This document shows, piece by piece, positions 1 to 64,000 of a stretch of 64,000 bases of DNA. Positions within the stretch are counted from its first letter, which is position 1; the number at the start of each line of letters is the position of its first letter. The notes beneath the pieces were generated by a model. That model searched no databases and had not been told where the DNA came from. It saw only the letters and a list, made by a program, of their open reading frames with translations. The stretch lies in the IMG/VR virus record IMGVR_UViG_3300043411_000921, positions 177,400 to 241,399 of that record; one strand, given 5' to 3'. Made by a program: the position numbers and the translations under genes. The DNA comes from a virus.

Positions 1-1
1 T

Positions 2-397
2 CGTGGAGGTTACTACTTTTACAAGAGATCAGCACGTCCTGCGTCTGATTACAAGGGAACGTATCCAGTAAGAGTTAGAACCCGCATGTTTTACGAGGCT
101 TCCTTGGCTCTTGAAACAGCGCAGAACATTTTTGATCACACTGAGGCTTTGCCTGTCATTCACCTTGACGCATCTCCTCCAGGTGGAACAGAAGTGACTT
201 CTGCTTTCTCTGATCAGTTGAATGGTTACATTGTTGGTTCAGGTTTTGAGTGTGTTTTGAAGCCTTGGGCGTTTGTCGCAAGTGGAATTGCTGACAAACA
301 TAGCAAGTCTTCGTGCTGGGTTATTCCAAACACTTTGGACATCGGAAACCCAAGAGACAAAGGTAAAAACACGATTGCTAAGGAAATTCAAAAATGA
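2..397 (+). CDS. RNase H-like DUF458 (YkuK-type) protein, 5' truncated
   Basis: The reading frame is open from the window edge, so the N-terminus is missing; an internal ATG lies at 86. The visible 131 residues end with the pattern of the DUF458/YkuK RNase H-like family: an acidic strand (VIHLDASP, near the start of the visible part) and the family C-terminal signature LKPWAFVASGIADKHSK. The family is inferred to have an RNase H fold; its exact substrate is not established. The stop overlaps the next start by ATGA, showing translational coupling. Confidence 0.7.
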   Translation, partial: RGGYYFYKRSARPASDYKGTYPVRVRTRMFYEASLALETAQNIFDHTEALPVIHLDASPPGGTEVTSAFSDQLNGYIVGSGFECVLKPWAFVASGIADKHSKSSCWVIPNTLDIGNPRDKGKNTIAKEIQK

Positions 398-726
398 GCA
401 AAGATGAACGCAGAGTAAAGCTTGATACCGCCATCGAAAGAAACATTCACCAACTGGTCAAAAACATCTCCGAAGGAATGTTTGACGCCGTTCAACTGAG
501 TTGTCGGAAGAACAACATTCCTGTCGAACCAGAAGTGCTAACGCATATTTTGAAGACAGCCCAGATTGTCATTTCTGGGCTGGAGCTTCAGAACCTCGAT
601 GCTTTTCACAGAAGCATCAAGACATTGCTGGATGATTATGCTGGAGAGGATGGGGAAGGCTCGCTTGCAAAACTTTCCGAGGCAACCGTTCTCCCAAAAT
701 CCCGTGGCAATCAAAAATCAGCTTGA
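394..726 (+). CDS. hypothetical protein, 110 aa
   Basis: Not recognised. Begins at an ATGA overlap with the DUF458 gene, so it is co-translated with it. The protein is mostly helical in character, with no membrane segment, cysteine cluster or known motif. Belongs to the four-gene + strand operon that ends at 1626. Confidence 0.6.
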   Translation: MSKDERRVKLDTAIERNIHQLVKNISEGMFDAVQLSCRKNNIPVEPEVLTHILKTAQIVISGLELQNLDAFHRSIKTLLDDYAGEDGEGSLAKLSEATVLPKSRGNQKSA

Positions 727-793
727 GCCTTCAAAAGCTTGAAAAGATTCCCTTCCTCTTGGCATTTCTTGCCATAGTTCTCTTTAGAAACGC

Positions 794-1279
794 ATGACAA
801 CTTCATCCTCTCCACTGGTCGAAGGTGTGAAACACCTCGTCACCTGTACCTGCACACTTCCACAGTTTGAATCGCTGGATCCGCCAGTCTTCCACAAATT
901 CATTGTGTTCTCGTTAATCAATGCAGACGGAAGCATTCAACCAAGCATTGCAAGATGTAACAACTGTGAAGGGTTGCATCGAGTAACAGAAGTTGGACTT
1001 TCTCAAAAACTCAAGAAAGAAACCTCTGCCGTTCTTCCCGATGTGGAGGAAATAAAAACAGGATTGCCTGAAAAACTCGTTCAACTCGTTGAACGCTACA
1101 AACTTGACCTGCCTTCCTGGCAAGAGATTCAGTTTGTTTTTGAGAATGAGAAATGGGGCAGACCAATCATTCTCACCAAAGAACAAGGAGACAATCCAGA
1201 TGATGTCTCTGGAAAATACCTCCTGATCTCCAGCAAATCTCTCTGGAGAATTCAAACCTTCTCAACGGAAAACCTATGA
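794..1279 (+). CDS. hypothetical protein with CxC...CxxC zinc-site pattern
   Basis: 161 aa, not recognised. Residues about 18-20 give CTC and about residue 55 gives CNNC, a spacing that could bind one zinc ion; the rest has no familiar motif. A CATAGTTC sequence lies 14 bases before the start, resembling but not matching the late promoter motif. The end overlaps the next gene by ATGA. No function is assigned. Confidence 0.6.
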   Translation: MTTSSSPLVEGVKHLVTCTCTLPQFESLDPPVFHKFIVFSLINADGSIQPSIARCNNCEGLHRVTEVGLSQKLKKETSAVLPDVEEIKTGLPEKLVQLVERYKLDLPSWQEIQFVFENEKWGRPIILTKEQGDNPDDVSGKYLLISSKSLWRIQTFSTENL

Positions 1280-1626
1280 CAACAGACAACAACAACATCC
1301 CAGAAACAGAAAAAGCCTCATTTCTTACAGACGAATCAGAAAAAGAGGAAGGTGTCTCTTACGTCGTTCCAAACTACATTGAAACCAAACTCACAAAAGC
1401 GAGCAAACAAAAGTGCCGTGGCATTGTGAGAACCATCAATGATTTCGGAATCTCTCAGAGAGAGAAACTATTCCTCATCTATCTCTTGAGTTTGGAACTT
1501 GAACACCGAGATTCGATGTTGAAAATTTCCAAAACAATTGGAGAATGTCAAGCTTCGATTGAAGCACCCAAGGTTATTGTCTCTGAGGACCAGCCACAGC
1601 AGAAAAAACAAATCCTGCTTGGTTGA
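1276..1626 (+). CDS. hypothetical protein, 116 aa
   Basis: Not recognised. Starts in an ATGA overlap with the upstream gene. Charged and hydrophilic with a helical middle (around QREKLFLIYLLSLELEH) and a basic, Gln-rich end. Last gene of the + operon; it meets the minus-strand late block tail to tail. Confidence 0.6.
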   Translation: MTTDNNNIPETEKASFLTDESEKEEGVSYVVPNYIETKLTKASKQKCRGIVRTINDFGISQREKLFLIYLLSLELEHRDSMLKISKTIGECQASIEAPKVIVSEDQPQQKKQILLG

Positions 1627-1771
1627 CACCAATCTTCTCTGCCACTTGTAAATCAATTCTCGTTATCACTTTCCCGTTCTCTTCAATGGTAACAAACCTA
1701 GTCGTTACCTTCTCTGGAAGAATCCCAGTTCCCCTCGAAACATAACAAACCTCAGTAGATGTTTGGATCAT
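1574..1771 (-). CDS. possible small hypothetical protein, 65 aa
   Basis: The frame is open from an ATG at 1885, but the first 38 codons run through dispersed repeat element A, so the ATG at 1771 is preferred. The product has plausible protein texture (VTTRFVTIEENGKVITRIDL). It overlaps the 3' end of the convergent gene by 53 bases and has only a weak ribosome site. It could be a real gene directly downstream of the endolysin or a chance frame. Confidence 0.35.
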   Translation of the reverse strand: MIQTSTEVCYVSRGTGILPEKVTTRFVTIEENGKVITRIDLQVAEKIGVNQAGFVFSAVAGPQRQ

Positions 1772-1806
1772 CAGAATGGCACCTATAACCTTCGCCCAAA
1801 CAGGGC

Positions 1807-1900
1807 CTATACGCCTTATCTGTGACAGCAAATCATTTCGATGGCTCGGAGGACGTTGGAGAAATTTGGAGCCCGTATAAGGCATCCTGGAGCGATTTAG
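1807..1900 (+). repeat. dispersed ~100-base degenerate repeat, copy A
   Basis: Begins CTATACGCCTTAT and ends GCATCCTGGAGCGATTTAG. The same two end blocks, at the same distance apart, occur at 11797, 26843 and 59902, with weaker forms at 23043. The two ends contain complementary CCTTAT and ATAAGG blocks, so the element could fold. It sits in a gene-poor gap between convergent transcription units. Confidence 0.6.
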
Positions 1901-2718
1901 GGGATGGTGATAAGTGTGTCGATGGTTCTTGGGACAATCATCCCATGTTTCTTACCAGATTGCAGAAGAAGTTTTGTCGTTTGCGGTCCTGGAACACCAT
2001 CACATTCTTCTGGTTTCAAACCGAGTTTTAGTTGTTCGGCTTTCCAAAAGGCTTTGTCTTCGTTTTTGTCGAAGTTGAAAGGAAGGTATCCAGCAGCTTT
2101 GAGTGCTGCTGGAAGCCAAGGACCACAATCTCCTGGACCTCGGTTTGATGTTTGGTTGCTGTGATTGTAAACACCAACGACATCTCTTCCCTTTCCATCC
2201 CCAGAAATACGATTAACCAACCTCAGCATTGGTTTGTCTTTCTCGGTGTCCCAGGGAATTTGTCGTTGGATGCCAAGAATGGCAGTTAAGAAGTCAATGA
2301 ACAACACTGCCTTTTGGATTTGATCTTCATACAGATCGCCATTGTCATGCTGAACCATTTCTAGTCCACAAGTGTGGGCATTGACTGCTCCCGCTTGCCA
2401 AGTGAAGAATTCCAATGGATCATTCTGGATGATCCAGTCGCCGCTGAAATCTTCAGTAAAATCCCAACTCACTTGTCTTTCCGTATTGGTTTGATATCTT
2501 GCATATCTTAAGTCCAAGTCTGTGTTTGGCCCATAGCCGGGAAGAAGCTTTCCCAGTTTTCCATGAACAGTGTGGCAAACGATGGATCGAATCCATGTTT
2601 TCCTGGGACTTTTATCTGTGACTTGTTTGATTTTGAGGGCAGGAGCTTCTGGATCGAGCCAGGATGTTGTTTTCAACCCTGGAATTCCCAGCTTTCTGCC
2701 TTTGATGATGATGGACAT
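1897..2718 (-). CDS. N-acetylmuramoyl-L-alanine amidase endolysin
   Basis: 273 aa. The N-terminal two thirds fits an amidase_2 (T7-lysozyme-like) zinc amidase that cuts between muramic acid and the peptide stem of peptidoglycan. Zinc ligands visible are His49 (IVCHTVHG) and the His and Cys of VYNHSNQTSNRGPGDCGPW; the SWDF/NAHTCGLEM blocks also fit the fold. The C-terminal ~60 residues look like a small peptidoglycan-binding domain (CDGVPGPQTTKLLL). There is no signal peptide, so release would need the holin-like protein encoded at 3317-3583. A late-type TATTTA box lies 21 bases before the ATG, in the loop of a terminator hairpin. Confidence 0.85.
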   Translation of the reverse strand: MSIIIKGRKLGIPGLKTTSWLDPEAPALKIKQVTDKSPRKTWIRSIVCHTVHGKLGKLLPGYGPNTDLDLRYARYQTNTERQVSWDFTEDFSGDWIIQNDPLEFFTWQAGAVNAHTCGLEMVQHDNGDLYEDQIQKAVLFIDFLTAILGIQRQIPWDTEKDKPMLRLVNRISGDGKGRDVVGVYNHSNQTSNRGPGDCGPWLPAALKAAGYLPFNFDKNEDKAFWKAEQLKLGLKPEECDGVPGPQTTKLLLQSGKKHGMIVPRTIDTLITIP

Positions 2719-2726
2719 AAAAGAGA

Positions 2727-2756
2727 ATGCCTCCGGCTGTAAATAGCCGGAGGCAT
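2727..2756 (-). terminator. hairpin terminator with embedded late-type box
   Basis: A 12-bp perfect stem ATGCCTCCGGCT/AGCCGGAGGCAT with a 6-base loop. It lies directly downstream of the 2788-3255 gene and upstream of the endolysin. The TAAATA (TATTTA on the coding strand, 2740-2745) sits at the loop, so the element could both end one transcript and start the next. Confidence 0.65.
2740..2745 (-). promoter_or_regulatory. late-type -10 box TATTTA
   Basis: TATTTAC on the minus strand, 21 bases before the endolysin ATG, flanked by complementary GGCT and AGCC. Confidence 0.5.
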
Positions 2757-2787
2757 CTCAGGGGTTTAGAATTGGTGTTGTGTTGGA

Positions 2788-3255
2788 TCAGGTGCCGCTG
2801 ATAACAACGGAACCGGAAGCGCCAATGACGAGGAAATTCTTTCCGTCAGACATCAAAGCAACGGAAGGTCCGCCGCCAGTTGTTGCACCAGCCAAACCAC
2901 CAACAGGGAAGGTCAACTTGGAGCCTTTTGTTGCACTGGAGCCGGAAGCAAGAAGGGCAAACACTCTTGTTCCTTCTGCTTCTTGTGAACCTGTCAGAGC
3001 GTGTGCGTGGTTGCTGAGTGTCCTGATCGCAAAGATTGCACCGGGGCATTCATCAGCTTTCGGCATCACGAGTGTCAGAGCTGTTGAGCCGGACACAGTG
3101 ATGACACCAGCTTCGGCTGGTGTGAGTGTCACTGCGGAGGTTTTTGCTTTGATGTTTGGAAGCTTGTATGGAGAGAAACCGGAACTGCCTGCTTGAGCAG
3201 TGTCCAGATCTGTCACAACACCGTTGTCGCCAATTGTTGTTTTAGTTGCTGGCAT
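2788..3255 (-). CDS. probable virion surface/decoration-type protein
   Basis: 155 aa, rich in Ala, Gly, Ser and Thr with alternating hydrophobic strands, which suggests an all-beta capsid- or fibre-associated protein. Segments such as SGSTALTLVMP, GAIFAIRTLSNHAHAL and DGKNFLVIGASGS look like a beta-sandwich or single-chain trimer module. No enzyme motif. A late-type box lies 36 bases upstream at 3292-3297 and a strong hairpin follows. The decoration role is inferred. Confidence 0.55.
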   Translation of the reverse strand: MPATKTTIGDNGVVTDLDTAQAGSSGFSPYKLPNIKAKTSAVTLTPAEAGVITVSGSTALTLVMPKADECPGAIFAIRTLSNHAHALTGSQEAEGTRVFALLASGSSATKGSKLTFPVGGLAGATTGGGPSVALMSDGKNFLVIGASGSVVISGT

Positions 3256-3291
3256 GATCGTCTATATCCTTCTACCCAAGTGGGCTGGGAA

Positions 3292-3297
3292 TAAATA
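3292..3297 (-). promoter_or_regulatory. late-type -10 box TATTTA
   Basis: TATATTTATTCC on the minus strand, 36 bases before the ATG at 3255. Confidence 0.5.
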
Positions 3298-3316
3298 TAC
3301 AGGTTTTGCTGGAAAA

Positions 3317-3583
3317 TCAGTCTGCTGAGGAAGATGAGGGTTCGGTTGTGGTAGTGGTGGCCGAAGTGTTCTTTTGCACTTGATTCTCATTCCAGCGTCT
3401 ACCGAAGTAGAGAGCAAGAAGAGGAGTAAGAAACCCAGTGGCAATTGTCACATCAAACGCACGAATGTGTGGCGTAGAGAAGATGTTGAGAATGAACCAG
3501 AGAAGGGTTGCGGCAAAGGAAGTGTAAACCATTGTAAAGCTCAAACTGTCCTTTCCTTGGCTGTTTTTGAGAAGAAGTTTCAT
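3317..3583 (-). CDS. small two-segment membrane protein, candidate holin
   Basis: 88 aa. Two hydrophobic segments are visible, about residues 18-38 (MVYTSFAATLLWFILNIF) and 46-60 (TIATGFLTPLLALYFG), followed by a polar Thr/Ser-rich tail. Size, topology and position between the spanin-like genes and the endolysin fit a holin. Small phage membrane proteins are diverse, so the assignment rests mainly on context. Confidence 0.5.
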   Translation of the reverse strand: MKLLLKNSQGKDSLSFTMVYTSFAATLLWFILNIFSTPHIRAFDVTIATGFLTPLLALYFGRRWNENQVQKNTSATTTTTEPSSSSAD

Positions 3584-3591
3584 GTAGTCTC

Positions 3592-4221
3592 CTACTGGCT
3601 AAGTACAATAGCAGCGGAAACACCAACACCCAACAAAACCCCAGCACCAACCAATCCAACATAAACCCAAGGAGACCTTTGTCCTGTTCTCTCCAAAGCT
3701 TGGATTGTCCTCTCTGCACTCGTAAGTTCAATATCCCTTGAACGAACCTGGGCTTGATAAAAAGCTCTCATCAGCCTCATGTCCGAATTTAGAATGGAAA
3801 CGTCTCTGATTGCTGTGGTAGCAAGAGTAGCAATCGCAAGCCTGTGGTTTGCATCTATTGTCCTTGTGATTTCCCCCAGAGAAACAGTCAGGTGATTGAT
3901 GGCCGGTTCGTTCAAACAGATTCCATTCCAAGGACCATAAACTGTTTGGTCGGCTGGAGAGGTTTGTGGATTCCTGAGCATTGGGATAGCAAACGCTCCA
4001 GCATCCCTAGCCCTCTCTTCGTTGAAGATTTCTCTCAATGAAACAGAAGAGCCTGATTCTACTGAAGAATCGAGGATTTGTTGATAAGGTGTGAGATCAA
4101 CACTCGAATCTTCTTGAAGAAAAGAAGAGTCCGGGGAAGGCGTTGATATGACTGGAGTTGTTGAAACTGTGGAGGAGCAGCCGAGGGAGAGGAGGATTAG
4201 GATGGATGCGATTCGCTTCAT
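3592..4221 (-). CDS. lipoprotein with C-terminal membrane segment, spanin-like
   Basis: 209 aa. The N-terminus is a lipoprotein signal (ILILLSLGC, lipobox Cys about residue 15), which would anchor the protein in the outer membrane. The last 25 residues form a membrane helix (WVYVGLVGAGVLLGVGVSAA). A helical periplasmic stretch joins them. An N-terminal lipid plus C-terminal membrane helix is the architecture of a unimolecular spanin, which spans the envelope and fuses the two membranes after endolysin action. It follows an i-spanin-like gene by 5 bases, so a two-component reading is also possible. Confidence 0.6.
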   Translation of the reverse strand: MKRIASILILLSLGCSSTVSTTPVISTPSPDSSFLQEDSSVDLTPYQQILDSSVESGSSVSLREIFNEERARDAGAFAIPMLRNPQTSPADQTVYGPWNGICLNEPAINHLTVSLGEITRTIDANHRLAIATLATTAIRDVSILNSDMRLMRAFYQAQVRSRDIELTSAERTIQALERTGQRSPWVYVGLVGAGVLLGVGVSAAIVLSQ

Positions 4222-4226
4222 GCGAA

Positions 4227-4655
4227 TCAGTTTTGTGGCTTGAAGAGAGGAATGCCGAAAACTTCATTGATGGTTTCAGCCATCTTCTCAGGATTGTCGT
4301 GGTGTTTCTCGACCAAAGCACGAATTTCTTTGCTTCGCAGAGAGGCAATCTCTTTCAAGGTTGCATCGTGTTGTTCACTGATCTGACGAACAATGTTAGC
4401 GTGCTCCCTTTCAATGTTTTGTCTTCGCTGGATTTCCTGTTCAACTTGTTGCTGAAGGACTTCCAAGTTTTTCTTGTGAGCTTCTCTTGTTTCTTTTTGC
4501 TGTTTGACAAGCGATTCAACAATATCATTGCGTTGTTTGACAAGAAGGATCGTGTAAACAAGAGCAGCACCAAGAAGAATCTCTGTTCCATAAAGTTTGA
4601 GAAATGACCAAACCTTCATGATGAAGGTTTTTGTTTTCAATAGGATTAATTCCAT
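4227..4655 (-). CDS. membrane-anchored coiled-coil protein, i-spanin-like
   Basis: 142 aa. One N-terminal membrane segment (about residues 22-40, GTEILLGAALVYTILLV) is followed by a long charged coiled coil up to about residue 120. This is the Rz-type inner-membrane spanin layout. The lipoprotein gene follows immediately, as Rz1 follows Rz. The start overlaps the preceding gene by 10 bases, with GAAGAAAG as a weak ribosome site; an alternative ATG lies at 4619. No sequence-level homology to Rz is claimed. Confidence 0.55.
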   Translation of the reverse strand: MELILLKTKTFIMKVWSFLKLYGTEILLGAALVYTILLVKQRNDIVESLVKQQKETREAHKKNLEVLQQQVEQEIQRRQNIEREHANIVRQISEQHDATLKEIASLRSKEIRALVEKHHDNPEKMAETINEVFGIPLFKPQN

Positions 4656-5032
4656 TTTTTACTTTCTTCGCTAAATGGAGTTGGGTTGATGTCAGCATCT
4701 GGATAATCACCATCAGCTTCATCGTCGATCAGACCAGACATCTCTTCCCCGAAAAAGTATTGAAGTTCTTGAATGGAAGTTGAGAGATCGTTCATCTGCC
4801 CAAGGATTTCTTCAAGGAGTTTCTTGTTTGCCATTTGTTGTTTGTTGGTGATAGTCACCATGCGTTCTAGGACTTTCAGTCTATCCAACAACACCTTGTT
4901 TTCAAACTCCCTCATTCTCTCCAGAAGCTCGGCTGCATTGATTGTGGTTGAATCAACAATCAGTTCATCGGCTTGTTCGTCTGGGGAAGGTGGTGGGGGA
5001 AGAATGACTTCGGTTCTTGGTTTTCTTGACAT
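4646..5032 (-). CDS. acidic coiled-coil hypothetical protein, 128 aa
   Basis: Not recognised. A proline-rich head (LPPPPSPDEQADE), a helical coiled-coil middle (ELLERMREFENKVLLDRL) and an acidic tail. It overlaps the next gene by 10 bases and follows the previous one by 4, so it is part of the late operon. Confidence 0.6.
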   Translation of the reverse strand: MSRKPRTEVILPPPPSPDEQADELIVDSTTINAAELLERMREFENKVLLDRLKVLERMVTITNKQQMANKKLLEEILGQMNDLSTSIQELQYFFGEEMSGLIDDEADGDYPDADINPTPFSEESKKWN

Positions 5033-5036
5033 GACA

Positions 5037-5333
5037 CTACTCCTTTGTTCTTGTTTTCAGGGGATCATCAGCTTCCATAGCTGCGTACAACGAAGCTGGA
5101 GTGCTGAACACATACGTTCTCTTCACATTGGCTATCTTATTCTTCTTCGCCTCCTCTATGACTGCTAGAATTTTCGGATCGTTCCTCTCCAACATCTCCA
5201 GCACCTGTGAAAACATTTCCTGAATGTTCAGTCCGTTCTTGTAAAGTAAACGTTTACAAGCAACGAAGCTCTCAATGGGAAGACCCACTTTCACGGATTG
5301 AAACACACGGCTGGAGAAGTTACGAATTTCCAT
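5037..5333 (-). CDS. hypothetical protein, 98 aa
   Basis: Not recognised. Helical, with a basic, Lys-rich middle (EEAKKNKIANVKRTY). It sits 2 bases after the upstream gene and 4 before the downstream one, in the late operon. Confidence 0.55.
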   Translation of the reverse strand: MEIRNFSSRVFQSVKVGLPIESFVACKRLLYKNGLNIQEMFSQVLEMLERNDPKILAVIEEAKKNKIANVKRTYVFSTPASLYAAMEADDPLKTRTKE

Positions 5334-5335
5334 TG

Positions 5336-6100
5336 TTAGCTCGTTGAGGATGATCCTACGCTACCACCACCAGAAGGAACACCGCCACCATTATCTGGAC
5401 CAGAGTTGCCAGCCCTTGGAGCAGCAGGATAATCACCTTCAACCTGCTTCTTCGTCTTGGCTGTAAGATCAAAGTCACGCTCCAAAATATTCACCATCTC
5501 TTTAGCAAGTCTTGGCGAGTAGTTCTTTGAAATGTAAAACATTGCTCGATTTAGAATCAAGGATTTTGGATCAATGAGTGTTTGATAGTTGTTCACAAGC
5601 CTAGCAACGCCTTCAGCAAACTTCCTGATGTTGATTTTTGGAACGGGAACAACTTCTGGGGGATTGCTTTCAGTGTCGTCTCCTCCATCGTCACCGCCAC
5701 CAAACGGATCATCTCCACCACCCATGTCCATATCACCAGCATCATCGACAGGTGGTTCTGGTGGAGCTTCTTGCTCAAACAAGAACTTTCCCATCGAGAA
5801 CAAACGTTTTCCTTTTTTCCTTTCGGTCAATGGGGGTGTTTGAATGTTGTCTTTGACTTGTGCAGGATCAACAGGAAGTGCCCCATCCGTTTCCGGCATA
5901 TCCAGAGGGACTGACTCTCTTTCAAACTGCATGAGATACTTGTCAATCTTCTGATCAACAGAAGCTTCTGTCTCTGACAAGGAATCAGAAACACTGGGAA
6001 GCTGAAGAATCTGTTCTGGGCTGGAGACATAGGGCTTTCCATCTCCACCACCCTCTTCCTGTTCTCTCAACAAGAACTCGCTGAAACGTTTCTTTCTCAT
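5336..6100 (-). CDS. acidic, disordered structural-type protein with CTS-like N-terminus
   Basis: 254 aa. The ATG at 6100 is chosen over a TTG at 6106. The N-terminus RKKRFSEFLLREQEE resembles the short basic-hydrophobic-acidic peptide shared by several head-linked proteins here. The middle is very acidic and Gly-rich (DMGGGDDPFGGGDDGGDD), as in scaffold or internal head proteins. A second SMGKFLFEQEA block repeats the motif internally, about residues 102-112. The C-terminal half has a helical domain. Packaging into the head is inferred. Confidence 0.55.
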   Translation of the reverse strand: MRKKRFSEFLLREQEEGGGDGKPYVSSPEQILQLPSVSDSLSETEASVDQKIDKYLMQFERESVPLDMPETDGALPVDPAQVKDNIQTPPLTERKKGKRLFSMGKFLFEQEAPPEPPVDDAGDMDMGGGDDPFGGGDDGGDDTESNPPEVVPVPKINIRKFAEGVARLVNNYQTLIDPKSLILNRAMFYISKNYSPRLAKEMVNILERDFDLTAKTKKQVEGDYPAAPRAGNSGPDNGGGVPSGGGSVGSSSTS

Positions 6101-6102
6101 AA

Positions 6103-6918
6103 TCAAAGGATCCTTCCACCAAGAACTTCAACTGGAGGAGATGATTGTGGCAATCCAACGCTCGTCTCCTTCTCATTTGAAACAACAGCTTGGACAGAGT
6201 AAAGCTGGTGGAGCTTCGCCATCTCAGCAATCAACATTCTCATTTCAACAACATTCCAATTGATTTCTCGCATGGAGCGATTGAGATATTCAAGCTTCTC
6301 TCCTGGGAAATCAAGGAACCAAGCGTGGTGCCATGTGTCAAGAACCAGCACTGGAATTGCCATCAATGGAAGATGAAGGGTATGACCTTCAACAAAAGTG
6401 TTGAAATAACGTTGTTTGAACGGATCGAAGTAACAAACAGCCCAACCTTCTCTGGACGCCATTCCGCAAGCTCTGAAATCCAATTGCCACTGGTCGAAGG
6501 TTCCCCAATCCCTTGAAAGACGCATAAAAGGAATGCTGTCAGCACGAATCTCGGAGTTCAAATCTCCCGTGTTGGTGAACAACAACTCGTGGAACTTCAC
6601 TCCGTTCATGTTGTGAGTCTCATCAATCTTCAACCTTCTGAACTCTGAATCGTTTGGGTTATCTGCATCTGTCTTTGGAACAGAATCCAGCTTCGCAGAA
6701 ATTTTGTTGTGACTTGTGACGTAGCTGTTATACAGCTTTTCGTGGTTTTCCTTTGTTGTGGGGGATGAAACATCGCCCTTCAAAATAAATGAACGAGGCA
6801 TCAACACAGCCGCTTCTGAAACAACAGCTTTTGCCGCTTGTGCTACCTTTCCATCCAAAACTGTTCCAACAGCTTCTCGAATGATCTTCTGGAGATCTTT
6901 TGCATTGAGGGTCGTCAT
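6103..6918 (-). CDS. Fe/Mn superoxide dismutase-family protein, probably virion-packaged
   Basis: 271 aa. The C-terminal half carries the SOD_C signature LVLDTWHHAWFLDF followed by EYLNRSMREINWNVVE; the Asp and second His of DTWHH are the expected metal ligands. N-terminal helical histidines HEKLYNSYVTSHNK and KFHELLFTN fit the other two ligands. The usual WEH is WHH, so activity is uncertain. The first 20 residues (AKDLQKIIREAVGTVL) match the CTS-like peptide found on other head proteins. A late-type box lies 38 bases upstream, and it sits in the late block. Confidence 0.7.
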   Translation of the reverse strand: MTTLNAKDLQKIIREAVGTVLDGKVAQAAKAVVSEAAVLMPRSFILKGDVSSPTTKENHEKLYNSYVTSHNKISAKLDSVPKTDADNPNDSEFRRLKIDETHNMNGVKFHELLFTNTGDLNSEIRADSIPFMRLSRDWGTFDQWQLDFRACGMASREGWAVCYFDPFKQRYFNTFVEGHTLHLPLMAIPVLVLDTWHHAWFLDFPGEKLEYLNRSMREINWNVVEMRMLIAEMAKLHQLYSVQAVVSNEKETSVGLPQSSPPVEVLGGRIL

Positions 6919-6924
6919 GTGTTC

Positions 6925-7953
6925 TTACTTCTTCTTCCTTGATCTTACAGTCTCTGTAAATAGACCAGAAAGGGGTGCATGAGCATCATCATCCAATCCA
7001 AGCCTGTCTGCAATGTTCAGCATTCCTCTATCTTCCGCAGCATCCCCAGCCCTTGAAACTCTTGTGTCTCCGAGGGAAGGGAACACCCCCTGATAACTCG
7101 GACCCGACTCCCCAAGAGGGAACAGGATTTCTCTTATTGATTCCCCTTTGGATCCCTCTTCTGGTAATGTTCCACTAGACAACATCCCTGACAACTTTCT
7201 CATCGGGTTTTCTCGTGTGTTCTCCAAGAAGACGTAAGCGAGGGCATCACACGTCACGGATCCTTTTGCGAGCACCTCTTGTTGATATTCGTAGGTGTCC
7301 TCCCCGACCTCCAGGTACTTCGCAGCCTCAAACATGTTGAAAAAGAAGCTGTTTTCCTCGGTCTTGCACCTTCCAAGGACAACAAATCCCTTGGGAATAT
7401 CACCTTCCATGCGAACCTGACCAAAAAGCTTGGGCATGGACTCTTCCCTCCTGGACCAACTGGTGATATTATTCCCGGCTCTAGGTGACATAATAGCGCC
7501 ACGAACGACTCCTTCCTTACCAGGAGTCGTCAAGCCTGTTAGACGCCTCAGATAATCCTCCTGGATGCCAAAGAGAACCCTCCAGGCATATCCCTCTCTC
7601 ACCTGAAAGAATTTCTTGTACCAACCCTGCTCCTTCATCTTCCACATCAGGTCAACCATTTTTTCCAGGCCATCCCTGTTGTTCCATGAATAGTAGTTGC
7701 CAAGAGCAGCAATCAACCTCTTTTCTTCGGGAGAATCCTCTTCCTGAATATTTTCCTCGTAAACGTTCTTCCTCATCCACCCAAAAAGATATTCCCCAAA
7801 AGGTGCGTCTTTCGGAGCTTCTGGTGGAGGAGAATCCTTCACAACAGCAACCTTCTTTTTTGGTTTGGGTGGCAGCCAAGGCTTGTCTGGATCAAACTCC
7901 CAATCATCCCATCCGTCACTTTCCCATAAAAACCTTGAAATTCTAGGCGTCAT
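6925..7953 (-). CDS. ADP-ribosyltransferase-like protein (Alt-like candidate)
   Basis: 342 aa. Motifs appear in the order of R-S-E mono-ADP-ribosyltransferases: Arg125 in YAWRVLFG, Ser-Trp-Ser at 165-167 in NITSWSRRE, and Gln224-x-Glu226 in YEYQQEVLAKGSV. The N-terminus (PRISRFLWESDGW) is CTS-like. T4 Alt is a packaged ADP-ribosyltransferase injected with the DNA to modify host RNA polymerase, and a similar role is inferred. Overall similarity to Alt is not visible. A TAGTTA box lies 5 bases before the ATG with no ribosome site, so the mRNA may be leaderless. Confidence 0.5.
   Translation of the reverse strand: MTPRISRFLWESDGWDDWEFDPDKPWLPPKPKKKVAVVKDSPPPEAPKDAPFGEYLFGWMRKNVYEENIQEEDSPEEKRLIAALGNYYSWNNRDGLEKMVDLMWKMKEQGWYKKFFQVREGYAWRVLFGIQEDYLRRLTGLTTPGKEGVVRGAIMSPRAGNNITSWSRREESMPKLFGQVRMEGDIPKGFVVLGRCKTEENSFFFNMFEAAKYLEVGEDTYEYQQEVLAKGSVTCDALAYVFLENTRENPMRKLSGMLSSGTLPEEGSKGESIREILFPLGESGPSYQGVFPSLGDTRVSRAGDAAEDRGMLNIADRLGLDDDAHAPLSGLFTETVRSRKKK
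6957..6962 (-). promoter_or_regulatory. late-type -10 box TATTTA
   Basis: GTCTATTTACAGAGAC on the minus strand: GTCT and AGAC form a short inverted repeat around the box. 38 bases before the SOD-family gene, inside the end of the upstream gene. Confidence 0.55.
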
Positions 7954-7958
7954 CGAAA

Positions 7959-7964
7959 TAACTA
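7959..7964 (-). promoter_or_regulatory. late-type -10 box TAGTTA
   Basis: CTAGTTATTTCG then ATG on the minus strand. The 5-base gap to the start codon puts the expected transcription start at or next to the ATG. Confidence 0.55.
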
Positions 7965-7998
7965 GAATCCCTCAAATACCCACGCCACACTCGTTCCC

Positions 7999-9168
7999 AT
8001 GAAGTTGAAATACCAAAATCAGACAGTAGACATCGTTCTAGGAATGGCCTTCGGTGATGAAGGAAAGGGAAAAGTGGTTGACTATCTTGCTGAGAATTAT
8101 GACTATGTTGTTCGGTTCAATGGAGGGAACAACGCTGGGCACAGTTTGAAGGTTGGCAACTTCAAGACTTCCGTTCATGCACTTCCTTCCGGGGTTTTGC
8201 ATCCACACGTTTTCAACGTGATTGGGAACGGCTGTGTTGTGAACCCAAACCAATTGGCAGATGAGATTCAAAAGATTGGGGCTGGGAGTTTGCAAGGGAG
8301 AGTTTTTGTTTCAGATGCTGCTCATGTGATCACACCTCAGAATATTGAGGAAGATTGCAAAGGTGGAAGCAAAGAGAGGATTGGAACAACGGGAAGAGGG
8401 ATTGGTCCGACTTATGCAGCAAAGATGAATAGAACGGGACTGAGAATGGGAGACCTTCTCAAAGGGGAAGGGAGAGAACTCTTTTCCCAAGATGTTCTGG
8501 ATGTTGTTCTTCCTTTGATCACAAACACCACGAAGCTGCTAAGAACAGCTTGTGATTCTGATGCGAGGATTTTGTTGGAAGGAGCACAAGGTTGTGCTTT
8601 GGATATTGACCACGGGACTTATCCATACGTCACCAGCAGCAATTGTTCCGTTGCTGGAGCACTTTCTGGCACTGGGCTTTCTCACAAAAACATTCGACGT
8701 GTGATTGGAGTTACCAAAGCTTATTCAACAAGAGTTGGAGAAGGTCCATTCCTTTCTGAAATTTTTGGGGAAGAAGCAGAAAGACTTCGTGCTGCTGGAA
8801 ATGAGTACGGAACAACCACTGGAAGACCTCGTAGAGTTGGTTGGTTGGATGCCAAACAACTTCGTGAAGCTTGTCAAATGAATGGTGTTGATCAACTCGT
8901 TGTAACCAAACTTGATGTGCTTTCAGGATTGCCTTATGTTGAAATTGATCACGGTGGGCCAAAGGAAACGAAATCGGGGGCACTCGTTTTCAAAATGAAA
9001 AACCCACAATATTCTAGCTGGGTTTCTATCCCTGAAACCACAACGAAATACTCTGACCTTCCCAAAGAAGCACAGAACTTTGTTGATATCATTGAAAGTG
9101 CAGCATCAGTTCCAGTAACACACGTCTCCATCTCTCCAGATAGATCTGGAACTCTTCCCAGACCATGA
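7999..9168 (+). CDS. purA: adenylosuccinate synthetase
   Basis: 389 aa (bacterial PurA is about 430; the shortfall is in the middle). It joins IMP and aspartate using GTP to give adenylosuccinate. The GTP loop GDEGKGK with catalytic Asp20, GGNNAGHS, GTTGRGIGPTYAAK, LLEGAQGCALDIDHGTYPY, KAYSTRVGEGP, GTTTGRPRRVGWLD and TKLDVLSGLPY are all present. Asp20 is kept, unlike the phage PurZ enzymes that make 2-aminoadenine precursors, where it is replaced. So a PurA-type role is favoured, though a dGMP-using variant cannot be excluded. No ribosome site precedes the ATG. It heads an operon of small proteins, overlapping the next by ATGA. Confidence 0.9.
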   Translation: MKLKYQNQTVDIVLGMAFGDEGKGKVVDYLAENYDYVVRFNGGNNAGHSLKVGNFKTSVHALPSGVLHPHVFNVIGNGCVVNPNQLADEIQKIGAGSLQGRVFVSDAAHVITPQNIEEDCKGGSKERIGTTGRGIGPTYAAKMNRTGLRMGDLLKGEGRELFSQDVLDVVLPLITNTTKLLRTACDSDARILLEGAQGCALDIDHGTYPYVTSSNCSVAGALSGTGLSHKNIRRVIGVTKAYSTRVGEGPFLSEIFGEEAERLRAAGNEYGTTTGRPRRVGWLDAKQLREACQMNGVDQLVVTKLDVLSGLPYVEIDHGGPKETKSGALVFKMKNPQYSSWVSIPETTTKYSDLPKEAQNFVDIIESAASVPVTHVSISPDRSGTLPRP

Positions 9169-9542
9169 CAACAACTGAAGATTGGTCATTCAAACCAGGA
9201 GACATTTTCATTATCCCCGCTTCGCATTCATCTGATTGGCAGAATCTATACGACAACATTGGTCGGTACTCTGGCAGCAAATACTTGCAGTTGACCTATC
9301 CTGCTGAGACTCGTCAACAGCCAATCCTTTCCGAAATTGAGATTGATGAACTTTGTTTCTTCTTCAACACCAGAACCCTTGGTCCGAATGGGAAAATCGT
9401 CTTTCTAGGCTTCTCACAGAAAAACCCAGAGACAATGGGTTTGTTCATCAACTCAGAAGGAGCAGTGATTGAAATTGAATTGCTGTTTTTCGAGGAAGAT
9501 GTTGTTGGATATCTCCAGAAAATAGAAGTGGAAAGTGATTAA
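9165..9542 (+). CDS. small paralogous-family protein 1, 125 aa
   Basis: No known family recognised. It shares with the next gene a clear block, IVFLGFSQKNPETMGLFINS, then EGAVIEIELLFFEEDVVG. A third, weaker relative is encoded at 10232-10567. The short beta-strand-rich body could be an SH3-like fold. Coupled to purA by ATGA. Confidence 0.65.
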   Translation: MTTTEDWSFKPGDIFIIPASHSSDWQNLYDNIGRYSGSKYLQLTYPAETRQQPILSEIEIDELCFFFNTRTLGPNGKIVFLGFSQKNPETMGLFINSEGAVIEIELLFFEEDVVGYLQKIEVESD

Positions 9543-9876
9543 GCCCGGAGATGTTTTCGTTGAGATCATCGGCAAACGCATACGAAAGTCGCAAAGAAAA
9601 CTGAGAGTTTCTTGGTCTGTCGAAATGAGAGACGATATGAGGGCATTCTATAACGTCATCGGACCAGTGATTCCCATTAATTTCCTTCACCCAGAAGGTT
9701 GTGAAAACAACAAAGTCGTTTTCTTGGGATTTAGTAAAACCAGACCCAAGACAACTGGCATGTTCATCAACTCTGAAGGTTCAATTGAGGAAATTGACTT
9801 AGAGTTCTTTGTTGAAGAGATCGTTGGCAAATTCATAACAAAGCTGGAAACAGAGGATAATGAAGATGTTGAATGA
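9535..9876 (+). CDS. small paralogous-family protein 2, 113 aa
   Basis: Uses a GTG start that overlaps the upstream stop; VIKPGDVF opens the protein. The block VVFLGFSKTRPKTTGMFINS and following EGSIEEIDLEFFVEEIVG align directly with the upstream protein, so this is a tandem duplicate. Function unknown. Confidence 0.65.
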   Translation: MIKPGDVFVEIIGKRIRKSQRKLRVSWSVEMRDDMRAFYNVIGPVIPINFLHPEGCENNKVVFLGFSKTRPKTTGMFINSEGSIEEIDLEFFVEEIVGKFITKLETEDNEDVE

Positions 9877-10222
9877 AAGCGAAGAATCGTTTCTTGGTGT
9901 TTTTGAATTGAATCCGCAAAGAAAGTTTGGTTTGGAAATTGGTGCGGCGGTCATGGTTGCGGTCATGGTTGTTGCTGACCAAGATGTTGTTGGAACAAGT
10001 CCAGAAGGATTTCCTCTTGTTTTGAGAAATCTACAAAGCGTTCAAATTCCAAGTCGGCTGATTGATTTTGTTCTTGGTTCTCCGATCACGGCCATCACAA
10101 AACATCCAACATACTACATTTGCATCAACAAAACTGGCGATACAATCGCCATTGAAAAACATCTTTGGGAAACCACGGTCAAACAGAAGTTGCAACGAGT
10201 GGCAGAAACAACGAGCGTATAG
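9860..10222 (+). CDS. hypothetical protein, 120 aa
   Basis: Not recognised. Overlaps the upstream gene by 17 bases; an alternative ATG lies at 9866. Contains a hydrophobic stretch (GAAVMVAVMVVADQDVVG) too polar at its edges for a sure membrane segment. Gene size and position suggest a diverged member of the same small-protein operon. Confidence 0.55.
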   Translation: MKMLNESEESFLGVFELNPQRKFGLEIGAAVMVAVMVVADQDVVGTSPEGFPLVLRNLQSVQIPSRLIDFVLGSPITAITKHPTYYICINKTGDTIAIEKHLWETTVKQKLQRVAETTSV

Positions 10223-10231
10223 AAAGAAAAA

Positions 10232-10567
10232 ATGGAAAACGAATACAATCTCACCCCTGGAAAAGTCTTTTCAGTCGAACCAAACATTTCAAAAAATCTA
10301 TTCAAAGCCTTTCATAAACCGGGAACGATGTCATGTGCCATCATGGCACATGCTCAATTGTCGCCACCTGGATTTGCTGAGAATCTTGTGAAAACTGGGA
10401 AGCTGTTGGGTGGAGCTGATGCGATTACCTTCCTTGGTTTTGTGGATGATTCATTCGAGAAAGGTTTGTTTGAAAATTCTCGTGGAGAAAGGGCAGAAGT
10501 TTTCTTGGGACCAGAGATTGACCCACACCTCGAACTTGTTTTAACGGACAAGGCAGAAACTCCTTGA
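10232..10567 (+). CDS. small paralogous-family protein 3, 111 aa
   Basis: The block ITFLGFVDDSFEKGLFENSR followed by GERAEVFLGPEID repeats the FLGF...GLF.NS.G pattern of the two proteins at 9165-9876, so it is probably a third, more diverged paralog. Function unknown. Confidence 0.6.
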   Translation: MENEYNLTPGKVFSVEPNISKNLFKAFHKPGTMSCAIMAHAQLSPPGFAENLVKTGKLLGGADAITFLGFVDDSFEKGLFENSRGERAEVFLGPEIDPHLELVLTDKAETP

Positions 10568-10592
10568 CCGGATCGTGGGAGTGTGGTAGAGT
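10564..10592 (+). promoter_or_regulatory. early-type promoter TTGACC-17-TAGAGT
   Basis: The -35 box TTGACC (10564-10569) and -10 box TAGAGT (10587-10592) are 17 bases apart. The -10 box ends 6 bases before the ATG at 10599, so the transcript may begin at the start codon. Confidence 0.65.
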
Positions 10593-10598
10593 CCACAC

Positions 10599-10823
10599 AT
10601 GCCAGAGAAGATTCTAGGAACAGTAGTCTTCAACAAGGATTTTGACATCTACAAACAAGGTGACACGGTACAAATCACGAAGGCGATGTATTCTCCCTTT
10701 GGAGAGATGTACTTCAAAATCTCTGGGACAATCTGCTGGGTAAGCACCAAAGAAGTTACGAACATCGACGTTGTAGCCGCACGTCGTTGCCAGTACATCA
10801 ACATCTACAAAGACGCGGCTTAG
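10599..10823 (+). CDS. small hypothetical protein, 74 aa, probable leaderless mRNA
   Basis: Not recognised. Beta-rich, with GTVVFNKDFDIYKQGDTVQI suggesting an SH3-like barrel. It has its own early-type promoter and no room for a ribosome site, so it may be read from a leaderless mRNA in early infection. Confidence 0.6.
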   Translation: MPEKILGTVVFNKDFDIYKQGDTVQITKAMYSPFGEMYFKISGTICWVSTKEVTNIDVVAARRCQYINIYKDAA

Positions 10824-10848
10824 TTCTCAAAGAAAGGTTTATTTCAAC

Positions 10849-11520
10849 ATGGAAAAGGTTATTCTTAAGTCGATTCTTGATCCTGAGTCCAAGCAGTATT
10901 GTGTCAAGGATGGCACTGCTGTTTCTCTGGAGTTTCATTCTCCCTTCAATGTTCTGGATGGTGATTACATTGTTACAGAATCCAAAGCCGGTCGTGGTCG
11001 TGGAGGCAGCCGCCTCCTCAAGATCACTTCTGTTTCTGATCCTGCAATGGTGATTGACACTCTCCAGGTGGAAGGTGAGCCCAAGGCACTCGGTACCCCG
11101 ACCAGTGAGTATTTCAAGTGTGTTGTTGTTGATGGCACTCGCTATGAGGGTGAGAACATTCAGACTCCTGCACCTTCACCCTTTCATCGTGAGCCAACTG
11201 GTTTTTTCCAGCGTTCAGATCAGCGTGTGAAGGCGGAAGCTCGTGTTGCTGGTGCCACTGTAACCAAGAGCCAACTTGCTACCAACGCTCTCCAGAAGAT
11301 TCTTTCTGAGAATCCGAATGCTCATATTCTTCTGGGCACGCACAGCAACAACAAGGCTCATCCCCTGAATGGAGAGTGGGTTGTCGAGAGTTCAACGGTA
11401 GAAGGCAATGCGATGGTGCTGAACCTCCGAGGACTCAACAACGCCAACCTCACCGCTGAGTTCGATGTCCAGCGAGACATTGGCCTGATTGATCGAATCG
11501 ACACCATTCGCTATTCGTAA
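10849..11520 (+). CDS. hypothetical protein, 223 aa
   Basis: Not recognised. A good ribosome site (AAAGG) precedes the ATG. Two parts are suggested: an N-terminal beta-rich half with a basic GRGRGGSRLL loop (about residues 48-57) and a C-terminal half after about residue 120. Codon use appears more GC-rich than in the neighbours, judged by eye, which may point to a different origin or high expression. Confidence 0.6.
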   Translation: MEKVILKSILDPESKQYCVKDGTAVSLEFHSPFNVLDGDYIVTESKAGRGRGGSRLLKITSVSDPAMVIDTLQVEGEPKALGTPTSEYFKCVVVDGTRYEGENIQTPAPSPFHREPTGFFQRSDQRVKAEARVAGATVTKSQLATNALQKILSENPNAHILLGTHSNNKAHPLNGEWVVESSTVEGNAMVLNLRGLNNANLTAEFDVQRDIGLIDRIDTIRYS

Positions 11521-11541
11521 TCCAGCCGCCTCATAATCCAC

Positions 11542-12210
11542 TCACCTAAACAAATCCTTCATCTTTTGCTTCAATGCCGAGGATGAAGGATTTTCCTTTT
11601 GTCCCACTTTCTCTTCCTTCTCAACAACAGCGGGAACATTCCACAGGGCATGTCTCACAAAATCTGCATCTAACTCTTCCAGGGTTATTTTTGGCTTGGT
11701 TGAAGCTGGCTGAATTGGCAGTGGGGCAATAACATCCAAAGCCATCTCAAGTTCTGGGTCGGCAGCAGCCAAATCTTGTTGGTTTGATTCGGAGGCGTTA
11801 TACGCCTCATTAGCGCCTTCCTTTTTCTCAACGTCCTCTGACCCGTCCAAACTTTTCTCGGGCTCTAATGAGGCTCCTGGAGCGATCTTGGTGGTCTTGA
11901 TAAAGGGAGTTATCAGTTGGGATGGAAGGATCAGTTCCATCTTGATGAGATATGACAAGTTGGGAGAGAAGATGCAGAGTTGATCTGGGAGAGTGAAGAA
12001 AAACTCAGAGAAGTTTTCTGGATTTAGGAATGCTGGGATAAGAACACCAAATCCAGCCTGATCAGAGATGCTCACACGACAAACAATCAGTTCTTTTTCT
12101 TCTTCTGGGAGAGAAAGAAGGAGAGAAGAAATCGTGTTTGGGATTGGGAATTGATATTCCTTGTCTGGTTCGATCAAAACCAAGTCAGGATCTGCTGGAG
12201 TGTTGGGCAT
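11542..12210 (-). CDS. hypothetical late protein, 222 aa, with embedded repeat
   Basis: Not recognised. The first ~110 residues look folded (VCRVSISDQAGFGVLIPAFL); the rest is acidic and low-complexity. Residues about 110-138 are encoded by dispersed repeat copy B, so the repeat is tolerated in-frame in a linker. The protein ends with a helical basic tail (SALKQKMKDLFR). Part of the minus-strand head/tail block. Confidence 0.55.
   Translation of the reverse strand: MPNTPADPDLVLIEPDKEYQFPIPNTISSLLLSLPEEEKELIVCRVSISDQAGFGVLIPAFLNPENFSEFFFTLPDQLCIFSPNLSYLIKMELILPSQLITPFIKTTKIAPGASLEPEKSLDGSEDVEKKEGANEAYNASESNQQDLAAADPELEMALDVIAPLPIQPASTKPKITLEELDADFVRHALWNVPAVVEKEEKVGQKENPSSSALKQKMKDLFR
11797..11888 (+). 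repeat. dispersed ~100-base degenerate repeat, copy B
   Basis: Starts GTTATACGCCTCATTAGCGC and ends GAGGCTCCTGGAGCGATCTT. Matches the end blocks of copies A, C and D; lies inside a coding region without breaking it. TAATGAGG and CCTCATTA form complementary arms. Confidence 0.6.
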
Positions 12211-12216
12211 GTGATC

Positions 12217-12921
12217 TTATCCTTTGAGGAGGGTTCTGCCTTGTGGCTGGAACCTTCTATCATCAGTAAGAACGTTTCGTTGCTGTTGTTGTTGATGGTG
12301 GAACTGTTGTTGACCTTGGATGTTGATTGCTTCTCTTTGAACGAGCAACGTACCAATCCCAGACATTGGAGTTGAATGAATTTCAACAAGATTTGTTAGC
12401 AACCTTGGATTTTGTTGAATCTCCTGGATGTTCACTTGTGTTTGGTTAGGAGGAATGACATAAGCTTGGATTTGATTCCTTGCAACAAAAGGTTGAGAAG
12501 CCAACCCTCTATCAACAACACCAGCAACCCTCGCCAAAACAAAGGTGTTTCCAAACGCTTGTTGGATTCCTCTGTAAACAGGATAACCCTCCTTCAAAGA
12601 AACCGTTTGTTGCTGTTGGACTGGCTGATATTGTTGTTGTTGGTATTGAGGTTGTTGGGAAGCCCTGTTGTGAAGCATCCGGTCAATATCAATTTCTGTG
12701 ACAGTGCTTGGGTCTGGGACTCCTCCAGCTCTGGCAAGTAATGCTTGTTGCCTGGAAAAACCATCCAGATCAAAGTTTGAAACTGTCTTATCCAGAGGAA
12801 GAGGAGAAAAGTGTGGAGCTTGTTGTGTTTTGGCAACAAGATCTCGAATGAATGGATCTTTGATGGAAGAAGGGTCTTGAGGGGGTGGAGGCGGAACTCT
12901 GCGGTTGTTGTGTCTGTTCAT
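12217..12921 (-). CDS. Gln-rich late protein, 234 aa
   Basis: The ATG at 12921 is chosen; an upstream TTG at 12945 also exists. Gln-rich low-complexity stretches (YQQQQYQPVQQQQ about residue 100 and HHQQQQQ near the end) flank a folded middle (YRGIQQAFGNTFVLARVAGV). No known motif. It lies in the late block between small structural-type genes, so a virion or assembly role is possible but not shown. Confidence 0.55.
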   Translation of the reverse strand: MNRHNNRRVPPPPPQDPSSIKDPFIRDLVAKTQQAPHFSPLPLDKTVSNFDLDGFSRQQALLARAGGVPDPSTVTEIDIDRMLHNRASQQPQYQQQQYQPVQQQQTVSLKEGYPVYRGIQQAFGNTFVLARVAGVVDRGLASQPFVARNQIQAYVIPPNQTQVNIQEIQQNPRLLTNLVEIHSTPMSGIGTLLVQREAINIQGQQQFHHQQQQQRNVLTDDRRFQPQGRTLLKG

Positions 12922-12941
12922 AGCAGCTATGCTATGAAATA

Positions 12942-13238
12942 TCAAGCAAGTTTGATAAATCTGCGTCTGATCAAGACCTGCTCCAGCAGCCTTTCAGAAG
13001 AAGCAGGAGCATCAAACTGGAGTCTTGCAAGTGAAGCATCAATGTCTTCTTTGATCACTCTAACATCAGGAAGAACGGAGCGAAGTTCTTGCTGGAGAGC
13101 AATGAAGTCTCTATGGATGTCTTCTCTGCGAGCGTGACTTGGGTAATGCTTCTCAAAGAGATTCCCAGGTTTTTGTTGCTTTCTCTCTGATGGATCTGGA
13201 TGGAATTCAGACTGAAGTGGTTTCAGGTGTGATCTCAT
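12942..13238 (-). CDS. hypothetical protein, 98 aa
   Basis: Not recognised. Highly charged and helical. The start overlaps the end of the upstream gene by ATGA, so the two are translated together. Confidence 0.55.
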   Translation of the reverse strand: MRSHLKPLQSEFHPDPSERKQQKPGNLFEKHYPSHARREDIHRDFIALQQELRSVLPDVRVIKEDIDASLARLQFDAPASSERLLEQVLIRRRFIKLA

Positions 13239-13588
13239 TTGTTTTTCTTGCTTTCTCCGATAAGAGTTCTCAGCTTCATAACATTTCCAATCGTGTTTCT
13301 TGTGGTTCTGAGATAACCAATCAAAGTCAACACGAGCCGCTTCCTTTCTGAAGCAGCTTGGTTGTGAAGGAAGTTCTCAGTCAAAAGACTTTCCCCTTCA
13401 TCAGCAAGCTCATCTGCTGTTGCAAAGGTTTCATCAAGAAAGGTTTGAACCTTTTTGACAAATGCACTGAGTTTCTTGTCGCCGTCTTGAGCACCAGTCA
13501 ACAGAAACTCATCTGCATCCATTGCTTCAAGAAGGATTTTTTTCACCACAGCTTTTGTGAGTGGATTGGGTGTTGATTTATCGGTCAT
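13235..13588 (-). CDS. hypothetical helical protein, 117 aa
   Basis: Not recognised. The N-terminal TKAVVKKILLEAMDADEF resembles the CTS-like peptide but has a longer lead. The ATG follows a TATTTA box by 5 bases (with GGCC repeated on each side), and there is no ribosome site, so a leaderless late mRNA is predicted; it also overlaps the upstream HNH gene by ATGA. Confidence 0.55.
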   Translation of the reverse strand: MTDKSTPNPLTKAVVKKILLEAMDADEFLLTGAQDGDKKLSAFVKKVQTFLDETFATADELADEGESLLTENFLHNQAASERKRLVLTLIGYLRTTRNTIGNVMKLRTLIGESKKNK

Positions 13589-13911
13589 GGCCGTAAATAT
13601 GGCCCGCGAACAACCATTGGATTATCCTCTGGCAACACCTTCCAATACTTCCTCTCCAAAGGAGGTTCTTCTCCCTTCTTGAAGAACATAAGCTTTCTTC
13701 CTGTTGGGGTTGTGCTGGAATAGACACCAATGATTGTTATGTCGCCAGAGTGAACAAGGTTGTGACAAGTCGCACAAAGAACAGCAAGGTTATTGCTGTG
13801 ATTCGTTGAACGACTATCGCATCTGGGGATTATGTGGTGGAGATGAAGGGCCGCTGGAATGTCATAAAGACAAACCTCACAGAATAACTTCTTTGGCTTT
13901 TTGGATGCCAT
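13585..13911 (-). CDS. HNH endonuclease
   Basis: 108 aa. A CEVC knuckle (residues about 11-14), then LHHIIPRCD and NLAVLCATCHNLVH: the HNH core with its metal-binding CxxC pairs. HNH proteins nick or cut DNA; in phages they act as homing or packaging nucleases. It is not inserted in an intron here but lies inside an operon, 7 bases from the deacetylase gene and overlapping the next gene. Small size gives only the catalytic domain. Confidence 0.8.
   Translation of the reverse strand: MASKKPKKLFCEVCLYDIPAALHLHHIIPRCDSRSTNHSNNLAVLCATCHNLVHSGDITIIGVYSSTTPTGRKLMFFKKGEEPPLERKYWKVLPEDNPMVVRGPYLRP
13594..13599 (-). promoter_or_regulatory. late-type -10 box TATTTA
   Basis: GGCCATATTTACGGCC then ATG on the minus strand. 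GGCC on each side forms an inverted repeat, and the gap to the ATG is 5 bases. Confidence 0.55.
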
Positions 13912-13918
13912 TTAATCG

Positions 13919-14788
13919 TCACAGGAGGTATTTTGCGTGACAGGCATTGAGTGTGTTGAGGTGAAGGTCCAACACCTTTTTCAGAGGCGTCTGATAACCT
14001 CCTGCGAGGTTCCAGACGATGGGAAGAAAGAGCTTGTTGGCAACCTCAAAAACAATCTCATCGCGTCGTTTCATCTGTTCTGTGGTGAGATATCCTCCAT
14101 AAGGATCTTCAACATGAGGATCCGCACCAGCTTGATAAAACAACACATCACAAGTTGCAAATTGTTCTGCAAGGTCAACAGCAAGACCATCCAGCCAACG
14201 ATCAAAGTTCCGCCGCTTTCCAGCTCGCTCATCCTCATTGATCATCTGACCAAAAGTCAAGTGTTCAACGATCTCTCTTCCATTCGAGAACTTGTCAAGA
14301 ATATCATCCGTTCCATTCCCGTAATGACAATCAAAATCAATGATCCCAACGCGCTTCACCTTCTGCTGCTTCCACAACAGAAAAGCTGAAACCGCCAAAC
14401 CATTGAAAGTACAGAAGCCTTCACACTCCTTGAATCCAGCATGATGAAATCCACTTGTTGGACTGAAGGCTGCTGATTGATTTTCAACAGCGTACAAAGC
14501 AGCATTGTAAAAGCTTCCCTGGGTGTAAGGAAGACTTGCTGCTAGTTCGGGAGAATAATTCCCAAATCCATTCGCAATTTGCAAATCAAGAATACCATCT
14601 ACAAAGCTAGAATTGTGAGCAACTTTGATTTGTGGACGAGTGAGTGGCTCCCAATCCTGCTTCAACTCAATCAGTCCTGTTGGCTGGAAATATTCCACCA
14701 CTTCCTTCGGTTTGCGTGCAGAAGGGCTGAAAGAGTGCATGTTTGTAACGGTTTGTTCCGGCTTGTAAAATGTTGCTAGTTTTTTCAT
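13919..14788 (-). CDS. histone deacetylase-superfamily amidohydrolase
   Basis: 289 aa. All catalytic landmarks of zinc deacetylases/acetylpolyamine amidohydrolases are present: the His pair SGFHHAGF (about residue 115), the zinc ligands Asp and His in GIIDFDCHYGNGTDD (about 150), the third ligand Asp in YQAGADPHVEDPYGG (about 220) and the catalytic Tyr in NLAGGYQ (about 263). The enzyme removes acetyl groups from lysine, polyamines or similar amides; the substrate here is unknown. A ribosome site GGTGAG precedes the ATG. The gene stands 7 bases upstream of an HNH nuclease gene, so the pair may have been acquired together. Confidence 0.85.
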   Translation of the reverse strand: MKKLATFYKPEQTVTNMHSFSPSARKPKEVVEYFQPTGLIELKQDWEPLTRPQIKVAHNSSFVDGILDLQIANGFGNYSPELAASLPYTQGSFYNAALYAVENQSAAFSPTSGFHHAGFKECEGFCTFNGLAVSAFLLWKQQKVKRVGIIDFDCHYGNGTDDILDKFSNGREIVEHLTFGQMINEDERAGKRRNFDRWLDGLAVDLAEQFATCDVLFYQAGADPHVEDPYGGYLTTEQMKRRDEIVFEVANKLFLPIVWNLAGGYQTPLKKVLDLHLNTLNACHAKYLL

Positions 14789-14791
14789 TTC

Positions 14792-15067
14792 TCACCACCA
14801 ATAAAGAACCGAAATGCACTCATCTTCATCAAAACCGCTTTCTGTGAAAACTTTCTTGAAGGCATTTAATGCCTCTTCAGCCTTTTCATCTCCCTCGCAG
14901 TCGTCATAGCATTCAACAAGAACGAAATTGACCAGAGAACCGTTGCTGGTCAAGTCTTTCGTGAAAGTGTCTTTGAACCATTCAACGTATTTTCTTCCAT
15001 TGGGAAGTTCCATCATAACCTTTTTTAGTTCTTGCCAATCAACATATTGGTATTTCGTCAGAGCCAT
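14792..15067 (-). CDS. hypothetical early protein, 91 aa
   Basis: Not recognised; acidic, with a C-terminal SVLYWW. The ATG at 15067 has a good AAAGG site and an early-type promoter just upstream, so it is preferred to a TTG at 15103. It lies 3 bases upstream of the deacetylase gene, so the deacetylase may be transcribed from this same early promoter. Confidence 0.6.
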   Translation of the reverse strand: MALTKYQYVDWQELKKVMMELPNGRKYVEWFKDTFTKDLTSNGSLVNFVLVECYDDCEGDEKAEEALNAFKKVFTESGFDEDECISVLYWW

Positions 15068-15087
15068 TAGTTTGCCTTTCTTGATAC

Positions 15088-15117
15088 AGACTACCACGGG
15101 CAACCGGCGTTTGTCAA
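15088..15117 (-). promoter_or_regulatory. early-type promoter TTGACA-18-TAGTCT
   Basis: On the minus strand TTGACA (15112-15117) and TAGTCT (15088-15093) are 18 bases apart, ahead of the 15067 start. It is back to back with the + strand promoter at 15125. Confidence 0.55.
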
Positions 15118-15124
15118 GAATATC

Positions 15125-15153
15125 TTGACCTTTTCCTCATGGTGCCATAGGGT
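15125..15153 (+). promoter_or_regulatory. early-type promoter TTGACC-17-TAGGGT
   Basis: TTGACC (15125-15130) and TAGGGT (15148-15153) are 17 bases apart; the ATG at 15160 follows after 6 bases. The same boxes and spacing occur at 47139. Confidence 0.65.
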
Positions 15154-15159
15154 GTTGAT

Positions 15160-15405
15160 ATGGAACAGCAACGACGTTTTGCATTGGATGAGTCTGGAGA
15201 GAATGATGAAGTCTTGGCGGTTGTTGTCACAGAAGATTGGATTCGTGACAACTATTGGCCTTTCTGGTACGAAAAGATGGTTGAAAAACTTGGGAAGGAA
15301 AAGGCGGACACCTGCACCTTCCAAGATTGCTTGGATGATTGGGTTGTCGGACAGTGGGCTTGGGTTCTAGGAGAAGATGGAGAGTGGAAAGCTTACGGAG
15401 AATAG
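15160..15405 (+). CDS. small acidic early protein, 81 aa, probable leaderless mRNA
   Basis: Not recognised. Acidic and rich in Trp (WVVGQWAWVLGEDGEW). It stands alone on the + strand between minus-strand blocks with its own early promoter. It is a candidate host-takeover protein, but this is inferred only from size, charge and promoter. Confidence 0.6.
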   Translation: MEQQRRFALDESGENDEVLAVVVTEDWIRDNYWPFWYEKMVEKLGKEKADTCTFQDCLDDWVVGQWAWVLGEDGEWKAYGE

Positions 15406-15441
15406 AGGAAAACTCGGCGTGCTGTTTGTCTGTTTGTCGTG

Positions 15442-15933
15442 TTAAAATTGCATCACAATGTTATCCGCACGGATCGTCAAGGTGATATCCGCGGTTGCAG
15501 TGCCATCATCCATTGACAAATCTCCGAAAGCGGCTGTTGTCACGAATGCACCCTTGACATCCCAGAGTTGGACGACTGTTCCCACGGGATCCAACATCTT
15601 GATTTGGATGTCGCGTTTATAGAAGTCTGGATAACCCGCACGCCCAGAAACAGACTCGTAGCAAAGACGAATCCATTCCATGACTTGTTGAGCACCCGAA
15701 GGAGCAATCGCGTCATACAGCGTAACAGAAAGAGTTCCAAAGGTTGTCTTTCCGGCAATGTAACGTGTGGAGTTGATCCAGTTGAGTGCAACTTCTTCTG
15801 TTGAGACTTCTGGTCTTGCTGCGGTTTTGATAAGGAAGGCATCAATGCCTTCGATAGCAAACACGAAGCTTCTTTTCATCAGCGGAGTAAACTTCGCTGG
15901 GAGCATTTCTGAAACTGAGAGAGTTTGAGCCAT
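15442..15933 (-). CDS. tail tube protein (gp19-like)
   Basis: 163 aa, the length of T4 gp19. It forms the inner tube through which DNA passes. Typical features are the KRSFVFAIEGIDAFLIKTAA opening, GTLSVTLYDAIAPSGAQQV and the MLDPVGTVVQLWDVKGAF strand. It follows the sheath genes as in T4. A TAGTTA late box lies 30 bases upstream. Confidence 0.85.
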   Translation of the reverse strand: MAQTLSVSEMLPAKFTPLMKRSFVFAIEGIDAFLIKTAARPEVSTEEVALNWINSTRYIAGKTTFGTLSVTLYDAIAPSGAQQVMEWIRLCYESVSGRAGYPDFYKRDIQIKMLDPVGTVVQLWDVKGAFVTTAAFGDLSMDDGTATADITLTIRADNIVMQF

Positions 15934-15963
15934 GATGTTGTTTCTTCTTTCCTCTATTTTCCG

Positions 15964-15970
15964 TAACTAG
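15964..15970 (-). promoter_or_regulatory. late-type -10 box TAGTTA
   Basis: GCTAGTTACGG on the minus strand, 30 bases before the tail tube ATG. Confidence 0.55.
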
Positions 15971-15986
15971 CTGTTTTTCTCAGGAT

Positions 15987-18900
15987 TTAGCCGCCCACGA
16001 AGTTGTCGCGGTTGGTAACAACGAAGTCGATAGCAAAGAACTCAAGACTTGTTGTAGGAATCAAGAAGATCTTGCCCTTCATTGTCTTGTTGTCGAGGTC
16101 AGCCTGGGTTGTGGTTGTTGTGTCGATAGCAACCTTGTATCTCTCGACACCACCAGCAGCTTGATATCTCGCCAGGATTGGTTGAACAGCAGCGTTGAAA
16201 GCAGCCAAGGTTGACTCTCTCGCTGGTTCAAACAAGAATCTTGTTGCGACTTGACGAACTTCCCTTCTAATCGTAATCAACAAACGACGAACGTTGACTC
16301 GGTTGAGCAAACTGTCCTTGTTGAGCAAAGTCTTTTGTCCCCAAACCACTGGGCCGACTCCTTGCTTGGACAAGAGAAGGTTCAGCCTTGCCACATAAAG
16401 GGCATCTGCGTTGGCTTGATTGAGTGCAACAGCAAAGTCTGTGACGTTGCTGAGAGTGCCCCTTGTAAAGCCAGCAGGAGCGTTAAATGGCTGTCCAACC
16501 GTATCGTTCTTGGCATAAACACCAAGCACTGCAACAGAAGGTGGAACCTTTTCAACAACTGTTCCATTGGGCAGAGCGATGTTTGTGTCTGGGAAGTAAG
16601 CTGCTGCAAAGGAGCTATTCACACCTCTGGAGACAAATGCTTGCGCGGTTTGAGACACATTCACAGATTCATAGCTTCCAGTGATAGAAATTCCGTTCAC
16701 ATCATATTGTTCTGGATCCATGATGTAGAAGCAGTCAAATCTATCTTGTTCCATTGCATTGACAACCGTGTCTGTGACGTAGCGAACACGGATACCAGGA
16801 ACAGTCAGAAGCTGGATGCTGACTTCGTTCACGTCAGAAACAATGTCGGTTGCTTTCAGGTAGCTTTGAACCGTTGGACCGTTTACCAGACCACGATCAG
16901 TCCTTGCAATTTCTTGAGCAACAGCGGCATTCTTGAGATAACGTGTGTCTTGGTTGAAGATCCTCACACCATCGAATCCTCTTTCAAGGTAGAAGGAGAA
17001 CTTGGCAAGAGATTGAACTGCGGCATTTTGGTTCAAGTCACTGACACGCAACGCCCTTGTTTTTGTTGTCTCGTCTGCTGAGATGTTTCCACCGCGAACA
17101 TAACTCCAGGACAAAAGAGAGGTGATAGAGGTGTCTGGACGATCTCCGCTTCCTGTAACAACCTTCACCTTCTCCAGAGAGAAAAGGTTCTTGTTGAAAA
17201 CGTCACAATCCAGAATGCCATTATCCACGGTTGAAGCTTCTCCTGTGTTGGCATAAACCGCAGGTTGCATGTTGGTTGCATCGCTGAAGCTTGGGAAGTA
17301 TTTGCTGTAACCAACGAGGCCAGAGTTAAACTGAGTGCTTCCGTTCGGATCAGTGAGACTTGTCACATTTTGAAACTGAACACCCCAGAAAAGAAATGTG
17401 TCAACACCAGAACTTGCATTGGACTTTTTCAAGTTCAACCGCATTGGAATTGGTGGTTGGGAGGCACTAAAAAGTGGAACCAAACCGATAGAAGATGTTG
17501 CGAAGTATGGATAACCAGGATCCAACAAATCTCCGTGGCCAAGGTTGTAAAGGCTGCTGCTTCCTTGTGTGACAAGGTGTTGTGGACCTCTAAAACCAAA
17601 TGGGATGGAAGAAGGATCCGCTTCACCTGAATCGACTGCATCAGACACTTCAACGCGAACGAACCTGGAGTTGACTGGATAATCCCCAGTTGTCACAACC
17701 TTCTGGGAATCGAGGTCTGTGTCGAAGTTAAAGAATGTGTGTTGCGTACCAATGATCTTGGCGATGTACCTTGGGTTGGTTGGATCCAATGAGAGATTTG
17801 TGTATGTCTCCAGAGCGCCTTCAGAATCCAAAGAGTTCATTCTCTTCACGAGAACGGTAAAGGTTCCGTAAGGCTGTGTAGAGTTTCCAGGTTGAATGTT
17901 GGTGATAGAGATTTTCACATCACCGTTTCCAGCTTCACCATCAGAAAGGTGATGAAACCTGAAAAGGTTAATTGGGTTTCCACCGAATCCTTGGGAAATA
18001 ACCCAAGGGGACAGAGCGGTGCTATAACGGTCAGCAAAGCCCTCAAAATTTGGAGTGATGGTAGACCCTACATTGGATGTATGCGTGGCGTTAGAACCCG
18101 ATCCTGGAACCAGGAATGCCACGTTTTCAACCGTTCCATAAGCCGAACCGGACTCGGGATGAATAATCCCAGAACCCGTTGGAACAGCCAAAGCAGAAAA
18201 TACATCAAAGTGAGCATAGAGCAAGTGCCCTGCCTGATCTGTTTTCAGAGGATCTGTGTTCAGAACACTGGGGAAGTAGTTGATGGCTTGTGGGTCAAAG
18301 CTGGCTGTGATGACGTTTGGATAGCGTGTGTCTGTCCCCTTGTGTCCATTCAGCAGCAAAACAAAGTTCTGTTGTCCGTTTGCAAGTTGGATCGAACCGG
18401 AGAAACCTCCATTGAAAGTTGACTCGGTTGCAACCAAACCGGATCCGGGTGCTGGGGAAGGTTGAGCAGCAGAGGACAAACGAAGAACAACGCCGGATGG
18501 GGCAAAAAGGACGCCACGAACAATTGGGGCTGCATTTGTTGAATTTTGCAGACCTGCATCAGAGAGAAATGTACTTCCAGCAGACTCGGACATAAAGGCA
18601 CCGAGCATGTAAACGCTTCCAGTGACTCCACCATAGTTCGCATAGATGTTGGCACCGATTGCTCCATCTGAACCACTGATTTGTTCAGCACCAACAACAA
18701 ACCCAGCTCTTGCCACGGTTCCATCGGCAGCACGGGCAGTACCATCTCCAGCACCGAGCACCCTGACCTGGATCATTGGAACAGAAGTATTTCCAAACCA
18801 TTCTCTCGCAGAGAGATACCCAAGAGGAGTGTTTGCGTTCATCCCACCGAAAACAGAAACATAATCGGAAAGGGTTGTTGTCAGAACGGGAACGAAGGCT

Positions 18901-19013
18901 GGTCCTTTTGTGGTTGGGGAAATTACGCAAGCAGGCACGCCGCTTGGTGTTCGGGTTGTTGGTTGACTAATGTCGAATTCTCTAGCTGAAACACCTGGGC
19001 TCAAAAGTGCCAT
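15987..19013 (-). CDS. tail sheath protein 1 (gp18-like)
   Basis: 1008 aa against 659 in T4 gp18. It polymerises around the tube and contracts at infection. The N-terminus (SAREFDISQPTTRTPSGVPA then VISPTTKGPAFVPV) and C-terminus (VNVRRLLITIRREVRQVATR) are the conserved sheath ends; the extra length is in central insertions likely on the outer surface. A second, related sheath gene lies just upstream. A TATTTA box and a terminator precede it, so it is a separate late transcript. Confidence 0.85.
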   Translation of the reverse strand: MALLSPGVSAREFDISQPTTRTPSGVPACVISPTTKGPAFVPVLTTTLSDYVSVFGGMNANTPLGYLSAREWFGNTSVPMIQVRVLGAGDGTARAADGTVARAGFVVGAEQISGSDGAIGANIYANYGGVTGSVYMLGAFMSESAGSTFLSDAGLQNSTNAAPIVRGVLFAPSGVVLRLSSAAQPSPAPGSGLVATESTFNGGFSGSIQLANGQQNFVLLLNGHKGTDTRYPNVITASFDPQAINYFPSVLNTDPLKTDQAGHLLYAHFDVFSALAVPTGSGIIHPESGSAYGTVENVAFLVPGSGSNATHTSNVGSTITPNFEGFADRYSTALSPWVISQGFGGNPINLFRFHHLSDGEAGNGDVKISITNIQPGNSTQPYGTFTVLVKRMNSLDSEGALETYTNLSLDPTNPRYIAKIIGTQHTFFNFDTDLDSQKVVTTGDYPVNSRFVRVEVSDAVDSGEADPSSIPFGFRGPQHLVTQGSSSLYNLGHGDLLDPGYPYFATSSIGLVPLFSASQPPIPMRLNLKKSNASSGVDTFLFWGVQFQNVTSLTDPNGSTQFNSGLVGYSKYFPSFSDATNMQPAVYANTGEASTVDNGILDCDVFNKNLFSLEKVKVVTGSGDRPDTSITSLLSWSYVRGGNISADETTKTRALRVSDLNQNAAVQSLAKFSFYLERGFDGVRIFNQDTRYLKNAAVAQEIARTDRGLVNGPTVQSYLKATDIVSDVNEVSIQLLTVPGIRVRYVTDTVVNAMEQDRFDCFYIMDPEQYDVNGISITGSYESVNVSQTAQAFVSRGVNSSFAAAYFPDTNIALPNGTVVEKVPPSVAVLGVYAKNDTVGQPFNAPAGFTRGTLSNVTDFAVALNQANADALYVARLNLLLSKQGVGPVVWGQKTLLNKDSLLNRVNVRRLLITIRREVRQVATRFLFEPARESTLAAFNAAVQPILARYQAAGGVERYKVAIDTTTTTQADLDNKTMKGKIFLIPTTSLEFFAIDFVVTNRDNFVGG

Positions 19014-19041
19014 GTTGTTTATCTCCGTTTCGGTTGCTGAT

Positions 19042-19047
19042 TAAATA
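19042..19047 (-). promoter_or_regulatory. late-type -10 box TATTTA
   Basis: CTATTTAATC on the minus strand, 28 bases before the sheath 1 ATG and just after the terminator hairpin of sheath 2. Confidence 0.55.
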
Positions 19048-19050
19048 GAA

Positions 19051-19082
19051 CAACCCAGGAAAACGACTGCTTTCCTGGGTTG
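19051..19082 (-). terminator. hairpin between the two sheath genes
   Basis: CAACCCAGGAAA pairs with TTTCCTGGGTTG (12 bp, 8-base loop). It lies after the stop of the upstream sheath gene on the minus strand. Confidence 0.65.
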
Positions 19083-19120
19083 CTGAGATGGTTTTGAACT
19101 ATGGTTCTAGTGTGTTTGGA

Positions 19121-22100
19121 CTATCCCAGAGTCACTCCCGAAGGAAGAAGCACAAAGTCCATTGTGATGTATTCTACTGCTCTCGTTGGAAGAACCCTGA
19201 TTTGAGCATTCATTCTGTTGCTGTTCACGTCGTCTGCGGTGTTGTTTCTTCCATCACAGATAACAGCGAATTGCTCGATGCCCTGTTGGAGTTGGATGGC
19301 AGAGAGAACCAAGCTGGCTTCGCTGACGAAACGTTGGCGAAGGGCTGGAGTGTTTTGTTCAAACAACATCCTGTTGGCGATCTGAACCACTTGACGCTTC
19401 AACTCAAGAATCATTCTCTTGACGTTGATGCTCTCCAGAGCACTCGTTGCTTGTTGCAGAGTGTTCTGAGAGAAGAAGACGTAGTTTGCGCCAGGGAATT
19501 TGACGATTGGGTTGATATTAGCATCAAACAGGGTGTTTCTATCTCCTTGATTGACTCTGACCGAAGTCAAGACAACGAAGGAAAGGGAGCCACGATCAAA
19601 TCCTGCTGGGGCGAACCAGGGGAATTTCACTCTGTCGTTGTAGCTCAAAGCGGCAACCGCAGCGATGCTTGCTGGGACTGTGACTCTGCGACGGTTCACT
19701 GAGTCATCCATCACAATGTTGGGGAAGTAAGCACCAGCGGCATTGTTGTCCAAAGCCCTTGTGATAAAGGCGTTTGCTGTGTTCTTGATAGAAGCGTGTC
19801 TTGTTGTTTCGCCATCAAAGATACGCAGGCTGTTTTGGTCGTATGGTTGAATATCCATTGGGTAGAAGGAAAGGCCATAAGCCAAGTTCTTTTCAAGGGC
19901 ATAGTTCGTGACCAACGGATCTCTTTGTCCTGGGATTGCCAAGATGTTGTTGTTGGCGATGTTCGGGTTGGTTGCAATGTCGATTGCGGTTCTGTATGCA
20001 ACCACACAACTGTTCGCTGTCGAAACCCCAGTATAGTTTCTTCCAGACACAACGGGGACCGTGCTAAAAAGTGCTCCTGGGCTAATGTAGTTGCTGTTGG
20101 CCACCCCATAGGTTCCCGCCAAGCCAACCTCTGTTGAGGTGGACCTGTCGGTAAATCTGGTTGCTTGTTTGTCGAAGATGTTGACACCATCCCAGCCACC
20201 TTGCATAAAGGTTGTGAACTTGGTGTATGGAGAGTAGTTGTTGAACACAACAGCACTCCCACTGTTCAGCAGAGAGGCAAAGGTCAAGCGGTCGCTGAAG
20301 TTCGTTGCTGCGTAGGTGTTTGAATCAATTGCTGCGTTGCGGAGATAAGCAGCCTCTCTCAGTAGCGTTGCGGGAGATCCAGTCGTCACATCGGTCATGC
20401 TTGTTACATTCAATGCAACCTTCGCAAGAGAGAATTTGTTGTTGTTCAACAGATCGGATTGAGAACCCGTTGTCAAAACTCCCTGTTTTTCAATTCCAGC
20501 AAACTTTGTATAGGAAGCGATCACTGGGTTGATTTCTGTGTTCGTGTTAACGTTCAAAACGTCGTTATTATTTCTTTCGAATTTGACACCCCAAAACAAT
20601 CTTCCATCAAACACGGTTTGAGATGATGGAGCACCGAACTCGGTACCTGAAGCTGTTAGTTGGTTTCTGGTCATCGTGAATCTAAAAGGGACAGGGGGAA
20701 CGATAGAACCAGAAAGCAATGCCCCTCCAGGAACCAAACTGGAGGAAACACCGGAAATCATTGAACGACTGCGAGAGACATTGTTGATTGCATCGGTGAG
20801 AGAAACGTTTGTCAGAGGCATTTGATGCCCGCGGAAACCAAATGGAAGAGCTTTTGCAGGAACTTCTCCAGCATCCAGTTGTGAGCTTGGGATGACACGA
20901 ATAAGGCGGCTACGATTCCCATACTTTCCTTCAACAACCAACCCCCTGTCGTCAGAATCAACCGCATCAAAGTTGAACTTGGTGCGTTTGTCTCCAATCA
21001 CCTTGATAATGTAATTGTCGCTGTTTGGATCCAAACTGAGGTTGCTGAACTGTTCAAGAATCTGTGGATCTGTGTCGGAATCATTGAAAGCACGAACCAT
21101 CAAAGAGAAGGTTCCATAGTTTGTTGATGGGTTTGTTGAAGCCAGCAAGTTTGCAATGCTGATCTTGTATTTGTCATTGGCATAAGCACCATCATCCCTA
21201 CTCTCAACCTGAAACAAATCATATTCAACATTGCCGAATGGTTGAGAAATGAAGAATGGAGTTTTCGGTGCTGTGTACCTTGTGTTAAACAGGCCAAAGG
21301 CTTCGCCAAAAGTGGTTCCAAATTGATTTGTGTATTGAGAGCCTGAGAGGAGAGCAACCGTTGCAGTTGAGTTGCTTGCTGACAAAGCAGCGACTTCGTT
21401 ATCAACGGCATAGTCCAAATACAGCAAGTGTTTCTTGGAATCGAAGTCGAGAGGGTTTGTGTTCAGGATCTTTCCAACATACTTCTCGCTGTTTGGATCA
21501 AGAGAAGCTGAGTAAATTCTCAACCCAGCAAAGCCATCATCAGAACCAAACGTGTTTCCAGCAGAGGAAGAAAGAACAAGCTTAAACAGCCCATTCATCA
21601 AGCCTTCTGTTCCGACTTGAGCAGCTTCCCCAGTGCCAAGACCGCTTGCGTAGGCAGAAGGATTGTAAACACCATTGGAATCAGAAGCACCACTCAAAAC
21701 CATAAACCTGGAATCAGGAGTTGTGAAAAGTGTTGCTCTGACAAGGTTTACTGTTTCACTAATTCCGGGAGTCAACCCCAAAACAGAATAACTGTCGTTG
21801 TTTGTGAACATCGGGAAACCAAAAGACTCGTTGGTTTGAACGTGGTGATTGGCAACAAGAAATTGAACACGACCTTGCAAAGCGCCAGATACAAATGTTG
21901 CCCCAGCACCAACCACTTTTGTTCCGGCGTTGACAACCGTTCCCTGTGTTTCAGTCAATGAAATGTCAACAGAACTACTATTTGCTCCGCAGCCCAAAAC
22001 GCGAACATAGTTTGCCGATGCAACTTCAGATCCTTTTCCTTCGAAGAACTTTTGAACGGCAAAGGTTGCTGGGTATTTTGCATCAACGGTACCGAACTTG

Positions 22101-22264
22101 TTTTCAAAGTCCAAGTAACTGCCGACGCTAATGGGGACGAATGCTGGGCCTTTTTCGGCAGGGCCAATAATTGTGGCTGGGGTGCCTCCAACGGGGGTTG
22201 TCCTCTCTGTAAGGTCGAACTCCCGGTCGAAGTAGTTTGGAGCCTTGAATACTGTTTCTGGCAT
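19121..22264 (-). CDS. tail sheath protein 2 (gp18-like paralog)
   Basis: 1047 aa. Same architecture as the neighbouring sheath: an N-terminal FDREFDLTERTTPVGGTPA then IIGPAEKGPAFVPIS, large variable middle, and C-terminal ESINVKRMILELKRQVVQIA with a final EYITMDFVL. The two proteins align best at their ends. Both reading frames are intact. Whether they co-assemble or serve in different tail zones is unknown. A TAGTTA box lies 37 bases upstream. Confidence 0.85.
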   Translation of the reverse strand: MPETVFKAPNYFDREFDLTERTTPVGGTPATIIGPAEKGPAFVPISVGSYLDFENKFGTVDAKYPATFAVQKFFEGKGSEVASANYVRVLGCGANSSSVDISLTETQGTVVNAGTKVVGAGATFVSGALQGRVQFLVANHHVQTNESFGFPMFTNNDSYSVLGLTPGISETVNLVRATLFTTPDSRFMVLSGASDSNGVYNPSAYASGLGTGEAAQVGTEGLMNGLFKLVLSSSAGNTFGSDDGFAGLRIYSASLDPNSEKYVGKILNTNPLDFDSKKHLLYLDYAVDNEVAALSASNSTATVALLSGSQYTNQFGTTFGEAFGLFNTRYTAPKTPFFISQPFGNVEYDLFQVESRDDGAYANDKYKISIANLLASTNPSTNYGTFSLMVRAFNDSDTDPQILEQFSNLSLDPNSDNYIIKVIGDKRTKFNFDAVDSDDRGLVVEGKYGNRSRLIRVIPSSQLDAGEVPAKALPFGFRGHQMPLTNVSLTDAINNVSRSRSMISGVSSSLVPGGALLSGSIVPPVPFRFTMTRNQLTASGTEFGAPSSQTVFDGRLFWGVKFERNNNDVLNVNTNTEINPVIASYTKFAGIEKQGVLTTGSQSDLLNNNKFSLAKVALNVTSMTDVTTGSPATLLREAAYLRNAAIDSNTYAATNFSDRLTFASLLNSGSAVVFNNYSPYTKFTTFMQGGWDGVNIFDKQATRFTDRSTSTEVGLAGTYGVANSNYISPGALFSTVPVVSGRNYTGVSTANSCVVAYRTAIDIATNPNIANNNILAIPGQRDPLVTNYALEKNLAYGLSFYPMDIQPYDQNSLRIFDGETTRHASIKNTANAFITRALDNNAAGAYFPNIVMDDSVNRRRVTVPASIAAVAALSYNDRVKFPWFAPAGFDRGSLSFVVLTSVRVNQGDRNTLFDANINPIVKFPGANYVFFSQNTLQQATSALESINVKRMILELKRQVVQIANRMLFEQNTPALRQRFVSEASLVLSAIQLQQGIEQFAVICDGRNNTADDVNSNRMNAQIRVLPTRAVEYITMDFVLLPSGVTLG

Positions 22265-22301
22265 GATTTCCTCGCTTTTTGTTGTACGAAAACGTAAAAC
22301 C

Positions 22302-22307
22302 TAACTA
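22302..22307 (-). promoter_or_regulatory. late-type -10 box TAGTTA
   Basis: CGCTAGTTAGG on the minus strand, 37 bases before the sheath 2 ATG. Confidence 0.55.
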
Positions 22308-22335
22308 GCGGAAGGAAATCGGAATACTGACCTGC

Positions 22336-23535
22336 TTAACCCTTGCTGTCTGCGAAGAAACGCAAAAGGGTTTCTTGATCACTCACGGTGTAAATAGTCT
22401 CACCCTGTTTTTGATCAATGTCGGTTTGTTTCACATACTTCGTCAAAGTGGCCCCAGTAACAGGATCCCTGAATTCCCGTTGAAAAACAACCTTCTGTTT
22501 ATCTGTTGGTTTTTGAGCGGTTGCTGGATCTGTTTCAATGTCTGTCAGCACAAAAGGATTCGTTGTTGTTGGATCCAGCTTGGTGCTGTTGTACTGTTCT
22601 TGATTTCTTGTCTCGAACACAGAACCTTGTGCCATATCCACTTCAAACGAAATGTTTACGTTTGACAAATACCTTTTGAATGGAACCTTTTGTCCAGGCG
22701 CAGATGAACCCAACAGATAACCCCGAACAGTCAAGTTGAAACTGTATTTGATCAAACGTTCCGCGTCCGTAATATCATCAGAGTTGTCTTGGGCTTGCAG
22801 CCCCGATTCCATGATAGCTGTAAACCAATAACCCTTGTCAGTTGTCAACTTGAAACCTTTTCCTGGGGCATTCTGAGCCCCGAGAAGAGTTTCCACCATG
22901 TAATTCATGTGTGCCGTGTACGAAGACCAAAAAACAATCTCATAAGTCGCTGTAAAAAACTGAGGAAATGGGATTGCGATGATCTCATAAATGTGGTTGG
23001 CCCTCTGAGGATCAAGGAGCATTCCAGCACGCACGCTAGGGCGTCTAGCAGCCCCATTAGCGCCTTCCCTTAATGTTGATGGGGGTGAGGGTGTTCCAGG
23101 TATTCCAAGGGCGCTGATAAGGCTCTGGTAGTCTTTATCGGATTCATCAAATCTTCTTTTGATCGTCAACTCTCCTGGAAACACATCCCCATGTTGCTGC
23201 TCAAGTCCAGTCCTTCTAATGGCAATAGCTGGAAGCAACAAGGCGCCTGTCTTCGTGTCTCTGAAAGGCTTGAGTCTTTTTGCAAGAGCAAACCTTTCAC
23301 CTGTTGCAAAGACAACGAAGGGCTTTTTGATGTTGATTTGTTTTTGTTGACCTGTGACTCCCTGGAACTCTCTGAAGGGGATTTGTTTATCAAACAGGGA
23401 ATGGACCGAGATGTCAACATCTTCCAGACCACAGGAAGGGATGTAGAAGGTTGATGGATCATTTCCTTTCAGATCATAACCCGTTGGAAGTTGTTCGACT
23501 CCTTCAAGTTCTGGGATGTTGTATCTTGTTGTCAT
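22336..23535 (-). CDS. tail completion / sheath stabiliser (gp15-like)
   Basis: 399 aa. Position between the neck-like and sheath genes matches T4 order (14, 15, then 18). The middle has the gp15-type pattern FPQFFTATYEIVFWSSYTAH and GYWFTAIMESG followed by IKYSFNLTVRGYLLG. gp15 caps the tail and joins it to the head. Longer than T4 gp15 (272 aa), with a C-terminal extension. A weak copy of the dispersed repeat (23043-23131) lies in-frame. Confidence 0.65.
   Translation of the reverse strand: MTTRYNIPELEGVEQLPTGYDLKGNDPSTFYIPSCGLEDVDISVHSLFDKQIPFREFQGVTGQQKQINIKKPFVVFATGERFALAKRLKPFRDTKTGALLLPAIAIRRTGLEQQHGDVFPGELTIKRRFDESDKDYQSLISALGIPGTPSPPSTLREGANGAARRPSVRAGMLLDPQRANHIYEIIAIPFPQFFTATYEIVFWSSYTAHMNYMVETLLGAQNAPGKGFKLTTDKGYWFTAIMESGLQAQDNSDDITDAERLIKYSFNLTVRGYLLGSSAPGQKVPFKRYLSNVNISFEVDMAQGSVFETRNQEQYNSTKLDPTTTNPFVLTDIETDPATAQKPTDKQKVVFQREFRDPVTGATLTKYVKQTDIDQKQGETIYTVSDQETLLRFFADSKG
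23043..23131 (+). repeat. dispersed degenerate repeat, weak copy E
   Basis: CCCATTAGCGCCTTCC and GGGCGCTGATAAGGCTCTGG match the two arms of copies A-D, with more mismatches. Coding through it is intact. Confidence 0.35.
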
Positions 23536-23547
23536 GGTCTACCAACC

Positions 23548-24264
23548 TTATTCATCATAGATTCCGAGCTTTGGGGGAAGAGGGTCATTGTTGAAAGAAG
23601 CAGTTTCATCTCCGTTGACATTGTTGCTATCTGGAGATGGTTCAACTTTCTTGGCACCTGTTCCAAGGGCGATTGGAGCCATTTGGTTGTCCAAGCGTTC
23701 TCTCATGTCACGTTTGTCTCCAGTTGACTCACCTGTGCTTGTGACTGGCAAACCACGTTGTTGTTCGAAGGTGAGTTGTGTTCCTGCTGGAGCAGTTCTT
23801 GGAATGTTGATGTTTGGAACAGTGAATTGAGAAGCACGAACATTTCGTGCTGTCACTTTCCACGCAACATTGTGTTCGGCAAGACCAAAGACGTTCTTGT
23901 CTGCATTCACCAGTGTGAGAATCTCGTACAAGGTGTCGTCATAAGAGAACATATCTCCTTCACTTAGCGTAACACCTTTGTCTTGAAGATCTTTATACTG
24001 GAACAAAACATCTACCCTCGCTTCAATGTCAGGACCAAATGATGTTGTTTTACTGGAGAACTCCGGCATTCCTACAAGCGCGGGAATTTTGATTGGGTTC
24101 TCAAAGATCTTTTCAACAGCTTCGTTGTAAACATCATGCACAAGGCTTTTGACGTAGGAGATTGGGTAATAGTGAACAACCTGACCAACCACATCCTTGA
24201 TGAACTCCTTGGTTAGATCGTTCACAAAGTCAATTTCCTTCTGACCGATGAAAAGCCTTGCCAT
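23548..24264 (-). CDS. neck protein (gp14-like)
   Basis: 238 aa. The opening FIGQKEIDFVNDLTKEFIKD and YYPISYVKSLVHDVYNEAVE resembles gp14-type neck proteins of T4-like phages, which close the filled head and take the tail. Its place between the gp13-like and gp15-like genes supports the call. The C-terminal ~60 residues are low-complexity. Confidence 0.6.
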   Translation of the reverse strand: MARLFIGQKEIDFVNDLTKEFIKDVVGQVVHYYPISYVKSLVHDVYNEAVEKIFENPIKIPALVGMPEFSSKTTSFGPDIEARVDVLFQYKDLQDKGVTLSEGDMFSYDDTLYEILTLVNADKNVFGLAEHNVAWKVTARNVRASQFTVPNINIPRTAPAGTQLTFEQQRGLPVTSTGESTGDKRDMRERLDNQMAPIALGTGAKKVEPSPDSNNVNGDETASFNNDPLPPKLGIYDE

Positions 24265-24268
24265 GTTA

Positions 24269-24637
24269 TCAGTTCATTCTTCTTGTTCTTGCCGCTGGAA
24301 TAAATGGTGAGGAGGAAGCTTCTTTGTTTCCCTTCTCAAGGTTTGAAAAGAATTGATCAGTCTTTTCTTCTCCCTCTTTCCTCTCTTGGGCGAATACACC
24401 AGCAACTTTTTCAGCGGTTGTTGGTTCAACTCCCAGCTTGGCAATATCTTGTGGGGAAGGAGATTTCATTGCTGAAAGCAGGGCTGCTTTGATCTTCTCT
24501 CTCACATCTGGAGAGAGTTCGGGTGCGGCTTTCAAAGCTCTGTTGGCAGCAACCATTGTGTTGAACTTGAACAACTCAACAGGGTTGATTGCTCCCCTCA
24601 GTGCTTCTTTGATGATTTGTTTCAAAATTTTCTTCAT
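24269..24637 (-). CDS. small head-associated protein with CTS-like N-terminus
   Basis: 122 aa. Begins MKKILKQIIKEALRGAINP, one of the clearest copies of the N-terminal peptide shared by head-linked genes. The rest is helical and charged with no known motif. It sits between the gp13- and gp14-like genes. Packaging into the prohead is inferred. Confidence 0.55.
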   Translation of the reverse strand: MKKILKQIIKEALRGAINPVELFKFNTMVAANRALKAAPELSPDVREKIKAALLSAMKSPSPQDIAKLGVEPTTAEKVAGVFAQERKEGEEKTDQFFSNLEKGNKEASSSPFIPAARTRRMN

Positions 24638-24646
24638 TGTCTTCCC

Positions 24647-25906
24647 TTAGTAAATGCCAATCGCATACTTCGGAGGAACAGGAACATAAGAGAGTTGCTT
24701 CACCATCTGCTCTGCTTTGTTTGCATCTCTCTCAGCAACCTTGTCAAAAGTTAGGTTGTCCAGCGTCTCTTTCAAAGAAGTGAGAAGCTTGTCTGCATCT
24801 TCTCTTCCTTGAGAAATGAGGTCTTCACCATTCAAGGAAAGATCAGCACCTGGAATTGGGAGAGATTTGAATTTGGAACGAATCCTTCCAAGTTGAATGG
24901 TTGAAAGAGCCAATGTCATTTGAGCAATCCAGTTCCTGCTCCAGACGTTCAAAGAATTGTAGTTCAACGGACCAAATGGTGTGTTGAAAGGACCATTCAC
25001 TCCATAAATCTTGTCATCCTGATACGATCCAGAGACACCAGAGCCAACTGTGGAATAAGAAGAGCCGCTTGCAACGAGAGTGGAAGCAAGTGTTGGAAAG
25101 GGTTGTCTGCCGAACCTAACACGCATCCAAAGCCTGTTGTTGTAGGTCGGAACCATGTTGTTAGGCGTCGGGAAAATACGAATCTTCCTGCCAGAAATCC
25201 GATAGGAATAGTGTGATCTTCTAACCTTGCTGGCAGCTTCCAACATCCCAGCCCTCAACACATCTTCAAACAACGGAAGAACATAAAATCTTGTGTCTGG
25301 GATATAACTTTCAACTGGCAAACCAGAGGCAACGAAGTTGCTTGCGAGGTTGCTATTGAAAACGTATTGGACAGGAGCGTTGTGATAAACCTCCAGCACT
25401 TCCATTGATCCAACAGAGCCAGAAGGCTGCAAAGACCAAATTGTTGCTCCGTTGGAGTCAACAAGCTCCGTGTAGAGATCGTAGTCCTGCCTCCCAGAAA
25501 CCATCGGGATATATCCAGAATAAGTCTGCTCGTCCTGAGAATATCCAATCATTCCTGCATAAGGAGAAGCAAGTGCTCTCAGAAATTCCAGGTTTGGCTG
25601 GACGTACATGTCGGTGATGTTGATGTTGTTGACATTGTTTCCGTCCAAGGAACCTGTTGGCATTCCCATGAGAGAAGACAGGTTGCTCTTGTTTTGATAT
25701 TCAACCATCAGGGCATTCAACTCTCTGGTTGCCCTTTCGAAGTTGTCCCAGATCATTGGCTTTGTCAGTTCAACACCGAGAACATCTTCTCCCAACGCTC
25801 TGAGAACAAACGTGACCATGTTGTCTGCGTCTTGCTGGAATAACGTGTACTTGTCATATAAACCAAAAGAGGTTGGTCTGAGAGTCGTGTTGAAAGTCGA
25901 TGCCAT
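24647..25906 (-). CDS. head-tail connector / neck protein (gp13-like)
   Basis: 419 aa. The gene order and the pattern (IWDNFERATRELNALMVEYQ, then a YIPMVSGRQDYDLYTEL block and NNRLWMRVRFGRQPF) fit the gp13-type neck proteins of T4-like phages, which bind the portal after DNA filling. The ATG follows a TAGTTA box by 6 bases, so a leaderless mRNA is likely. Assignment is by pattern and position. Confidence 0.55.
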   Translation of the reverse strand: MASTFNTTLRPTSFGLYDKYTLFQQDADNMVTFVLRALGEDVLGVELTKPMIWDNFERATRELNALMVEYQNKSNLSSLMGMPTGSLDGNNVNNINITDMYVQPNLEFLRALASPYAGMIGYSQDEQTYSGYIPMVSGRQDYDLYTELVDSNGATIWSLQPSGSVGSMEVLEVYHNAPVQYVFNSNLASNFVASGLPVESYIPDTRFYVLPLFEDVLRAGMLEAASKVRRSHYSYRISGRKIRIFPTPNNMVPTYNNRLWMRVRFGRQPFPTLASTLVASGSSYSTVGSGVSGSYQDDKIYGVNGPFNTPFGPLNYNSLNVWSRNWIAQMTLALSTIQLGRIRSKFKSLPIPGADLSLNGEDLISQGREDADKLLTSLKETLDNLTFDKVAERDANKAEQMVKQLSYVPVPPKYAIGIY

Positions 25907-25912
25907 GCCTTG

Positions 25913-25919
25913 TAACTAG
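25913..25919 (-). promoter_or_regulatory. late-type -10 box TAGTTA
   Basis: CTAGTTACAAGGC then ATG on the minus strand: a 6-base gap to the start codon of the gp13-like gene. Confidence 0.55.
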
Positions 25920-25927
25920 AAAACAAG

Positions 25928-25960
25928 AAAGGGATGGAGTCCAGCCGACTCCATCCCTTT
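25928..25960 (-). terminator. hairpin terminator
   Basis: AAAGGGATGGAGTC pairs with GACTCCATCCCTTT (14 bp, 5-base loop). It ends transcription of the small gene at 25985-26239. Confidence 0.7.
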
Positions 25961-25984
25961 CAGGGGTTTTGATTGTTGTAAGAC

Positions 25985-26239
25985 TTACTTCTTCTTGGCA
26001 GGAGCAGCGGGTTTTGCTGGGGCTGGCTTGGCAGCTTTGGCAGCAGCGGAACCACGACGATAACCTTCACGGAAAGCCGTCGCAACAGCTTCTTGGAGTT
26101 GTTCCTCCATCTTGGCATCACCACATTCTTCCACTGGTTCAACTGGGGAACCTTCGGTGACTGTGTGGTTCATCTCTGCCATTGCTTCTTCGGCTGCTTC
26201 CCGAATAAGAGTCTTCAACTGTTTGACTGTAATCTTCAT
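25985..26239 (-). CDS. small CTS-like protein with histone-like basic tail
   Basis: 84 aa. Begins MKITVKQLKTLIREAAEEAM, a clear CTS-like peptide. The C-terminus is a Lys/Ala/Pro-rich tail (AAKAAKPAPAKPAAPAKKK) like histone H1 tails, so it could bind DNA in the head. It is transcribed alone, between its own late box and a strong terminator, suggesting high output. Function inferred. Confidence 0.6.
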   Translation of the reverse strand: MKITVKQLKTLIREAAEEAMAEMNHTVTEGSPVEPVEECGDAKMEEQLQEAVATAFREGYRRGSAAAKAAKPAPAKPAAPAKKK

Positions 26240-26275
26240 GTTTGTTTTCCTCCGTGGCTTTATCGCCGTACCGGG

Positions 26276-26281
26276 TAACTA
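26276..26281 (-). promoter_or_regulatory. late-type -10 box TAGTTA
   Basis: GATAGTTACCCGG on the minus strand, 36 bases before the ATG at 26239; only 13 bases from the divergent box at 26295. Confidence 0.55.
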
Positions 26282-26294
26282 TCACTTCCAGGGC

Positions 26295-26300
26295 TATTTA
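26295..26300 (+). promoter_or_regulatory. late-type -10 box TATTTA
   Basis: GGGCTATTTACACCC, with GGG and CCC flanks, 26 bases before the ATG at 26327. Divergent from the 26276 box. Confidence 0.5.
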
Positions 26301-26326
26301 CACCCACAGGTAAGGAGAAACAAAAA

Positions 26327-26623
26327 ATGAAAGCAAAAGTAAGTGGTCAGTACCAAGGCTCAGGCGGCAAACAATCCATCGAGATTGATGGTTCTGTTGA
26401 AATCATTGGTCTCTCAGAACTCTTCGTCAGAGTGAAGTCCCTTGAAGAAACAGTTGTTGATTTGACAGCCAAGCTTCAAGCTTCAACATCGGCGCTAGAG
26501 GCTCTGGTGGCCCGTGTAGTCCTCTTGGAAAAAGAAGAGGAAAGAGAGTCCAAGGAAGAAGCTTCTGCCCAAGAAAAAGCTGCTGTTGACGCCAATAGCA
26601 AGAAACCCGCTAAGAAATCCTAA
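26327..26623 (+). CDS. coiled-coil hypothetical protein, 98 aa
   Basis: Ribosome site AAGGAG. A short beta head (VSGQYQGSGGKQSIEIDGSV) is followed by a coiled coil (LEETVVDLTAKLQ) and a Lys-rich tail. Divergent to the histone-tail gene and under its own late-type box. No function known. Confidence 0.6.
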   Translation: MKAKVSGQYQGSGGKQSIEIDGSVEIIGLSELFVRVKSLEETVVDLTAKLQASTSALEALVARVVLLEKEEERESKEEASAQEKAAVDANSKKPAKKS

Positions 26624-26666
26624 TTCATCTTCCCGAAACAATAAAGCTGGGGAAGTGATCCTTTCC

Positions 26667-26672
26667 TAGTTA
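26667..26672 (+). promoter_or_regulatory. late-type -10 box TAGTTA
   Basis: CCTAGTTATCCCAC then ATG: a 6-base gap to the start at 26679, no ribosome site. Confidence 0.55.
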
Positions 26673-26678
26673 TCCCAC

Positions 26679-26969
26679 ATGAGTTTCGGGGATGTCAAAA
26701 CAGAGATCGTTCCAAAGGGTGTTATCAGCACCCTCGGAGATGGAAGCCTCAGAATCACAGTCCCAACAACTTTTGAAAACTCTGTCACATCAACACATCT
26801 TAGCGGAGCACAACTCCCGATCGTCCGTCAAATCCCCACCTCAACGCTACGGCACTTATACGCCTTATTAGAGGCTTCAAATCATTCCAAGCCACTCTCA
26901 CCCAACCAAGATATTCTCGGGCGCTATAAAGCATCCTGGAGCGATTTAGGTTTGGAGGAATTCGCATAG
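26679..26969 (+). CDS. small hypothetical protein, 96 aa, ends inside repeat copy C
   Basis: Not recognised. About the last 40 residues are encoded by dispersed repeat C (ending YKASWSDLG), so the native gene was perhaps shorter and extended by the repeat. A TAGTTA box 6 bases before the ATG predicts a leaderless mRNA. Confidence 0.5.
   Translation: MSFGDVKTEIVPKGVISTLGDGSLRITVPTTFENSVTSTHLSGAQLPIVRQIPTSTLRHLYALLEASNHSKPLSPNQDILGRYKASWSDLGLEEFA
26843..26950 (+). repeat. dispersed ~100-base degenerate repeat, copy C
   Basis: Left end AACGCTACGGCACTTATACG continues CCTTAT, identical over 26 bases to copy D. Right end GCATCCTGGAGCGATTTAG is identical to copy A over 19 bases. Confidence 0.65.
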
Positions 26970-26997
26970 TGCGGTCTTTGGGAGTTGGTGGAAGTTC

Positions 26998-27609
26998 TCA
27001 AGCCCGTCCCAATTTCTCTTTAAGCTCTTTGATTTTTTCTTGGTATCTGGATTCCAGTTTCAGCAAGATGTTTTCTTGAATATTTTTGATGATTCCTTGC
27101 ACGGATCGCCCCCAGGTTGCATCAACCCATTTGGGTGCGCTCAACGCTGCATGATTCAGTTGGGCTTTAAGACTATCAATCCCTTCTGTGTTCATCCCAA
27201 GCTTTCTTGCCAAATTCTGCAATGCAAGCATGTTGCCGTTACTAAAACCGCCAGCATCGTTTGAAAACGCTCCAAGCCATTTATTCCATTGACTCTCATT
27301 AAATTCCGATCTTGGCGTTTTTGCCAAGTTATAGGTAAGAACATTATACAACGAATTCAGGTTGAGAGCTTTGTTTTCTTCTCCGCTTTTTTCCTTGTAT
27401 TGTTGGTAGGCATATTCCAAGCTGGCCAATTCATCCTTTTCTTTTCCCCGCATACCAACACCAGCAGCCACCTTGTTCCCAAGGCTAGAAAAAATACCTT
27501 CATTGATGAATTCGCCTTGAAAACCAGCTTTCAAAAACTCCTTCATTTCCTGGCGAAAAATAGCAACCCTTAGACTTTCAGAAATTATTTGGTTCAAACT
27601 CTTTTTCAT
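26998..27609 (-). CDS. head-associated protein with CTS-like N-terminus, 203 aa
   Basis: Begins MKKSLNQIISESLRVAIF, the CTS-like peptide. The body is helical (LKAQLNHAALSAPKWVDATW) with no enzyme motif. It directly follows the major capsid gene, past a strong terminator. An ATACTTA sequence about 25 bases upstream may be a variant late box. Likely a packaged or assembly protein. Confidence 0.55.
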   Translation of the reverse strand: MKKSLNQIISESLRVAIFRQEMKEFLKAGFQGEFINEGIFSSLGNKVAAGVGMRGKEKDELASLEYAYQQYKEKSGEENKALNLNSLYNVLTYNLAKTPRSEFNESQWNKWLGAFSNDAGGFSNGNMLALQNLARKLGMNTEGIDSLKAQLNHAALSAPKWVDATWGRSVQGIIKNIQENILLKLESRYQEKIKELKEKLGRA

Positions 27610-27658
27610 TTTTCTCTACTCCAACTTTTAAGTATTTAGTTGATGGTTCCAAAATAGA

Positions 27659-27694
27659 CAAGGGGAAGGGCTGAAAATTCAGCCCTTCCCCTTG
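27659..27694 (-). terminator. strong hairpin terminator after the capsid gene
   Basis: CAAGGGGAAGGGCTGA pairs with TCAGCCCTTCCCCTTG, 16 bp with a 4-base loop. It would end the very abundant capsid mRNA. Confidence 0.75.
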
Positions 27695-27738
27695 TTTGTT
27701 GGTTCAAATCCTCTCTTTTAGAGGACCATTTTTCTAAC

Positions 27739-29706
27739 TTATAGGATTGACATGTCGAGAACTGTGACCGTTGCGTAGAAGTCGGAGCGAACCATCTTCT
27801 TTCCGTAACGGGTCATGATTCCCTTACGAGGAGTGAAGTCCTCTTGACCGTAGATCACAGGGGTCAGGATAAGAGGAACGTAAGGAGCGTAGATGTATCC
27901 AGACTCCAGGAAGGTTGAACCCTTGAGGCCCAGAAGAATCTTGTTCACTGGGAAGTAAGGGTCAATGAAGACCGAGTAACGACCGTTCACTGTTCCTGTG
28001 GCTTCTGCACCGATGCTCATGTTGTCACGAACTTGTCCATCGCTGTCGATTTTGTAGTTCGCACGGTAAGCAACTGTTGCTTCGAGGATTGTGCCGACTT
28101 CTGGAGAGCACACGATGAAGTTGCCAGATCCGCGAAGAGTCTTCTTGTGGATGACGTTTGCAGCGTCGGTGATGGTTCCGATAAGTGTCTCGTACCATTC
28201 ACGGGATGTTCCAGCGAATTGTGGACCTGGGTAAACAGTGCTTGTGCGAGCAACTTCTGTTCCGGTTTGCTTGTTAACAAAGCGGCCTGGAGCGCGGCTC
28301 CAGAAGTAGTTGGCAGCAGTTGCCTGAGTCAACAGGTCGTTCAAGATTTCACGGTCAATATCCAGAGTGATCATTTCACTGAGGATGTTTGTGAGTTCTG
28401 CTTCCACGTCGAGGGAGTAGAACGCTGTGAGGTCTTGAGCCATTTCTGGGGACCAACGAGCGCGCAGCTTCCTTGTGGTTGCAGTCACAGAAACGCTGTC
28501 AATCTTGATGTCAACGTCTGGGATCCTTGGGCTTGCATCAACCGCGAAGTTAGATTCGAAGCTTGGGATTGTCAGAGCGGAACCATCGGAGTTGACGGAG
28601 AGTTGGTCAGCAATTGGGCAAGAAGCTGTGATTGCGGAGAGACCACCACCGAGACCTGCGTTTGGAGTTGCACCCACTGGAGGTGTTCCACCTTGAGGCA
28701 GAGCCATCGCAAACATCAAGTGCGTTCCGTTAAATGGATCAGGAACGAAGGTAGAAGCTGTGCCGTTATCTGTCCAGTTACCACGCTTTGTAAAGCGGCG
28801 GAAGTTCAAAACTCCTTCACCTTGTTGGTAGGTTTGTGGAACGGAAGTGAAGTTGGAGCTAGAAGCACCCAAACCAACCACTGCGATTTGCTCAACGGAG
28901 TTGAGGTCGGCACCGTTAACGGCTGTTGTGAGAGCAGAAGCGGAAACCACCATGAAGGTGAAGTCCAGAGCGTTCACATCAACGTCTGTGGAGAGGGTAG
29001 GATCGTAGTCAACGAAACGTGCGTTGTAACCAACAAAGCCTGCGGAAGCGGACACGGAAGAACCGGAGAGCCAGGAAGTACCGCCGCTCCATGAACCCAG
29101 GATGACTTCATCTTGAGCAAGAACGCCACGAACGTGAACCTTGGAATAACCGGAACCAATCAGGTTATATTGACCACCAGCAGCAAGCGAACCGCTTGTG
29201 CGGATTGTGGAACCAGATGGGTTGGTGTAGATTGATTGGCCACGACCGTATGTCGCTGCGCCGGGATCAGAACCCACTGCAAATTGGTTTGCGCTTGCAC
29301 CGGCATCACCACCGACATAGGAGCCGTAGGTGTAGTCCAGATAGAAGAGCAGACCAGAAGGAAGGCTCATTGGCTGGACGGAGACAATTTCATTTGCAAC
29401 GAGGCCAGCAAACACTCTACGAACGATTGGGAATGCCACGTTCGTGAAACCAGCAACCTGACCAGAAGAGGCAAGGCCAGCTCCACCTGTGGACAGGGAG
29501 AGGCTTTCGTTCAACATTGAGCTTCCGCCCTTGAGAACTTCGACTGCTTGGTTTTCAAGCAGTCTTGCCATCTTTTGACGACCTGCAACGGACAGACCTT
29601 CGAGAAGACCTGTTTTGTTCCATTTGTTGACGATTCTTTCGTCTGCGGTGTTGGCTGTCCTTTGGATACCTTCTGCCAACTGTGAAAGTGTCAGATTTCT
29701 TGACAT
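27739..29706 (-). CDS. major capsid protein (gp23-like)
   Basis: 655 aa (T4 gp23 is 521). It builds the head shell after removal of the N-terminal pro-piece by the prohead protease. The N-terminal ~65 residues are helical with acidic cleavage-type sites (ARLLENQ). Typical capsid segments follow: NVAFPIVRRVFAG, VSVQPMSLPSGLLFYLDYTY, ARWSPEMAQDLTAFYSLDVE and the C-terminal FTPRKGIMTRYGKKMVRSDF. A TAGTTA box lies 45 bases upstream, and a GGGAG ribosome site is present. Confidence 0.9.
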   Translation of the reverse strand: MSRNLTLSQLAEGIQRTANTADERIVNKWNKTGLLEGLSVAGRQKMARLLENQAVEVLKGGSSMLNESLSLSTGGAGLASSGQVAGFTNVAFPIVRRVFAGLVANEIVSVQPMSLPSGLLFYLDYTYGSYVGGDAGASANQFAVGSDPGAATYGRGQSIYTNPSGSTIRTSGSLAAGGQYNLIGSGYSKVHVRGVLAQDEVILGSWSGGTSWLSGSSVSASAGFVGYNARFVDYDPTLSTDVDVNALDFTFMVVSASALTTAVNGADLNSVEQIAVVGLGASSSNFTSVPQTYQQGEGVLNFRRFTKRGNWTDNGTASTFVPDPFNGTHLMFAMALPQGGTPPVGATPNAGLGGGLSAITASCPIADQLSVNSDGSALTIPSFESNFAVDASPRIPDVDIKIDSVSVTATTRKLRARWSPEMAQDLTAFYSLDVEAELTNILSEMITLDIDREILNDLLTQATAANYFWSRAPGRFVNKQTGTEVARTSTVYPGPQFAGTSREWYETLIGTITDAANVIHKKTLRGSGNFIVCSPEVGTILEATVAYRANYKIDSDGQVRDNMSIGAEATGTVNGRYSVFIDPYFPVNKILLGLKGSTFLESGYIYAPYVPLILTPVIYGQEDFTPRKGIMTRYGKKMVRSDFYATVTVLDMSIL

Positions 29707-29751
29707 TGTTTTATTACTCCCTTTGTTTCTTTCTGTAAATGCGTGTGAGCC

Positions 29752-29757
29752 TAACTA
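29752..29757 (-). promoter_or_regulatory. late-type -10 box TAGTTA
   Basis: TGAGCCATAGTTAGGCTCA on the minus strand: a 6-bp inverted repeat brackets the box. 45 bases before the major capsid ATG, so it also doubles as a hairpin after the scaffold gene. Confidence 0.6.
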
Positions 29758-29761
29758 TGGC

Positions 29762-30883
29762 TCATTTTGTGGACTTCTTCACACCAGCAAGCAATTGCCA
29801 GCGGGAAGTATCGAAGCTAGGTTCAGCCGCTTGTGCTCCGAGCATTCTGGAGCCTCTCTCAGCAGATTCGGACAGGGTTGTTGTGCCCTTGGCTTTGTCC
29901 AAAACTCTGGAGATGCGGTTGTAAACTTCCTTGGCTTCTTGGATTGTTTGGGCCTTGTCGAGGTACTCAACGATTTTGCGCTTTTGCGCCCCGGACAAAT
30001 TGTCACGCACAAACAGTTTGTTGACATACAGAGACCTTGCAGTCAGCACTTGGGTTTCAGCCAGTTGACCACGAAGGATCTTGTTTTCTTGCAATGCGGA
30101 AACAGCTTTTGGTGTTGCTTTGCCGTTCTTCTTGCCCTTGGCGGACTCAGCAAGCATTTCGTCGGATTCTGGTTCTTCACCTTCGCCGTGTTCGGAACCT
30201 TCTTCTCCACCCATGTCGAGATCAATGTCGTCCAGGCCACCTTCTGCACCAGTGGAATCCATTGGTTGACCATCGACAGAAACATTCACGTTTTCAACGC
30301 TGCCACCGTCAACACCATCAAGGTCAATGGTGAGAGAGAGATGATCAGCAATGTCACCTTCGGAATCATCCATTGAAACTTCTGCTTCCTCGCCACCAGG
30401 AGCTTCGACTTCTTCCTCGGCAGCAGCAGCAGCAGCAAGTTCGGCTTGTTCTTTGAGAGCCTTCAGGCGAGCACGAATCTTCTTGGCTTCAGCAACAACT
30501 TCTTCATCGGAGATTTCGAGCATCATGTCATCTCCATCAGAAATGACTTCTTCGCCCTCACCTTCTTCGCCCTCACCTTCTTCGCCGTCGTAACCCATCT
30601 CAGCCATCATTGCGGCAACTTCCTCTTCCAGTTGTTCCAGAAGAGATTCACCAGAAGGCTTGCCCGGCCAGTCTTTCTTTTCCTTGGTTGGGAAAGGAGC
30701 CTTCTCAGCTTCTGCCTTTACTCCGGCTGTGTTTCCAGAAGACTTCTTGGCGTGTTCGTCAGAACCACCTTCGGATTCACCCGCAGGGCTAACTTTGCCT
30801 ACGTTGTGCTCAAACCCTTCTGCCCCTTCGAAAAGTTGACGAAGCAGAGCTTTTACTGATGTGTTTTGTGTTGCCTTAGACAT
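29762..30883 (-). CDS. prohead scaffold, short form from internal in-frame start
   Basis: 373 aa, in the same frame as the long form. The ATG at 30883 follows an AAAGGG site, and a TAGTTA box (30918) lies 34 bases before it, so a separate late transcript and product are likely. It would be a nested scaffold of the kind known in other phages where scaffold is the C-terminal part of a longer protein. The size ratio to T4 gp22 (269 aa) fits. Confidence 0.6.
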   Translation of the reverse strand: MSKATQNTSVKALLRQLFEGAEGFEHNVGKVSPAGESEGGSDEHAKKSSGNTAGVKAEAEKAPFPTKEKKDWPGKPSGESLLEQLEEEVAAMMAEMGYDGEEGEGEEGEGEEVISDGDDMMLEISDEEVVAEAKKIRARLKALKEQAELAAAAAAEEEVEAPGGEEAEVSMDDSEGDIADHLSLTIDLDGVDGGSVENVNVSVDGQPMDSTGAEGGLDDIDLDMGGEEGSEHGEGEEPESDEMLAESAKGKKNGKATPKAVSALQENKILRGQLAETQVLTARSLYVNKLFVRDNLSGAQKRKIVEYLDKAQTIQEAKEVYNRISRVLDKAKGTTTLSESAERGSRMLGAQAAEPSFDTSRWQLLAGVKKSTK

Positions 30884-31903
30884 TGTTTTTGTACCCTTTA
30901 CAAGCGGAATTGCGAGATAACTATTGATAACAGCGAGGTTTTCCCGCAGAAGACCAATGCGGTGCTCCTCAAGACGAAAAGTGCTGTTGGAAATCAACTT
31001 CGCTTTGTTGAGACTTTCCAAACCTTCATAAAGACGGAACAACTCTTTTTCTTGAGCCTTCACTGCTCCTTCTGACAAAGGAGAATTTCCTGGTTTCCTA
31101 AGAGCCAAGATTTCTTCTTCCTTTGCTTCGAGCATTCCTTTCAAGGCTTCGTAAGCCTCACTCATCATCGGAGCTTGTTCCCCTGGAGCAGTGACATCTT
31201 CCGCATTTGCAGCAATCGGAGGTTTCGCTGCTTGTTCTTTGATGAACTTGGCAACAACCTTATGGATCTCTGCCAGAGGACTTGGGGCGGGAAGCTCTTC
31301 TTCGGGTGATGGAGGAGGAACGGCTGTGTCCATCCCTGGAACGGGTGGAGTTGCTGGGGGAGGCATTCCTTCTGTTGCAGCAGCCATAGGATCCGCAGCA
31401 GGAGGCGTTGCATCCATTCCTGTTGGTGGAACTTCCGAAGTTGCTGTCATTGCTGGATTGGTTTCTTTTTGGAAGAGAGCATCCACGGGAATGACAATTT
31501 GTTGTTCCCCAGCGGGACCAACGTCAATCTTTCCAAGAACGGGAGAACCAGGGGAAGCGATTGGAGGAGAAGCTGCTGAAACGGCTGGTGGCATGGAAGG
31601 CATTCCAGTTCCAGACATTGGAGGTGGAGGTGCAATTTCCGCAGAGGTTGGTGTTGGGGAAATTGGTCCTGTTGCACCAGCATCTGGGCTTGGGGCAGGA
31701 GGAGCGGGAGGAGGGAGTTCTTCTGCTGGGAGTGATTCCTCTTGTTCCAGAATGATCCCTGAAATTTCCTTGTCGATCATTTGTTTGATGACTGGGGCAA
31801 CGGCTTCAAGCACGGCTGCTTTTGCTTCTGCTGTTGCTGCCTCACGAAGTTTTCTCGCTTCAATCAAGGCTTCTTGAAACAGTGGGGTTGTTGTTGACAT
31901 CAT
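29762..31903 (-). CDS. prohead scaffold/core protein, long form (gp22-like)
   Basis: 713 aa from the ATG at 31903, which has a GGAG site; a TTG at 31912 is rejected. Two parts are seen. The first ~340 residues begin with a helix (FQEALIEARKLREAATAEA) and continue with Pro/Ala-rich low complexity. The second part starts at an internal ATG at 30883 and is acidic (EEGEGEEGEGEE repeat) with a C-terminal helical end (KILRGQLAETQVLTARSLYV, then NKLFVRDNLSG) typical of scaffold cores of large T4-like phages. It lies between the protease and capsid genes, as gene 22 does. Confidence 0.7.
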   Translation of the reverse strand: MMSTTTPLFQEALIEARKLREAATAEAKAAVLEAVAPVIKQMIDKEISGIILEQEESLPAEELPPPAPPAPSPDAGATGPISPTPTSAEIAPPPPMSGTGMPSMPPAVSAASPPIASPGSPVLGKIDVGPAGEQQIVIPVDALFQKETNPAMTATSEVPPTGMDATPPAADPMAAATEGMPPPATPPVPGMDTAVPPPSPEEELPAPSPLAEIHKVVAKFIKEQAAKPPIAANAEDVTAPGEQAPMMSEAYEALKGMLEAKEEEILALRKPGNSPLSEGAVKAQEKELFRLYEGLESLNKAKLISNSTFRLEEHRIGLLRENLAVINSYLAIPLVKGTKTMSKATQNTSVKALLRQLFEGAEGFEHNVGKVSPAGESEGGSDEHAKKSSGNTAGVKAEAEKAPFPTKEKKDWPGKPSGESLLEQLEEEVAAMMAEMGYDGEEGEGEEGEGEEVISDGDDMMLEISDEEVVAEAKKIRARLKALKEQAELAAAAAAEEEVEAPGGEEAEVSMDDSEGDIADHLSLTIDLDGVDGGSVENVNVSVDGQPMDSTGAEGGLDDIDLDMGGEEGSEHGEGEEPESDEMLAESAKGKKNGKATPKAVSALQENKILRGQLAETQVLTARSLYVNKLFVRDNLSGAQKRKIVEYLDKAQTIQEAKEVYNRISRVLDKAKGTTTLSESAERGSRMLGAQAAEPSFDTSRWQLLAGVKKSTK
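30918..30923 (-). promoter_or_regulatory. internal late-type -10 box TAGTTA
   Basis: AATAGTTATC on the minus strand inside the long scaffold frame, 34 bases before the internal ATG at 30883. Confidence 0.6.
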
Positions 31904-31933
31904 GTTCTCCAAAAACTAGGTATTTCTCAAAAC

Positions 31934-32566
31934 TCACACAGGACGTGGGAATTGACCTCTTGCACCTTCAGGAGAAGTCCCAGTTGTTGCACCTGAGCCA
32001 ACACCAATTCTAAAACGTCTAACAGCACCAACGTTTGTTACTCTGGTAAGGGCGTCAGTATTTCTGTGCGCCTCATTAGCAGGGTTATCCAGTGGCGCTG
32101 CCCCTTGCTCCAAAACCTGCAAAACCTGAGTGGACGTACTCAAAATGCCTCGTAGAGCGTTTGGATTTACACCATTTCCTTCTCCAGGAGAAGCGATGGT
32201 TGGAGTAAAAGCATTTCCGAGTTTCAACGTGTTTCTTTCTTCTTCAGTAAGAACAATTGGCTTCACTCTTGGATCTGTGTATTCTGGGCTTGTTGCTTGT
32301 GGACCTTTTGGAATAAAGTCTCTGGAGTATTGAGGGAAATCTGGGTTCTGACCTCCAGCACCAGGAGTTGCAAAGTCTTCTGGTCTAACCATCAGAGCAC
32401 GAGCATCTTCAAGCGCAACTCTTTGTTGTTCAGCAGTGATTGCTGAACCGATAAAAGCTGCTTGGAGGCTTGTTTGATTTCGGATGCCAAGAGTTCCAGC
32501 CGCTGGACCAGTGCCAAATGGCCTGGATGGAGGTGAAACGTTAGATTCGTATTTTGGTGGGGACAT
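31934..32566 (-). CDS. hypothetical head-block protein, 210 aa
   Basis: Not recognised. Pro/Gly-rich at both ends with a helical middle (LQAAFIGSAITAEQQRVALE). Located between protease and scaffold genes, so an internal head or vertex protein is possible. It has its own TAGTTA box 27 bases upstream. A partial match to the dispersed repeat (near 32060) lies in-frame. Confidence 0.5.
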   Translation of the reverse strand: MSPPKYESNVSPPSRPFGTGPAAGTLGIRNQTSLQAAFIGSAITAEQQRVALEDARALMVRPEDFATPGAGGQNPDFPQYSRDFIPKGPQATSPEYTDPRVKPIVLTEEERNTLKLGNAFTPTIASPGEGNGVNPNALRGILSTSTQVLQVLEQGAAPLDNPANEAHRNTDALTRVTNVGAVRRFRIGVGSGATTGTSPEGARGQFPRPV

Positions 32567-32593
32567 GTGTCATAACTCCTTGTTTGTATGGAG

Positions 32594-32599
32594 TAACTA
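32594..32599 (-). promoter_or_regulatory. late-type -10 box TAGTTA
   Basis: CATAGTTACTCC on the minus strand, 27 bases before the ATG at 32566; a downstream GGAGTTATG mirrors it as an inverted repeat. Confidence 0.55.
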
Positions 32600-32615
32600 T
32601 GACAACAGGGTGGGA

Positions 32616-33266
32616 TTAGAAGGAATTGGTCTTGTTCATACCTGGGAGGCTTCCACCACCAGGAGCAAAGCCACCAGGAGGTCTGTTCACAATCGGCTTG
32701 TTGAAAGCCAACCGTGCCCAAGGTGAAGCCGCTGCTTCATTCAGCATTCCAGCAGGTTGAGGAGGTTGAAAGTTTGGATCCCTTGGAGGAAGAAGATTCC
32801 TTGGCACAGCTTGTTGCTGTGGTTGAAATGCTTGAGGCATTGGAACCTGTTGCTGTGGAAAACCAAAAGGTTGCTGTGTTGGAACCTGTTGTTGCAAGGG
32901 TTGCTGAAACATTGGGAATTGATTCAAGCTCACACCTTCCGCGATATGATTCTCTTGAGCATCTCTCTCAGGAATGGTTCTCATCATTGTGTCCATGAAA
33001 ATCTCATTCATCACAGATGCTTGTTTGGGGTTTCCTCTTGCAGCAGCAATGGCAGCAGCTTGAATTCTTGGATCAACAGCAGCCTGCATTTGTGGCGGCA
33101 TCATTCCCATCTGTTGTTGACTTTCCATGACAAGACTGCTAAACATGTTGTTGAAAGCACCTTCGGAAATCAGTTCTCTGAGACTTTCCTTGACAACGGC
33201 TTTGAATTCAGACCTTGAGATTTTCAGACCTTTGGTGTTGCTGGATGTTGGTTGGGCTGGTTTCAT
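32616..33266 (-). CDS. head-block protein with CTS-like N-terminus, 216 aa
   Basis: Residues about 13-36 (LKISRSEFKAVVKESLREL) match the CTS-like peptide. The remainder is Gln/Pro/Met-rich low complexity. It starts one base after the protease stop, so it is translated from the protease mRNA. Likely a packaged core component; function inferred. Confidence 0.55.
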   Translation of the reverse strand: MKPAQPTSSNTKGLKISRSEFKAVVKESLRELISEGAFNNMFSSLVMESQQQMGMMPPQMQAAVDPRIQAAAIAAARGNPKQASVMNEIFMDTMMRTIPERDAQENHIAEGVSLNQFPMFQQPLQQQVPTQQPFGFPQQQVPMPQAFQPQQQAVPRNLLPPRDPNFQPPQPAGMLNEAAASPWARLAFNKPIVNRPPGGFAPGGGSLPGMNKTNSF

Positions 33267-33267
33267 T

Positions 33268-33888
33268 TTATTTCTTCCTCATCGAGAGAATATCGTTTGC
33301 TACTCGATCTACCAAATCAGCTTTAGTGAAAACCTTTCGAACGACTGATGGGTCATACTCTTTTGCTTCAGCAAGATACATGAAGGCTTGCGGAGTCGAT
33401 GGTTCACTCACAAAGTCCCAGCAAATAATCTGAAGATCTTCTTGAACAACGTTGACGTTGTTTTCTTTCTGAAGAGAACCAAGTGCTCGGCTGGAGATTC
33501 CAGGTCTGCACTTTCTGCTGATAAGAGCTTCAATGATTTTGCCGGAAGGTGTTGGGAGGATTTCAACCTTTCCATAAACCACATCCCCTTCCATCCAGAT
33601 CTCTCTGATGACGTGTGAGATGTTTTTCATGTTAACGATTGGTTCGTTGGCATGATCCAGTTCCCCAAAGGCTCTGTCTTCTCTGATGAGCTTCTCGTAG
33701 TTCCGAACTTCACGCTGGAGGATGTCTCTTGGGTAGACTCTTCCGTTTTGGTTCAGGGTGTTTGCCTTTTGAAGAATACCCTTGAGAATGAGTGGTTTGC
33801 CTTCAACGTAACTGTTGACTGCTTCGTCGTCATATTCAAAACTTGCAACTTCTTTCAAGAGAAGAGTTTTGTTGTTTGGGGTTGTCAT
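33268..33888 (-). CDS. prohead core protease (gp21-like)
   Basis: 206 aa (T4 gp21 is 212). It matures the prohead by cutting capsid, scaffold and internal proteins. The N-terminal LKGILQKANTLNQNGRVYPR, the catalytic His in AFGELDHANEP (about residue 98) and the catalytic Ser in RPGISSRALGS (about residue 150) form the expected S80-family pattern. It lies between portal-linked genes and scaffold as in T4. Confidence 0.9.
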   Translation of the reverse strand: MTTPNNKTLLLKEVASFEYDDEAVNSYVEGKPLILKGILQKANTLNQNGRVYPRDILQREVRNYEKLIREDRAFGELDHANEPIVNMKNISHVIREIWMEGDVVYGKVEILPTPSGKIIEALISRKCRPGISSRALGSLQKENNVNVVQEDLQIICWDFVSEPSTPQAFMYLAEAKEYDPSVVRKVFTKADLVDRVANDILSMRKK

Positions 33889-33891
33889 GAT

Positions 33892-34785
33892 TTACTGTTT
33901 CTCCTTGAGTTCTGATTCCAGCTTGGAAAGACCAAGGTAGAAACCAACCGCTTCTTCAGAAAGAAGATCGGTGTTGCTATATTCCTTCATCAACAGACCG
34001 TTGATCGTGTTGAGTTTCTCAGTGAGAATCTTATCGTTTGAGAATTCATGAAGGTTCGCAGCCAAAGTTCTTGAAAACCTTGTTTTCACAGCGGAAAGAC
34101 TTTCGGACAAGGCACGTCTGGAACTTTCATCCTCTTTTGCGAACACAAACAGGTTGATGATATTTTTCTGTTCTGGGCTTAGATGAGCGTACTTCGCATT
34201 CACCTTTTCAGTCATGATACTAACAACAAGTCTGTCAACATCCCCTTCTGTCATGTTTGTTGCGGTTGCTTCTGTCAGAGTTTTTGTTGTCTGCTTGTTT
34301 GATTCCAGCATCCACTCAACTAAGCGATTTTCCAACTCAACCGTTTCAGCAACCAAGGAAACAGATTCTGTGAGAACTTGATCTCTCCAAGTGTTCAGAA
34401 GCACTTGGATGGTTGCTAGCTTCTTGTACTCAGTGATGTTCTCATCAAAGAAGTTGGGACAGTTGAGTTTGTTTGTTACCTCAAGCACAAGTGCTGTCTT
34501 CTCCAAATCAAGTCGAGCTTGGCTTTGGTATTTGACAGAGCCTCTAACCCTTTCAATCAAGTGATAAGCTTGTTCGGGGGTTTTTACATTTGCTTCTGAC
34601 AGTGCTTTGACCAGCTTCAATTCTTTGAAGATGTCGGTGGATGGGTTGAAACTTTTCTTCAACAGCAGCTTGGCTTTTTGAAGATCAGAGTCCCTCCCAT
34701 CCAGCACAGCCTTTCCAATGTATCGAACAAAGAACTCATACAAGAGTCCAGTGTTCCGCTTCTTATTGTGCTTGAGTTTTTGCAT
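33892..34785 (-). CDS. prohead protease-associated protein (putative gp21 inhibitor type)
   Basis: 297 aa. The basic opening KLKHNKKRNTGLLYEFFVRY is typical of the protein found between gp20 and gp21 in many marine T4-like phages, often annotated as a prohead-protease inhibitor. That function is a database convention as far as I know rather than proven. Helical throughout. A TAGTTA box lies 14 bases before the ATG. Confidence 0.65.
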   Translation of the reverse strand: MQKLKHNKKRNTGLLYEFFVRYIGKAVLDGRDSDLQKAKLLLKKSFNPSTDIFKELKLVKALSEANVKTPEQAYHLIERVRGSVKYQSQARLDLEKTALVLEVTNKLNCPNFFDENITEYKKLATIQVLLNTWRDQVLTESVSLVAETVELENRLVEWMLESNKQTTKTLTEATATNMTEGDVDRLVVSIMTEKVNAKYAHLSPEQKNIINLFVFAKEDESSRRALSESLSAVKTRFSRTLAANLHEFSNDKILTEKLNTINGLLMKEYSNTDLLSEEAVGFYLGLSKLESELKEKQ

Positions 34786-34799
34786 GGTCTAAATGCGGA

Positions 34800-34805
34800 T
34801 AACTA
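34800..34805 (-). promoter_or_regulatory. late-type -10 box TAGTTA
   Basis: TCTAGTTATCCGC on the minus strand, 14 bases before the ATG at 34785. Confidence 0.5.
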
Positions 34806-34808
34806 GAA

Positions 34809-36893
34809 CTATTCGCTTGAATTCGTAGGATCCTGTTCCCCAGCCAACCCAAGCAACTCGTTCAACATATTCTCTTCTTCTGTTCCCTCTCTTTGGATCC
34901 CTTTCTGGTTATCCTCCACACCCTCAGACATAATCACCTCATTCCCAGGGGTTTTAACACTGAGAACTTCCGCCAAACCCCTCAAGGAAGACTGCAACTC
35001 TTTTGGAAGGCGCCTTCCGATTCTCCTGGCTCTTGCTTCCTCTTGTTCCAACATGAATTTCCGGGTTCCAGCAATGTCGTAGGGATCCTTGGAATATCTG
35101 TTGCCAGTAATATCCAACATGCTCTTGAAATCAGGAAGAGAGAGAGCACGACTGCCGGTGAATTCTTTACTACCCCCTCTATCGCGCTTAAATGCCTTAT
35201 CCAGGCTGGGCGTTGGGTTGAACCTAATTGGGGTGCTTCCACCCTTTTGAGCGCCCTGGATAATCCCCTGGGTGCCTTTACGGGCCTCCTCCCTTGCCTT
35301 GGCAATTGCCGCTTGGTGTTTCCTCTCCATCTCCTCATTCTCAATTTCCAAACTCCTGACTTCTTTTTTGTCGGGAGCAAAAGGAGAGGTTGGGACTTCA
35401 TAGTTCGCCTTGTCGAAAATATCAACGCTGCTTTCCATACTCTTGTCAAACACCGGATTCTCCAGGATCATCTTCAATTCAGCAATCCTGAGTTGGTCTT
35501 GTTTGGCTTCTTGCCAGATGGTGTTGATCTCTTCTGGACGAAGACCAAGAATCTCTCTCTGAATCCAAGGGAAGGAAATGATTCCGGTTTCTTTTCCAAT
35601 ATCAAGAGCCTTGGAGGCTGTTTCAATCTTGCTGGAGATGAGGGCAAGCTTTTGTTGGACGGCAACCGTGGAAGGGTTGGAGAATTTCAGTTCAAAGTTG
35701 AGGAGGTCATCTCCACTGAAACCAAGAGAATAGAGATGGATCATTGCGAGCTTGTCGAGTTCGGCAACGATGATTTTTTGAAGGTGAGAGATGGTTCTGG
35801 AGAAGCGAATATCTTCTTGGGCGAGTGTTGCTTTACTAGAGATGGCTTCGTCGTATGTCAGATAAGCTCTTGGAACCATCAAAGCGGCAATGAGTTTTTT
35901 GTGGATGAACTCGACATCCTCGATTGCCGTTGCGTTTGTAGCTCCTGCCAAAGATTCAATTTTTGTCAAACTGTTTGGTCTTGCTGGGAGGTAGTAGTCC
36001 TCATCAATTGCAAGAGGGTTGTAACGAAAGTCTTGTCTGCCTTGTTGCTGTTCAATGACAGAAGCACCTTTCATTCCCTCTTTGACAGCTTCCATATAAG
36101 AAGGAATGTCGTTCGGGTGAACAGCAGAAACATCAACGTAGAAGACTCTTCGTTCTGGTGATCGAACAAGTCGATAAACCAACATGGAGTCTTCTAACAT
36201 AACGAGCTGACGGAATGGCCTCCTGGCACTCTCCAGGAAGCTTGTTCCATAAGGAAGGAACAAGTCATTTCCCAGAATTCTAAAGTGAAGCATCTGCCAG
36301 TTTTCGAGATACTTCCCTCCTCTGGAGATGAGTCTAAACCTCACGGCATAAGGATCGTTTCGATCAAACCCTTCTTCTCTTTCCACTTCATTGACAGGAA
36401 GAGGTTCGCAGTTGATTACTCCATAATTCGGAACAACTTCAACATACATGAAGTAGTCGCCGTTCTTGACAAGGTTCCTGATCATTCTTCTTCCATTGAA
36501 CTCAATGTTCATCACGTCATAGAAGAGTTCTTCCAGGGCTTTTTGAACCTGTTGGTTGTCACTGTAAATGTGAAAGGTGTTTCCGTTTTCATCGGAGGCA
36601 CAGCTTTCATCGGCATAGATGTTTAGTGCGGTTGCGATGTCTGGGAAACTCTCCATTTCAGCAAACTCGGCATATCGACTCATGCGATCAAGAACGCCGT
36701 AAGCGCCAAGAACAGAGAATGGCGAAGCTTCTTTTTTGAATCCAGACGCACCGTAATAACCAAGGTTGTTTTGGACGACTTGGTTGTCGTAGTAGTTTTT
36801 GTAGTCTTGTCCTTTTACTTTACGTCTGATTGCTGGACCTGATCGAAAGAGTCTTGTGAGACGTTGGTAGAAGGTTTTTTCTTGCTTTGCCAT
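34809..36893 (-). CDS. portal vertex protein (gp20-like)
   Basis: 694 aa (T4 gp20 is 524). Twelve copies form the DNA entry channel and seed head assembly. Recognisable segments include FPDIATALNIYADESCASDE, VKNGDYFMYVEVVPNYGV, YGTSFLESARRPFRQLVMLE, RSPERRVFYVDV and the stem/wing region KLIAALMVPRAYLTYDEAIS. The C-terminal ~170 residues are an extension with low complexity and acidic tail. It is the first gene of the minus-strand morphogenesis block. Confidence 0.9.
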   Translation of the reverse strand: MAKQEKTFYQRLTRLFRSGPAIRRKVKGQDYKNYYDNQVVQNNLGYYGASGFKKEASPFSVLGAYGVLDRMSRYAEFAEMESFPDIATALNIYADESCASDENGNTFHIYSDNQQVQKALEELFYDVMNIEFNGRRMIRNLVKNGDYFMYVEVVPNYGVINCEPLPVNEVEREEGFDRNDPYAVRFRLISRGGKYLENWQMLHFRILGNDLFLPYGTSFLESARRPFRQLVMLEDSMLVYRLVRSPERRVFYVDVSAVHPNDIPSYMEAVKEGMKGASVIEQQQGRQDFRYNPLAIDEDYYLPARPNSLTKIESLAGATNATAIEDVEFIHKKLIAALMVPRAYLTYDEAISSKATLAQEDIRFSRTISHLQKIIVAELDKLAMIHLYSLGFSGDDLLNFELKFSNPSTVAVQQKLALISSKIETASKALDIGKETGIISFPWIQREILGLRPEEINTIWQEAKQDQLRIAELKMILENPVFDKSMESSVDIFDKANYEVPTSPFAPDKKEVRSLEIENEEMERKHQAAIAKAREEARKGTQGIIQGAQKGGSTPIRFNPTPSLDKAFKRDRGGSKEFTGSRALSLPDFKSMLDITGNRYSKDPYDIAGTRKFMLEQEEARARRIGRRLPKELQSSLRGLAEVLSVKTPGNEVIMSEGVEDNQKGIQREGTEEENMLNELLGLAGEQDPTNSSE

Positions 36894-36910
36894 GCTGTTT
36901 ACTTATCCGT

Positions 36911-37279
36911 ATGCCTTTATCAGAACTGGCAAAAGACAGAATTGCATACGTTGCTGCGTATGTGCAGGATTCTATTACCGACTGGTTTGTTTTGAAGATT
37001 GAGATTCTAAGAGCATTCGGAAGGTTTGACAGGAAGAAGTTGGGAATGAGCAGGAGACATCCAAGCACGGAGAAGCTGTTTGTCAACGAGGCAGACAGAG
37101 AAATCATGGAGTATTGGGAGCTACTTACGGGGATCAAACCCTTTGTAGACGAGACAAAACTGCATGATCCCAACTGGGTTTACAGGCCATCGGGATGGAG
37201 ACTAGCGGAGATCAATGAAAAACGTAAAGCAGAGCGGGAAGCAGCCAAGTCTTCAAAAAATCATTCTGGAACAGGATGA
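36911..37279 (+). CDS. hypothetical protein, 122 aa
   Basis: Not recognised. The ATG at 36911 (PLSELAKDR) is preferred to an earlier start that overlaps the portal start. Basic and helical, with a Lys/Arg-rich tail. Its end overlaps the start of the next gene by 65 bases in another frame. Confidence 0.5.
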   Translation: MPLSELAKDRIAYVAAYVQDSITDWFVLKIEILRAFGRFDRKKLGMSRRHPSTEKLFVNEADREIMEYWELLTGIKPFVDETKLHDPNWVYRPSGWRLAEINEKRKAEREAAKSSKNHSGTG

Positions 37280-38327
37280 CTACGACTTTGGAGATTATAG
37301 CGATTACGGTTCTGGTTACGGTGGAAGCTATACTGACTCTTCCACACAAGGCTCTGGAAAAGGTCTTGCAAGAATAACAAGCAGAGAAGCTCTCCCAGGA
37401 CTTCTCATGTCTCCAGTTGTTGATGTTGCCAACGCCTTCAAAAAGTTCGGAGCAAAGGTGGGAATAAAGGCTGCTGGAATTGTCGTTTCAACTCTGACTC
37501 AAGCAATTGCTGCTGTTATGCCATTCAACAACCCTCTGTCCGTCGATTATGTGGACAGAAAGTTCCGATTCTGGGACACAAAAGCCCTTGGTTTCATTGA
37601 AAAGCAGTTTGAAAAGGAAACTGCTTTGATGAGGCAGGGCTGGGAAACGTTCAAAACAGATTTCTGGGGCTTGGGATTTGTTGCGTCACCTTATGATATG
37701 ATTGCCGCTGCCATCACCGCAGAAAAAGGAATAGATGCCAGTTTGTCGGTGCTGAACGTCATCACTGGTGGATACGTTGACAAGATGATTGCAAAGGTCT
37801 TGAGGGCGAAGGGTGATCCTGGAACCTTGAAAGGTTATATCCAACGCCACAGTTGGGGACAACGGGCTCAAGAGTTTTCTGATAGCACCTATTACTCTGA
37901 TGATGACTATAACCCCTTCATCAGAGAATCCTCCAGCCAAGACAACTTTGACTCCATGTCTCTTCCAGACAAGATCAATCTCTTGAAAAAAGAATTGGGA
38001 GAAGAGGAAGCCAACAAAGTTTTTGGTGCTGTTGCCAATGATGTGATGAAGAGCCCAGAGGGAGAGGAAGCAGAAAAGAAATGGGTCTCCAGGAACCTGC
38101 CATTGGTCGCTGGGGGGCTTTTTACGGCCCTCGACAAAGATTTGAAGGCAGGAGTAGTTCCAGGTGTTTCTCTGCCACAGATAAAGCTCTGGAAGCGATC
38201 TGCGGGGTCTTTGGCAGAGAAGGCAGTAACAGATGTCATTGCCAAGTCAAAAGTGAAGATTACTCCTCCAGACGGTGCTCTTGAGGCCGTAAAAACCTTT
38301 GTGGACAGGACTGTAACCAAACCATAA
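37215..38327 (+). CDS. probable internal head protein with CTS-like N-terminus, 370 aa
   Basis: The N-terminus KQPSLQKIILEQDDYDF fits the CTS-like pattern, followed by a Tyr/Gly/Ser-rich linker (about residues 25-48). The body has hydrophobic, amphipathic helices (AAGIVVSTLTQAIAAVMPF) that could bind a membrane. This resembles packaged proteins ejected into the host, but no family is recognised. GTG/ATG alternatives are few; the ATG at 37215 is in-frame and unopposed. Confidence 0.55.
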   Translation: MKNVKQSGKQPSLQKIILEQDDYDFGDYSDYGSGYGGSYTDSSTQGSGKGLARITSREALPGLLMSPVVDVANAFKKFGAKVGIKAAGIVVSTLTQAIAAVMPFNNPLSVDYVDRKFRFWDTKALGFIEKQFEKETALMRQGWETFKTDFWGLGFVASPYDMIAAAITAEKGIDASLSVLNVITGGYVDKMIAKVLRAKGDPGTLKGYIQRHSWGQRAQEFSDSTYYSDDDYNPFIRESSSQDNFDSMSLPDKINLLKKELGEEEANKVFGAVANDVMKSPEGEEAEKKWVSRNLPLVAGGLFTALDKDLKAGVVPGVSLPQIKLWKRSAGSLAEKAVTDVIAKSKVKITPPDGALEAVKTFVDRTVTKP

Positions 38328-38402
38328 GCTATACAACGTTTTTTCTGTCTTTCTACCATAGGCATGAACATTCCCGGTCAAAACACTGGGAAAAGAGGAT
38401 TT

Positions 38403-38699
38403 ATGCCAAAACGAAGCAAGAAACAAAACGAAGACGTAGCGAATGAGATGCCTGAGAACATTGGGGATCTTAAACCCATTGTAGATGAATTTGTTTCCAG
38501 GATGAAGAATCTGGAGAACGAGGAACAGCTTCTCAAGGAATCAAAGAAAGAGTTGATTGAGGAGTATTCAACCAAGCTGGATACCAAGACTTTGAAGATG
38601 GCTCTTAGGGTTGTTGACGTGAAGTCGAAGGTGCAGCACAAGCATTATTTTGATTTGTTCCTTCGTGTTCTTGAAGGAGATGTGGACGAACAATCATGA
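38403..38699 (+). CDS. small helical protein, possibly GapR/DUF2312-like
   Basis: 98 aa. The ATG at 38403 has an AGAGG site, better than the one at 38364. The pattern FVSRMKNLENEEQLLKESKK then a long helix recalls DUF2312/GapR proteins that bind overtwisted DNA, but the match is weak. Overlaps the next gene by ATGA. Confidence 0.45.
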   Translation: MPKRSKKQNEDVANEMPENIGDLKPIVDEFVSRMKNLENEEQLLKESKKELIEEYSTKLDTKTLKMALRVVDVKSKVQHKHYFDLFLRVLEGDVDEQS

Positions 38700-39187
38700 A
38701 GAAGCAGCTTAGGAAGTTGAGTTACATCCCTGAGATTCTTTATGAGGCTCCAAGCCGTCCTGGGGAGAAGGTATCACCTATTCCTTATGTGGTAATTCCG
38801 AAAGACAAGGACATGCCAGCAGGCATCTACATCATGCGTTATTCTCAAACAGGAGAGCGTGAAGTGGGTGATGATGGAAAACCTGAAGAGATCATGGATG
38901 GTCCTTATCCTCACATGTTTGTTGACTTCGCAATCCTTGAAGAAGTTATCCATGAAGAATTCCCAGCCACAAGCTCAGTTGATTCAAGAAAGTTGATTGA
39001 TGCCATTCGCGTTGGTCTTGGATTGCTCCCAGCAGCCAAAGCCAAAAAGGAAGGTGAAGCAATGCTGGATCGTGTTGTTCAAGCAGCAAACAAGATCGTG
39101 GAAGAAAAGATGGCAACTCAACAAGAGCGCAAAGAGTTGTATGAAAAAGTCATTCTTCAGAATGACCAGGAGAAGAAGGGCCAATGA
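38696..39187 (+). CDS. hypothetical protein, 163 aa
   Basis: Not recognised. A beta-rich first half (SPIPYVVIPKDKDMPAGIYI) and a helical second half ending in charged coiled coil. Coupled by ATGA at both ends within the + operon that leads to the chaperonin. Confidence 0.55.
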   Translation: MKKQLRKLSYIPEILYEAPSRPGEKVSPIPYVVIPKDKDMPAGIYIMRYSQTGEREVGDDGKPEEIMDGPYPHMFVDFAILEEVIHEEFPATSSVDSRKLIDAIRVGLGLLPAAKAKKEGEAMLDRVVQAANKIVEEKMATQQERKELYEKVILQNDQEKKGQ

Positions 39188-39600
39188 GGTTTCATCCGTC
39201 TGTTGTTGAAAGCATTATCCTTGCTTGCAGGAACTTTGGGGGACATGCTTCCGAAAAGAAGCTCAGGGATGTGCTTTCTGCCAAGAGATATGCCGCATAT
39301 TCTGGTGAACGTTCCGACGTTGTTCTTGTCGATGCCGCAGAATACATGAAGGCGGTAGTTCAGCAAGGAAGAGGTATCAATGGAATTGTTCCAATGTCAC
39401 TTCATACCAATGCGTTTGAAAAGATCATGTACCTGTTTGATCTTTATTCTGGGTATGACAACGAGCAGAAACTAAGGAATGCTTTGGTTGTTTTGGACTT
39501 GACTCCTTATGAGAAGAAGACTGGGCTTGGCAGTGGTGAAACGATTCTTGTTTTGACAGAAGAATACAACCGTGTTCTTCAAGGAGCACCAAAGCGATGA
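39184..39600 (+). CDS. hypothetical protein, 138 aa
   Basis: Not recognised. Mixed alpha/beta, no cysteine cluster or membrane segment. ATGA overlap with both neighbours. Confidence 0.55.
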   Translation: MRFHPSVVESIILACRNFGGHASEKKLRDVLSAKRYAAYSGERSDVVLVDAAEYMKAVVQQGRGINGIVPMSLHTNAFEKIMYLFDLYSGYDNEQKLRNALVVLDLTPYEKKTGLGSGETILVLTEEYNRVLQGAPKR

Positions 39601-40142
39601 GTTACTCCATAGGCCAAATCATCTATGTTTTGTCTGAAAAGACCCAAGTGGTTCTACCAGGAATAGTTTGTGAAGAAATCAATCACAAAACACTGGATGG
39701 AATCAAAACGTCTTACCGCGTTGCTATTGGCCCAGCAAACAAACAACGGGTTGTTGATCTTACGACGGTTGATGGTGAGGTCTATGGAGATTTGCAAGAA
39801 GTCAGGAATGTTCTCATTGGACGCTTGACAGCTTTCGTTGACAACCTTTGCAACACCACAAACGAACGTGTTCAGCAATGGTATGGACAAAACAACGGAC
39901 AAAAATCTCAGCCTGCAACGCCAAATGGCAAGCTGGATCCAAGTGATCTCATCAATGAAGTCGATTCCAGCCCGGCACAACCACAACAACAGCAATCTGT
40001 TCAGCAGCCGCGAACTGTCCCAGCACATCATGCGAATGCAGCGGGAAGGTACGCAGATCCAGAACTCTTTTCAAGGGAGTTTGTGGACAATGATGGCGTC
40101 GTGAAGAAAATTCAAATCAACGTTCCAGGATTCCAAGAGTAA
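39597..40142 (+). CDS. hypothetical protein, 181 aa
   Basis: Not recognised. The first ~80 residues look like an SH3-type barrel (SIGQIIYVLSEKTQVVLPGI); a Gln/Pro-rich linker follows, then a C-terminal FVDNDGVVKKIQINVPGF. Many small proteins here share the barrel-like opening. The stop overlaps the chaperonin ATG (TAATG). Confidence 0.55.
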   Translation: MSYSIGQIIYVLSEKTQVVLPGIVCEEINHKTLDGIKTSYRVAIGPANKQRVVDLTTVDGEVYGDLQEVRNVLIGRLTAFVDNLCNTTNERVQQWYGQNNGQKSQPATPNGKLDPSDLINEVDSSPAQPQQQQSVQQPRTVPAHHANAAGRYADPELFSREFVDNDGVVKKIQINVPGFQE

Positions 40143-41881
40143 TGTCAACATCAACAACAGCAACACCTGAAACCTTTCCAGTGATGGAAGTTACGTTTGG
40201 GCAAGAAGGTTTGAAACAGATTCTTGAAGGAGCAGAAGTTCTTTACAAGGCTGTGAAATCGACAATGGGGCCTTCAGGCAACAACGTCATCATTGACAAC
40301 GGACAGACAGCCCCTTTCATAACAAAAGACGGTGTAACTGTCGCAAAAAGCATTCGTCTTCGTTCAAAGATTCCCAGCATTGGTGCTGAACTCATCAAAG
40401 AGATTGCTGGGAAAACAAACGAAAACGTCGGGGACGGAACCACGACTTCTGTGGTTTTAGGTTATTCCCTTCTCTTCCAAGGCAACAAGGTTATTTCCGC
40501 TGGACACTCTGCTGTTGAAGTGAAACGTGGAATGGATCTTGCAACCGCAAAGGTTATTGAATGGTTGAAGGAGCACGCAACTCAAGTCAACGACCCAGAA
40601 CAAATTGTAAATGTTGGAACCATTTCAGCAAATGGTGATCGCTCTATTGGGGAACTTCTTTCCGAAGCAATCTCAAAGGTTGGACAGGATGGCATCATCA
40701 CCATTGAACCAGCTAAATCCGTTAAGACAACTTTGGATGTTGTTGAAGGTTTGCAGTTTGAGTCTGGATTCGTCTCCCCTTACTTCGTCACAAACCAAGA
40801 AAAGCTCACCGCTGAACTAAATGATCCTTTTGTGTTGATCACCAACAGGAAGATTTCCTCTCTCCAAGAAATCCTCCCAGTGCTGGAGTTGACAGCAAAC
40901 ACCAATAAACCCCTGTTGATTATTGCTGACGAGATTGAAGGGGAAGCTCTTCATACGTTGCTTGTAAACAAAATGAAGGGAGTTGTTTTCTCCTGTGCGG
41001 TCAAAGCTCCTTCTTATGGAGAAAACCGAACAGATATTCTCTCAGACATTGCTTTGGTGACTGGAGGGAAGGTCTTTGACTCTTCTTCTGAAAAACAAAT
41101 TCGTCAAGCAAACCTTCACGACCTTGGAAAATGCAAGAAGGTTATTGTTTCGAAGGGAACAACAACACTTGTTGTGGATAACAAGGAGAAGAAGAAAGAG
41201 ATTGATGAGCGTGCAGAACAACTTAGGGCTCTTCTGAATTCTCATGCTGGATTGGATGAACTCAAGAGAGACAACACGAAGAAAAGACTTGCCAAACTTT
41301 CTGGTGGTATTGCCGTCATCAAGGTTGGTGGTTCAACCGAAGTCGAAATCTTTGAGAAGAAAGATCGTGTTGATGACGCTTTGAACGCAACGGTTGCTGC
41401 CGTTCAAGAAGGTATTCTTCCAGGAGGAGGAACAGCATTGTTCTATGCTGCTGAATGGCTCCAGAAAGAAATGACAACAAACGAAGATTTCTTGAAGTTG
41501 ACCGATGATGAATTGGCTGGAGTTAGAGTGGTGATTGAAGCTGCTCGGCAACCCCTGAAAGTTATCGTTGAGAACACAGGAAAAAGCCCAGACGTTGTTA
41601 TGAATGAACTTCGGAACTATGACAACCGCAAGGCAACAAAGCTTCTTGAAGAGATTTCTGGAAAGACTTCAAAATCAATTGAGGTTGTGGATGTTTCGAT
41701 CAAGGAGTCTTTGGCTGGAAGGTTGCGTCAGGGATATGATGCTTACAACCACGTCTATGGAGACATGATTGAAAAAGGCATCATTGATCCTTTAAAGGTT
41801 GAAAGAAGTGCGTTGGAGTATGCTTGTTCGGTTGTGGGACTTCTTCTGACAACGAACGCGATTGTTGTAACTGATCAATGA
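40142..41881 (+). CDS. groEL-like: phage GroEL-type chaperonin
   Basis: 579 aa. A group I chaperonin: ring-forming ATPase that folds proteins in a closed chamber. Equatorial motifs present: VKSTMGPSGNNVII, ITKDGVTVAKSI, the nucleotide loop GDGTTTSVV, SGGIAVIKVGGSTEVE followed by KKDRVDDALNATVAAVQEGI (catalytic Asp kept) and LPGGGTAL. The apical domain includes LQFESGFVSPYF. Chaperonins occur in a few large phages, where they may fold the capsid protein. Coupled to upstream genes; a short gene that could encode a partner follows. Confidence 0.9.
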   Translation: MSTSTTATPETFPVMEVTFGQEGLKQILEGAEVLYKAVKSTMGPSGNNVIIDNGQTAPFITKDGVTVAKSIRLRSKIPSIGAELIKEIAGKTNENVGDGTTTSVVLGYSLLFQGNKVISAGHSAVEVKRGMDLATAKVIEWLKEHATQVNDPEQIVNVGTISANGDRSIGELLSEAISKVGQDGIITIEPAKSVKTTLDVVEGLQFESGFVSPYFVTNQEKLTAELNDPFVLITNRKISSLQEILPVLELTANTNKPLLIIADEIEGEALHTLLVNKMKGVVFSCAVKAPSYGENRTDILSDIALVTGGKVFDSSSEKQIRQANLHDLGKCKKVIVSKGTTTLVVDNKEKKKEIDERAEQLRALLNSHAGLDELKRDNTKKRLAKLSGGIAVIKVGGSTEVEIFEKKDRVDDALNATVAAVQEGILPGGGTALFYAAEWLQKEMTTNEDFLKLTDDELAGVRVVIEAARQPLKVIVENTGKSPDVVMNELRNYDNRKATKLLEEISGKTSKSIEVVDVSIKESLAGRLRQGYDAYNHVYGDMIEKGIIDPLKVERSALEYACSVVGLLLTTNAIVVTDQ

Positions 41882-41890
41882 GGAAAAGCT

Positions 41891-42244
41891 GTGGCTATTG
41901 GTGACATTGTAAAAATTGGTTTCGGAAGTGCAATTCATGGGATTGCACCAGACAACGTTCCTGTCTATGATTTGGAAAGAGATCCAGGTGGAAACGTTCG
42001 CTTTGATATGAATGATTGTGCTTTTCCTCGCCCTGTTGGTGGAGTGAAAGGTGGATCTGATGGAAGAATTACTGGAATGCCGATCAGGGTTCAACGCTCT
42101 TACGTTGAACGTATGTCGGGGAATGTGAAGCCTTTGGGTGGTGTTGATTACATCCTTCTCTTCCCTGTTCACATCCTCCAGTACCAACGAGATGCTTATG
42201 TCCAGCAAGATCACGTTCATCTTTTTCAAGGAAGGCAGCAGTAA
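41891..42244 (+). CDS. hypothetical protein, 117 aa, downstream of chaperonin
   Basis: GTG start with a GAGG site. The length and place resemble a co-chaperonin (GroES is 97 aa, T4 gp31 111 aa), and a Gly-rich segment (PRPVGGVKGGSDGRITGMP) could be a mobile loop. But the GroES barrel signature is not seen, so this is a hypothesis only. Confidence 0.5.
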   Translation: MAIGDIVKIGFGSAIHGIAPDNVPVYDLERDPGGNVRFDMNDCAFPRPVGGVKGGSDGRITGMPIRVQRSYVERMSGNVKPLGGVDYILLFPVHILQYQRDAYVQQDHVHLFQGRQQ

Positions 42245-42246
42245 TC

Positions 42247-42522
42247 ATGAAGAGTTGCAGCTTTTGTAGGATATTCCCGACCTTGTTTTACTTGGCTGCT
42301 GATGCTTTCCTCTGGTCCACCAATGCACTGTCAACCAGAACAAATCTAGGACTTTCCATCCTGCTTGCTGCTTATGGGTTTGCATACTATGCGAAAACCC
42401 AAGGGGAACAAGAGGAAACAGACCTGACAATTAAATTTGTTCGGGAATTGACCTTTGCCCTTGGGTGCTTGACCTCTGTTCGGGTCATGATCCTCATAAG
42501 CACACTCACCAATATCTCTTAG
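42247..42522 (+). CDS. small membrane protein, 91 aa
   Basis: Two hydrophobic stretches, about residues 9-20 (PTLFYLAADAFL) and 33-48 (NLGLSILLAAYGFAYYA), and a third near the end. A Cys pair (CSFC) at the start. Starts 2 bases after the previous stop. Function unknown. Confidence 0.5.
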   Translation: MKSCSFCRIFPTLFYLAADAFLWSTNALSTRTNLGLSILLAAYGFAYYAKTQGEQEETDLTIKFVRELTFALGCLTSVRVMILISTLTNIS

Positions 42523-42540
42523 TTCCCTTACAATCCTTCC

Positions 42541-42568
42541 TTGGATCCCTCTTCTGGTTATCCTCCAC
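42541..42568 (+). repeat. short dispersed repeat with TGGTTATCC core
   Basis: TTGGATCCCTCTTCTGGTTA continues TCCTCCAC. Near-copies start at 7148, 34893, 54038 and 59131, all in + orientation. Here it is intergenic, 28 bases before the ATG at 42596, and its core resembles the TAGTTATCC late box. Confidence 0.5.
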
Positions 42569-42595
42569 AACCGGGCATCACACCAACGAGAAAAC

Positions 42596-42865
42596 ATGCT
42601 GAAACCAATCACCGAGCAAGAGCGAGCAGCCTTCACCCTCAAATTCCAGTTCCAAAAAGCTGTTGAAGAACTTCTTCTTGAAGCGATTGATGCTGGATAC
42701 CAGGGCTATCTCGATGTTTGGCCTGAGATTTCCAAGTCCAAATCCTCAGAGGTCTGCATGGAAGTCAAATCCAAAAAGATCCCATCTGCTGTCTCCTCCA
42801 AATCCCACCCGGATTGTGCTCGTTATCACGTTGTTCCCAGCAAGGGATACAAGCGAATCTCCTAA
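42596..42865 (+). CDS. hypothetical protein, 89 aa
   Basis: Not recognised. A helical first half (FQFQKAVEELLLEAIDAGY) and basic tail. Preceded by the short TGGTTATCC repeat, which may act as its promoter. Confidence 0.5.
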   Translation: MLKPITEQERAAFTLKFQFQKAVEELLLEAIDAGYQGYLDVWPEISKSKSSEVCMEVKSKKIPSAVSSKSHPDCARYHVVPSKGYKRIS

Positions 42866-42910
42866 CCCCTTGATCCCAGCCAAAACCGATGCTAGCCACC
42901 TGGAGTGAAT

Positions 42911-43930
42911 ATGCACACCCAAGGGCAAGCCATCGCATTCATTGAAAGACTTTTTGGTCCAGCCAAGCTGACCAACAATGGTCTCAATGCCAATGTTCAT
43001 TGCCCCATCTGTGCCGATCCAGACCCAAACAAAAAGAAGTTGGCAATCAGGACGGATTGCTGGCTCACCCGATGCTGGGTTTGCAATTTTAAGTCCAAGA
43101 CAATTTATCCTCTCATTCGGCGCTACAAGCCCGAATACGGCGAGGAATTTCTCGTAACGCTAAATGGTGCCTCCTTGGTCTCGGAAGCCGAGGATAATGC
43201 CTCCAGGCTCGATTACGGGGCATCCATTTCACTCCCCGTTGGCTTCCAACTTCTTGCTGAATGGTATGACCAAAAAGGCACCAAGGCAACCGACGTTCCT
43301 CTTCATGTTCGTCAAGCCTTGAGATATCTGACCTCCGAGAGAAAACTTTCAGAACGTGATCTTTGGTACTTCAAATTGGGAGTTACAGTTGTTGACGAAG
43401 ACTACAAAAACAGAATCATCATTCCTTCTCACGACCAAGAAGGAAACCTGAACTTCTTCACGGCAAGGGGCTACAAGACTTTTGTCAAGCCGAAATACTT
43501 TAATCCACTTTTTAGAAGAGAAACGGCTGTGTTTAACGAACTCAACATTGATTGGGAAGACGAACTCACAATTGTTGAAGGTCCATTTGACTTGTTCAAG
43601 GTCAATGACAATGCGACCTGTTTACTGGGGAAGGAATTGACGATTCAGTGTGCTCTCTTCCGACAGATCGTCAAGCATAACACAAGAGTTCTTTTGTGTT
43701 TGGATAATGATGCGGTGAAGCAGACGCTAGAGGTGGCGAAGCTGCTTTATTCGTATGGTATCTCTGTCAGAGTGCTGGAGTTGCCAGATGGTCTGAAGGA
43801 TCCTGGTGACTTGAATTCAAGAGAAGAGTTTCAATCGCTGATTGAAACCAATGCCGTTGAATACAACGAGATGTATTCGTTGAGAAAGAAAGTAGACAAC
43901 ACAAATGCCAAAAATCGCCTTTTTGTCTGA
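42911..43930 (+). CDS. DNA primase (gp61-like)
   Basis: 339 aa. The ATG at 42911 has GGAG 5 bases upstream. An N-terminal zinc finger (CPICADPDP ... CWVCNF, residues about 34-62) and a Toprim-type core (LTIVEGPFDLFKV with Glu, and VLLCLDNDAVK with the acidic pair) are visible. It makes RNA primers for lagging-strand synthesis with the replicative helicase. It overlaps the recombination nuclease gene by 26 bases. The primase call is firm; gp61 naming follows T4 convention. Confidence 0.85.
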   Translation: MHTQGQAIAFIERLFGPAKLTNNGLNANVHCPICADPDPNKKKLAIRTDCWLTRCWVCNFKSKTIYPLIRRYKPEYGEEFLVTLNGASLVSEAEDNASRLDYGASISLPVGFQLLAEWYDQKGTKATDVPLHVRQALRYLTSERKLSERDLWYFKLGVTVVDEDYKNRIIIPSHDQEGNLNFFTARGYKTFVKPKYFNPLFRRETAVFNELNIDWEDELTIVEGPFDLFKVNDNATCLLGKELTIQCALFRQIVKHNTRVLLCLDNDAVKQTLEVAKLLYSYGISVRVLELPDGLKDPGDLNSREEFQSLIETNAVEYNEMYSLRKKVDNTNAKNRLFV

Positions 43931-46900
43931 TATTCATTGGCGCGGAGTAACGAGGCATGAAGAATATCGTCAGGTATTTTCTCGTGTGTTTGAGACTCTG
44001 AAGACAGAGATCAAGCCTGATTACATCATGATCGGTGGAGATATTTTTCACACCAAGACTCAATCAATCACACCAGAAGTCATTGATTGCATCACCTGGA
44101 TGTTTAGAAGTCTTGCTGAAGTTGCTCCGGTTTACTCCATCCTGGGAAACCACGATGGAAACCTGACCAATGAAAACAGACAAGACACAATCAGCCCAAT
44201 CATCTCAGCAATGAACAATCCCAGAGTCACTCTCTTCAAGAAGAGTGGAAATCACATCATCCCAGGAACCAATATTAACCTGTGTGTGTTTTCTCCGTTC
44301 GACGAAGCTGGCTGGAATATTGTTTCCCCAGATGAAGACCTGATTAACGTCGTGATGTTTCACGGCGCTGTAAAAGGCTGCAAGACCGATTCTGATTGGG
44401 TTATGGCCTCGGGTGAAGTGGAACTCTCAATGTTCCAACCATATGATTTTGCTCTCCTTGGAGACATCCACAAGAATCAATTTTTGGATTATCGGAGCCA
44501 CTCTGGGCCAACAAGGGACATGAAGCCCTGGATTGGTTATCCTGGTTCCCTTATCCAGCAGAATTATGGAGAAGACAGAACGAAGGGGTTTCAGGTTTGG
44601 GATATTCGGTCTAAAACTGATTGGGACGTTTCCTTTCATCCAGTTTCCAACGACTATCAATTTATCACGGTTCCTTGGACAGGGGATGTTGAATCGACTC
44701 TGGGGGAAGCCCTGATTCTTGTTGATGATAACCTGAAAAACAAACGAGTCAGAGTCTCTGGTGGTTCTTCAACCATTTTTCCTTTGCAGAAGAAACAACT
44801 TGCCGATCTTTTCAAAGAGAAGCATGGTGCTGCTGAAATCTTCTTTTCCCCAGACCCCAAGAAGGAAGCAGAGCAAGATGAAAAAAGGATTCAGAGCAAG
44901 ACAACGAGTTTGAGGAATGACCCAGAAGAACTTTGCAGGCTTTATGACACCTTCACTGAAGCAGACACCAAGTCTTCTTCTTTAAGGGAAGATCAGAAGC
45001 AAGCAGCGAAGAAATTCATTCGCTCAACACTGACGAAGGTGAGGAACCAAGAAGAATTGGAAGAGGGAGCGTCCAGGGATATTGTTTGGAGTATCAAGGG
45101 ATTGGAATGGGAGAACCTGTACCGTTATGGAGAAGACGACAACCAAATCAACTTCTCCAGACTGAATGGAATTACAGGGATCTTTTCTCCAAACAGGACT
45201 GGAAAGAGTTCTATTGTTGGAGCGTTGATGTTTGCTCTTTACAACACGACTGATCGTGGTCCTGTGAAGAGTGCTTACCTCATCAACAAAAACAAGAGCA
45301 GTGGTTCTGCCAAGGTTGTTTTCAACGTTGCTGGAGTCGATTATGAACTTGAAAGAACAGTCACAAAATCAATCAAGCGCGGCGGAGTTGTTGATGAAGA
45401 AAAAGCAGCAACAAAACTTTCTCTGAATCGAATTGACAGAGAAGGAAACAAGACCGAGTTGGTATCAGAAAATGCCGATTCCAGAACGGACACGGATAAA
45501 GTTGTTCGCAAACTCATTGGAACATCCCAAGACTTCTTGATGACTGCCTTTGCTTCTCAAGGAGGAATGAATCGCTTCATCGAAGAAGGTTCAACCCAAA
45601 GGAAAGCAATCCTCAATAGATTCTTGGACCTGGATATTTTTGAGAAGCTTCACAAGATTGCAAACGAAGAACTCCAAGCCTGCAACACCAAAGCTTCAAG
45701 TTTTTCTGGTTCTCCAAAAGATATTGAAGCTTTGGAGGAAAAAATTCATCAACTGAATGTGGAGGTAGAGCACGCACAGAGTAAGCTGGATGATAGTAAG
45801 CCAAGGAGGGACTCAGTACGTTTGTGGTTGAAAGCTCATGGATATGAGAAGCGTCTTGAGTTGAAAACCAAGATCAAGCAACTGAATTCTCTTATTCCTT
45901 CACTGGAAAGGAGTTTGGAGTTGGGGAGGGTGGAATATCAACGGCTTCTCTCCTCGCAAGACAGAGTTGCTGCCGAAATGACCTCTCTTGAGAACTCTTT
46001 GTCTTTGGTGGAGGCGGAAACTGTTCTTGCTGAGAAACTGAAAACTCTTAGACATGAGACTTCTGTACTCACTCAATTTCTTGGAGAGTTGACAGCAGCA
46101 CAAAAAGAGTTGGTAAGAAAGGAAGGTAACATCAAAAAGTTGAGTGTTGTTCCTTGTGGAACTTCCTTCCCTTCCTGCCATTACATCAAGGATGCTCACG
46201 AAGATCAAGCAACCATTCAAAAACAAAAACTGCTGGTCGATGAAGAATCCCAAGCCTATGAAACTCAAAAGGCTTTGGTCGAATCCTTGAAAAAGGAGAA
46301 CGCTGAAAAACTCTTGGAGGAGATCAAACAGAAGAAAGGAAGACTCCAGCAAATTGAAATGGAGCAAGTCAGAGTTGAAGCTGCTATCAGTAAAACCAAC
46401 TCAGAAATCTCTGCCCAAGAAATCAAACTCACTTCCTTGAAAGAAGAACTGAAACAGGTTCAAAGTGTTTTGAACAACCAAGAAGACTTGGATGAGAAGA
46501 TTGCCGAAGAGCAAGAACTGGAACAAGAGTGCAAGGTTTGTGAGGACAAACTCAAAACACTCTGGCTCCAGCTTGGAGCAGCTACGAACAAACTAGAGCA
46601 CGCCAAACAAGATGCAACCAAAATTGCTGAGATTCTGGAAGAGCAGCTTGTTTATGACAGCATTGTTCGAGCCTTCTCCAAAACAGGAATCCCAGCCTTT
46701 GTGCTGAAAAACAAACTTCCAGCGATCAATGTCCAGTTGGATGGGATTTTGGGAGGAGTGGTCCCTTTCAGGCTTCAACTGGAAACTGAAATCGGGAGCA
46801 ATGCCTTGGATGTTTTCATAGAGGACAAGGACAGCAGGAGGGTTATTGAGCTTGCTTCGGGCATGGAGAAGATGATTGCCTCTCTTGCTCTTAGAGTGGC

Positions 46901-47129
46901 ACTGATAAACCTCTCAAGCCTGCCAAGGCCCGATCTGTTTATCATCGACGAATCGTTTGGTTCTCTGGACTCTGAAAACTGTGCAAGGGTCATCGAACTG
47001 CTCCAGTCAATCAAAAGCAGATTCAAAACTGTTCTCATTATCACTCACGTTGACGAAATCAAGGAAGCAGCAACCACGATTTTGACAATCAACAACAACG
47101 GAGCAACAAGTTCTATTTCCTTCCCGTGA
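43905..47129 (+). CDS. fused SbcD-SbcC recombination nuclease (gp47-gp46 fusion)
   Basis: 1074 aa in one intact frame. The first ~340 residues are an Mre11/SbcD phosphoesterase: SDIHW (Asp9, His11), IGGDIFH, LGNHDG, VVMFHGAV and LLGDIHK bind two metals. Then a Rad50/SbcC ATPase: Walker A GIFSPNRTGKSSIVG (about residue 426), a long coiled coil with hook cysteines (VPCGTSFPSCHY, CxxxxxxC instead of CxxC), the ABC signature ELASGMEKMIASLALR and Walker B LFIIDESFGSLD. In T4 the subunits are separate genes. It resects DNA ends for recombination-driven replication. Confidence 0.9.
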   Translation: MPKIAFLSDIHWRGVTRHEEYRQVFSRVFETLKTEIKPDYIMIGGDIFHTKTQSITPEVIDCITWMFRSLAEVAPVYSILGNHDGNLTNENRQDTISPIISAMNNPRVTLFKKSGNHIIPGTNINLCVFSPFDEAGWNIVSPDEDLINVVMFHGAVKGCKTDSDWVMASGEVELSMFQPYDFALLGDIHKNQFLDYRSHSGPTRDMKPWIGYPGSLIQQNYGEDRTKGFQVWDIRSKTDWDVSFHPVSNDYQFITVPWTGDVESTLGEALILVDDNLKNKRVRVSGGSSTIFPLQKKQLADLFKEKHGAAEIFFSPDPKKEAEQDEKRIQSKTTSLRNDPEELCRLYDTFTEADTKSSSLREDQKQAAKKFIRSTLTKVRNQEELEEGASRDIVWSIKGLEWENLYRYGEDDNQINFSRLNGITGIFSPNRTGKSSIVGALMFALYNTTDRGPVKSAYLINKNKSSGSAKVVFNVAGVDYELERTVTKSIKRGGVVDEEKAATKLSLNRIDREGNKTELVSENADSRTDTDKVVRKLIGTSQDFLMTAFASQGGMNRFIEEGSTQRKAILNRFLDLDIFEKLHKIANEELQACNTKASSFSGSPKDIEALEEKIHQLNVEVEHAQSKLDDSKPRRDSVRLWLKAHGYEKRLELKTKIKQLNSLIPSLERSLELGRVEYQRLLSSQDRVAAEMTSLENSLSLVEAETVLAEKLKTLRHETSVLTQFLGELTAAQKELVRKEGNIKKLSVVPCGTSFPSCHYIKDAHEDQATIQKQKLLVDEESQAYETQKALVESLKKENAEKLLEEIKQKKGRLQQIEMEQVRVEAAISKTNSEISAQEIKLTSLKEELKQVQSVLNNQEDLDEKIAEEQELEQECKVCEDKLKTLWLQLGAATNKLEHAKQDATKIAEILEEQLVYDSIVRAFSKTGIPAFVLKNKLPAINVQLDGILGGVVPFRLQLETEIGSNALDVFIEDKDSRRVIELASGMEKMIASLALRVALINLSSLPRPDLFIIDESFGSLDSENCARVIELLQSIKSRFKTVLIITHVDEIKEAATTILTINNNGATSSISFP

Positions 47130-47138
47130 AGAAACTCC

Positions 47139-47167
47139 TTGACCGAGAATATCTGCCCTGGTAGGGT
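47139..47167 (+). promoter_or_regulatory. early-type promoter TTGACC-17-TAGGGT
   Basis: TTGACC (47139-47144) and TAGGGT (47162-47167), 17 bases apart, identical boxes to the 15125 promoter. Here a leader of about 40 bases with AAGGA precedes the ATG at 47217. Confidence 0.65.
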
Positions 47168-47216
47168 TCAAGGTGTCTCGGTCACTTCAACTCCTACAAA
47201 AAGGAACAGAAACAAA

Positions 47217-47486
47217 ATGGCAGTGAATGGTAAGCAGAATCTCGTGGAGCAGGTATATCGTTTTGTCGTCCGTGCATCCCAATCTCACTGGGACTCGAAC
47301 GATCACTTCAACGATCTTGAGGCAGTCAATCTTCTCAAGACCTTTGCTGATCAGTTGACGGCAAGGGAATACCAATCCCTTATGCTCGGATGGTCTCAGA
47401 TCCGAAATGATGAGGGCGATGCAACCATGAGAGATGCTCTCGACGCTATCACAGAGCGTCTGCAAAACGGCTACGCCACCAACTGA
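47217..47486 (+). CDS. hypothetical early protein, 89 aa
   Basis: Not recognised. The ATG at 47217 is chosen because the earlier TTG at 47139 is part of the -35 box. Charged, helical (QSLMLGWSQIRNDEGDATMR). Own early promoter. Confidence 0.6.
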   Translation: MAVNGKQNLVEQVYRFVVRASQSHWDSNDHFNDLEAVNLLKTFADQLTAREYQSLMLGWSQIRNDEGDATMRDALDAITERLQNGYATN

Positions 47487-47595
47487 TATTCCCGTCCCCA
47501 CTAAACCCTAACCCAAAACATATAAAAGGACAAGAATCCTCTTCTTGATCCTGTTTTGGCATTTCCGATAACATCAACAGAAAGAAGAAAAGAAA

Positions 47596-48075
47596 ATGCT
47601 TGAATTGGTTCTGGCCTTGATTACCCTGTTTCCTCATTCCCCATCCAGGGATTGTTTGATTGCACGTCGCTATCAAATTGCTTCTGTGTTGGAAGCATCC
47701 CAAGAGAGATTTCCTGAAATGCCACCAGAACTTGTTTTGGCGGTTGGCTTCATGGAAACACACAACGGATGTGATCGAAATGAGGGAGGAAATTGGGGTG
47801 CTCCCATTTCCAATCAACAACGTCACACAGCAGGAAGACCGATCCAGGCTGCTGCGTCTCTGTGGACATCTTATCAACGTTGCAATCATTCGTGGGAAGC
47901 TGCAACTCGACGATTTCGCACTGGACTTTGTTCTCCGTCTGCGGTAGGAACTCCTTATTCCAGGACTGCTACCAGACTCGCCAGTCGTATCCAAGCCGAA
48001 GTCATTCGCAATCAAGAAAACTCTTCTCTTGTTTGTCGCATTGATCCATCGCTTGAACGCTGTCATGCCTGTTAG
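47596..48075 (+). CDS. exported lytic transglycosylase-like protein
   Basis: 159 aa. A short hydrophobic N-terminus (LELVLALITLF) could be an export signal. The pattern PPELVLAVGFMETHNG with Glu about residue 55, then NWGAPISNQQRHT and IQAAASLWTSY, resembles SLT/lysozyme-fold muramidases. Six Cys suggest disulfides in the periplasm. It might act at infection or with the amidase; activity is inferred. A weak hairpin with AAGAA/TTCTT arms lies in the preceding gap. Confidence 0.55.
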   Translation: MLELVLALITLFPHSPSRDCLIARRYQIASVLEASQERFPEMPPELVLAVGFMETHNGCDRNEGGNWGAPISNQQRHTAGRPIQAAASLWTSYQRCNHSWEAATRRFRTGLCSPSAVGTPYSRTATRLASRIQAEVIRNQENSSLVCRIDPSLERCHAC

Positions 48076-48116
48076 TATTCCTCACTAACAACTTCTTCCC
48101 TCCAAAGGACAAAGCC

Positions 48117-49046
48117 ATGACTCTTGGTCTTTGTTGCCACTTCCTCGAACAGCACGGTTCCTCTTACCAAAACTCCATCAATGAAAAGTCGATGCAGCTT
48201 GGTAGGTTCCGTGCTGGTGCCTATTCCCAATCCCATATTCACAACCTCTATACCAATAACCTCCAAGAAATCATTCGGCTGCTCCCAAAGCTCATCTCCA
48301 ACAACATCAAGTGTTTCAGAATCTCCAGCAGCACCTTTCCGCTGTTCGAGTTCAACAAGACTTTGATTGAGAACAGCAAGGATATTAGAGACCTTCTTAA
48401 TCGAGCGGGAAGGGGTTATCTGGGCGCTGGAATTAGGATGACTACCCATCCTGGTCAGTTTACCGTTCTAAGCTCAGATAAGCCTCCTACGGTCACGGCG
48501 GCTATCACCGAGTTGGATTTCCACGGTTGGGTATTTGACGCTATGGGATTTCCTCAAACTCCCGAATATGCCATCAATGTCCACGGTGGAAAATCTGATC
48601 GTCACCAACAACTCGTTGGTGGGATTTCCCGGTTGTCTGCCGGTGCCAGGAAGCGTTTAACGCTTGAGAATGATGAGAGTTCTTACAGTGTTCGCAAATT
48701 GCTTGCTGTTTCTGAGGAGACTGATGTTCCAGTTTGCTTTGACAGTCACCATCACACCTTTAATGAAGATGGGTTGAGTATGGAGGATGCTTATGGTCTT
48801 TCTGTTTTGACGTGGAAACGTCGTGGCTGCAAACCTCTCCAGCACATCAGCAACTCAACTCCAAATCTTCCACAGACAAGCTCGTTCCAGGACAAGAGAA
48901 AACACAGTGATTTCATTCACCACATTCCCAAGTGTCAGTTGGATGGCTTGCTAAAGGAGGAGGTTGATGTGGAAGTGGAAGCCAAGATGAAAAACTTGGC
49001 TTTGTTGAAGATGCGGGAGATGCTGCTAAAACATTCCGATGTTTAG
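48117..49046 (+). CDS. uvsE: UV damage endonuclease (UvdE/UvsE-type)
   Basis: 309 aa. TIM-barrel repair enzyme that nicks DNA 5' of UV photoproducts. Family blocks visible: CFRISSSTFPLFEF, GIRMTTHPGQFTVLSSDKP, INVHGGKSDRHQQL, RLTLENDESSYSV (metal-binding Glu) and VPVCFDSHHHTFN (metal His residues). T4 uses the unrelated DenV for this. The C-terminus overlaps the convergent gene by 21 bases. Confidence 0.85.
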   Translation: MTLGLCCHFLEQHGSSYQNSINEKSMQLGRFRAGAYSQSHIHNLYTNNLQEIIRLLPKLISNNIKCFRISSSTFPLFEFNKTLIENSKDIRDLLNRAGRGYLGAGIRMTTHPGQFTVLSSDKPPTVTAAITELDFHGWVFDAMGFPQTPEYAINVHGGKSDRHQQLVGGISRLSAGARKRLTLENDESSYSVRKLLAVSEETDVPVCFDSHHHTFNEDGLSMEDAYGLSVLTWKRRGCKPLQHISNSTPNLPQTSSFQDKRKHSDFIHHIPKCQLDGLLKEEVDVEVEAKMKNLALLKMREMLLKHSDV

Positions 49047-50231
49047 CTGTTGAGACAAGACTCCACCTCTTGTGTTCCTTACTTCAACAAGGAATTTGGA
49101 AGTGGTTGTTGTGATGTGAACACTGAGTTGCTTAGATGATTGCTTGTCATTGGTGTAGTAAGGATACAGCACCCTGACAGATACAACATCTCCAACCAAC
49201 TCAAGTGTCTTTTCTGGAGAAGAGAGATCAACAACCCTAAGATCATTTCCAGAGAGTTGCTTGACGTAATAAAACCCAAATCCAACCTGAGCAGCCAAGA
49301 AACTTGCAACAGTGTTGGAATCAAACTGTGGACTTGGATCCAGCCGTTCCATTCCAGAAGATACCTTGTTCACATAGTCAGTAAGACCTTGTGCAACCTT
49401 TTCCTTGGAAACTCCCAAAGCAAAAACAAACTCATCCGTCGCTGGAAACTGTCTTGAAGGTTTTTCTTCCACTGTTCTTGTTGAAGGATTCCAGACAAAG
49501 GCATCTGAGTATCCAGTGTTTGCAAAGGTGCTGCCTCTCAAACCTTTGACACTAAGAAACACTCTTTTGCCATTTTTCAGTTCAATGCCAAAGTCAGCCA
49601 CAGAAGATCCAATGTTGGAAATGGATTTTCTGAAAGGATTGATTCCTTTTGGCATGGCTGGAGAAACTCTGTCAACACGCACAATCTCTTCTTGAGCAAT
49701 TCCCAGTTTTGCAATCAAGGAGTCCCACAATTTTCCTGACCTAGAAATGGTTGAGGTTGATAGATCATTCTCAAAGTCGTGCCCTCTATTCCCCCCAGCA
49801 CCAAACACAACAGGAATGATTTCCCCTCTTTTCTTCGGAGAATGAATCAGGTAGGTGTTGTATTTTCCACTGGATGATTTGGGCGCTCCTGGAGGAATAA
49901 CCTCAGCATCCAACCCTTCCAGTGCTTGCTTCATTAAACCAGAGATGTTTTCTTTGTTCTCTGGGGAAGTGAGGAGGAGTCGATAAGCTCCTTTTCTTTT
50001 CTGGGGGGCAAGCCTGAAACTTCCATTGGTTTTTGAGATGATTGATTGAAGAACAGAAGACCTGGAAGAGTTTGAAAGCTGTTCTGGTGTTTCTGTGTTT
50101 GAGTCTGTTCCTGTTTCCAGAGGAGTCATTCCTTTGAGTGTCAGCATGATTTTTTCTGCATCCATCTCAACGCTACGTTCCTCCTTGAGAAACAGAATCT
50201 CAAGCAACCGCACGGAGGAATCAGTATTCAT
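49026..50231 (-). CDS. hypothetical protein, 401 aa, possible nuclease-like domain
   Basis: The ATG at 50231 has an AGGTGG site, better than the one at 50255. The middle (GHDFENDL, about residue 185; then VADFGIELKNGKRVFLSVKG, about 240) has Asp, Glu and Lys in an order loosely like PD-(D/E)XK nucleases, but the last acidic position reads Ser. No firm family. It stands between repair and packaging genes. Divergent from the zinc-motif gene. Confidence 0.45.
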   Translation of the reverse strand: MNTDSSVRLLEILFLKEERSVEMDAEKIMLTLKGMTPLETGTDSNTETPEQLSNSSRSSVLQSIISKTNGSFRLAPQKRKGAYRLLLTSPENKENISGLMKQALEGLDAEVIPPGAPKSSSGKYNTYLIHSPKKRGEIIPVVFGAGGNRGHDFENDLSTSTISRSGKLWDSLIAKLGIAQEEIVRVDRVSPAMPKGINPFRKSISNIGSSVADFGIELKNGKRVFLSVKGLRGSTFANTGYSDAFVWNPSTRTVEEKPSRQFPATDEFVFALGVSKEKVAQGLTDYVNKVSSGMERLDPSPQFDSNTVASFLAAQVGFGFYYVKQLSGNDLRVVDLSSPEKTLELVGDVVSVRVLYPYYTNDKQSSKQLSVHITTTTSKFLVEVRNTRGGVLSQQLNIGMF

Positions 50232-50260
50232 TGGTTTCCACCTGGAACATATCATTAGGT

Positions 50261-50533
50261 ATGAAAACCGATAAACACATAGATGTGCTGGAAAATGGCA
50301 AAGTTGTTGTCATCAAACCAGCAGACCTTGACAAAATCATCGTTCCCTTCTTCTGCCCCTCATGTGAATACCCAATGAAAACCGCCGAAGACGCTTCATC
50401 TTTCAGAAGGAGCAGCAAGTGTGAGATGTGTGAGTTGTGTCAGCCGCCAAGTGAAAACAAGACAGATCCGAGATGGATTTCTTACATGGAGAGAAGGCAC
50501 AGAGCTTTCCTGCCTACCTTGACGATGAAATGA
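50261..50533 (+). CDS. small zinc-ribbon-like protein, 90 aa
   Basis: Two Cys pairs, CPSC (about residue 32) and CEMCELC (about 54), fit a zinc ribbon. The rest is charged. First of three tiny genes coupled by ATGA overlaps just upstream of the large terminase. Confidence 0.6.
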   Translation: MKTDKHIDVLENGKVVVIKPADLDKIIVPFFCPSCEYPMKTAEDASSFRRSSKCEMCELCQPPSENKTDPRWISYMERRHRAFLPTLTMK

Positions 50534-50664
50534 TCCATAGTTACCCAGCAAAACTATGCCGATTCAACAAAAAGCACGTTATAGAATCTTGGCTGGGTTG
50601 CTGGATACTTCCTTCGGCAGAGCCTCAGAAAAACACCCTCAGTCCAACCATTTTCTCAAAATGA
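50530..50664 (+). CDS. very small protein, 44 aa
   Basis: Starts and ends in ATGA overlaps with its neighbours, the main evidence that it is real. Basic N-terminal half and a Trp/Cys segment (SWLGCWILPS). No function. Confidence 0.45.
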   Translation: MIHSYPAKLCRFNKKHVIESWLGCWILPSAEPQKNTLSPTIFSK

Positions 50665-51017
50665 CAATGCCACTCGAAAACACCATCGAGTGCAAAGCAC
50701 AAATCATTGTGAACATGGGTGACTCAACCAACATGTACGTCGCTCTCAGAAAGAAATTCCGAGAAGAACTCCTTGACCTCATCAAGAAGAGATTGGAGAA
50801 GGTCTCAGAAGAATATGCAGAGGCAGTGAAGCAATCCAACAACAAAGACTTGCTGTCCTACCGCAAGCAGCCTCATGAAAAACCTGCTGAGAAATCTGTG
50901 ACCCTAAAAGTGGATAACAACACCATCCAAGAGTGGCTTGAGCATGTTTCTATGAGTGCTTACCGAACCAACAAAACCTGCATCTATCACCTCAACTGCC
51001 TCGTAACCATCTCCTAA
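50661..51017 (+). CDS. hypothetical protein, 118 aa
   Basis: Starts at the ATGA overlap rather than at the upstream ATG at 50556. A helical middle (KKFREELLDLIKKRLEKVSE) and a C-terminal part with two Cys. Position just before the large terminase is where a small terminase could lie, but no HTH or gp16 pattern is seen. Confidence 0.5.
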   Translation: MTMPLENTIECKAQIIVNMGDSTNMYVALRKKFREELLDLIKKRLEKVSEEYAEAVKQSNNKDLLSYRKQPHEKPAEKSVTLKVDNNTIQEWLEHVSMSAYRTNKTCIYHLNCLVTIS

Positions 51018-51028
51018 AGCCGTTTGCC

Positions 51029-51034
51029 TATTTA
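51029..51034 (+). promoter_or_regulatory. late-type -10 box TATTTA
   Basis: TGCCTATTTACAGGCATG: TGCCT and AGGCA form an inverted repeat around the box, and the terminase ATG follows after 5 bases. Confidence 0.6.
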
Positions 51035-51039
51035 CAGGC

Positions 51040-52683
51040 ATGGCTCTTACAAAAAAAGAACAAGTAGAAGAAGTTTTGAAGTGTGGGAAGGATCCCATCT
51101 ACTTCATCAAGAACTACCTTTACATCCAACATCCGACCAAAGGAAGGCTTCCCTTCCGTCTCTACCCATTCCAAGAAGAGTGTATTGAATCCTTCCTGGA
51201 CTACAAATACAACATCGTTTTGAAGTCCAGACAGCTCGGTTTATCCACAACAACAGCAGCTTATTGTCTCTGGATGGCTCTCTTCCGACAAGATGCCAAC
51301 ATCCTTCTCATGGCAACAAAACTGGAAGTTGGAAAGGGAATGATCGAGAAGATCAGAACCGCTTTCAAAATGCTTCCAGCTTGGATGTTGAACCTGCTGG
51401 AGTTGAAGGTTCCTGATGCCGAGTCCGTGAAATATATCAAGTTCACAAACGGATCAAAAATCACCGCGATTCCAACCGCAAAAGATGCTGCTCGCGGAGA
51501 AGCTGTAACCCTGCTTGTTATTGACGAAGCAGCGCACATCGAAAATCTCGAAGAATTATGGATGGGTCTTTGGTCCACCGTTTCGACTGGAGGAAGGGCG
51601 ATTGTGTTCTCAACACCTAAAGGAAGAAACTACTTCCAGCAACTTTGGGTTGGGGCAGAAGTACCAGAATTGGAACCAAACAAGGTTGGACAAATTTGTA
51701 AAGGTGTTGGCAGGAACGGATTCCACGGCATCAAACTCCCCTGGTTCGTTCACCCAGAAAGAGATGATGAATGGTTTGATGCTCAGTCGAGAGCACTGGA
51801 CGCAAGAGGTGTTGCACAAGAACTTCTGTGCAGTTTTGAAGGATCCAGCCTCACCTTCTTCTCACAAACATCAATCGACTACGTTCGCAACCTCTCTTTT
51901 CCTCCTGTTGCTTTCACTGGGCCAGAAGGAAAGGGATTGGACTTGCAAATTTGGAAGAACGCTGAGGAAGGACATCAATATGTTTTGTCAGCAGACGTGG
52001 CTAGAGGCGACGCAGAGGATTATAGCGCCTTCCATGTCTTCGACATAACCAAGTCTGAGGTTGTGGCTGAATACCTTGGTAAAATTCCTCCTGATCGGTT
52101 TGGAGAGTGGCTAATCGAGGTTGGTAAGAAATACAACATGGCTCTGATCGTTGCTGAAAAGAACACGGTTGGAATTGCCACAGCAATCAAGCTTCGTGAT
52201 TCTGGGTACCCAAACCTTTACTACGACCAGGAATTGGCCAACAAGATGTTGACCATGACTCCAGACGAGAAAAAGGATTGTCTTCCAGGGTTTACAATCA
52301 CTCCCAAGAACAGAGAAAAGATTCTGGAGAACCTGGAACAAGTCATCAGGAACAATCACTTGAGGCTTTATTCCACAAGGTTTGTTTCAGAGATGGAATC
52401 ATTTATCTGGAATGGTAAGCGTGGGCAAGCACTCAAGAAACGACACGATGACTTGATCATGGCAATGGCCATTGGCTTGCAAGTTTTCACTCCCAATGCA
52501 GAGCAACAGAATTACTTTGATGTTTTGGCAGCAAACCAAGGATTGGCGAAGGCTATGCTAGCTGGGATGTCGAGAGGCGGTGGAAGTGGAAAGCTTGGTG
52601 GGAAGAAGGTTCCAAGTTTCGTGAACAAGGAGACTGTTCAACTGGAGATGCAATTCAGAAAAGAGTTCGGTTGGCTGTATTGA
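51040..52683 (+). CDS. terminase large subunit (gp17-like)
   Basis: 547 aa (T4 gp17 is 610). Packaging motor ATPase plus nuclease. Walker A variant SRQLGLST at 63-70, Walker B LLVIDEAAH (about 156-164), and a coupling STPKGRNYF. The RNase H-like nuclease has SADVARGDAEDYSAFHVFD (about 325) and the final acidic site HDDLIMAMAIG (about 470). It has no ribosome site but a TATTTA box 5 bases before the ATG, so it is probably translated from a leaderless mRNA. Confidence 0.9.
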   Translation: MALTKKEQVEEVLKCGKDPIYFIKNYLYIQHPTKGRLPFRLYPFQEECIESFLDYKYNIVLKSRQLGLSTTTAAYCLWMALFRQDANILLMATKLEVGKGMIEKIRTAFKMLPAWMLNLLELKVPDAESVKYIKFTNGSKITAIPTAKDAARGEAVTLLVIDEAAHIENLEELWMGLWSTVSTGGRAIVFSTPKGRNYFQQLWVGAEVPELEPNKVGQICKGVGRNGFHGIKLPWFVHPERDDEWFDAQSRALDARGVAQELLCSFEGSSLTFFSQTSIDYVRNLSFPPVAFTGPEGKGLDLQIWKNAEEGHQYVLSADVARGDAEDYSAFHVFDITKSEVVAEYLGKIPPDRFGEWLIEVGKKYNMALIVAEKNTVGIATAIKLRDSGYPNLYYDQELANKMLTMTPDEKKDCLPGFTITPKNREKILENLEQVIRNNHLRLYSTRFVSEMESFIWNGKRGQALKKRHDDLIMAMAIGLQVFTPNAEQQNYFDVLAANQGLAKAMLAGMSRGGGSGKLGGKKVPSFVNKETVQLEMQFRKEFGWLY

Positions 52684-52695
52684 CCCGCAGCCCTA

Positions 52696-53970
52696 TCAAG
52701 GGACAGCTATCATTTTTCTAGTGGCTAGGTCAAAACCCTTTGGCAATTTTGTCTTAGCGTCGAATGTTGCTTCACGCAGCCCAATCGCATCTTCCAGGTT
52801 GCTCCCAGTAAAATCAACATCGTAAAACGCAGCACCAAAAAAATCAACATCCTGCAAATAAGCATTTCTCATGTGAACTCCTGAAAAACTTGAATGTTTC
52901 AAACTTGTGGCAAACAAGTCAACAGAGTTAAGAACACATTGAACGAAGCCACAAGCGTCCATTTTTGCTTCCCTAATCTTGGCACCCCCAAGTTGGCAGC
53001 GTGTGAACAAGCCTTTGAAAAGCTGGATTTTTGAAAGGTTTGCCTTTGCGAACCTGCAATTTATGAAGTTTATCCTTTGAAGGTTGGCGCCTGTGAAATC
53101 TGATCCTGAGAAATCCACGTCTTCAATGATCATGTTTTTTTCACTGAGGCCAATGGTTTTCAAGATTTGCTTGTTTTCCATGTTGCGGAAATCTGATCCC
53201 TGAAAGTCAAGAAGCTTTTTATCTTTCTCGAACAGAGAGGTGATGTGGCCCTTTGGAGCATCAAGAATGCTTGGTTTGTTATTCTTCTCCACGACACTTA
53301 CAATTTCGACTTGGGCTGTGTTGAAGAACACGGCTTGGTTTGGTTCGAGGTGATGGATAATTTGAAAACCATCATCAACAACCCCATCATATCCAAGCAC
53401 CTTCCAGAGAAGGTAAGACCATTTTCCGGTTGGGCCGCCACCACGATCTTTCTTCTGTTCGGGTTGAAAATCTGGATCAGCAGAATCGGCACCCGCCAAC
53501 AATCTTGTAATGTTCCAGATCATTGAACCGTGAAGATTTTGATTGTCTCTTGCCCCTCTTCTTGCATACTCAATCGCTTTTTGTGAAAATCCCCAAGCGA
53601 CAAGTTTTTCTACATCTTGCTTGAGGTTTTCCGCGGAATGAGTCGTGAAATCCAGCAATCTCGCTGTTGGTTTTGGTCTGATTACAACAGCATAAGGTCT
53701 GTTGATCGCAAACCTCATCATCTTCTTTCGATCAAGGAAGTAAGCATAGAAGCCAATAGGTGTCTTGTACTGATTCTTGAGATACAAACCCATCCTGGGA
53801 TAATCTGAGAAGTGAACAAACAAGTTCTTGTCTGTCTTGTTTTGCTGTTCAAGTGCAGCAAGTTGTTCTTGCCAAGGAGTTGGTTTCACTCCCAGTTCCC
53901 TCATGTGCCTGGAGATTTCAAGAAGAGTGAGAGACCTGATAAGAGGGGAAAGAGAATTGCTGCTGCTCAT
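52696..53970 (-). CDS. pentapeptide-repeat protein with ART-like N-terminal domain
   Basis: 424 aa. Residues about 215-415 contain pentapeptide repeats (VDFSGSDFTGANLQRINFIN, then ANLSKIQLFKG and SNLEDAIGLREA), which fold as a right-handed beta helix. The N-terminal ~200 residues (HFSDYPRMGLYLKNQYKTPI, then GFYAYFLDR, and WKVLGYDGVVDDGFQIIHHL before NQAVFFNTAQVE) match a module I associate with ADP-ribosyltransferase-like domains of phage polyvalent proteins. Catalysis is unproven. The gene is transcribed against terminase. Confidence 0.6.
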   Translation of the reverse strand: MSSSNSLSPLIRSLTLLEISRHMRELGVKPTPWQEQLAALEQQNKTDKNLFVHFSDYPRMGLYLKNQYKTPIGFYAYFLDRKKMMRFAINRPYAVVIRPKPTARLLDFTTHSAENLKQDVEKLVAWGFSQKAIEYARRGARDNQNLHGSMIWNITRLLAGADSADPDFQPEQKKDRGGGPTGKWSYLLWKVLGYDGVVDDGFQIIHHLEPNQAVFFNTAQVEIVSVVEKNNKPSILDAPKGHITSLFEKDKKLLDFQGSDFRNMENKQILKTIGLSEKNMIIEDVDFSGSDFTGANLQRINFINCRFAKANLSKIQLFKGLFTRCQLGGAKIREAKMDACGFVQCVLNSVDLFATSLKHSSFSGVHMRNAYLQDVDFFGAAFYDVDFTGSNLEDAIGLREATFDAKTKLPKGFDLATRKMIAVP

Positions 53971-54037
53971 GGGAGATAAGTAAATTCATCCTTGAGAGGA
54001 AGATAAAAGTCAAGAAGACATATAAGAAGTCTTCCCT

Positions 54038-54061
54038 CTCCCTCTTCTGGTTATGTTCCAC
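54038..54061 (+). repeat. short dispersed repeat with TGGTTAT core
   Basis: CTCCCTCTTCTGGTTATGTT continues CCAC; same block as at 42541. Intergenic between two minus-strand genes, so it would point against the downstream one. Confidence 0.45.
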
Positions 54062-54082
54062 TCGTCCTTTGTTATCAAGGAG

Positions 54083-55714
54083 TTACGCGACACCCCCAAC
54101 TTTCCAAGAATTCAATGCCGAGATCAAATTGGGAAGTTCATCGTTCAGTTTTTTCAAAGCGCCTCTGAGATTTTCAATACTCGTTTTGAGAAGCTCGGCT
54201 TGTGCAGTTGGAGCGCCGCTGGCGCGACCCAATGGAGAATGACTTGAAACGTTTGTTCCTCTAAGAACGTTTTGCATAGCAGGGCTCACATCCTTTCCCG
54301 AAACCACTGCTTGAGTACCTCGATTGCTGGGCACTTGTCCGGGTGCTGCGGAAATGGAACTGGTCTCCACATTCTCCAAAAGATCAACGTTCGTTCCACT
54401 TTTGGGGACAACACTATTCAATGTCTGGAGAGCGGAAGCAAGGGCCTTCGTGCCATCCTGCAACGCAACAATCGCATTCTTTTTTGCGTTTCCGATAGCG
54501 TTGAGACCGTCTTTTAATTGCTTGGAATTACGCTGGGACAGGTTTCCACTTGGTCCGTAAGCAACCTCGGATGCCCCAGAAAGGACTTGCAAGTTGTCGT
54601 TGATGGTCTTGGTGGTATACCTTGGGGTTTGACTCCCTGGCCCTTCCCAGTATCTTCCACCTTCAGCAAACACAAACTTTTTTGCAGCCCAAGCAACCAA
54701 AGCAGCAAGCCCAGCCAAAATTGCTCCAATCAAGAACTGTTCATCCAACCTTCTTTGGGAAGTTGTTGCTTCTGCTACGAGTTCTCTGTTTGTTCCTGTG
54801 AGACGAGTTGTGAGTTGCTGGAGAGATCCGACTTCTGTCACAAGGATTTCACCAAAGTTGTTGATGTCCTGAATAACCTTGGCAAGTGCGGCACGGTTTT
54901 CTTCAACCTTATTTTTTCCCGCTTCATTGGGAGCAACACCTGGAACAGGAGCAACACCTGGAACAGGAGCAACACCTGGAACAGGTGGCAGCGTGGCTGT
55001 TGACACCGGCCCGCTCGTTTCACCGATAAAACGTTGCTGATACCTTTCAAAGTCACCTTCGGTCAGAATTCCGTTCTCAACCAAACTTTTCAAGCTTGAG
55101 AGAAGATTCAACACTTCGCTAACAGCCGACTGGGGTTGTGCTGATACTGGTTGAGTTCGTGCTCGTGCCAGAGTACCAGGAGAAGACGACACTTGTGCGC
55201 CAACGAGTGACTCAGTATCTTTGAGTGCCTTGGAAAGTGTTTTTGCTGAATCAACAACACCTGTGTTGCTTGAGTTAAAGAACAAAGGAAGAACCTTAGC
55301 ACATGCAGAAGCAACAATACCAGCTTGCCTTTTTTGCTCTGCTCTCCAGTTATCAGCAGCTTTTTCTACCGCTTTGAATTCTTTGGTTGGGGCAATCTTG
55401 TCAAAAATGGCCTTGGCTTCTTTTGTTCTTTGACCTTCGAAAGCATCAAGGAACCAAGCCAGGAACCAGATGGGAGTTTCTTTGTCGATGCGGGCGGAGT
55501 TTTCCCTCAACTCTACCAAGGCAGCTTGAATTTGCTGTGTCTTTTGACCTTCGTCCGTTGTTTGTTTTCCAACAGCGGACTTGAGTTTGTCACCCAGGGA
55601 GAGTTTGATCAGTTTGGCAACGTTGTTGTCTGAGAACAGAACGTTTGCCATTGCACTGAAGGCGCCTGCTGGGCCGATGACATCAGGGCCATTGAATGTG
55701 ATTTTGACTGCCAT
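54083..55714 (-). CDS. large membrane-anchored phage protein with VPGVAP repeats, 543 aa
   Basis: Not recognised. N-terminal helical region, then a Pro-rich linker holding three tandem VPGVAP units (18-base DNA repeat, 54931-54986), a second helical region and one membrane segment (FLIGAILAGLAALVAWAAKK, about residue 325). The C-terminus is coiled-coil-like. It might be an ejected or tape-like protein, but nothing in the sequence decides. An ATACTTA sequence 15 bases upstream may be a late box variant. Confidence 0.55.
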   Translation of the reverse strand: MAVKITFNGPDVIGPAGAFSAMANVLFSDNNVAKLIKLSLGDKLKSAVGKQTTDEGQKTQQIQAALVELRENSARIDKETPIWFLAWFLDAFEGQRTKEAKAIFDKIAPTKEFKAVEKAADNWRAEQKRQAGIVASACAKVLPLFFNSSNTGVVDSAKTLSKALKDTESLVGAQVSSSPGTLARARTQPVSAQPQSAVSEVLNLLSSLKSLVENGILTEGDFERYQQRFIGETSGPVSTATLPPVPGVAPVPGVAPVPGVAPNEAGKNKVEENRAALAKVIQDINNFGEILVTEVGSLQQLTTRLTGTNRELVAEATTSQRRLDEQFLIGAILAGLAALVAWAAKKFVFAEGGRYWEGPGSQTPRYTTKTINDNLQVLSGASEVAYGPSGNLSQRNSKQLKDGLNAIGNAKKNAIVALQDGTKALASALQTLNSVVPKSGTNVDLLENVETSSISAAPGQVPSNRGTQAVVSGKDVSPAMQNVLRGTNVSSHSPLGRASGAPTAQAELLKTSIENLRGALKKLNDELPNLISALNSWKVGGVA

Positions 55715-55725
55715 ATTGTTGCAGC

Positions 55726-56079
55726 CTAAGTATTATCCTTCACCTCCCGCATGAAACGATAAATCCCAGCTTTCTTTACATCTGTGGTTGCTGGATTCAC
55801 AATCCCGGTAAAAACCCAGCCAATCATCTGAGTCTCACAGACTAACACCTTCAAATAACTCAAGGTCTTCTTGGGAACTTCAACCAAAACAAACAGTTGT
55901 TTTGGTTTGAGGTAAACGACCATACTCCAGCGTTGATGTGGAAGACCTACAACCCTTCTTCCATGACGCGAACAAAGAAGAGGCCGTGCCGTGTCAGAGA
56001 CAAACTCATACAATCCACCAACCCGAACATCTACTTCTGGAATCTGAACCTTTTTACGAATCCGCTTGTTGTTTGACAT
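55726..56079 (-). CDS. basic SH3-like small protein, 117 aa
   Basis: The ATG at 56079 is preferred. A very basic head (NNKRIRKKVQIPEV) and a beta-rich body (SMVVYLKPKQLFVLVEVPKK). Architecture recalls the protein at 58644-59024. Divergent from the sigma factor gene. Function unknown. Confidence 0.55.
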   Translation of the reverse strand: MSNNKRIRKKVQIPEVDVRVGGLYEFVSDTARPLLCSRHGRRVVGLPHQRWSMVVYLKPKQLFVLVEVPKKTLSYLKVLVCETQMIGWVFTGIVNPATTDVKKAGIYRFMREVKDNT

Positions 56080-56143
56080 TTCTCTTCTCAATGACTTGAA
56101 ACAATCTTATACAATGCTTACAGTTGCTTCTGGAGCAAGAATT

Positions 56144-56953
56144 ATGTCAATCCAGAGACGCAGAACCAAGAGATATCCAAACACCCCCAGGCCCAACAAC
56201 AAGGAAGATCATGAACTGTTTCTGAAATATCAAGGAACCAAAGTTCACAATGAGAATGGTAAACTCATCTCCTCAGACTTGAAGCTGAGGAATCAGCTAG
56301 CAGATCGTAATGCGAGGCTTGTGACTTTTATGGTCAACAAGTTTTACAGCCGCAAGAAGAAGCATCTCGAACTCAGAGACGATCTTCTTCAAGAAGGTCA
56401 CATTGGTTTGGTCCATGCTGTTGAAGGTTTCAAGCCTGAAATGGGAATCATGTTCAGCACTTATGCTGGAATTTGGATTCGGCAAGCTATCAAGACCTAC
56501 CTTCTGGAACACGATCCATTCATGCCCATTCCAGGACACGTCAGAACAGCCAACAACAAACTCGTTAAGCATTGCAAAGAAGTCGGCAAACCCACCGACA
56601 ATTTCTTCATTTTGACTGATGAGGAATTGGCAACCCTTGAAATCACAAAGAACATGGTTGATTGTGTTGAAGCAGCAAGAAAAACCGCAAAGACAAAAAC
56701 CGTGTTTGTTGATTTCTTCCAAGACCTGAGACCAAACTCGGAAGTTTCTGAAACGAGTTTTCTGAAAGGACTCCCAGCCGAGCAAGATGATCGGTTTATC
56801 AACAAGCGTCTTTTGCTGGCAGCGAAGAAGGCATTTACCCAACTTACTCTGAGAGAGCGTTGTGTTCTTCTGGAGAGGTATGGAATTGATTCCAGGCCAT
56901 ATTGGAATGGCGAAACAGTTTTGAGTGAAGAGGATAACGAGGTGACAAAATGA
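56144..56953 (+). CDS. phage-encoded sigma70-family factor
   Basis: 269 aa from the ATG at 56144, which has a GGAGC site; an upstream in-frame ATG at 56114 lacks one. Region 2 is clear: NRLVT-like NARLVTFMVNKFYSR, then LQEGHIGLVHAVEGF and GIMFSTYAGIWIRQAIKTYL, followed by PIPGHVR. The C-terminus has region 4.1-like FTQLTLRERCVLLERYGIDS but ends without the 4.2 helix-turn-helix that reads -35 boxes. T4 late sigma gp55 likewise lacks 4.2. It should direct RNA polymerase to -10-only promoters such as TA(T/G)TTA. Confidence 0.85.
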   Translation: MSIQRRRTKRYPNTPRPNNKEDHELFLKYQGTKVHNENGKLISSDLKLRNQLADRNARLVTFMVNKFYSRKKKHLELRDDLLQEGHIGLVHAVEGFKPEMGIMFSTYAGIWIRQAIKTYLLEHDPFMPIPGHVRTANNKLVKHCKEVGKPTDNFFILTDEELATLEITKNMVDCVEAARKTAKTKTVFVDFFQDLRPNSEVSETSFLKGLPAEQDDRFINKRLLLAAKKAFTQLTLRERCVLLERYGIDSRPYWNGETVLSEEDNEVTK

Positions 56954-57237
56954 GTGCATCAACAGGCAAGTACATCACGATTGAAGAAGGTGAAGATTTC
57001 AGGTCCATTGCTACCAAGATGAAGAGCCTTGGTTCCAAAATGAACCATGCAACAGCAAGAAATGTTACTTTGCTGGGAATGCAGAAGTTTCTTGGGAATC
57101 TTGCTCGTGAGTTGAACTGTCCAGTGGACGATGAGACTTGTAAGAGACTTACTCAACAACAACATATTCATGAGTTGATTGGGGAAATTCTTCCCTTGAT
57201 TTGTGATGACATGAAAGAAGTGAAGGAGAAACAATAA
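56950..57237 (+). CDS. hypothetical protein, 95 aa, coupled to sigma factor
   Basis: Starts in an ATGA overlap with the sigma factor gene. Helical (IHELIGEILPLICDDMKEVK). Tight coupling suggests a partner in transcription or late switching, but no motif supports this. Confidence 0.55.
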   Translation: MSASTGKYITIEEGEDFRSIATKMKSLGSKMNHATARNVTLLGMQKFLGNLARELNCPVDDETCKRLTQQQHIHELIGEILPLICDDMKEVKEKQ

Positions 57238-57572
57238 TGCCCGGTGGAAATCTAAACCAACAACAGCAACAAACAGACCTCAGAGGGTTTCTTGGAAGAA
57301 GGAGAGCAACCCTGCAACAGTGGATGGAAGCAAACAATATCATCGACGCAGAGGGCCTTGGGAGGCTTATTGGTGACAGCAAATGGTATATTGATCCCGA
57401 ACTACTGTCCGAAGCTCAGAGCCTCCTAAAAAAGCCCACAGAGCCTTCTACGGCCATTCCCATTTTGACCACCGTTTCCGAAGAATCCGAACGAAAAAAT
57501 GTGACTGCCGTTTCCGAAGAGGAGAAGGTTGTTTCTGCTGTGATTCCAGCAAAAAGAAAAAAGGGTGTCTAG
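57237..57572 (+). CDS. hypothetical protein, 111 aa
   Basis: TAATG overlap with the upstream gene. A Gln-rich head, a helical part (FLGRRRATLQQWMEANNIID) that recalls a small DNA-binding helix, and a charged Lys-rich tail. No family recognised. Confidence 0.5.
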   Translation: MPGGNLNQQQQQTDLRGFLGRRRATLQQWMEANNIIDAEGLGRLIGDSKWYIDPELLSEAQSLLKKPTEPSTAIPILTTVSEESERKNVTAVSEEEKVVSAVIPAKRKKGV

Positions 57573-57588
57573 GTAGCTCTAGGAGACA

Positions 57589-57816
57589 ATGAGTTCCCGC
57601 TACCAAAAAGAAAAGCGTTTTCGTCCTCGCAACGACCCTTACCAAAGAACACAATTCAACGCCGGGAAGTATACCCGAATTGAAAGAGTTGTGGTTCTCC
57701 CTCCAAAACAACACCAACAAGATCTTCAACAGCATCAAGAGCCAGATGAGAATAGTGACATGATTCTCTCTGGTTCTGTTGATATTGCTGAAAATCAAAC
57801 TGAAACAGTGGGTTGA
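57589..57816 (+). CDS. small hypothetical protein, 75 aa
   Basis: AGGAG site before the ATG. Basic N-terminus (SRYQKEKRFRPRN) and acidic C-terminus. Not recognised. Confidence 0.5.
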   Translation: MSSRYQKEKRFRPRNDPYQRTQFNAGKYTRIERVVVLPPKQHQQDLQQHQEPDENSDMILSGSVDIAENQTETVG

Positions 57817-57817
57817 A

Positions 57818-57823
57818 TAGTTA
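57818..57823 (+). promoter_or_regulatory. late-type -10 box TAGTTA
   Basis: GAATAGTTACCGC, 13 bases before the ATG at 57837. Confidence 0.5.
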
Positions 57824-57836
57824 CCGCTCATAGATC

Positions 57837-58541
57837 ATGAGCATGGGAGAAAGAATCGGTTTGGGGGACTTCGGCAAACTCGCAAGGCCGAAAACTCTCA
57901 CCGATGTTTTTCTTCTGAACCCATCTGCAACTCCAGACCTCGAAGACTGGTGGATTGAAAACAGAAAACTTTCCTACTCCTCAACAACATTCAACAAAGA
58001 TATGTTGGCTGGGACTTATGGGATGAACCTAGATGTTCTCTTTTCAGATCTTTCTATTGATTCCTACCACTGCCAAATAACCTCATTCCTTGTTCTTGTT
58101 TCCAGCGAGTATAAACTCCTGACGACACTAGAACAGATTGAGTTCTACAAGACAAGGAAGCCAAAAGCCAAGGTAAAAGCTGTTGGTGTTACCATCTTCA
58201 AAAACTCACAAGAGGTTTGGAACCCAAATGATTCGGGATTGGTTTGGTTGTTCAGGCCAAGATGTTTGGTGAGGCTGGAAGATGTGAAATTGTTTGAGGA
58301 AGTTGAAACAGGAGATGTTCTTCAGTTTCAAAAGACGAATGGAATGGTGATGAGGGTGTTGAAGGTTCGCCGCAAAAGATTCTACCTGAGCACCTCTTGG
58401 ACAAATCGTTCAATCACTTATTTGACTGGAACCACAGGAAAACTTCTTCAGTTGAATCCAGATAGACCTTTCAAACTTATCAAACTCTCTTCGTCTCAAT
58501 CCTCAACACCGCCATCTTCGTCTTCTTCATCATCAACTTGA
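57837..58541 (+). CDS. hypothetical late protein, 234 aa
   Basis: Not recognised. Alpha/beta with KPKAKVKAVGVTIFKNSQEV and a C-terminal Ser-rich tail (SSTPPSSSSSSST). Own late-type box. The end overlaps the convergent small gene by 46 bases. Confidence 0.55.
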   Translation: MSMGERIGLGDFGKLARPKTLTDVFLLNPSATPDLEDWWIENRKLSYSSTTFNKDMLAGTYGMNLDVLFSDLSIDSYHCQITSFLVLVSSEYKLLTTLEQIEFYKTRKPKAKVKAVGVTIFKNSQEVWNPNDSGLVWLFRPRCLVRLEDVKLFEEVETGDVLQFQKTNGMVMRVLKVRRKRFYLSTSWTNRSITYLTGTTGKLLQLNPDRPFKLIKLSSSQSSTPPSSSSSSST

Positions 58542-58681
58542 GAGTCTTTTACTTTCTCAACGACACCGATTGCATCTTCGATGATTGCAACTTCGTCTGC
58601 GTCGAGATCGTGCTTGTACTCATCAACAAACTCTTCAAGGCGTTCAGACAGTCGATTCAGAATCTTGGCTCTTGTTTGCAT
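58496..58681 (-). CDS. small acidic protein, 61 aa
   Basis: Strongly acidic (EYKHDLDADEVAIIEDAIGV, ending DDEEDEDGG). It overlaps genes at both ends, which lowers confidence, but the composition is protein-like. Acidic small phage proteins can be DNA mimics; that is only a thought here. Confidence 0.45.
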   Translation of the reverse strand: MQTRAKILNRLSERLEEFVDEYKHDLDADEVAIIEDAIGVVEKVKDSQVDDEEDEDGGVED

Positions 58682-59024
58682 TGTGTGTTTGGTCCGTTTC
58701 TTCTGGAAGGGGAGTTACCTGGAAGTTCTTGTCTTTGACAATCCAACCCGTTCGAGTATCCCCATATAGACAGTTGTAATAGAAATGACCATAAGAATCC
58801 ACCACTTCCCTCAACAACACAAAAACTTCCGAGAATCCCTTCAATCCCCACGGTTGCACTGCCCCAGTGAGCGCGGTTCCAAATTCCGTCGTCGTTGAAA
58901 TTATGGTTTCATTTTTCTTCAAACGCGATTCCAGCAAAAGTTCCAAATCAGGATAAACAGCAACAAACACTGGCTTCCTCGTGTTTCTTCTGTTTTTCAG
59001 TGTGCAAATGGATCCTGGTTTCAT
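58644..59024 (-). CDS. SH3-like small protein, 126 aa
   Basis: Beta-rich (MKPGSICTLKN, then GFSEVFVLLREVVDSYGHFY) with a polar tail. Resembles the other small barrel-like proteins of this phage. Divergent from the KTSC gene by 20 bases. Function unknown. Confidence 0.55.
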   Translation of the reverse strand: MKPGSICTLKNRRNTRKPVFVAVYPDLELLLESRLKKNETIISTTTEFGTALTGAVQPWGLKGFSEVFVLLREVVDSYGHFYYNCLYGDTRTGWIVKDKNFQVTPLPEETDQTHNANKSQDSESTV

Positions 59025-59044
59025 GTTCCCTAGCTAGACTCATC

Positions 59045-59290
59045 ATGTTCGTTGCTGAATCTCAGAGATACTATGACCACACCTTCCAGGAAAGCAAGAC
59101 GATCCTAAGAACCCAATATGACTCCCTTCTTTGCTCTCTTCTGGTTATCTTCCACAACGGCTCCCAATACCTCTATTTTTCAGTACCTCCAGAGGTTCAC
59201 CAGTCCCTCCTCGATTCCCCAAGCCCAGGAAAATTCTTCCACTCCAACATCCGAGGAAAATTCAGGCACGAACGTCAAACCAATATCTAA
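59045..59290 (+). CDS. KTSC-domain protein, 81 aa
   Basis: Almost the whole protein is a KTSC domain: LLVIFHNGSQYLYFSVPPEV followed by HQSLLDSPSPGKFFHSNIRG matches the family pattern of a strand, VPpevy helix and a knuckle near the end. KTSC domains are small modules of unknown biochemical role found on toxins, phage and bacterial proteins. A CTAGCTAGAC sequence precedes the ATG. The short TGGTTAT repeat lies in its coding sequence. Confidence 0.7.
   Translation: MFVAESQRYYDHTFQESKTILRTQYDSLLCSLLVIFHNGSQYLYFSVPPEVHQSLLDSPSPGKFFHSNIRGKFRHERQTNI
59131..59154 (+). repeat. short dispersed repeat with TGGTTAT core
   Basis: TTGCTCTCTTCTGGTTATCT continues TCCA; it encodes the LLVIFH strand of the KTSC domain. 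Confidence 0.4.
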
Positions 59291-59294
59291 CCCC

Positions 59295-59888
59295 ATGAAA
59301 CTAAGCCAAATCCTCTTCACCAACGAAAATTCTGGTGACTTTTCAGGGGCTGGAACCTTCCAAGGTGGACCATTCGGCTTTGGAAACAAACATCAACTCG
59401 CTGCACATGAACCCTGGGAAGGTCTCGAAGATCAGGAAGAAACAGATGAAGTCTTTCTCAAAGAAAGAAGTCCGTCCGACATCTTGTACCGCGATCTCCC
59501 AGGATTTCCCAGGATGAACACCTTGGCAAAACCCGTAGACCACATTCCCCATTCTCCATCAGACGAAGAGAGATACAACATCCCAGATCTCATTCCCCCA
59601 GGAAGAGATGGAGAAGCTGGAGAACACTTCGGCTTTGGACCTCTTGAAGAAGATCCAGCCGTTCTTGCTCGCCACACCGATTGGATCAAAAAAGAAACCG
59701 AGTCGGAGCACGCTGGATATACCTCCAGTGAAATTGCAACCAACTCAGTTCCAACTCATGGTGGAAGCATGGGAGTTATTGCCAAACCCATCAAGCACAC
59801 TCCTGGTCCCGTTGACATCTACAAAAAAGGTTCCGGTCCCGGTTATTCCCTCGGAGAATCTCTTCTCCTCAGCAACCTCCTCTTCTAG
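59295..59888 (+). CDS. hypothetical late protein with CTS-like start, 197 aa
   Basis: The ATG at 59295 follows the KTSC stop by 4 bases and is preferred to one at 59118, which would overlap the KTSC gene. The opening KLSQILFTNENSGDF is CTS-like but short. The body is Pro/Gly/Glu-rich with repeated GFGP/GGPFGFG pieces, probably extended. Packaging is possible. Confidence 0.5.
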   Translation: MKLSQILFTNENSGDFSGAGTFQGGPFGFGNKHQLAAHEPWEGLEDQEETDEVFLKERSPSDILYRDLPGFPRMNTLAKPVDHIPHSPSDEERYNIPDLIPPGRDGEAGEHFGFGPLEEDPAVLARHTDWIKKETESEHAGYTSSEIATNSVPTHGGSMGVIAKPIKHTPGPVDIYKKGSGPGYSLGESLLLSNLLF

Positions 59889-59901
59889 CCTCCACACCAT
59901 A

Positions 59902-60007
59902 AACGCTACGGCACTTATACGCCTTATCCGTGCCACCAAATGGTTCAGACGGGTGAGAGTGCGTCAAAACAATTCGGGAGCCTTAAAAAGGCTCCTGGAG
60001 CGATTTG
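59902..60007 (+). repeat. dispersed ~100-base degenerate repeat, copy D
   Basis: Left end identical to copy C for 26 bases; right end GGCTCCTGGAGCGATTT as in copies A-C. Read in one frame it gives RLIRATKWF..LERFE, which aligns with copies A (RLICDSKSF..LERFR) and C (RLIRGFKSF..LERFR). Intergenic. Confidence 0.65.
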
Positions 60008-60125
60008 AAGTCCAAGGCTGCTTTCTCTCACTGAGACAAGAAAAAACTTGGGTGTGACGAATGTTGTTGACGGGAGATTTGTGGTCGTGGTAGACATGGT
60101 TCATCCTCAAGGAAAGGAGATAACG

Positions 60126-60431
60126 ATGACGACCGAAGGAAAGATGCGTGAGGTTTTTGTTCAGATGTGGGAAGAGAGTGAGAGAGGTTGGGGCTGCCGA
60201 CCCGATGGCTTTTCCCTCCATCTCAACCAAGAAGATCTTGAGAAGTACGTCAAGGCTTATTGGGATCGAATGCCCGCTGTGGCTCCTGATGAGTACAGTC
60301 GCCCCGATGGCAAACCTTTCAAAGCTCTTGTCTCTGAAGAATGTTACCAGCAACTCATTGAAGCCTCACCACAGAAGTTTGGACTGAGATACTGGAACAG
60401 CGATAAAAGGTTGTTCGCCAAGATTTCGTGA
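60126..60431 (+). CDS. hypothetical protein, 101 aa
   Basis: The ATG at 60126 has a strong AAAGGAG site; a TTGACG-18-TAGACA sequence at 60067-60096 may be its promoter. Acidic, with Trp-rich start (MWEESERGWG). Not recognised. Confidence 0.6.
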   Translation: MTTEGKMREVFVQMWEESERGWGCRPDGFSLHLNQEDLEKYVKAYWDRMPAVAPDEYSRPDGKPFKALVSEECYQQLIEASPQKFGLRYWNSDKRLFAKIS

Positions 60432-60444
60432 TAAGGAGAAAAAC

Positions 60445-60744
60445 ATGTTGACTATTGGAATGGTTTGTGAGATCAATGCCCCCACGGAAAGCCCAGCTTT
60501 CAAAATCAAACAATCCTGGGAACGATTCCAGCCTCCAAAAATCGTGAAGTTGGTTTCCAAGGGAACCGACTTGAGCCCACCTTCTTATTGGGAAGTCCAA
60601 GCTGTGGAGGGCGATGACGAAACGGTTTTTGCAGTCTACGATGCTTGGTTGGTGGAAGCTGGAAGCTGTTTGAGGTTCTTTCCCAAGTGTCCCCGGAGGA
60701 TTCGTGCTGGTTGGTACCGTGAATACGGCGGCACTTGTTCTTGA
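60445..60744 (+). CDS. hypothetical protein, 99 aa
   Basis: AAGGAG site. Beta-rich opening (MLTIGMVCEINAPTESPAFK) with a Cys/Arg-rich end (CPRRIRAGWYREYGG). SH3-like fold possible. In operon with its neighbours. Confidence 0.55.
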   Translation: MLTIGMVCEINAPTESPAFKIKQSWERFQPPKIVKLVSKGTDLSPPSYWEVQAVEGDDETVFAVYDAWLVEAGSCLRFFPKCPRRIRAGWYREYGGTCS

Positions 60745-60791
60745 ACTCTGAACTTCTCAAACAAACACTTGAAAAACTTTCTCTTCGTGAG

Positions 60792-61004
60792 ATGGTTGTG
60801 AAAGTGAAAATGACTCAAAGAAAGTTTGTTGCCAGAGTCATTTCCCCTGAATACGAAAATCAGGAAGATTGGGAAAGGCAACAAGCGGTTTGGTCTTTGT
60901 TGCTTGGTGAATTGACTGAAGATCAGTGTGAGATGGTTGCATTTGTGTTTACCGACACACCAGAGGAGTACAAAAAGTTTCGGTCGGAGATCGAAAGTGG
61001 TTGA
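60792..61004 (+). CDS. small acidic protein, 70 aa
   Basis: The ATG at 60792 is used; TTG codons at 60735 and 60741 in frame could extend it upstream. Helical and acidic (EDWERQQAVWSLLLGELTED). Last protein gene before the tRNA array. Confidence 0.5.
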   Translation: MVVKVKMTQRKFVARVISPEYENQEDWERQQAVWSLLLGELTEDQCEMVAFVFTDTPEEYKKFRSEIESG

Positions 61005-61029
61005 CTAGATAAAAGAGAGGTGTTACAAG
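61001..61029 (+). promoter_or_regulatory. early-type promoter TTGACT-17-TACAAG
   Basis: TTGACT (61001-61006) and TACAAG (61024-61029), 17 bases apart, ahead of the first tRNA at 61045. Confidence 0.5.
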
Positions 61030-61044
61030 GAAGCATCTCTCGCT

Positions 61045-61129
61045 GGAAGAGTATCCTAATGGTAAGGAAACGGTTTGCTAAACCGTCGAGGGCTAACCCC
61101 TCTTGCGAGTTCGACTCTCGTCTCTTCCT
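61045..61129 (+). tRNA. tRNA-Ser(GCU)
   Basis: Acceptor GGAAGAG/CTCTTCC, anticodon loop TTGCTAA, long variable arm, T arm GCGAG/CTCGT-type. CCA not encoded. Confidence 0.85.
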
Positions 61130-61279
61130 CCGATGTTTTGTGTGTGGCTGTAAAATGGAACAGTTTCGCAACCCAACTGTAATGTGGGGTGTTGAAAATG
61201 TGGGCAGGAATAATAACTAAACCAACCCACCACACGAAATATCTCTCTGTCCCGGTATGCCGCCTCGTGTTTCTACATT
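61130..61279 (+). other. gap within tRNA array
   Basis: 150 bases with no tRNA I could fold. A CAGTTTCG...CAACTG imperfect hairpin is present at 61161. Nothing further seen. Confidence 0.3.
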
Positions 61280-61353
61280 CTCTCCATCGTCTAACTGGAT
61301 AAGGCTCTTGCCTTCTAAGCAAGTAATTGGGGGTTCGAATCCCTCTGGGGAGG
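61280..61353 (+). tRNA. tRNA-Arg(UCU)
   Basis: Acceptor CTCTCCA/TGGGGAG, anticodon stem CTTGC/GCAAG with loop CTTCTAA. Confidence 0.85.
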
Positions 61354-61368
61354 CTAGCAACAAAGTTC

Positions 61369-61397
61369 TTGACAAGGAAAAAGTGACAGGGTAAAAG
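61369..61397 (+). promoter_or_regulatory. early-type promoter-like TTGACA-17-TAAAAG
   Basis: Good boxes and spacing, but the -10 box touches the tRNA-Cys start, so transcription would begin inside that gene; it may serve later tRNAs. Confidence 0.35.
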
Positions 61398-61483
61398 AGA
61401 AAGTGTCCCGAGTGGAAAGGGAGCAGCCTGCAAAGCTGAAGAGGATAAAATCCTCACCAAGAGTTCGATTCTCTTCTTTCTCT
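61397..61483 (+). tRNA. tRNA-Cys(GCA) with long variable arm
   Basis: Acceptor GAGAAAG/CTTTCTC, anticodon loop CTGCAAA, T arm AAGAG/CTCTT. An extra stem GAGGATAAAATCCTC fills the variable region, giving 87 bases, a class II form not usual for tRNA-Cys. Confidence 0.75.
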
Positions 61484-61488
61484 CTGAC

Positions 61489-61562
61489 AGTAGTATAGCT
61501 TATGGGTAAAGCCTCCCACCGATAATGGGAAGAAGAAGTTTCAAGCACTTCTACTACTACCA
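61489..61562 (+). tRNA. tRNA-Ile(GAU) with C33
   Basis: Acceptor AGTAGTA/TACTACT, A then encoded CCA. Anticodon stem TCCCA/TGGGA, loop CCGATAA, so position 33 is C instead of U. Confidence 0.75.
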
Positions 61563-61564
61563 AC

Positions 61565-61635
61565 AACACCATAACTCAATGGTAGAGTTTCTGCTCGACG
61601 CGCAGAATATATCAGTTCGATTCTGATTGGTGTTA
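61565..61635 (+). tRNA. tRNA-Val(GAC) with C33
   Basis: Acceptor AACACCA/TGGTGTT, anticodon stem TCTGC/GCAGA, loop TCGACGC with C at position 33. Confidence 0.7.
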
Positions 61636-61675
61636 TCGTTTCTTCTGAATTTGCTTCATACATAAGCCTTACAAC

Positions 61676-61756
61676 GCCACTGTGGTGGAATGGCAGACAC
61701 CCCGGCTTCAAATCCCGGCGCTTTCGAGCATGTCGGTTCGACTCCGACCAGTGGCA
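61676..61756 (+). tRNA. tRNA-Leu(CAA)
   Basis: Acceptor GCCACTG/CAGTGGC, loop TTCAAAT, long variable arm. The last anticodon-stem pair is C:C. Confidence 0.75.
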
Positions 61757-61775
61757 CTCAACAACAACAAAAGTG

Positions 61776-61804
61776 TTGACAGATAGAAAGAGTTAAGTTA
61801 AAGA
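61776..61804 (+). promoter_or_regulatory. early-type promoter TTGACA-17-TAAAGA
   Basis: TTGACA (61776-61781), TAAAGA (61799-61804). The expected start at about 61811 is just ahead of tRNA-Leu(UAA). Confidence 0.5.
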
Positions 61805-61814
61805 GCAGACAGAC

Positions 61815-61902
61815 GGGATCGTGGTGGAACGGCAGACACGGCTGATTTAAGGTCAGAAGCATCATTATGATGCACTTGGGGGTTCGAGTCCCTCCGGTCC
61901 TA
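61815..61902 (+). tRNA. tRNA-Leu(UAA)
   Basis: Acceptor GGGATCG/CGGTCCT, loop TTTAAGG, long variable arm with CATCATTATGATG. Confidence 0.85.
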
Positions 61903-61936
61903 CTCAAGAAAGTCCTTGACAGACAAAACAAAAGAT

Positions 61937-62012
61937 GGCACAGTAGCCCAATCGGCAGAGGCAATGGTTCGAGAAGCCATCTAGTGAGAGTTCAAATCTC
62001 TTCTGAACCACT
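61937..62012 (+). tRNA. tRNA-like, anticodon read as GAG with C33, mismatched acceptor
   Basis: D arm GCC/GGC, anticodon stem ATGGT/GCCAT, loop TCGAGAA, T arm GAGAG/CTCTT. The acceptor GGCACAG against CTGAACC has two adjacent mismatches. GAG would read Leu codons but the variable arm is short, so its identity is doubtful. Confidence 0.5.
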
Positions 62013-62063
62013 GATAGAAACAAAGATAGAAGAAGGTAGTTAGAATAGTAACGGTAGTATCAT

Positions 62064-62141
62064 CGGGGATCGGACTCAAGGCGGGTCGCCTGTTTTGGAA
62101 ACAGGACATTCAGGCAGGTTCAATTCCTGCATCCCCGACCA
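62064..62141 (+). tRNA. tRNA-Pro(UGG)
   Basis: Acceptor CGGGGAT/ATCCCCG, A, CCA encoded. Anticodon stem CCTGT/ACAGG, loop TTTGGAA. Confidence 0.85.
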
Positions 62142-62196
62142 AACTTCTCACAGCGCCTCAGTTGTGAATCGTTCTTTGAAAACTTGTGTTGAATTA

Positions 62197-62283
62197 GGAA
62201 GGGCAAGCCGATGGGCGACGGCGCCGGTCTTGAAAACCGTGTGACCAGTAATGGTCTTGTGAGTTCGACTCTCACCCCTTCCG
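62197..62283 (+). tRNA. tRNA-Ser(UGA)
   Basis: Acceptor GGAAGGG/CCCTTCC, G73, anticodon loop CTTGAAA, long variable arm. Confidence 0.85.
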
Positions 62284-62284
62284 C

Positions 62285-62357
62285 CGCGGGATCGTCTAAC
62301 GGTTTAGGACACAGGGCTCATACCCCTGAAATCTTGGTTCGATTCCTTGTCCCGCGA
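62285..62357 (+). tRNA. tRNA-Met(CAU)
   Basis: Acceptor CGCGGGA/TCCCGCG with a paired first base, anticodon stem CAGGG/CCCTG, loop CTCATAC. Elongator Met, or Ile if the C is modified to lysidine. Confidence 0.8.
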
Positions 62358-62360
62358 TCT

Positions 62361-62446
62361 GGATCGTCTGTTCTATGGTAGAACAGTTGACTGTAAATCA
62401 ACCGGCCCAACAGGCTAAGCAAGTTCGATTCTTGTCTGATCCACCA
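62361..62446 (+). tRNA. tRNA-Tyr(GUA)
   Basis: Anticodon loop CTGTAAA, long variable arm, acceptor GGATCGT/CTGATCC, encoded CCA. Position 8 looks like C. Confidence 0.75.
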
Positions 62447-62522
62447 GACACTCTTGTATCTTCACCGGCAGAAGACGCGCTTGCCGCGCAGGGGTAGTTG
62501 GTTCAATTCCAACCAGAGTGTC
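62447..62522 (+). tRNA. tRNA-like, possibly Gly(GCC)
   Basis: GACACTC pairs with GAGTGTC at the ends; T arm GTTGG/CCAAC is good. The anticodon region GCGCTTGCCGCGC is irregular and two extra bases precede the 3' acceptor strand. Confidence 0.4.
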
Positions 62523-62573
62523 TTTTGATAATCCAACAGGAGGAGTTGCAACTTGTTCAATCCGCAAATAGGG

Positions 62574-62601
62574 TTGACTTTGCGATGGAGAGGAGTAGCT
62601 A
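62574..62601 (+). promoter_or_regulatory. early-type promoter TTGACT-16-TAGCTA
   Basis: TTGACT (62574-62579) and TAGCTA (62596-62601), upstream of tRNA-Thr. Confidence 0.4.
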
Positions 62602-62666
62602 ACCTCAAACCTCCAGGAAACTATCCTCATACCAGGACGCTGGACGAAGGAACAGTTTCCGATTTT

Positions 62667-62739
62667 GCCCACTTAGCTCAATTGGCAGAGCACCTGACCT
62701 GTAATCAGGCGGTTGTCCGTTCAACTCGGATAGTGGGCT
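62667..62739 (+). tRNA. tRNA-Thr(UGU) with C33
   Basis: Acceptor GCCCACT/AGTGGGC, anticodon stem CCTGA/TCAGG, loop CCTGTAA with C at position 33. Confidence 0.8.
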
Positions 62740-62743
62740 CCAC

Positions 62744-62814
62744 AGGTCGGTAGTGCAAAGGCAGCACACTGGTTTCCAACTCCAGAAATAAAGGTTCGAG
62801 TCCTTTCCTTCCTG
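62744..62814 (+). tRNA. tRNA-Trp(CCA) with mismatched acceptor
   Basis: Anticodon loop TTCCAAC, D stem GTGC/GCAC, T arm AAAGG/CCTTT. The acceptor AGGTCGG against CCTTCCT has two adjacent mismatches. Confidence 0.65.
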
Positions 62815-62819
62815 CCGTC

Positions 62820-62933
62820 TCTCGATGAACACAACGAGGTAAAACTTGTTGGTGAGTGGAGGTTGCAAACTCCTAAAAGTTCATGAAAACACACAGTCCC
62901 GGCAAAGATCTGTGCAATGGTATGTGTGTATTT
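62820..62933 (+). other. degenerate tRNA-like region
   Basis: ATGAAC and GTTCAT enclose a CAAC/GTTG hairpin and GGAGGTTGCAAACTCC, which looks like an anticodon arm with GCA. There is no T arm. May be a decayed tRNA. Confidence 0.3.
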
Positions 62934-63005
62934 GGTCCCATCGTCCAGTGGTTAGGACACTTGATTTTCAATCAAGGAATATGAGTTCAATTCTCATTGG
63001 GATCA
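62934..63005 (+). tRNA. tRNA-Glu(UUC)
   Basis: Acceptor GGTCCCA/TGGGATC, anticodon stem CTTGA/TCAAG, loop TTTTCAA. Confidence 0.85.
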
Positions 63006-63018
63006 TAAGTTTGAAAAT

Positions 63019-63091
63019 GTCTGTTGAGGCTGTCGGATAAAACCGCTGGGCTACGAACCCGGAATGCGTGGTTCAACTCCACGAACAGACG
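63019..63091 (+). tRNA. tRNA-Arg(ACG)
   Basis: Acceptor GTCTGTT/AACAGAC, anticodon stem CTGGG/CCCGG, loop CTACGAA. Confidence 0.85.
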
Positions 63092-63100
63092 TTAGTTTTT

Positions 63101-63171
63101 GCCCTCATCGTTCAATGGTAGGACAGCAGATTGTCGATCTGCATACAGGAGTTCCATTCTCCTTGGGGGCG
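63101..63171 (+). tRNA. tRNA-Asp(GUC)
   Basis: Acceptor GCCCTCA/TGGGGGC, anticodon stem GCAGA/TCTGC, loop TTGTCGA, G73. Confidence 0.85.
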
Positions 63172-63564
63172 CTTAGGTTTCTTCTGGTTGGAATGGTAGT
63201 CGTAGGGCAATTTCCTAGTAGTCACCCCAAAACATCCGAAACACTTGTTTCGAGTTATGCAAGGGGCACGAAAAGAAAAACGGGTAGCCCCCTCAAATCC
63301 ACTTATTTGTGGGCTGTTTGAGAGAACAGAGAAAAGTGTGAGATGAAACTTCTCATCTTGAACAAAGCACCTTTTTCGAATGGTGTTGAAACACACGCAA
63401 GTTTGTTTCGCAAGCGGTGTAGGGGATATGGCCTGAAAACCATTTTGAAACCCGAGCACATTCTCCAGGTGCAGGTTCGAATCCTGCCGATGACTCCAGC
63501 CAGAAGAAATCTCTTGACTGTCTTTTCTTGGTGTGGTAGCTTAGGTCTTGTCAGTGAGTGAGAT
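63172..63564 (+). other. 393-base gap in tRNA array with tRNA-like remnant
   Basis: No intact gene seen. Near 63420-63497 an ATGG/CCAT stem with loop CCTGAAAA is followed by a good T arm (GCAGG TTCGAAT CCTGC) and an encoded CCA, but there is no matching 5' acceptor strand, so it looks like a decayed or unusual tRNA. A TTGACT-17-TAGCTT promoter-like sequence lies at 63514-63542. Confidence 0.35.
63514..63542 (+). promoter_or_regulatory. early-type promoter TTGACT-17-TAGCTT
   Basis: TTGACT (63514-63519) and TAGCTT (63537-63542), just upstream of tRNA-Gln and the following run of tRNAs. Confidence 0.45.
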
Positions 63565-63638
63565 TCGGGATTAGCTCAATGGTAGAGCGATCGGCTTTGA
63601 CCCGGTTGACGTAGGTTCGATTCCTTCATCCCGAACCA
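63565..63638 (+). tRNA. tRNA-Gln(UUG)
   Basis: Acceptor TCGGGAT/ATCCCGA, encoded CCA, anticodon stem ATCGG/CCGGT, loop CTTTGAC. Confidence 0.85.
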
Positions 63639-63639
63639 T

Positions 63640-63712
63640 GAATCCATAGCTCAATTGGCAGAGCATGACTCTCTTAAAGTCGAGGTTTCGAGTTCGACTC
63701 TCGATGGATTCA
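63640..63712 (+). tRNA. tRNA-Lys(CUU)
   Basis: Acceptor GAATCCA/TGGATTC, anticodon loop CTCTTAA, T arm TCGAG/CTCGA. Confidence 0.85.
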
Positions 63713-63734
63713 CTTGATAGTTGTTTGTATGAAT

Positions 63735-63807
63735 GGAACCATAGCTCAGTTGGTAGAGCGTTGGCCTGAAGAGCCAAGCGTCGAAGGTTCGACCCCTTCT
63801 GGTTCCA
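63735..63807 (+). tRNA. tRNA-Phe(GAA)
   Basis: Acceptor GGAACCA/TGGTTCC, anticodon stem TTGGC/GCCAA, loop CTGAAGA. Confidence 0.9.
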
Positions 63808-63815
63808 CTTTGTTT

Positions 63816-63890
63816 GCAGCAATAGCTCAATGGTAGAGTTCCTCTTTTCCAAAGAGGGTGTTGTGGGTTCGAATCCCATTTGCTGCTCCA
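63816..63890 (+). tRNA. tRNA-Gly(UCC)
   Basis: Acceptor GCAGCAA/TTGCTGC, encoded CCA, anticodon stem CCTCT/AGAGG, loop TTTCCAA. Confidence 0.9.
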
Positions 63891-63893
63891 TGA

Positions 63894-63962
63894 TAAGCCA
63901 TAGCTCAATGGTAGAGTTCCGCCGCGAAGGCGGAGATACGGGTTCGAATCCCGTTGGTTTTA
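63894..63962 (+). tRNA. tRNA-like with irregular anticodon loop
   Basis: D arm GCTC/GAGT-type and T arm ACGGG/CCCGT are standard. The anticodon region TCCGCCGCGAAGGCGGA folds with either a 5-base loop or a 7-base loop CGCGAAG (CGA, G33), so identity is unclear. Confidence 0.5.
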
Positions 63963-63978
63963 TCATTTGATTGTTTGC

Positions 63979-64000
63979 GGGGTCATAACTCAGCGTTGGC
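63979..64000 (+). tRNA. start of a further tRNA, cut by window end
   Basis: GGGGTCATAACTCAGCGTTGG looks like a 5' acceptor strand plus D arm. The rest is outside the window. Confidence 0.4.

Follow-up and report, generated by a model that had tools for sequence, protein, structure and literature searches.

The window analysed here, 64,000 nucleotides long, spans positions 177400-241399 in a phage record of 241,399 bp (IMGVR_UViG_3300043411_000921; the full record is referred to as G000). The phage encodes genes of the T4 kind, namely terminase, portal, sheath, tube, and prohead protease, together with GroEL and a sigma factor. Its closest isolates are Flavobacterium phage immuto, Microcystis phage Mel-JY01, and Rhodothermus RM378, with ~25–40% identity in the proteins tested, and its terminase is 62–82% identical in several IMG/VR contigs. 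Gene calling by a dicodon model on the full record gave 262–275 genes, and only ~20% of the record is non-coding. The comparison records were G001 (260 kb), G002, G003, and others, while T4 (two 50-kb stretches), Mel-JY01 (190 kb), and phiYS40 (NC_008584) were run through the same code as controls. The window also contains a GroEL chaperonin gene (40142-41881, plus strand), 22 tRNA genes (61045-63962, plus strand), and a gene for a PurZ-like adenylosuccinate synthetase (7999-9168, plus strand), a possible hint of 2-aminoadenine DNA.

The first-pass annotation of this DNA had singled out seven genes in which a –10 box ends 5 or 6 nt before the ATG. The corresponding features, together with a further late-type box outside those seven, are the following:

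7959-7965, minus strand: late –10 box CTAGTTA (TAGTTA-N5-ATG, gap 5 to the ATG at 7953)
6925-7953, minus strand: predicted leaderless late gene, 342 aa; the G001 orthologue has TATTTA-N6-ATG
10564-10592, plus strand: early promoter TTGACC-N17-TAGAGT, gap 6 to the ATG at 10599
10599-10823, plus strand: predicted leaderless early gene, 74 aa; homologues in G001 (TACTCT-N6-ATG) and G003 (TAGAGT-N6-ATG)
13594-13599, minus strand: late –10 box TATTTA, gap 5 to the ATG at 13588
13235-13588, minus strand: predicted leaderless late gene, 117 aa; homologues in G001-G003, where the leaderless arrangement is not obvious
15125-15153, plus strand: early promoter TTGACC-N17-TAGGGT, gap 6 to the ATG at 15160
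15160-15405, plus strand: predicted leaderless early gene, 81 aa; coding-like, no homologue found
25913-25919, minus strand: late –10 box CTAGTTA (TAGTTA-N6-ATG, gap 6 to the ATG at 25906)
24647-25906, minus strand: predicted leaderless late gene, 419 aa, head completion/head–tail adaptor (gp13-like); relatives retain a TANTTA shortly before the start
26666-26672, plus strand: late –10 box CTAGTTA (TAGTTA-N6-ATG, gap 6 to the ATG at 26679)
26679-26969, plus strand: ORF of 96 aa, doubtful as a gene; negative coding score, no homologue
51028-51034, plus strand: late –10 box CTATTTA (TATTTA-N5-ATG, gap 5 to the ATG at 51040)
51040-52683, plus strand: predicted leaderless late gene, terminase large subunit, 547 aa
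53977-53982, minus strand: further late-type box TACTTA, gap 6 to the ATG at 53970
52696-53970, minus strand: pentapeptide-repeat protein, 424 aa, probably leaderless

All seven boxes stand exactly at the claimed distance in the printed upstream sequences, and in every case (7/7) no possible start of the ORF precedes the ATG. Likewise, no ribosome site was found at the seven starts, since none of them has a 4-base Shine–Dalgarno (SD) match at 4–11 nt upstream (0/7). The description of all seven as genes needs one qualification, as the ORF at 26679 may not be a gene. The 10599 ORF has a negative coding score too, yet its homologues in two relatives keep an identical spacing.

The annotation had also held that the constant gap is not due to chance, and this was borne out by unselected scans of the whole record and by replication in the relatives. 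Among the intergenic early promoters of the form TTGAC-N16-18-TANNNT, 10 of 23 have an ATG at gap 6–7 (P ~3e-10). The late box CTAKTTA occurs 17 times in 241 kb, with 15 of the occurrences intergenic, and six of these 15 have ATG or GTG at gap 5–6 (P ~1e-4); for the remaining intergenic boxes, the called start is 14–37 nt away or none is assigned, and several have an SD-like sequence. The gap distribution over the genome, named beforehand as the check that could overturn the idea, has a peak in the record and in the relatives. Over the called genes of the record, TANTTA peaks at gaps 5–6 (8 vs. 1.4 expected, P 8e-5) and TANNNT at gaps 6–7 (13 vs. 4.8 expected, P 1.4e-3). A second TANTTA cluster lies at gaps 10–16 before the starts of 14 genes in G000, which would give leaders of ~5–10 nt. 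The leaderless genes are nevertheless a minority, ~20 of ~275 in G000, and at least half of the promoters lead to leadered genes.

These counts bear on the possibility that AT-rich hexamers near ATGs were simply picked out by the reader, through chance or selection bias. TANNNT is a weak motif, and the bare arrangement TANNNT-N6-ATG is not clearly enriched, with 57 cases on the forward and reverse strands together vs. 46 in a reversed control; the signal therefore resides in the combination of a promoter with a gene-start context. This explanation is contradicted by the unselected scans (P 3e-10 for early and 1e-4 for late promoters), by the recurrence of the pattern in relatives, and by controls that behaved cleanly, negative and positive alike. 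TAKTTA was found at gaps 5–6 before 0 of 996 internal ATGs. The gap distributions thus already refute chance or selection bias, to which we assign a negligible probability.

The position of the transcription start can be approached through promoters of the same phage that lead to leadered genes:

19042-19048, minus strand: leadered late promoter CTATTTA of the tail sheath gene, gap 28
2746, 15970, 22308, and 34806, minus strand, and 26294, plus strand: other leadered late promoters
47139-47167, plus strand: leadered early promoter TTGACC-N17-TAGGGT, gap 49
168, 920, 1433, 3596, 6136, and 7208, minus strand, and 140446, plus strand, in G000 coordinates: early promoter family TAGRGT-N5-C followed by ATC, with leaders of ~20–60 nt

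In the leadered early promoters of G000, the A of this ATC sits where the leaderless ones have the A of ATG, so that the two kinds differ by one base, C vs. G at +3. At gap 5–6, the leadered late promoters carry a purine (A in most cases), as read from the set of CTAKTTA occurrences. Since the junction of C and A lies at an equal distance in the leadered promoters, +1 is placed independently on the A of the leaderless ATG. Moreover, about one helical turn is reported to separate the T4 late box from the +1 downstream of it (PMC2988020), a distance that fits gap 5; thus, a +1 at the start codon is expected without having been assumed. The use of AUC itself as a start codon was considered, given the ATC at +1 of the leadered promoters, but it was rejected: several of the ORFs beginning at ATC are short, and an ATG follows within ~20–60 nt.

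A further distinguishing property of the candidates is the loss of SD sequences, assessed by the positional 4-mer test given above. A match is present in 3/19 leaderless candidates vs. 37% of the other genes in G000, in 0/40 vs. 57% in G001, and in 0/15 vs. 62% in G003. A broad SD-energy measure gave no contrast between the classes in G000, in our opinion because G-rich promoter bases that are not transcribed are counted, and the positional test was used in its place.

The arrangement recurs in related phages. In G001, 28 of 65 sigma70-like intergenic promoters have an ATG at exactly gap 6, including 15 of the 22 in the TTTAGA subset, and TANNNT stands at exactly gap 6 before 24 of 308 genes, vs. 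a background of ~8. The –35 element of this relative is TTTAGA, not TTGACC, and the gap-6 peak is present regardless. TANTTA at gap 5–6 was counted 13 times vs. 3.6 in G001 and 9 times vs. 1.5 in G003. Overall, a genome-wide peak of a –10 box with its first T ~12 bp before the start is found in G000 and G001, and in G003 for the late box only. In orthologues at 35–61% identity, namely the RNA ligase, a phosphoesterase, a KaiC-like ATPase, a metallopeptidase-domain (DUF2201) protein, and an AIG2-like protein, the spacing is kept while the flanking and promoter sequences have changed. The 74-aa gene at 10599 belongs with them in keeping its spacing despite promoter change. By strict counting, the ortholog-level association between G000 and G001 is modest (six both-positive pairs, Fisher P 0.027), and between G000 and the other relatives it is not significant. 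In another viral contig, of 62 kb (L099), a phosphoesterase homologue (40%) has TTGACC-N17-TATCAT-N6-ATG ~50 nt upstream of the match at 3001. From this homologue, leaderless starts may extend beyond this phage group.

The gp13-like gene and the terminase allow a closer look. For the former, 24 related loci were found, and TANTTA lies 3–15 nt before the start in all 14 distinct upstream regions read, most often at 5–7 nt. The terminase in most relatives has no SD and a CATAAT-like box 6–13 nt upstream, and that of a distant relative (45%) has CTAGTTA at gap 7. Where the box lies 8–13 nt upstream, as in several relatives, the terminase mRNA would have a short leader rather than none. In the contigs L010-L016, L019, and L021, a TCATAATA-like box overlaps the stop codon of the upstream gene, its distance to the terminase ATG varies, and there is no SD.

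Very short leaders of 1–8 nt, instead of none, would accommodate the variation of 1–2 nt in transcription start choice, the secondary TANTTA class of G000, and the terminase and gp13-like boxes at 7–15 nt in several relatives. The main peak, however, falls exactly where +1 coincides with the A of the start codon, and Lactococcus is described as having no leaders of 4–14 nt, as if these were selected against (PMC10986495). We therefore regard such leaders as a very improbable general explanation. Alternatively, transcription could start farther upstream, from other promoters or by read-through, with translation by coupling or independently of SD on a leader, and the box would be incidental or secondary. 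Some of the genes closely follow an ORF, e.g., the terminase start lies 22 nt past the stop at 51017, and the boxes at 8–13 nt in several relatives also point this way; read-through from upstream promoters could also add a leader to leaderless-candidate genes. Against this, complete –35/–10 promoters in intergenic DNA precede several of the units, the gap varies by no more than 1–2 nt across many genes and genomes, and it is precisely this class that has lost SD. Incidental boxes would not yield both a fixed gap and the loss of SD, which makes an upstream start improbable.

Thus, the early and late units are, on the sequence evidence, very likely leaderless transcription–translation units. That the mRNAs start at the start codon, as had been proposed for the seven genes, is supported by the gap peaks, the SD loss, and the +1 calibration on leadered promoters, with the 5' ends predicted from sequence. 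RNA polymerase would start at, or within ~1 nt of, the A of the start codon, so that the mRNA begins 5'-AUG, and ribosomes would take this terminal AUG by the leaderless route and not by SD pairing; initiation of this kind is known for leaderless mRNAs (PMC4633059). The early units would be served by host-type sigma70 promoters (TTGAC-N17-TANNNT-N6-ATG), and the late units by a –10-only box, CTAKTTA (TANTTA in relatives), followed by N5-6-ATG, an arrangement with T4 late promoter geometry. The leaderless genes would be the first genes of some transcripts, while leaders and SD are retained at other promoters and by genes inside transcripts.

The most likely reader of the late box is a sigma factor encoded by the phage itself:

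56066-56953, plus strand: phage sigma factor, candidate reader of the late box; match to phrog_351 'RNA polymerase sigma factor' (E 4e-26), Sigma70 region 2 (Sigma70_r2)

Sigma matches are also present in G001, G002, and G003, and a second, weak sigma-like match lies at 86404-86547 in G000. The boxes, the gap and its non-randomness, the recurrence in relatives, the lack of SD, and a phage sigma gene are shown by the sequences; the actual 5' ends, the assignment of sigma factors to boxes, and ribosome initiation without a leader are what we infer.

In a broader version of this proposal, a T4-like lineage would regularly rely on leaderless initiation, in early transcription read by the host and in late transcription read by the phage sigma factor, promoter position alone would fix the translation start, and the phage or the host would shift initiation towards leaderless mRNAs during infection. 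This broader version is speculative and, at present, rather unlikely to hold as a whole. A search for phage help to initiation of the S21 type gave no match above the cut-off. If the leaderless reading is true, many gene starts in this phage group could be read from promoter geometry alone, and the host would be expected to translate leaderless mRNAs efficiently, a hint as to which organism it is. Moreover, the C or G at +3, in leadered AUC and leaderless AUG, both preceded by C, suggests that a single substitution can switch the promoter mode. Searches for the host gave no match when genome contigs were scanned with the gp13-like protein, just two distant contigs of archaeal MAGs (~30% identity) with a terminase alignment, and distant phages or nothing with early proteins, GroEL, sheath, and portal. 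A search seeded with the RNA ligase gave the known relative only.

One of the closest known systems is T4, whose late promoters are read by gp55 (PMC2988020). This phage shares with T4 the –10-only box about one helical turn before +1 and relatives of the sheath, tube, terminase, portal, and prohead protease, and it encodes a sigma gene of phrog_351. As expected for such a late promoter, 15/17 CTAKTTA boxes lie in intergenic DNA, with no common –35 by eye. T4 gp55 as a phmmer query gave no match among the called proteins, whereas the phrog_351 match is present at 56066-56953. The box of T4 is TATAAATA, unlike the CTAKTTA/TANTTA found here, and no TATAAATA was found upstream of gene starts in G000. 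In addition, the T4 stretches scanned have their boxes at gaps of at least 14 before the start codon and lack a peak at 5–6; neither these two 50-kb stretches nor the 190 kb of Mel-JY01 have a gap peak.

A TA-like signal ~12 bp upstream is the accepted signature of bacterial leaderless genes (PMC3160421). The TA-led genes of Actinobacteria and Deinococcus–Thermus described there share with the present ones a TANNNT ~12 bp before the start, the absence of SD, and a mixture with SD-led genes; here, too, the –10 peak is genome-wide and SD is missing or rare relative to other genes of the same genome. They differ in being bacterial host genes, whereas here the arrangement belongs to a phage lineage with an additional, non-sigma70 late box.

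Mobile elements provide further precedents. The leaderless genes of lambda, P2, and Tn1721 are cI, C, and tetR, respectively. Their mRNAs begin with AUG and have no SD, as predicted here, but these are single regulatory genes, in contrast to ~20 genes per genome in the present phage, structural and packaging genes included. Leaderless mRNAs of lambda, P2, and Tn1721 are cited in PMC4633059.

Leaderless initiation is established, if uncommon, and leaderless phage mRNAs as such are already known, from lambda cI and from the Thermus phage phiYS40, most of whose middle and late mRNAs are reported to have no leader (PMC3594737), and a change in host IF2/IF3 during its infection has been reviewed. 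The suggestion that such use would be unusual in a T4-like phage stands within the open-licence literature searched, where no account of T4-like phages with leaderless genes in both the early and the late class was found, but it has to be narrowed, since a large myovirus, phiYS40, was already known to use leaderless mRNAs. What appears to be new is the use of leaderless mRNAs throughout a lineage of T4-like phages, with host-type promoters serving the early genes and boxes whose probable reader is a phage sigma factor serving the late ones. If true, leaderless translation would be widespread not just in a Thermus phage but also in T4-like phages, and coupled there to a phage late promoter system. 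In phiYS40, taken as the positive control, 26 of the 149 called genes are preceded by TANNNT at a gap of exactly 6. Both are large phages with many leaderless mRNAs (predicted in the present case) and a gap-6 TANNNT peak over many genes. They differ in that phiYS40 has no TANTTA peak and few homologous proteins (four with BLAST matches), whereas the present phage would also combine leaderless early host-type promoters with a second, late box of T4-like geometry.

What the first reader, a model, noticed from the sequence alone, without database searches (positions are those of the whole stretch)
61489..62739. Four tRNAs with C instead of U at position 33
The anticodon loops CCGATAA (Ile), TCGACGC (Val), TCGAGAA (GAG) and CCTGTAA (Thr) have C33, while all other clear tRNAs in the array have U33. 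U33 is nearly universal because it makes the U-turn. Perfect stems leave no other register. These tRNAs could be edited, resist anticodon-loop nucleases, or have altered decoding.
Basis: seen in the sequence. Interest (0 to 1): 0.6.

Follow-up and report, generated by a model that had tools for sequence, protein, structure and literature searches.

The report
Phage tRNAs with C at position 33
Four transfer RNAs of a large virus of bacteria carry C where almost every tRNA has U beside the anticodon; this is real, and it recurs in many unrelated phages, mostly in the tRNAs for isoleucine (anticodon GAU) and valine (GAC), so it looks like a tolerated, co-adapted tRNA variant and not an error.

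Summary
Confirmed: tRNAs Ile(GAU), Val(GAC), Leu(GAG) and Thr(UGU) have C33; 17 of 22 ARAGORN tRNAs in the array have U33. One more, called Ser(CGA) at 63894, also lacks U33 (G33, or a 5-nt loop). Not an error and not unique. In IMG/VR contigs sampled without regard to base 33, C33 occurs in 19/83 Ile(GAU), 26/72 Val(GAC), 1/78 Thr(UGU) and 52/2316 of the other tRNAs. Cultured phages carry C33 Ile(GAU): T5-like phages of Klebsiella, Vibrio, Salmonella and E. coli, and others of Cronobacter, Caulobacter, Pseudomonas and Dinoroseobacter. None of the chromosomal Ile(GAU) genes listed in a Pseudomonadota sample has it. C33 tRNAs have intact anticodon stems and co-vary with pair 31-39 (Ile) and base 38 (Val); this window's Ile and Val show the same companions. 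C33 rises with GC content. Best reading: working tRNAs in which C33 is tolerated and compensated, under relaxed selection and GC-biased drift, with possible side effects (no U33-A37 pair, less t6A37). Nuclease evasion is open and untested. Editing gets little support: 7 of 10 complete C33 phage genomes lack a PF00383 deaminase. Leu(GAG) is irregular and may be degenerate. I found no published description of the pattern.

The parts
61489..61562 (+). tRNA-Ile(GAU), C33 at 61520, A31-U39, CCA encoded
   Evidence: ARAGORN and Rfam 55.1 bits; U12-A23, C29-G41, A37, A38 present
61565..61635 (+). tRNA-Val(GAC), C33 at 61596, U32.C38
   Evidence: Rfam 61.2 bits; the six nearest tRNAs in the fetched set are all C33 Val(GAC)
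61937..62011 (+). tRNA-Leu(GAG), C33 at 61970; irregular: two acceptor mismatches, short variable loop
62667..62742 (+). tRNA-Thr(UGU), C33 at 62699
   Evidence: Rfam 61.5 bits; most similar tRNAs, in related phages (85%), have U33
61045..63962 (+). tRNA array of 22 ARAGORN genes, close to the contig end at 64000

Best explanation
The genes are phage tRNAs in which U33 has been replaced by C33 without loss of the tRNA fold (least certain for Leu). Shown: C33 recurs in phage tRNAs with strong anticodon preference (Ile GAU, Val GAC), on intact anticodon stems, with companion changes (A31-U39 in Ile; base 38 in Val), and it persists through divergence in cultured phages. Inferred: C33 still allows the turn of the anticodon loop, because the contact from the 2'-OH of residue 33 to N7 of purine 35 can remain (all four have a purine at 35), while the N3-H to phosphate-36 bond is lost and neighbouring positions compensate. 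Inferred: because phage tRNAs supplement the host's set, selection on base 33 is relaxed, so T-to-C changes fixed by GC-biased mutation persist where the anticodon tolerates them. Likely side effects, not shown here: C33 cannot pair with A37, and it disfavours t6A37 in the Ile and Thr tRNAs, so these may be hypomodified and decode somewhat differently.
For: C33 in 19/83 Ile(GAU) and 26/72 Val(GAC) against 52/2316 of the other phage tRNAs; A33 or G33 in only 4/2316; Fisher P 2e-15 and 5e-23. Stems: 84% of C33 tRNAs have no mismatch, 80% of U33 tRNAs. Companion changes: A31-U39 in 23/42 C33 Ile against 12/140 U33 (P 9e-10); U38 in 11/37 C33 Val against 44/62 U33 (P 1e-4); C29-G41 in 33/42 C33 Ile against 62/140 U33. 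The window's Ile and Val carry these C33-type companions. C33 share rises from 1.1% (GC 35-45%) to 10.5% (GC above 55%). Changes of state on the Ile and Val trees: 35 against 53.8 shuffled, 27 against 39.3, so partly inherited and partly recurrent. Eleven of 13 cultured phages examined have a C33 Ile(GAU) (the sample leans to C33 because a C33 tRNA was the query); one C33 Ile region is at least 99% identical in 86 records. C33 is also in the only matching Val(GAC) of 6 Campylobacterota genomes.
Against: Drift does not explain why Val(GAC) is high at all GC levels or why C35 anticodons show 0/545. Arrays are overdispersed (168 against a simulated mean of 96, maximum 173), so some phage or host factor is at work. 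The purine-35 effect outside Ile(GAU) and Val(GAC) is weak (P 0.054). In yeast a U33C tRNA-Gln mutant gave the phenotype that the authors link to poor decoding (PMC3664417). Trees of 75-nt sequences are noisy. Leu(GAG) looks partly degenerate.
Confidence: 0.5

Rival explanations
1. Nuclease evasion: C33 removes a feature that host anticodon nucleases recognise next to the wobble base, so phage tRNAs survive when host tRNAs are cut.
For: Phage anticodon-loop changes have been proposed to do this (PMC10264068). C33 is frequent in phage Ile(GAU), while no C33 is among the listed chromosomal Ile(GAU) of a Pseudomonadota sample. Overdispersion among arrays would fit a host-specific pressure.
Against: That paper does not mention position 33 in its main text. 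C33 also sits in chromosomal Val(GAC) of some Campylobacterota, where there is no phage tRNA to protect. No nuclease specific for these tRNAs was identified here. The GC trend points to drift.
Confidence: 0.2
2. Escape from A37 modification: C33 cannot pair with A37 and disfavours t6A, so the loop stays open without the modification and the phage does not depend on host modification enzymes.
For: [quoted passage not shown] Ile and Thr here have the U36-A37-A38 that defines t6A substrates.
Against: Other ANN-reading phage tRNAs are not enriched: Asn 2/116, Lys(UUU) 1/80, Thr(UGU) 2/67, Met 1/157. Val(GAC), the most enriched, is not an ANN reader. In the human mitochondrial system U33C did not affect t6A (PMC7102964).
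Confidence: 0.13
3. The C33 is changed to U33 in the RNA by a cytidine deaminase.
For: The phage encodes a PF00383 deaminase-like protein near an MnmA gene.
Against: Its best match is phage dCMP deaminase (phrog_174). Seven of 10 complete genomes of phages with C33 Ile(GAU) have no PF00383 deaminase. Editing would not explain the companion changes.
Confidence: 0.05
4. Decaying tRNA genes or sequencing error.
For: Leu(GAG) has acceptor mismatches and no variable arm; the Ser(CGA)-like gene is odd.
Against: Stems of C33 tRNAs are as intact as those of U33 tRNAs. The same C33 loops occur in many independent assemblies and isolates. Ile, Val and Thr score well above the Rfam cut-off.
Confidence: 0.12

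Closest known systems
Phage tRNAs with anticodon-loop mutations (van den Berg et al. 2023, PMC10264068)
   Same: Phage tRNA arrays whose anticodon loops depart from the usual sequence
   Different: That work concerns changes at known nuclease cleavage sites, chiefly in mycobacteriophage C1 tRNAs; its main text does not mention position 33, and no nuclease is tied to the tRNAs here
Eukaryotic initiator tRNA-Met with C33 (PMC9023262)
   Same: C33 in place of the conserved U33 in a working tRNA
   Different: These are elongator-type tRNAs with GAU, GAC, GAG and UGU anticodons in a phage
C33 tRNA-Ile(GAU) of T5-like and other cultured phages
   Same: Loop CCGATAA with A31-U39
   Different: The window's gene is divergent: no BLAST match at E 1e-3 to any tRNA fetched
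Chromosomal Val(GAC) with C33 in some Campylobacterota
   Same: C33 with a changed base 38
   Different: Cellular, not phage-borne; loop TCGACAA or CCGACAC against TCGACGC here

Membership tests
Canonical bacterial elongator tRNA | Cloverleaf with a 7-nt anticodon loop | tested here: met
   Ile, Val, Thr by ARAGORN and Rfam; Leu(GAG) only in part
Canonical bacterial elongator tRNA | U33 | tested here: not met
   C33 in all four
tRNA-Ile | U12-A23, C29-G41, A37, A38 with anticodon GAU (identity elements recalled from the E. coli literature) | tested here: met
   charging itself not testable
tRNA-Leu (bacterial, class II) | Long variable arm | tested here: not met
   5-nt variable loop at 61937-62011
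Nuclease-resistant phage tRNA | Loop change that blocks cleavage by a host anticodon nuclease | not testable with these tools
   Host and nuclease unknown
C-to-U edited tRNA | Deaminase shared by phages with C33 tRNAs | tested here: not met
   PF00383 absent from 7 of 10 complete C33 phage genomes; host enzymes not tested
Eukaryotic-type initiator tRNA | CAU anticodon | tested here: not met
   Anticodons GAU, GAC, GAG, UGU

The most novel reading that the evidence does not exclude
C33 is a selected, genetically encoded change of the anticodon loop in phage Ile(GAU) and Val(GAC) tRNAs that, with companion changes at 31-39 or 38, makes them independent of host A37 modification or invisible to host enzymes that read U33, giving phages a tRNA pool that the host cannot switch off.
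Probability: 0.2. Interest if true: 0.75.

Novelty: new variant of a known kind. Interest (0 to 1): 0.5.

Why it matters
U33 is treated as nearly invariant, and exceptions in annotated genes are often put down to pseudogenes (PMC9023262 says so for eukaryotes). Here C33 is common in two phage tRNAs, tied to the anticodon and to nearby bases, and present in cultured phages. That makes the need for U33, and the reason phages carry tRNAs, testable in natural molecules.

Tried and rejected
The protein at 59118-59888 beside the array found no relatives in IMG/VR. BLAST of the window's Ile tRNA against phage records gave only 20-base chance matches. A rule based on t6A alone was rejected as a general explanation because other ANN-reading tRNAs are not enriched. 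A purine-35 rule alone is weak outside Ile(GAU) and Val(GAC). T5 itself has U33 in Ile(GAU), so its annotated amber-suppressor tests do not bear on C33. Accessions NC_005859, NC_004687 and EU826467 were not held, so the C1 mycobacteriophages of the nuclease paper were not checked. Literature searches for C33 in phage tRNAs found nothing; only open-licence papers are held.

Full report
The window is the last 64 kb of a 241,399-bp IMG/VR virus record, a large phage with T4-like major head protein, portal and tail sheath matches and a GroEL. It ends inside a tRNA array on the + strand.

Observation. ARAGORN finds 22 tRNAs from 61045 to 63962. Reading every anticodon loop in register confirms C33 in Ile(GAU), Val(GAC), Leu(GAG) and Thr(UGU). 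Seventeen have U33. The last one, called Ser(CGA), has G33 in ARAGORN's register, or a 5-nt GCGAA loop. Ile, Val and Thr score 55-62 bits against Rfam's tRNA model, well over its cut-off of 29. Leu(GAG) scores 45.8 but has two acceptor mismatches, no long variable arm, and no cloverleaf as its minimum-energy fold. The minimum-energy fold of Thr also departs from the cloverleaf in the anticodon arm; this is an energy model only.

Relatives. Ten IMG/VR contigs encode portal proteins 63-78% identical in the best segment. The tRNAs read in the regions taken from them all have U33, and none is Ile(GAU), Val(GAC) or Leu(GAG). The tRNAs most similar to the window's Thr are in these relatives, 85% identical, with U33, so C33 in Thr arose in this lineage or was lost in theirs.

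Other phages. To get unbiased rates I scanned for Ile(GAU), Val(GAC) and Thr(UGU) with either base at 33. Results: Ile 19/83, Val 26/72, Thr 1/78; the other tRNAs on these loci 52/2316, with A33 or G33 in 4. Anticodons with C35 showed 0/545. Ile and Val differ from the rest at P 2e-15 and 5e-23. The patterns require a consensus D-arm, so the rates for the three target tRNAs apply to such tRNAs.

Cultured phages. A C33 Ile(GAU) region from an IMG/VR isolate matches 86 phage records at 99% or more; those listed are Klebsiella phages. C33 Ile(GAU) is present in Klebsiella IME260 and Mineola, Vibrio River4, Brizo and JSF10, Salmonella GEC_vB_N3, Escherichia 26175IV, Cronobacter Pet-CM3-4, Dinoroseobacter DFL12phi1, Caulobacter BL57 and Pseudomonas PAK_P4; Proteus phage 1 and T5 have U33. 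BL57 carries both forms. Except for T5, these phages were picked from matches to a C33 query, so their share is not a rate.

Cells. A genome-contig scan also hit its limit. The C33 tRNAs there are most often Thr(GGU), Val(GAC), Ala(UGC) and Ile(GAU), some in tRNA arrays and some as single genes. In a sample of 299 Pseudomonadota genomes (the phylum of a Variovorax genome), every listed Ile(GAU) match has U33; the list was cut short. In Campylobacterota, 6 of 79 genomes with a match have C33 in their only matching Val(GAC). There, U33 goes with base 38 = U, and C33 with A or C.

Structure. C33 tRNAs have anticodon stems as intact as U33 tRNAs (84% against 80% without mismatch) and fewer G.U pairs. 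In Ile, C33 goes with A31-U39 (23/42 against 12/140) and C29-G41; in Val, with a base 38 other than U (26/37 against 18/62). The window's Ile and Val have these companions. The Ile also keeps U12-A23, C29-G41, A37 and A38.

Spread. Trees with base 33 masked need 35 changes for Ile (shuffled mean 53.8) and 27 for Val (39.3): partly inherited, partly recurrent. C33 rises with GC content, and arrays are more uneven than anticodon rates predict. For this window 1.14 C33 are expected and 4 seen, P about 0.013.

Mechanism. The best reading is a tolerated and compensated loop in working tRNAs, under relaxed selection and GC-biased drift. The structural account of the U-turn rests on general knowledge and is inferred. 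Two possible side effects come from the literature: U33-A37 pairing is what t6A prevents, and C33 is an anti-determinant for the bacterial t6A enzymes (PMC9654439), although U33C had no effect in the human mitochondrial system (PMC7102964). Nuclease evasion (PMC10264068) is possible but untested. Editing is unlikely: 7 of 10 complete C33 phage genomes lack a PF00383 deaminase, and this phage's own matches dCMP deaminase best.

Novelty. I found no paper describing C33 in phage tRNAs in the library held, which leaves out most subscription journals. I rate it a new variant of a known kind.

Noticed in passing
G000:C1 about 46561-47616 (L628 2252-3307, - strand), outside the window: The phage encodes an MnmA-type tRNA 2-thiouridylase, above the NCBIfam equivalog cut-offs.
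   Followed up: partly
63894-63962: tRNA-like gene next to Gly(UCC) with a similar D-arm; its anticodon hairpin may be a longer stem with a GCGAA loop, possibly non-decoding.
   Followed up: partly
62448-62524 and about 63400-63500: Degenerate tRNA-like stretches with T-arm sequences that ARAGORN does not call.
   Followed up: no
15987-19013 and 19121-22264, - strand: Two adjacent large tail-sheath-like proteins (1008 and 1047 aa), possibly a duplication.
   Followed up: no
40142-41881: GroEL-like chaperonin (phrog_5725).
   Followed up: no
L316, L335, L279: Contigs assigned to Actinomycetota with many C33 tRNAs each (9 of 28, 8 of 13, 5 of 14).
   Followed up: no
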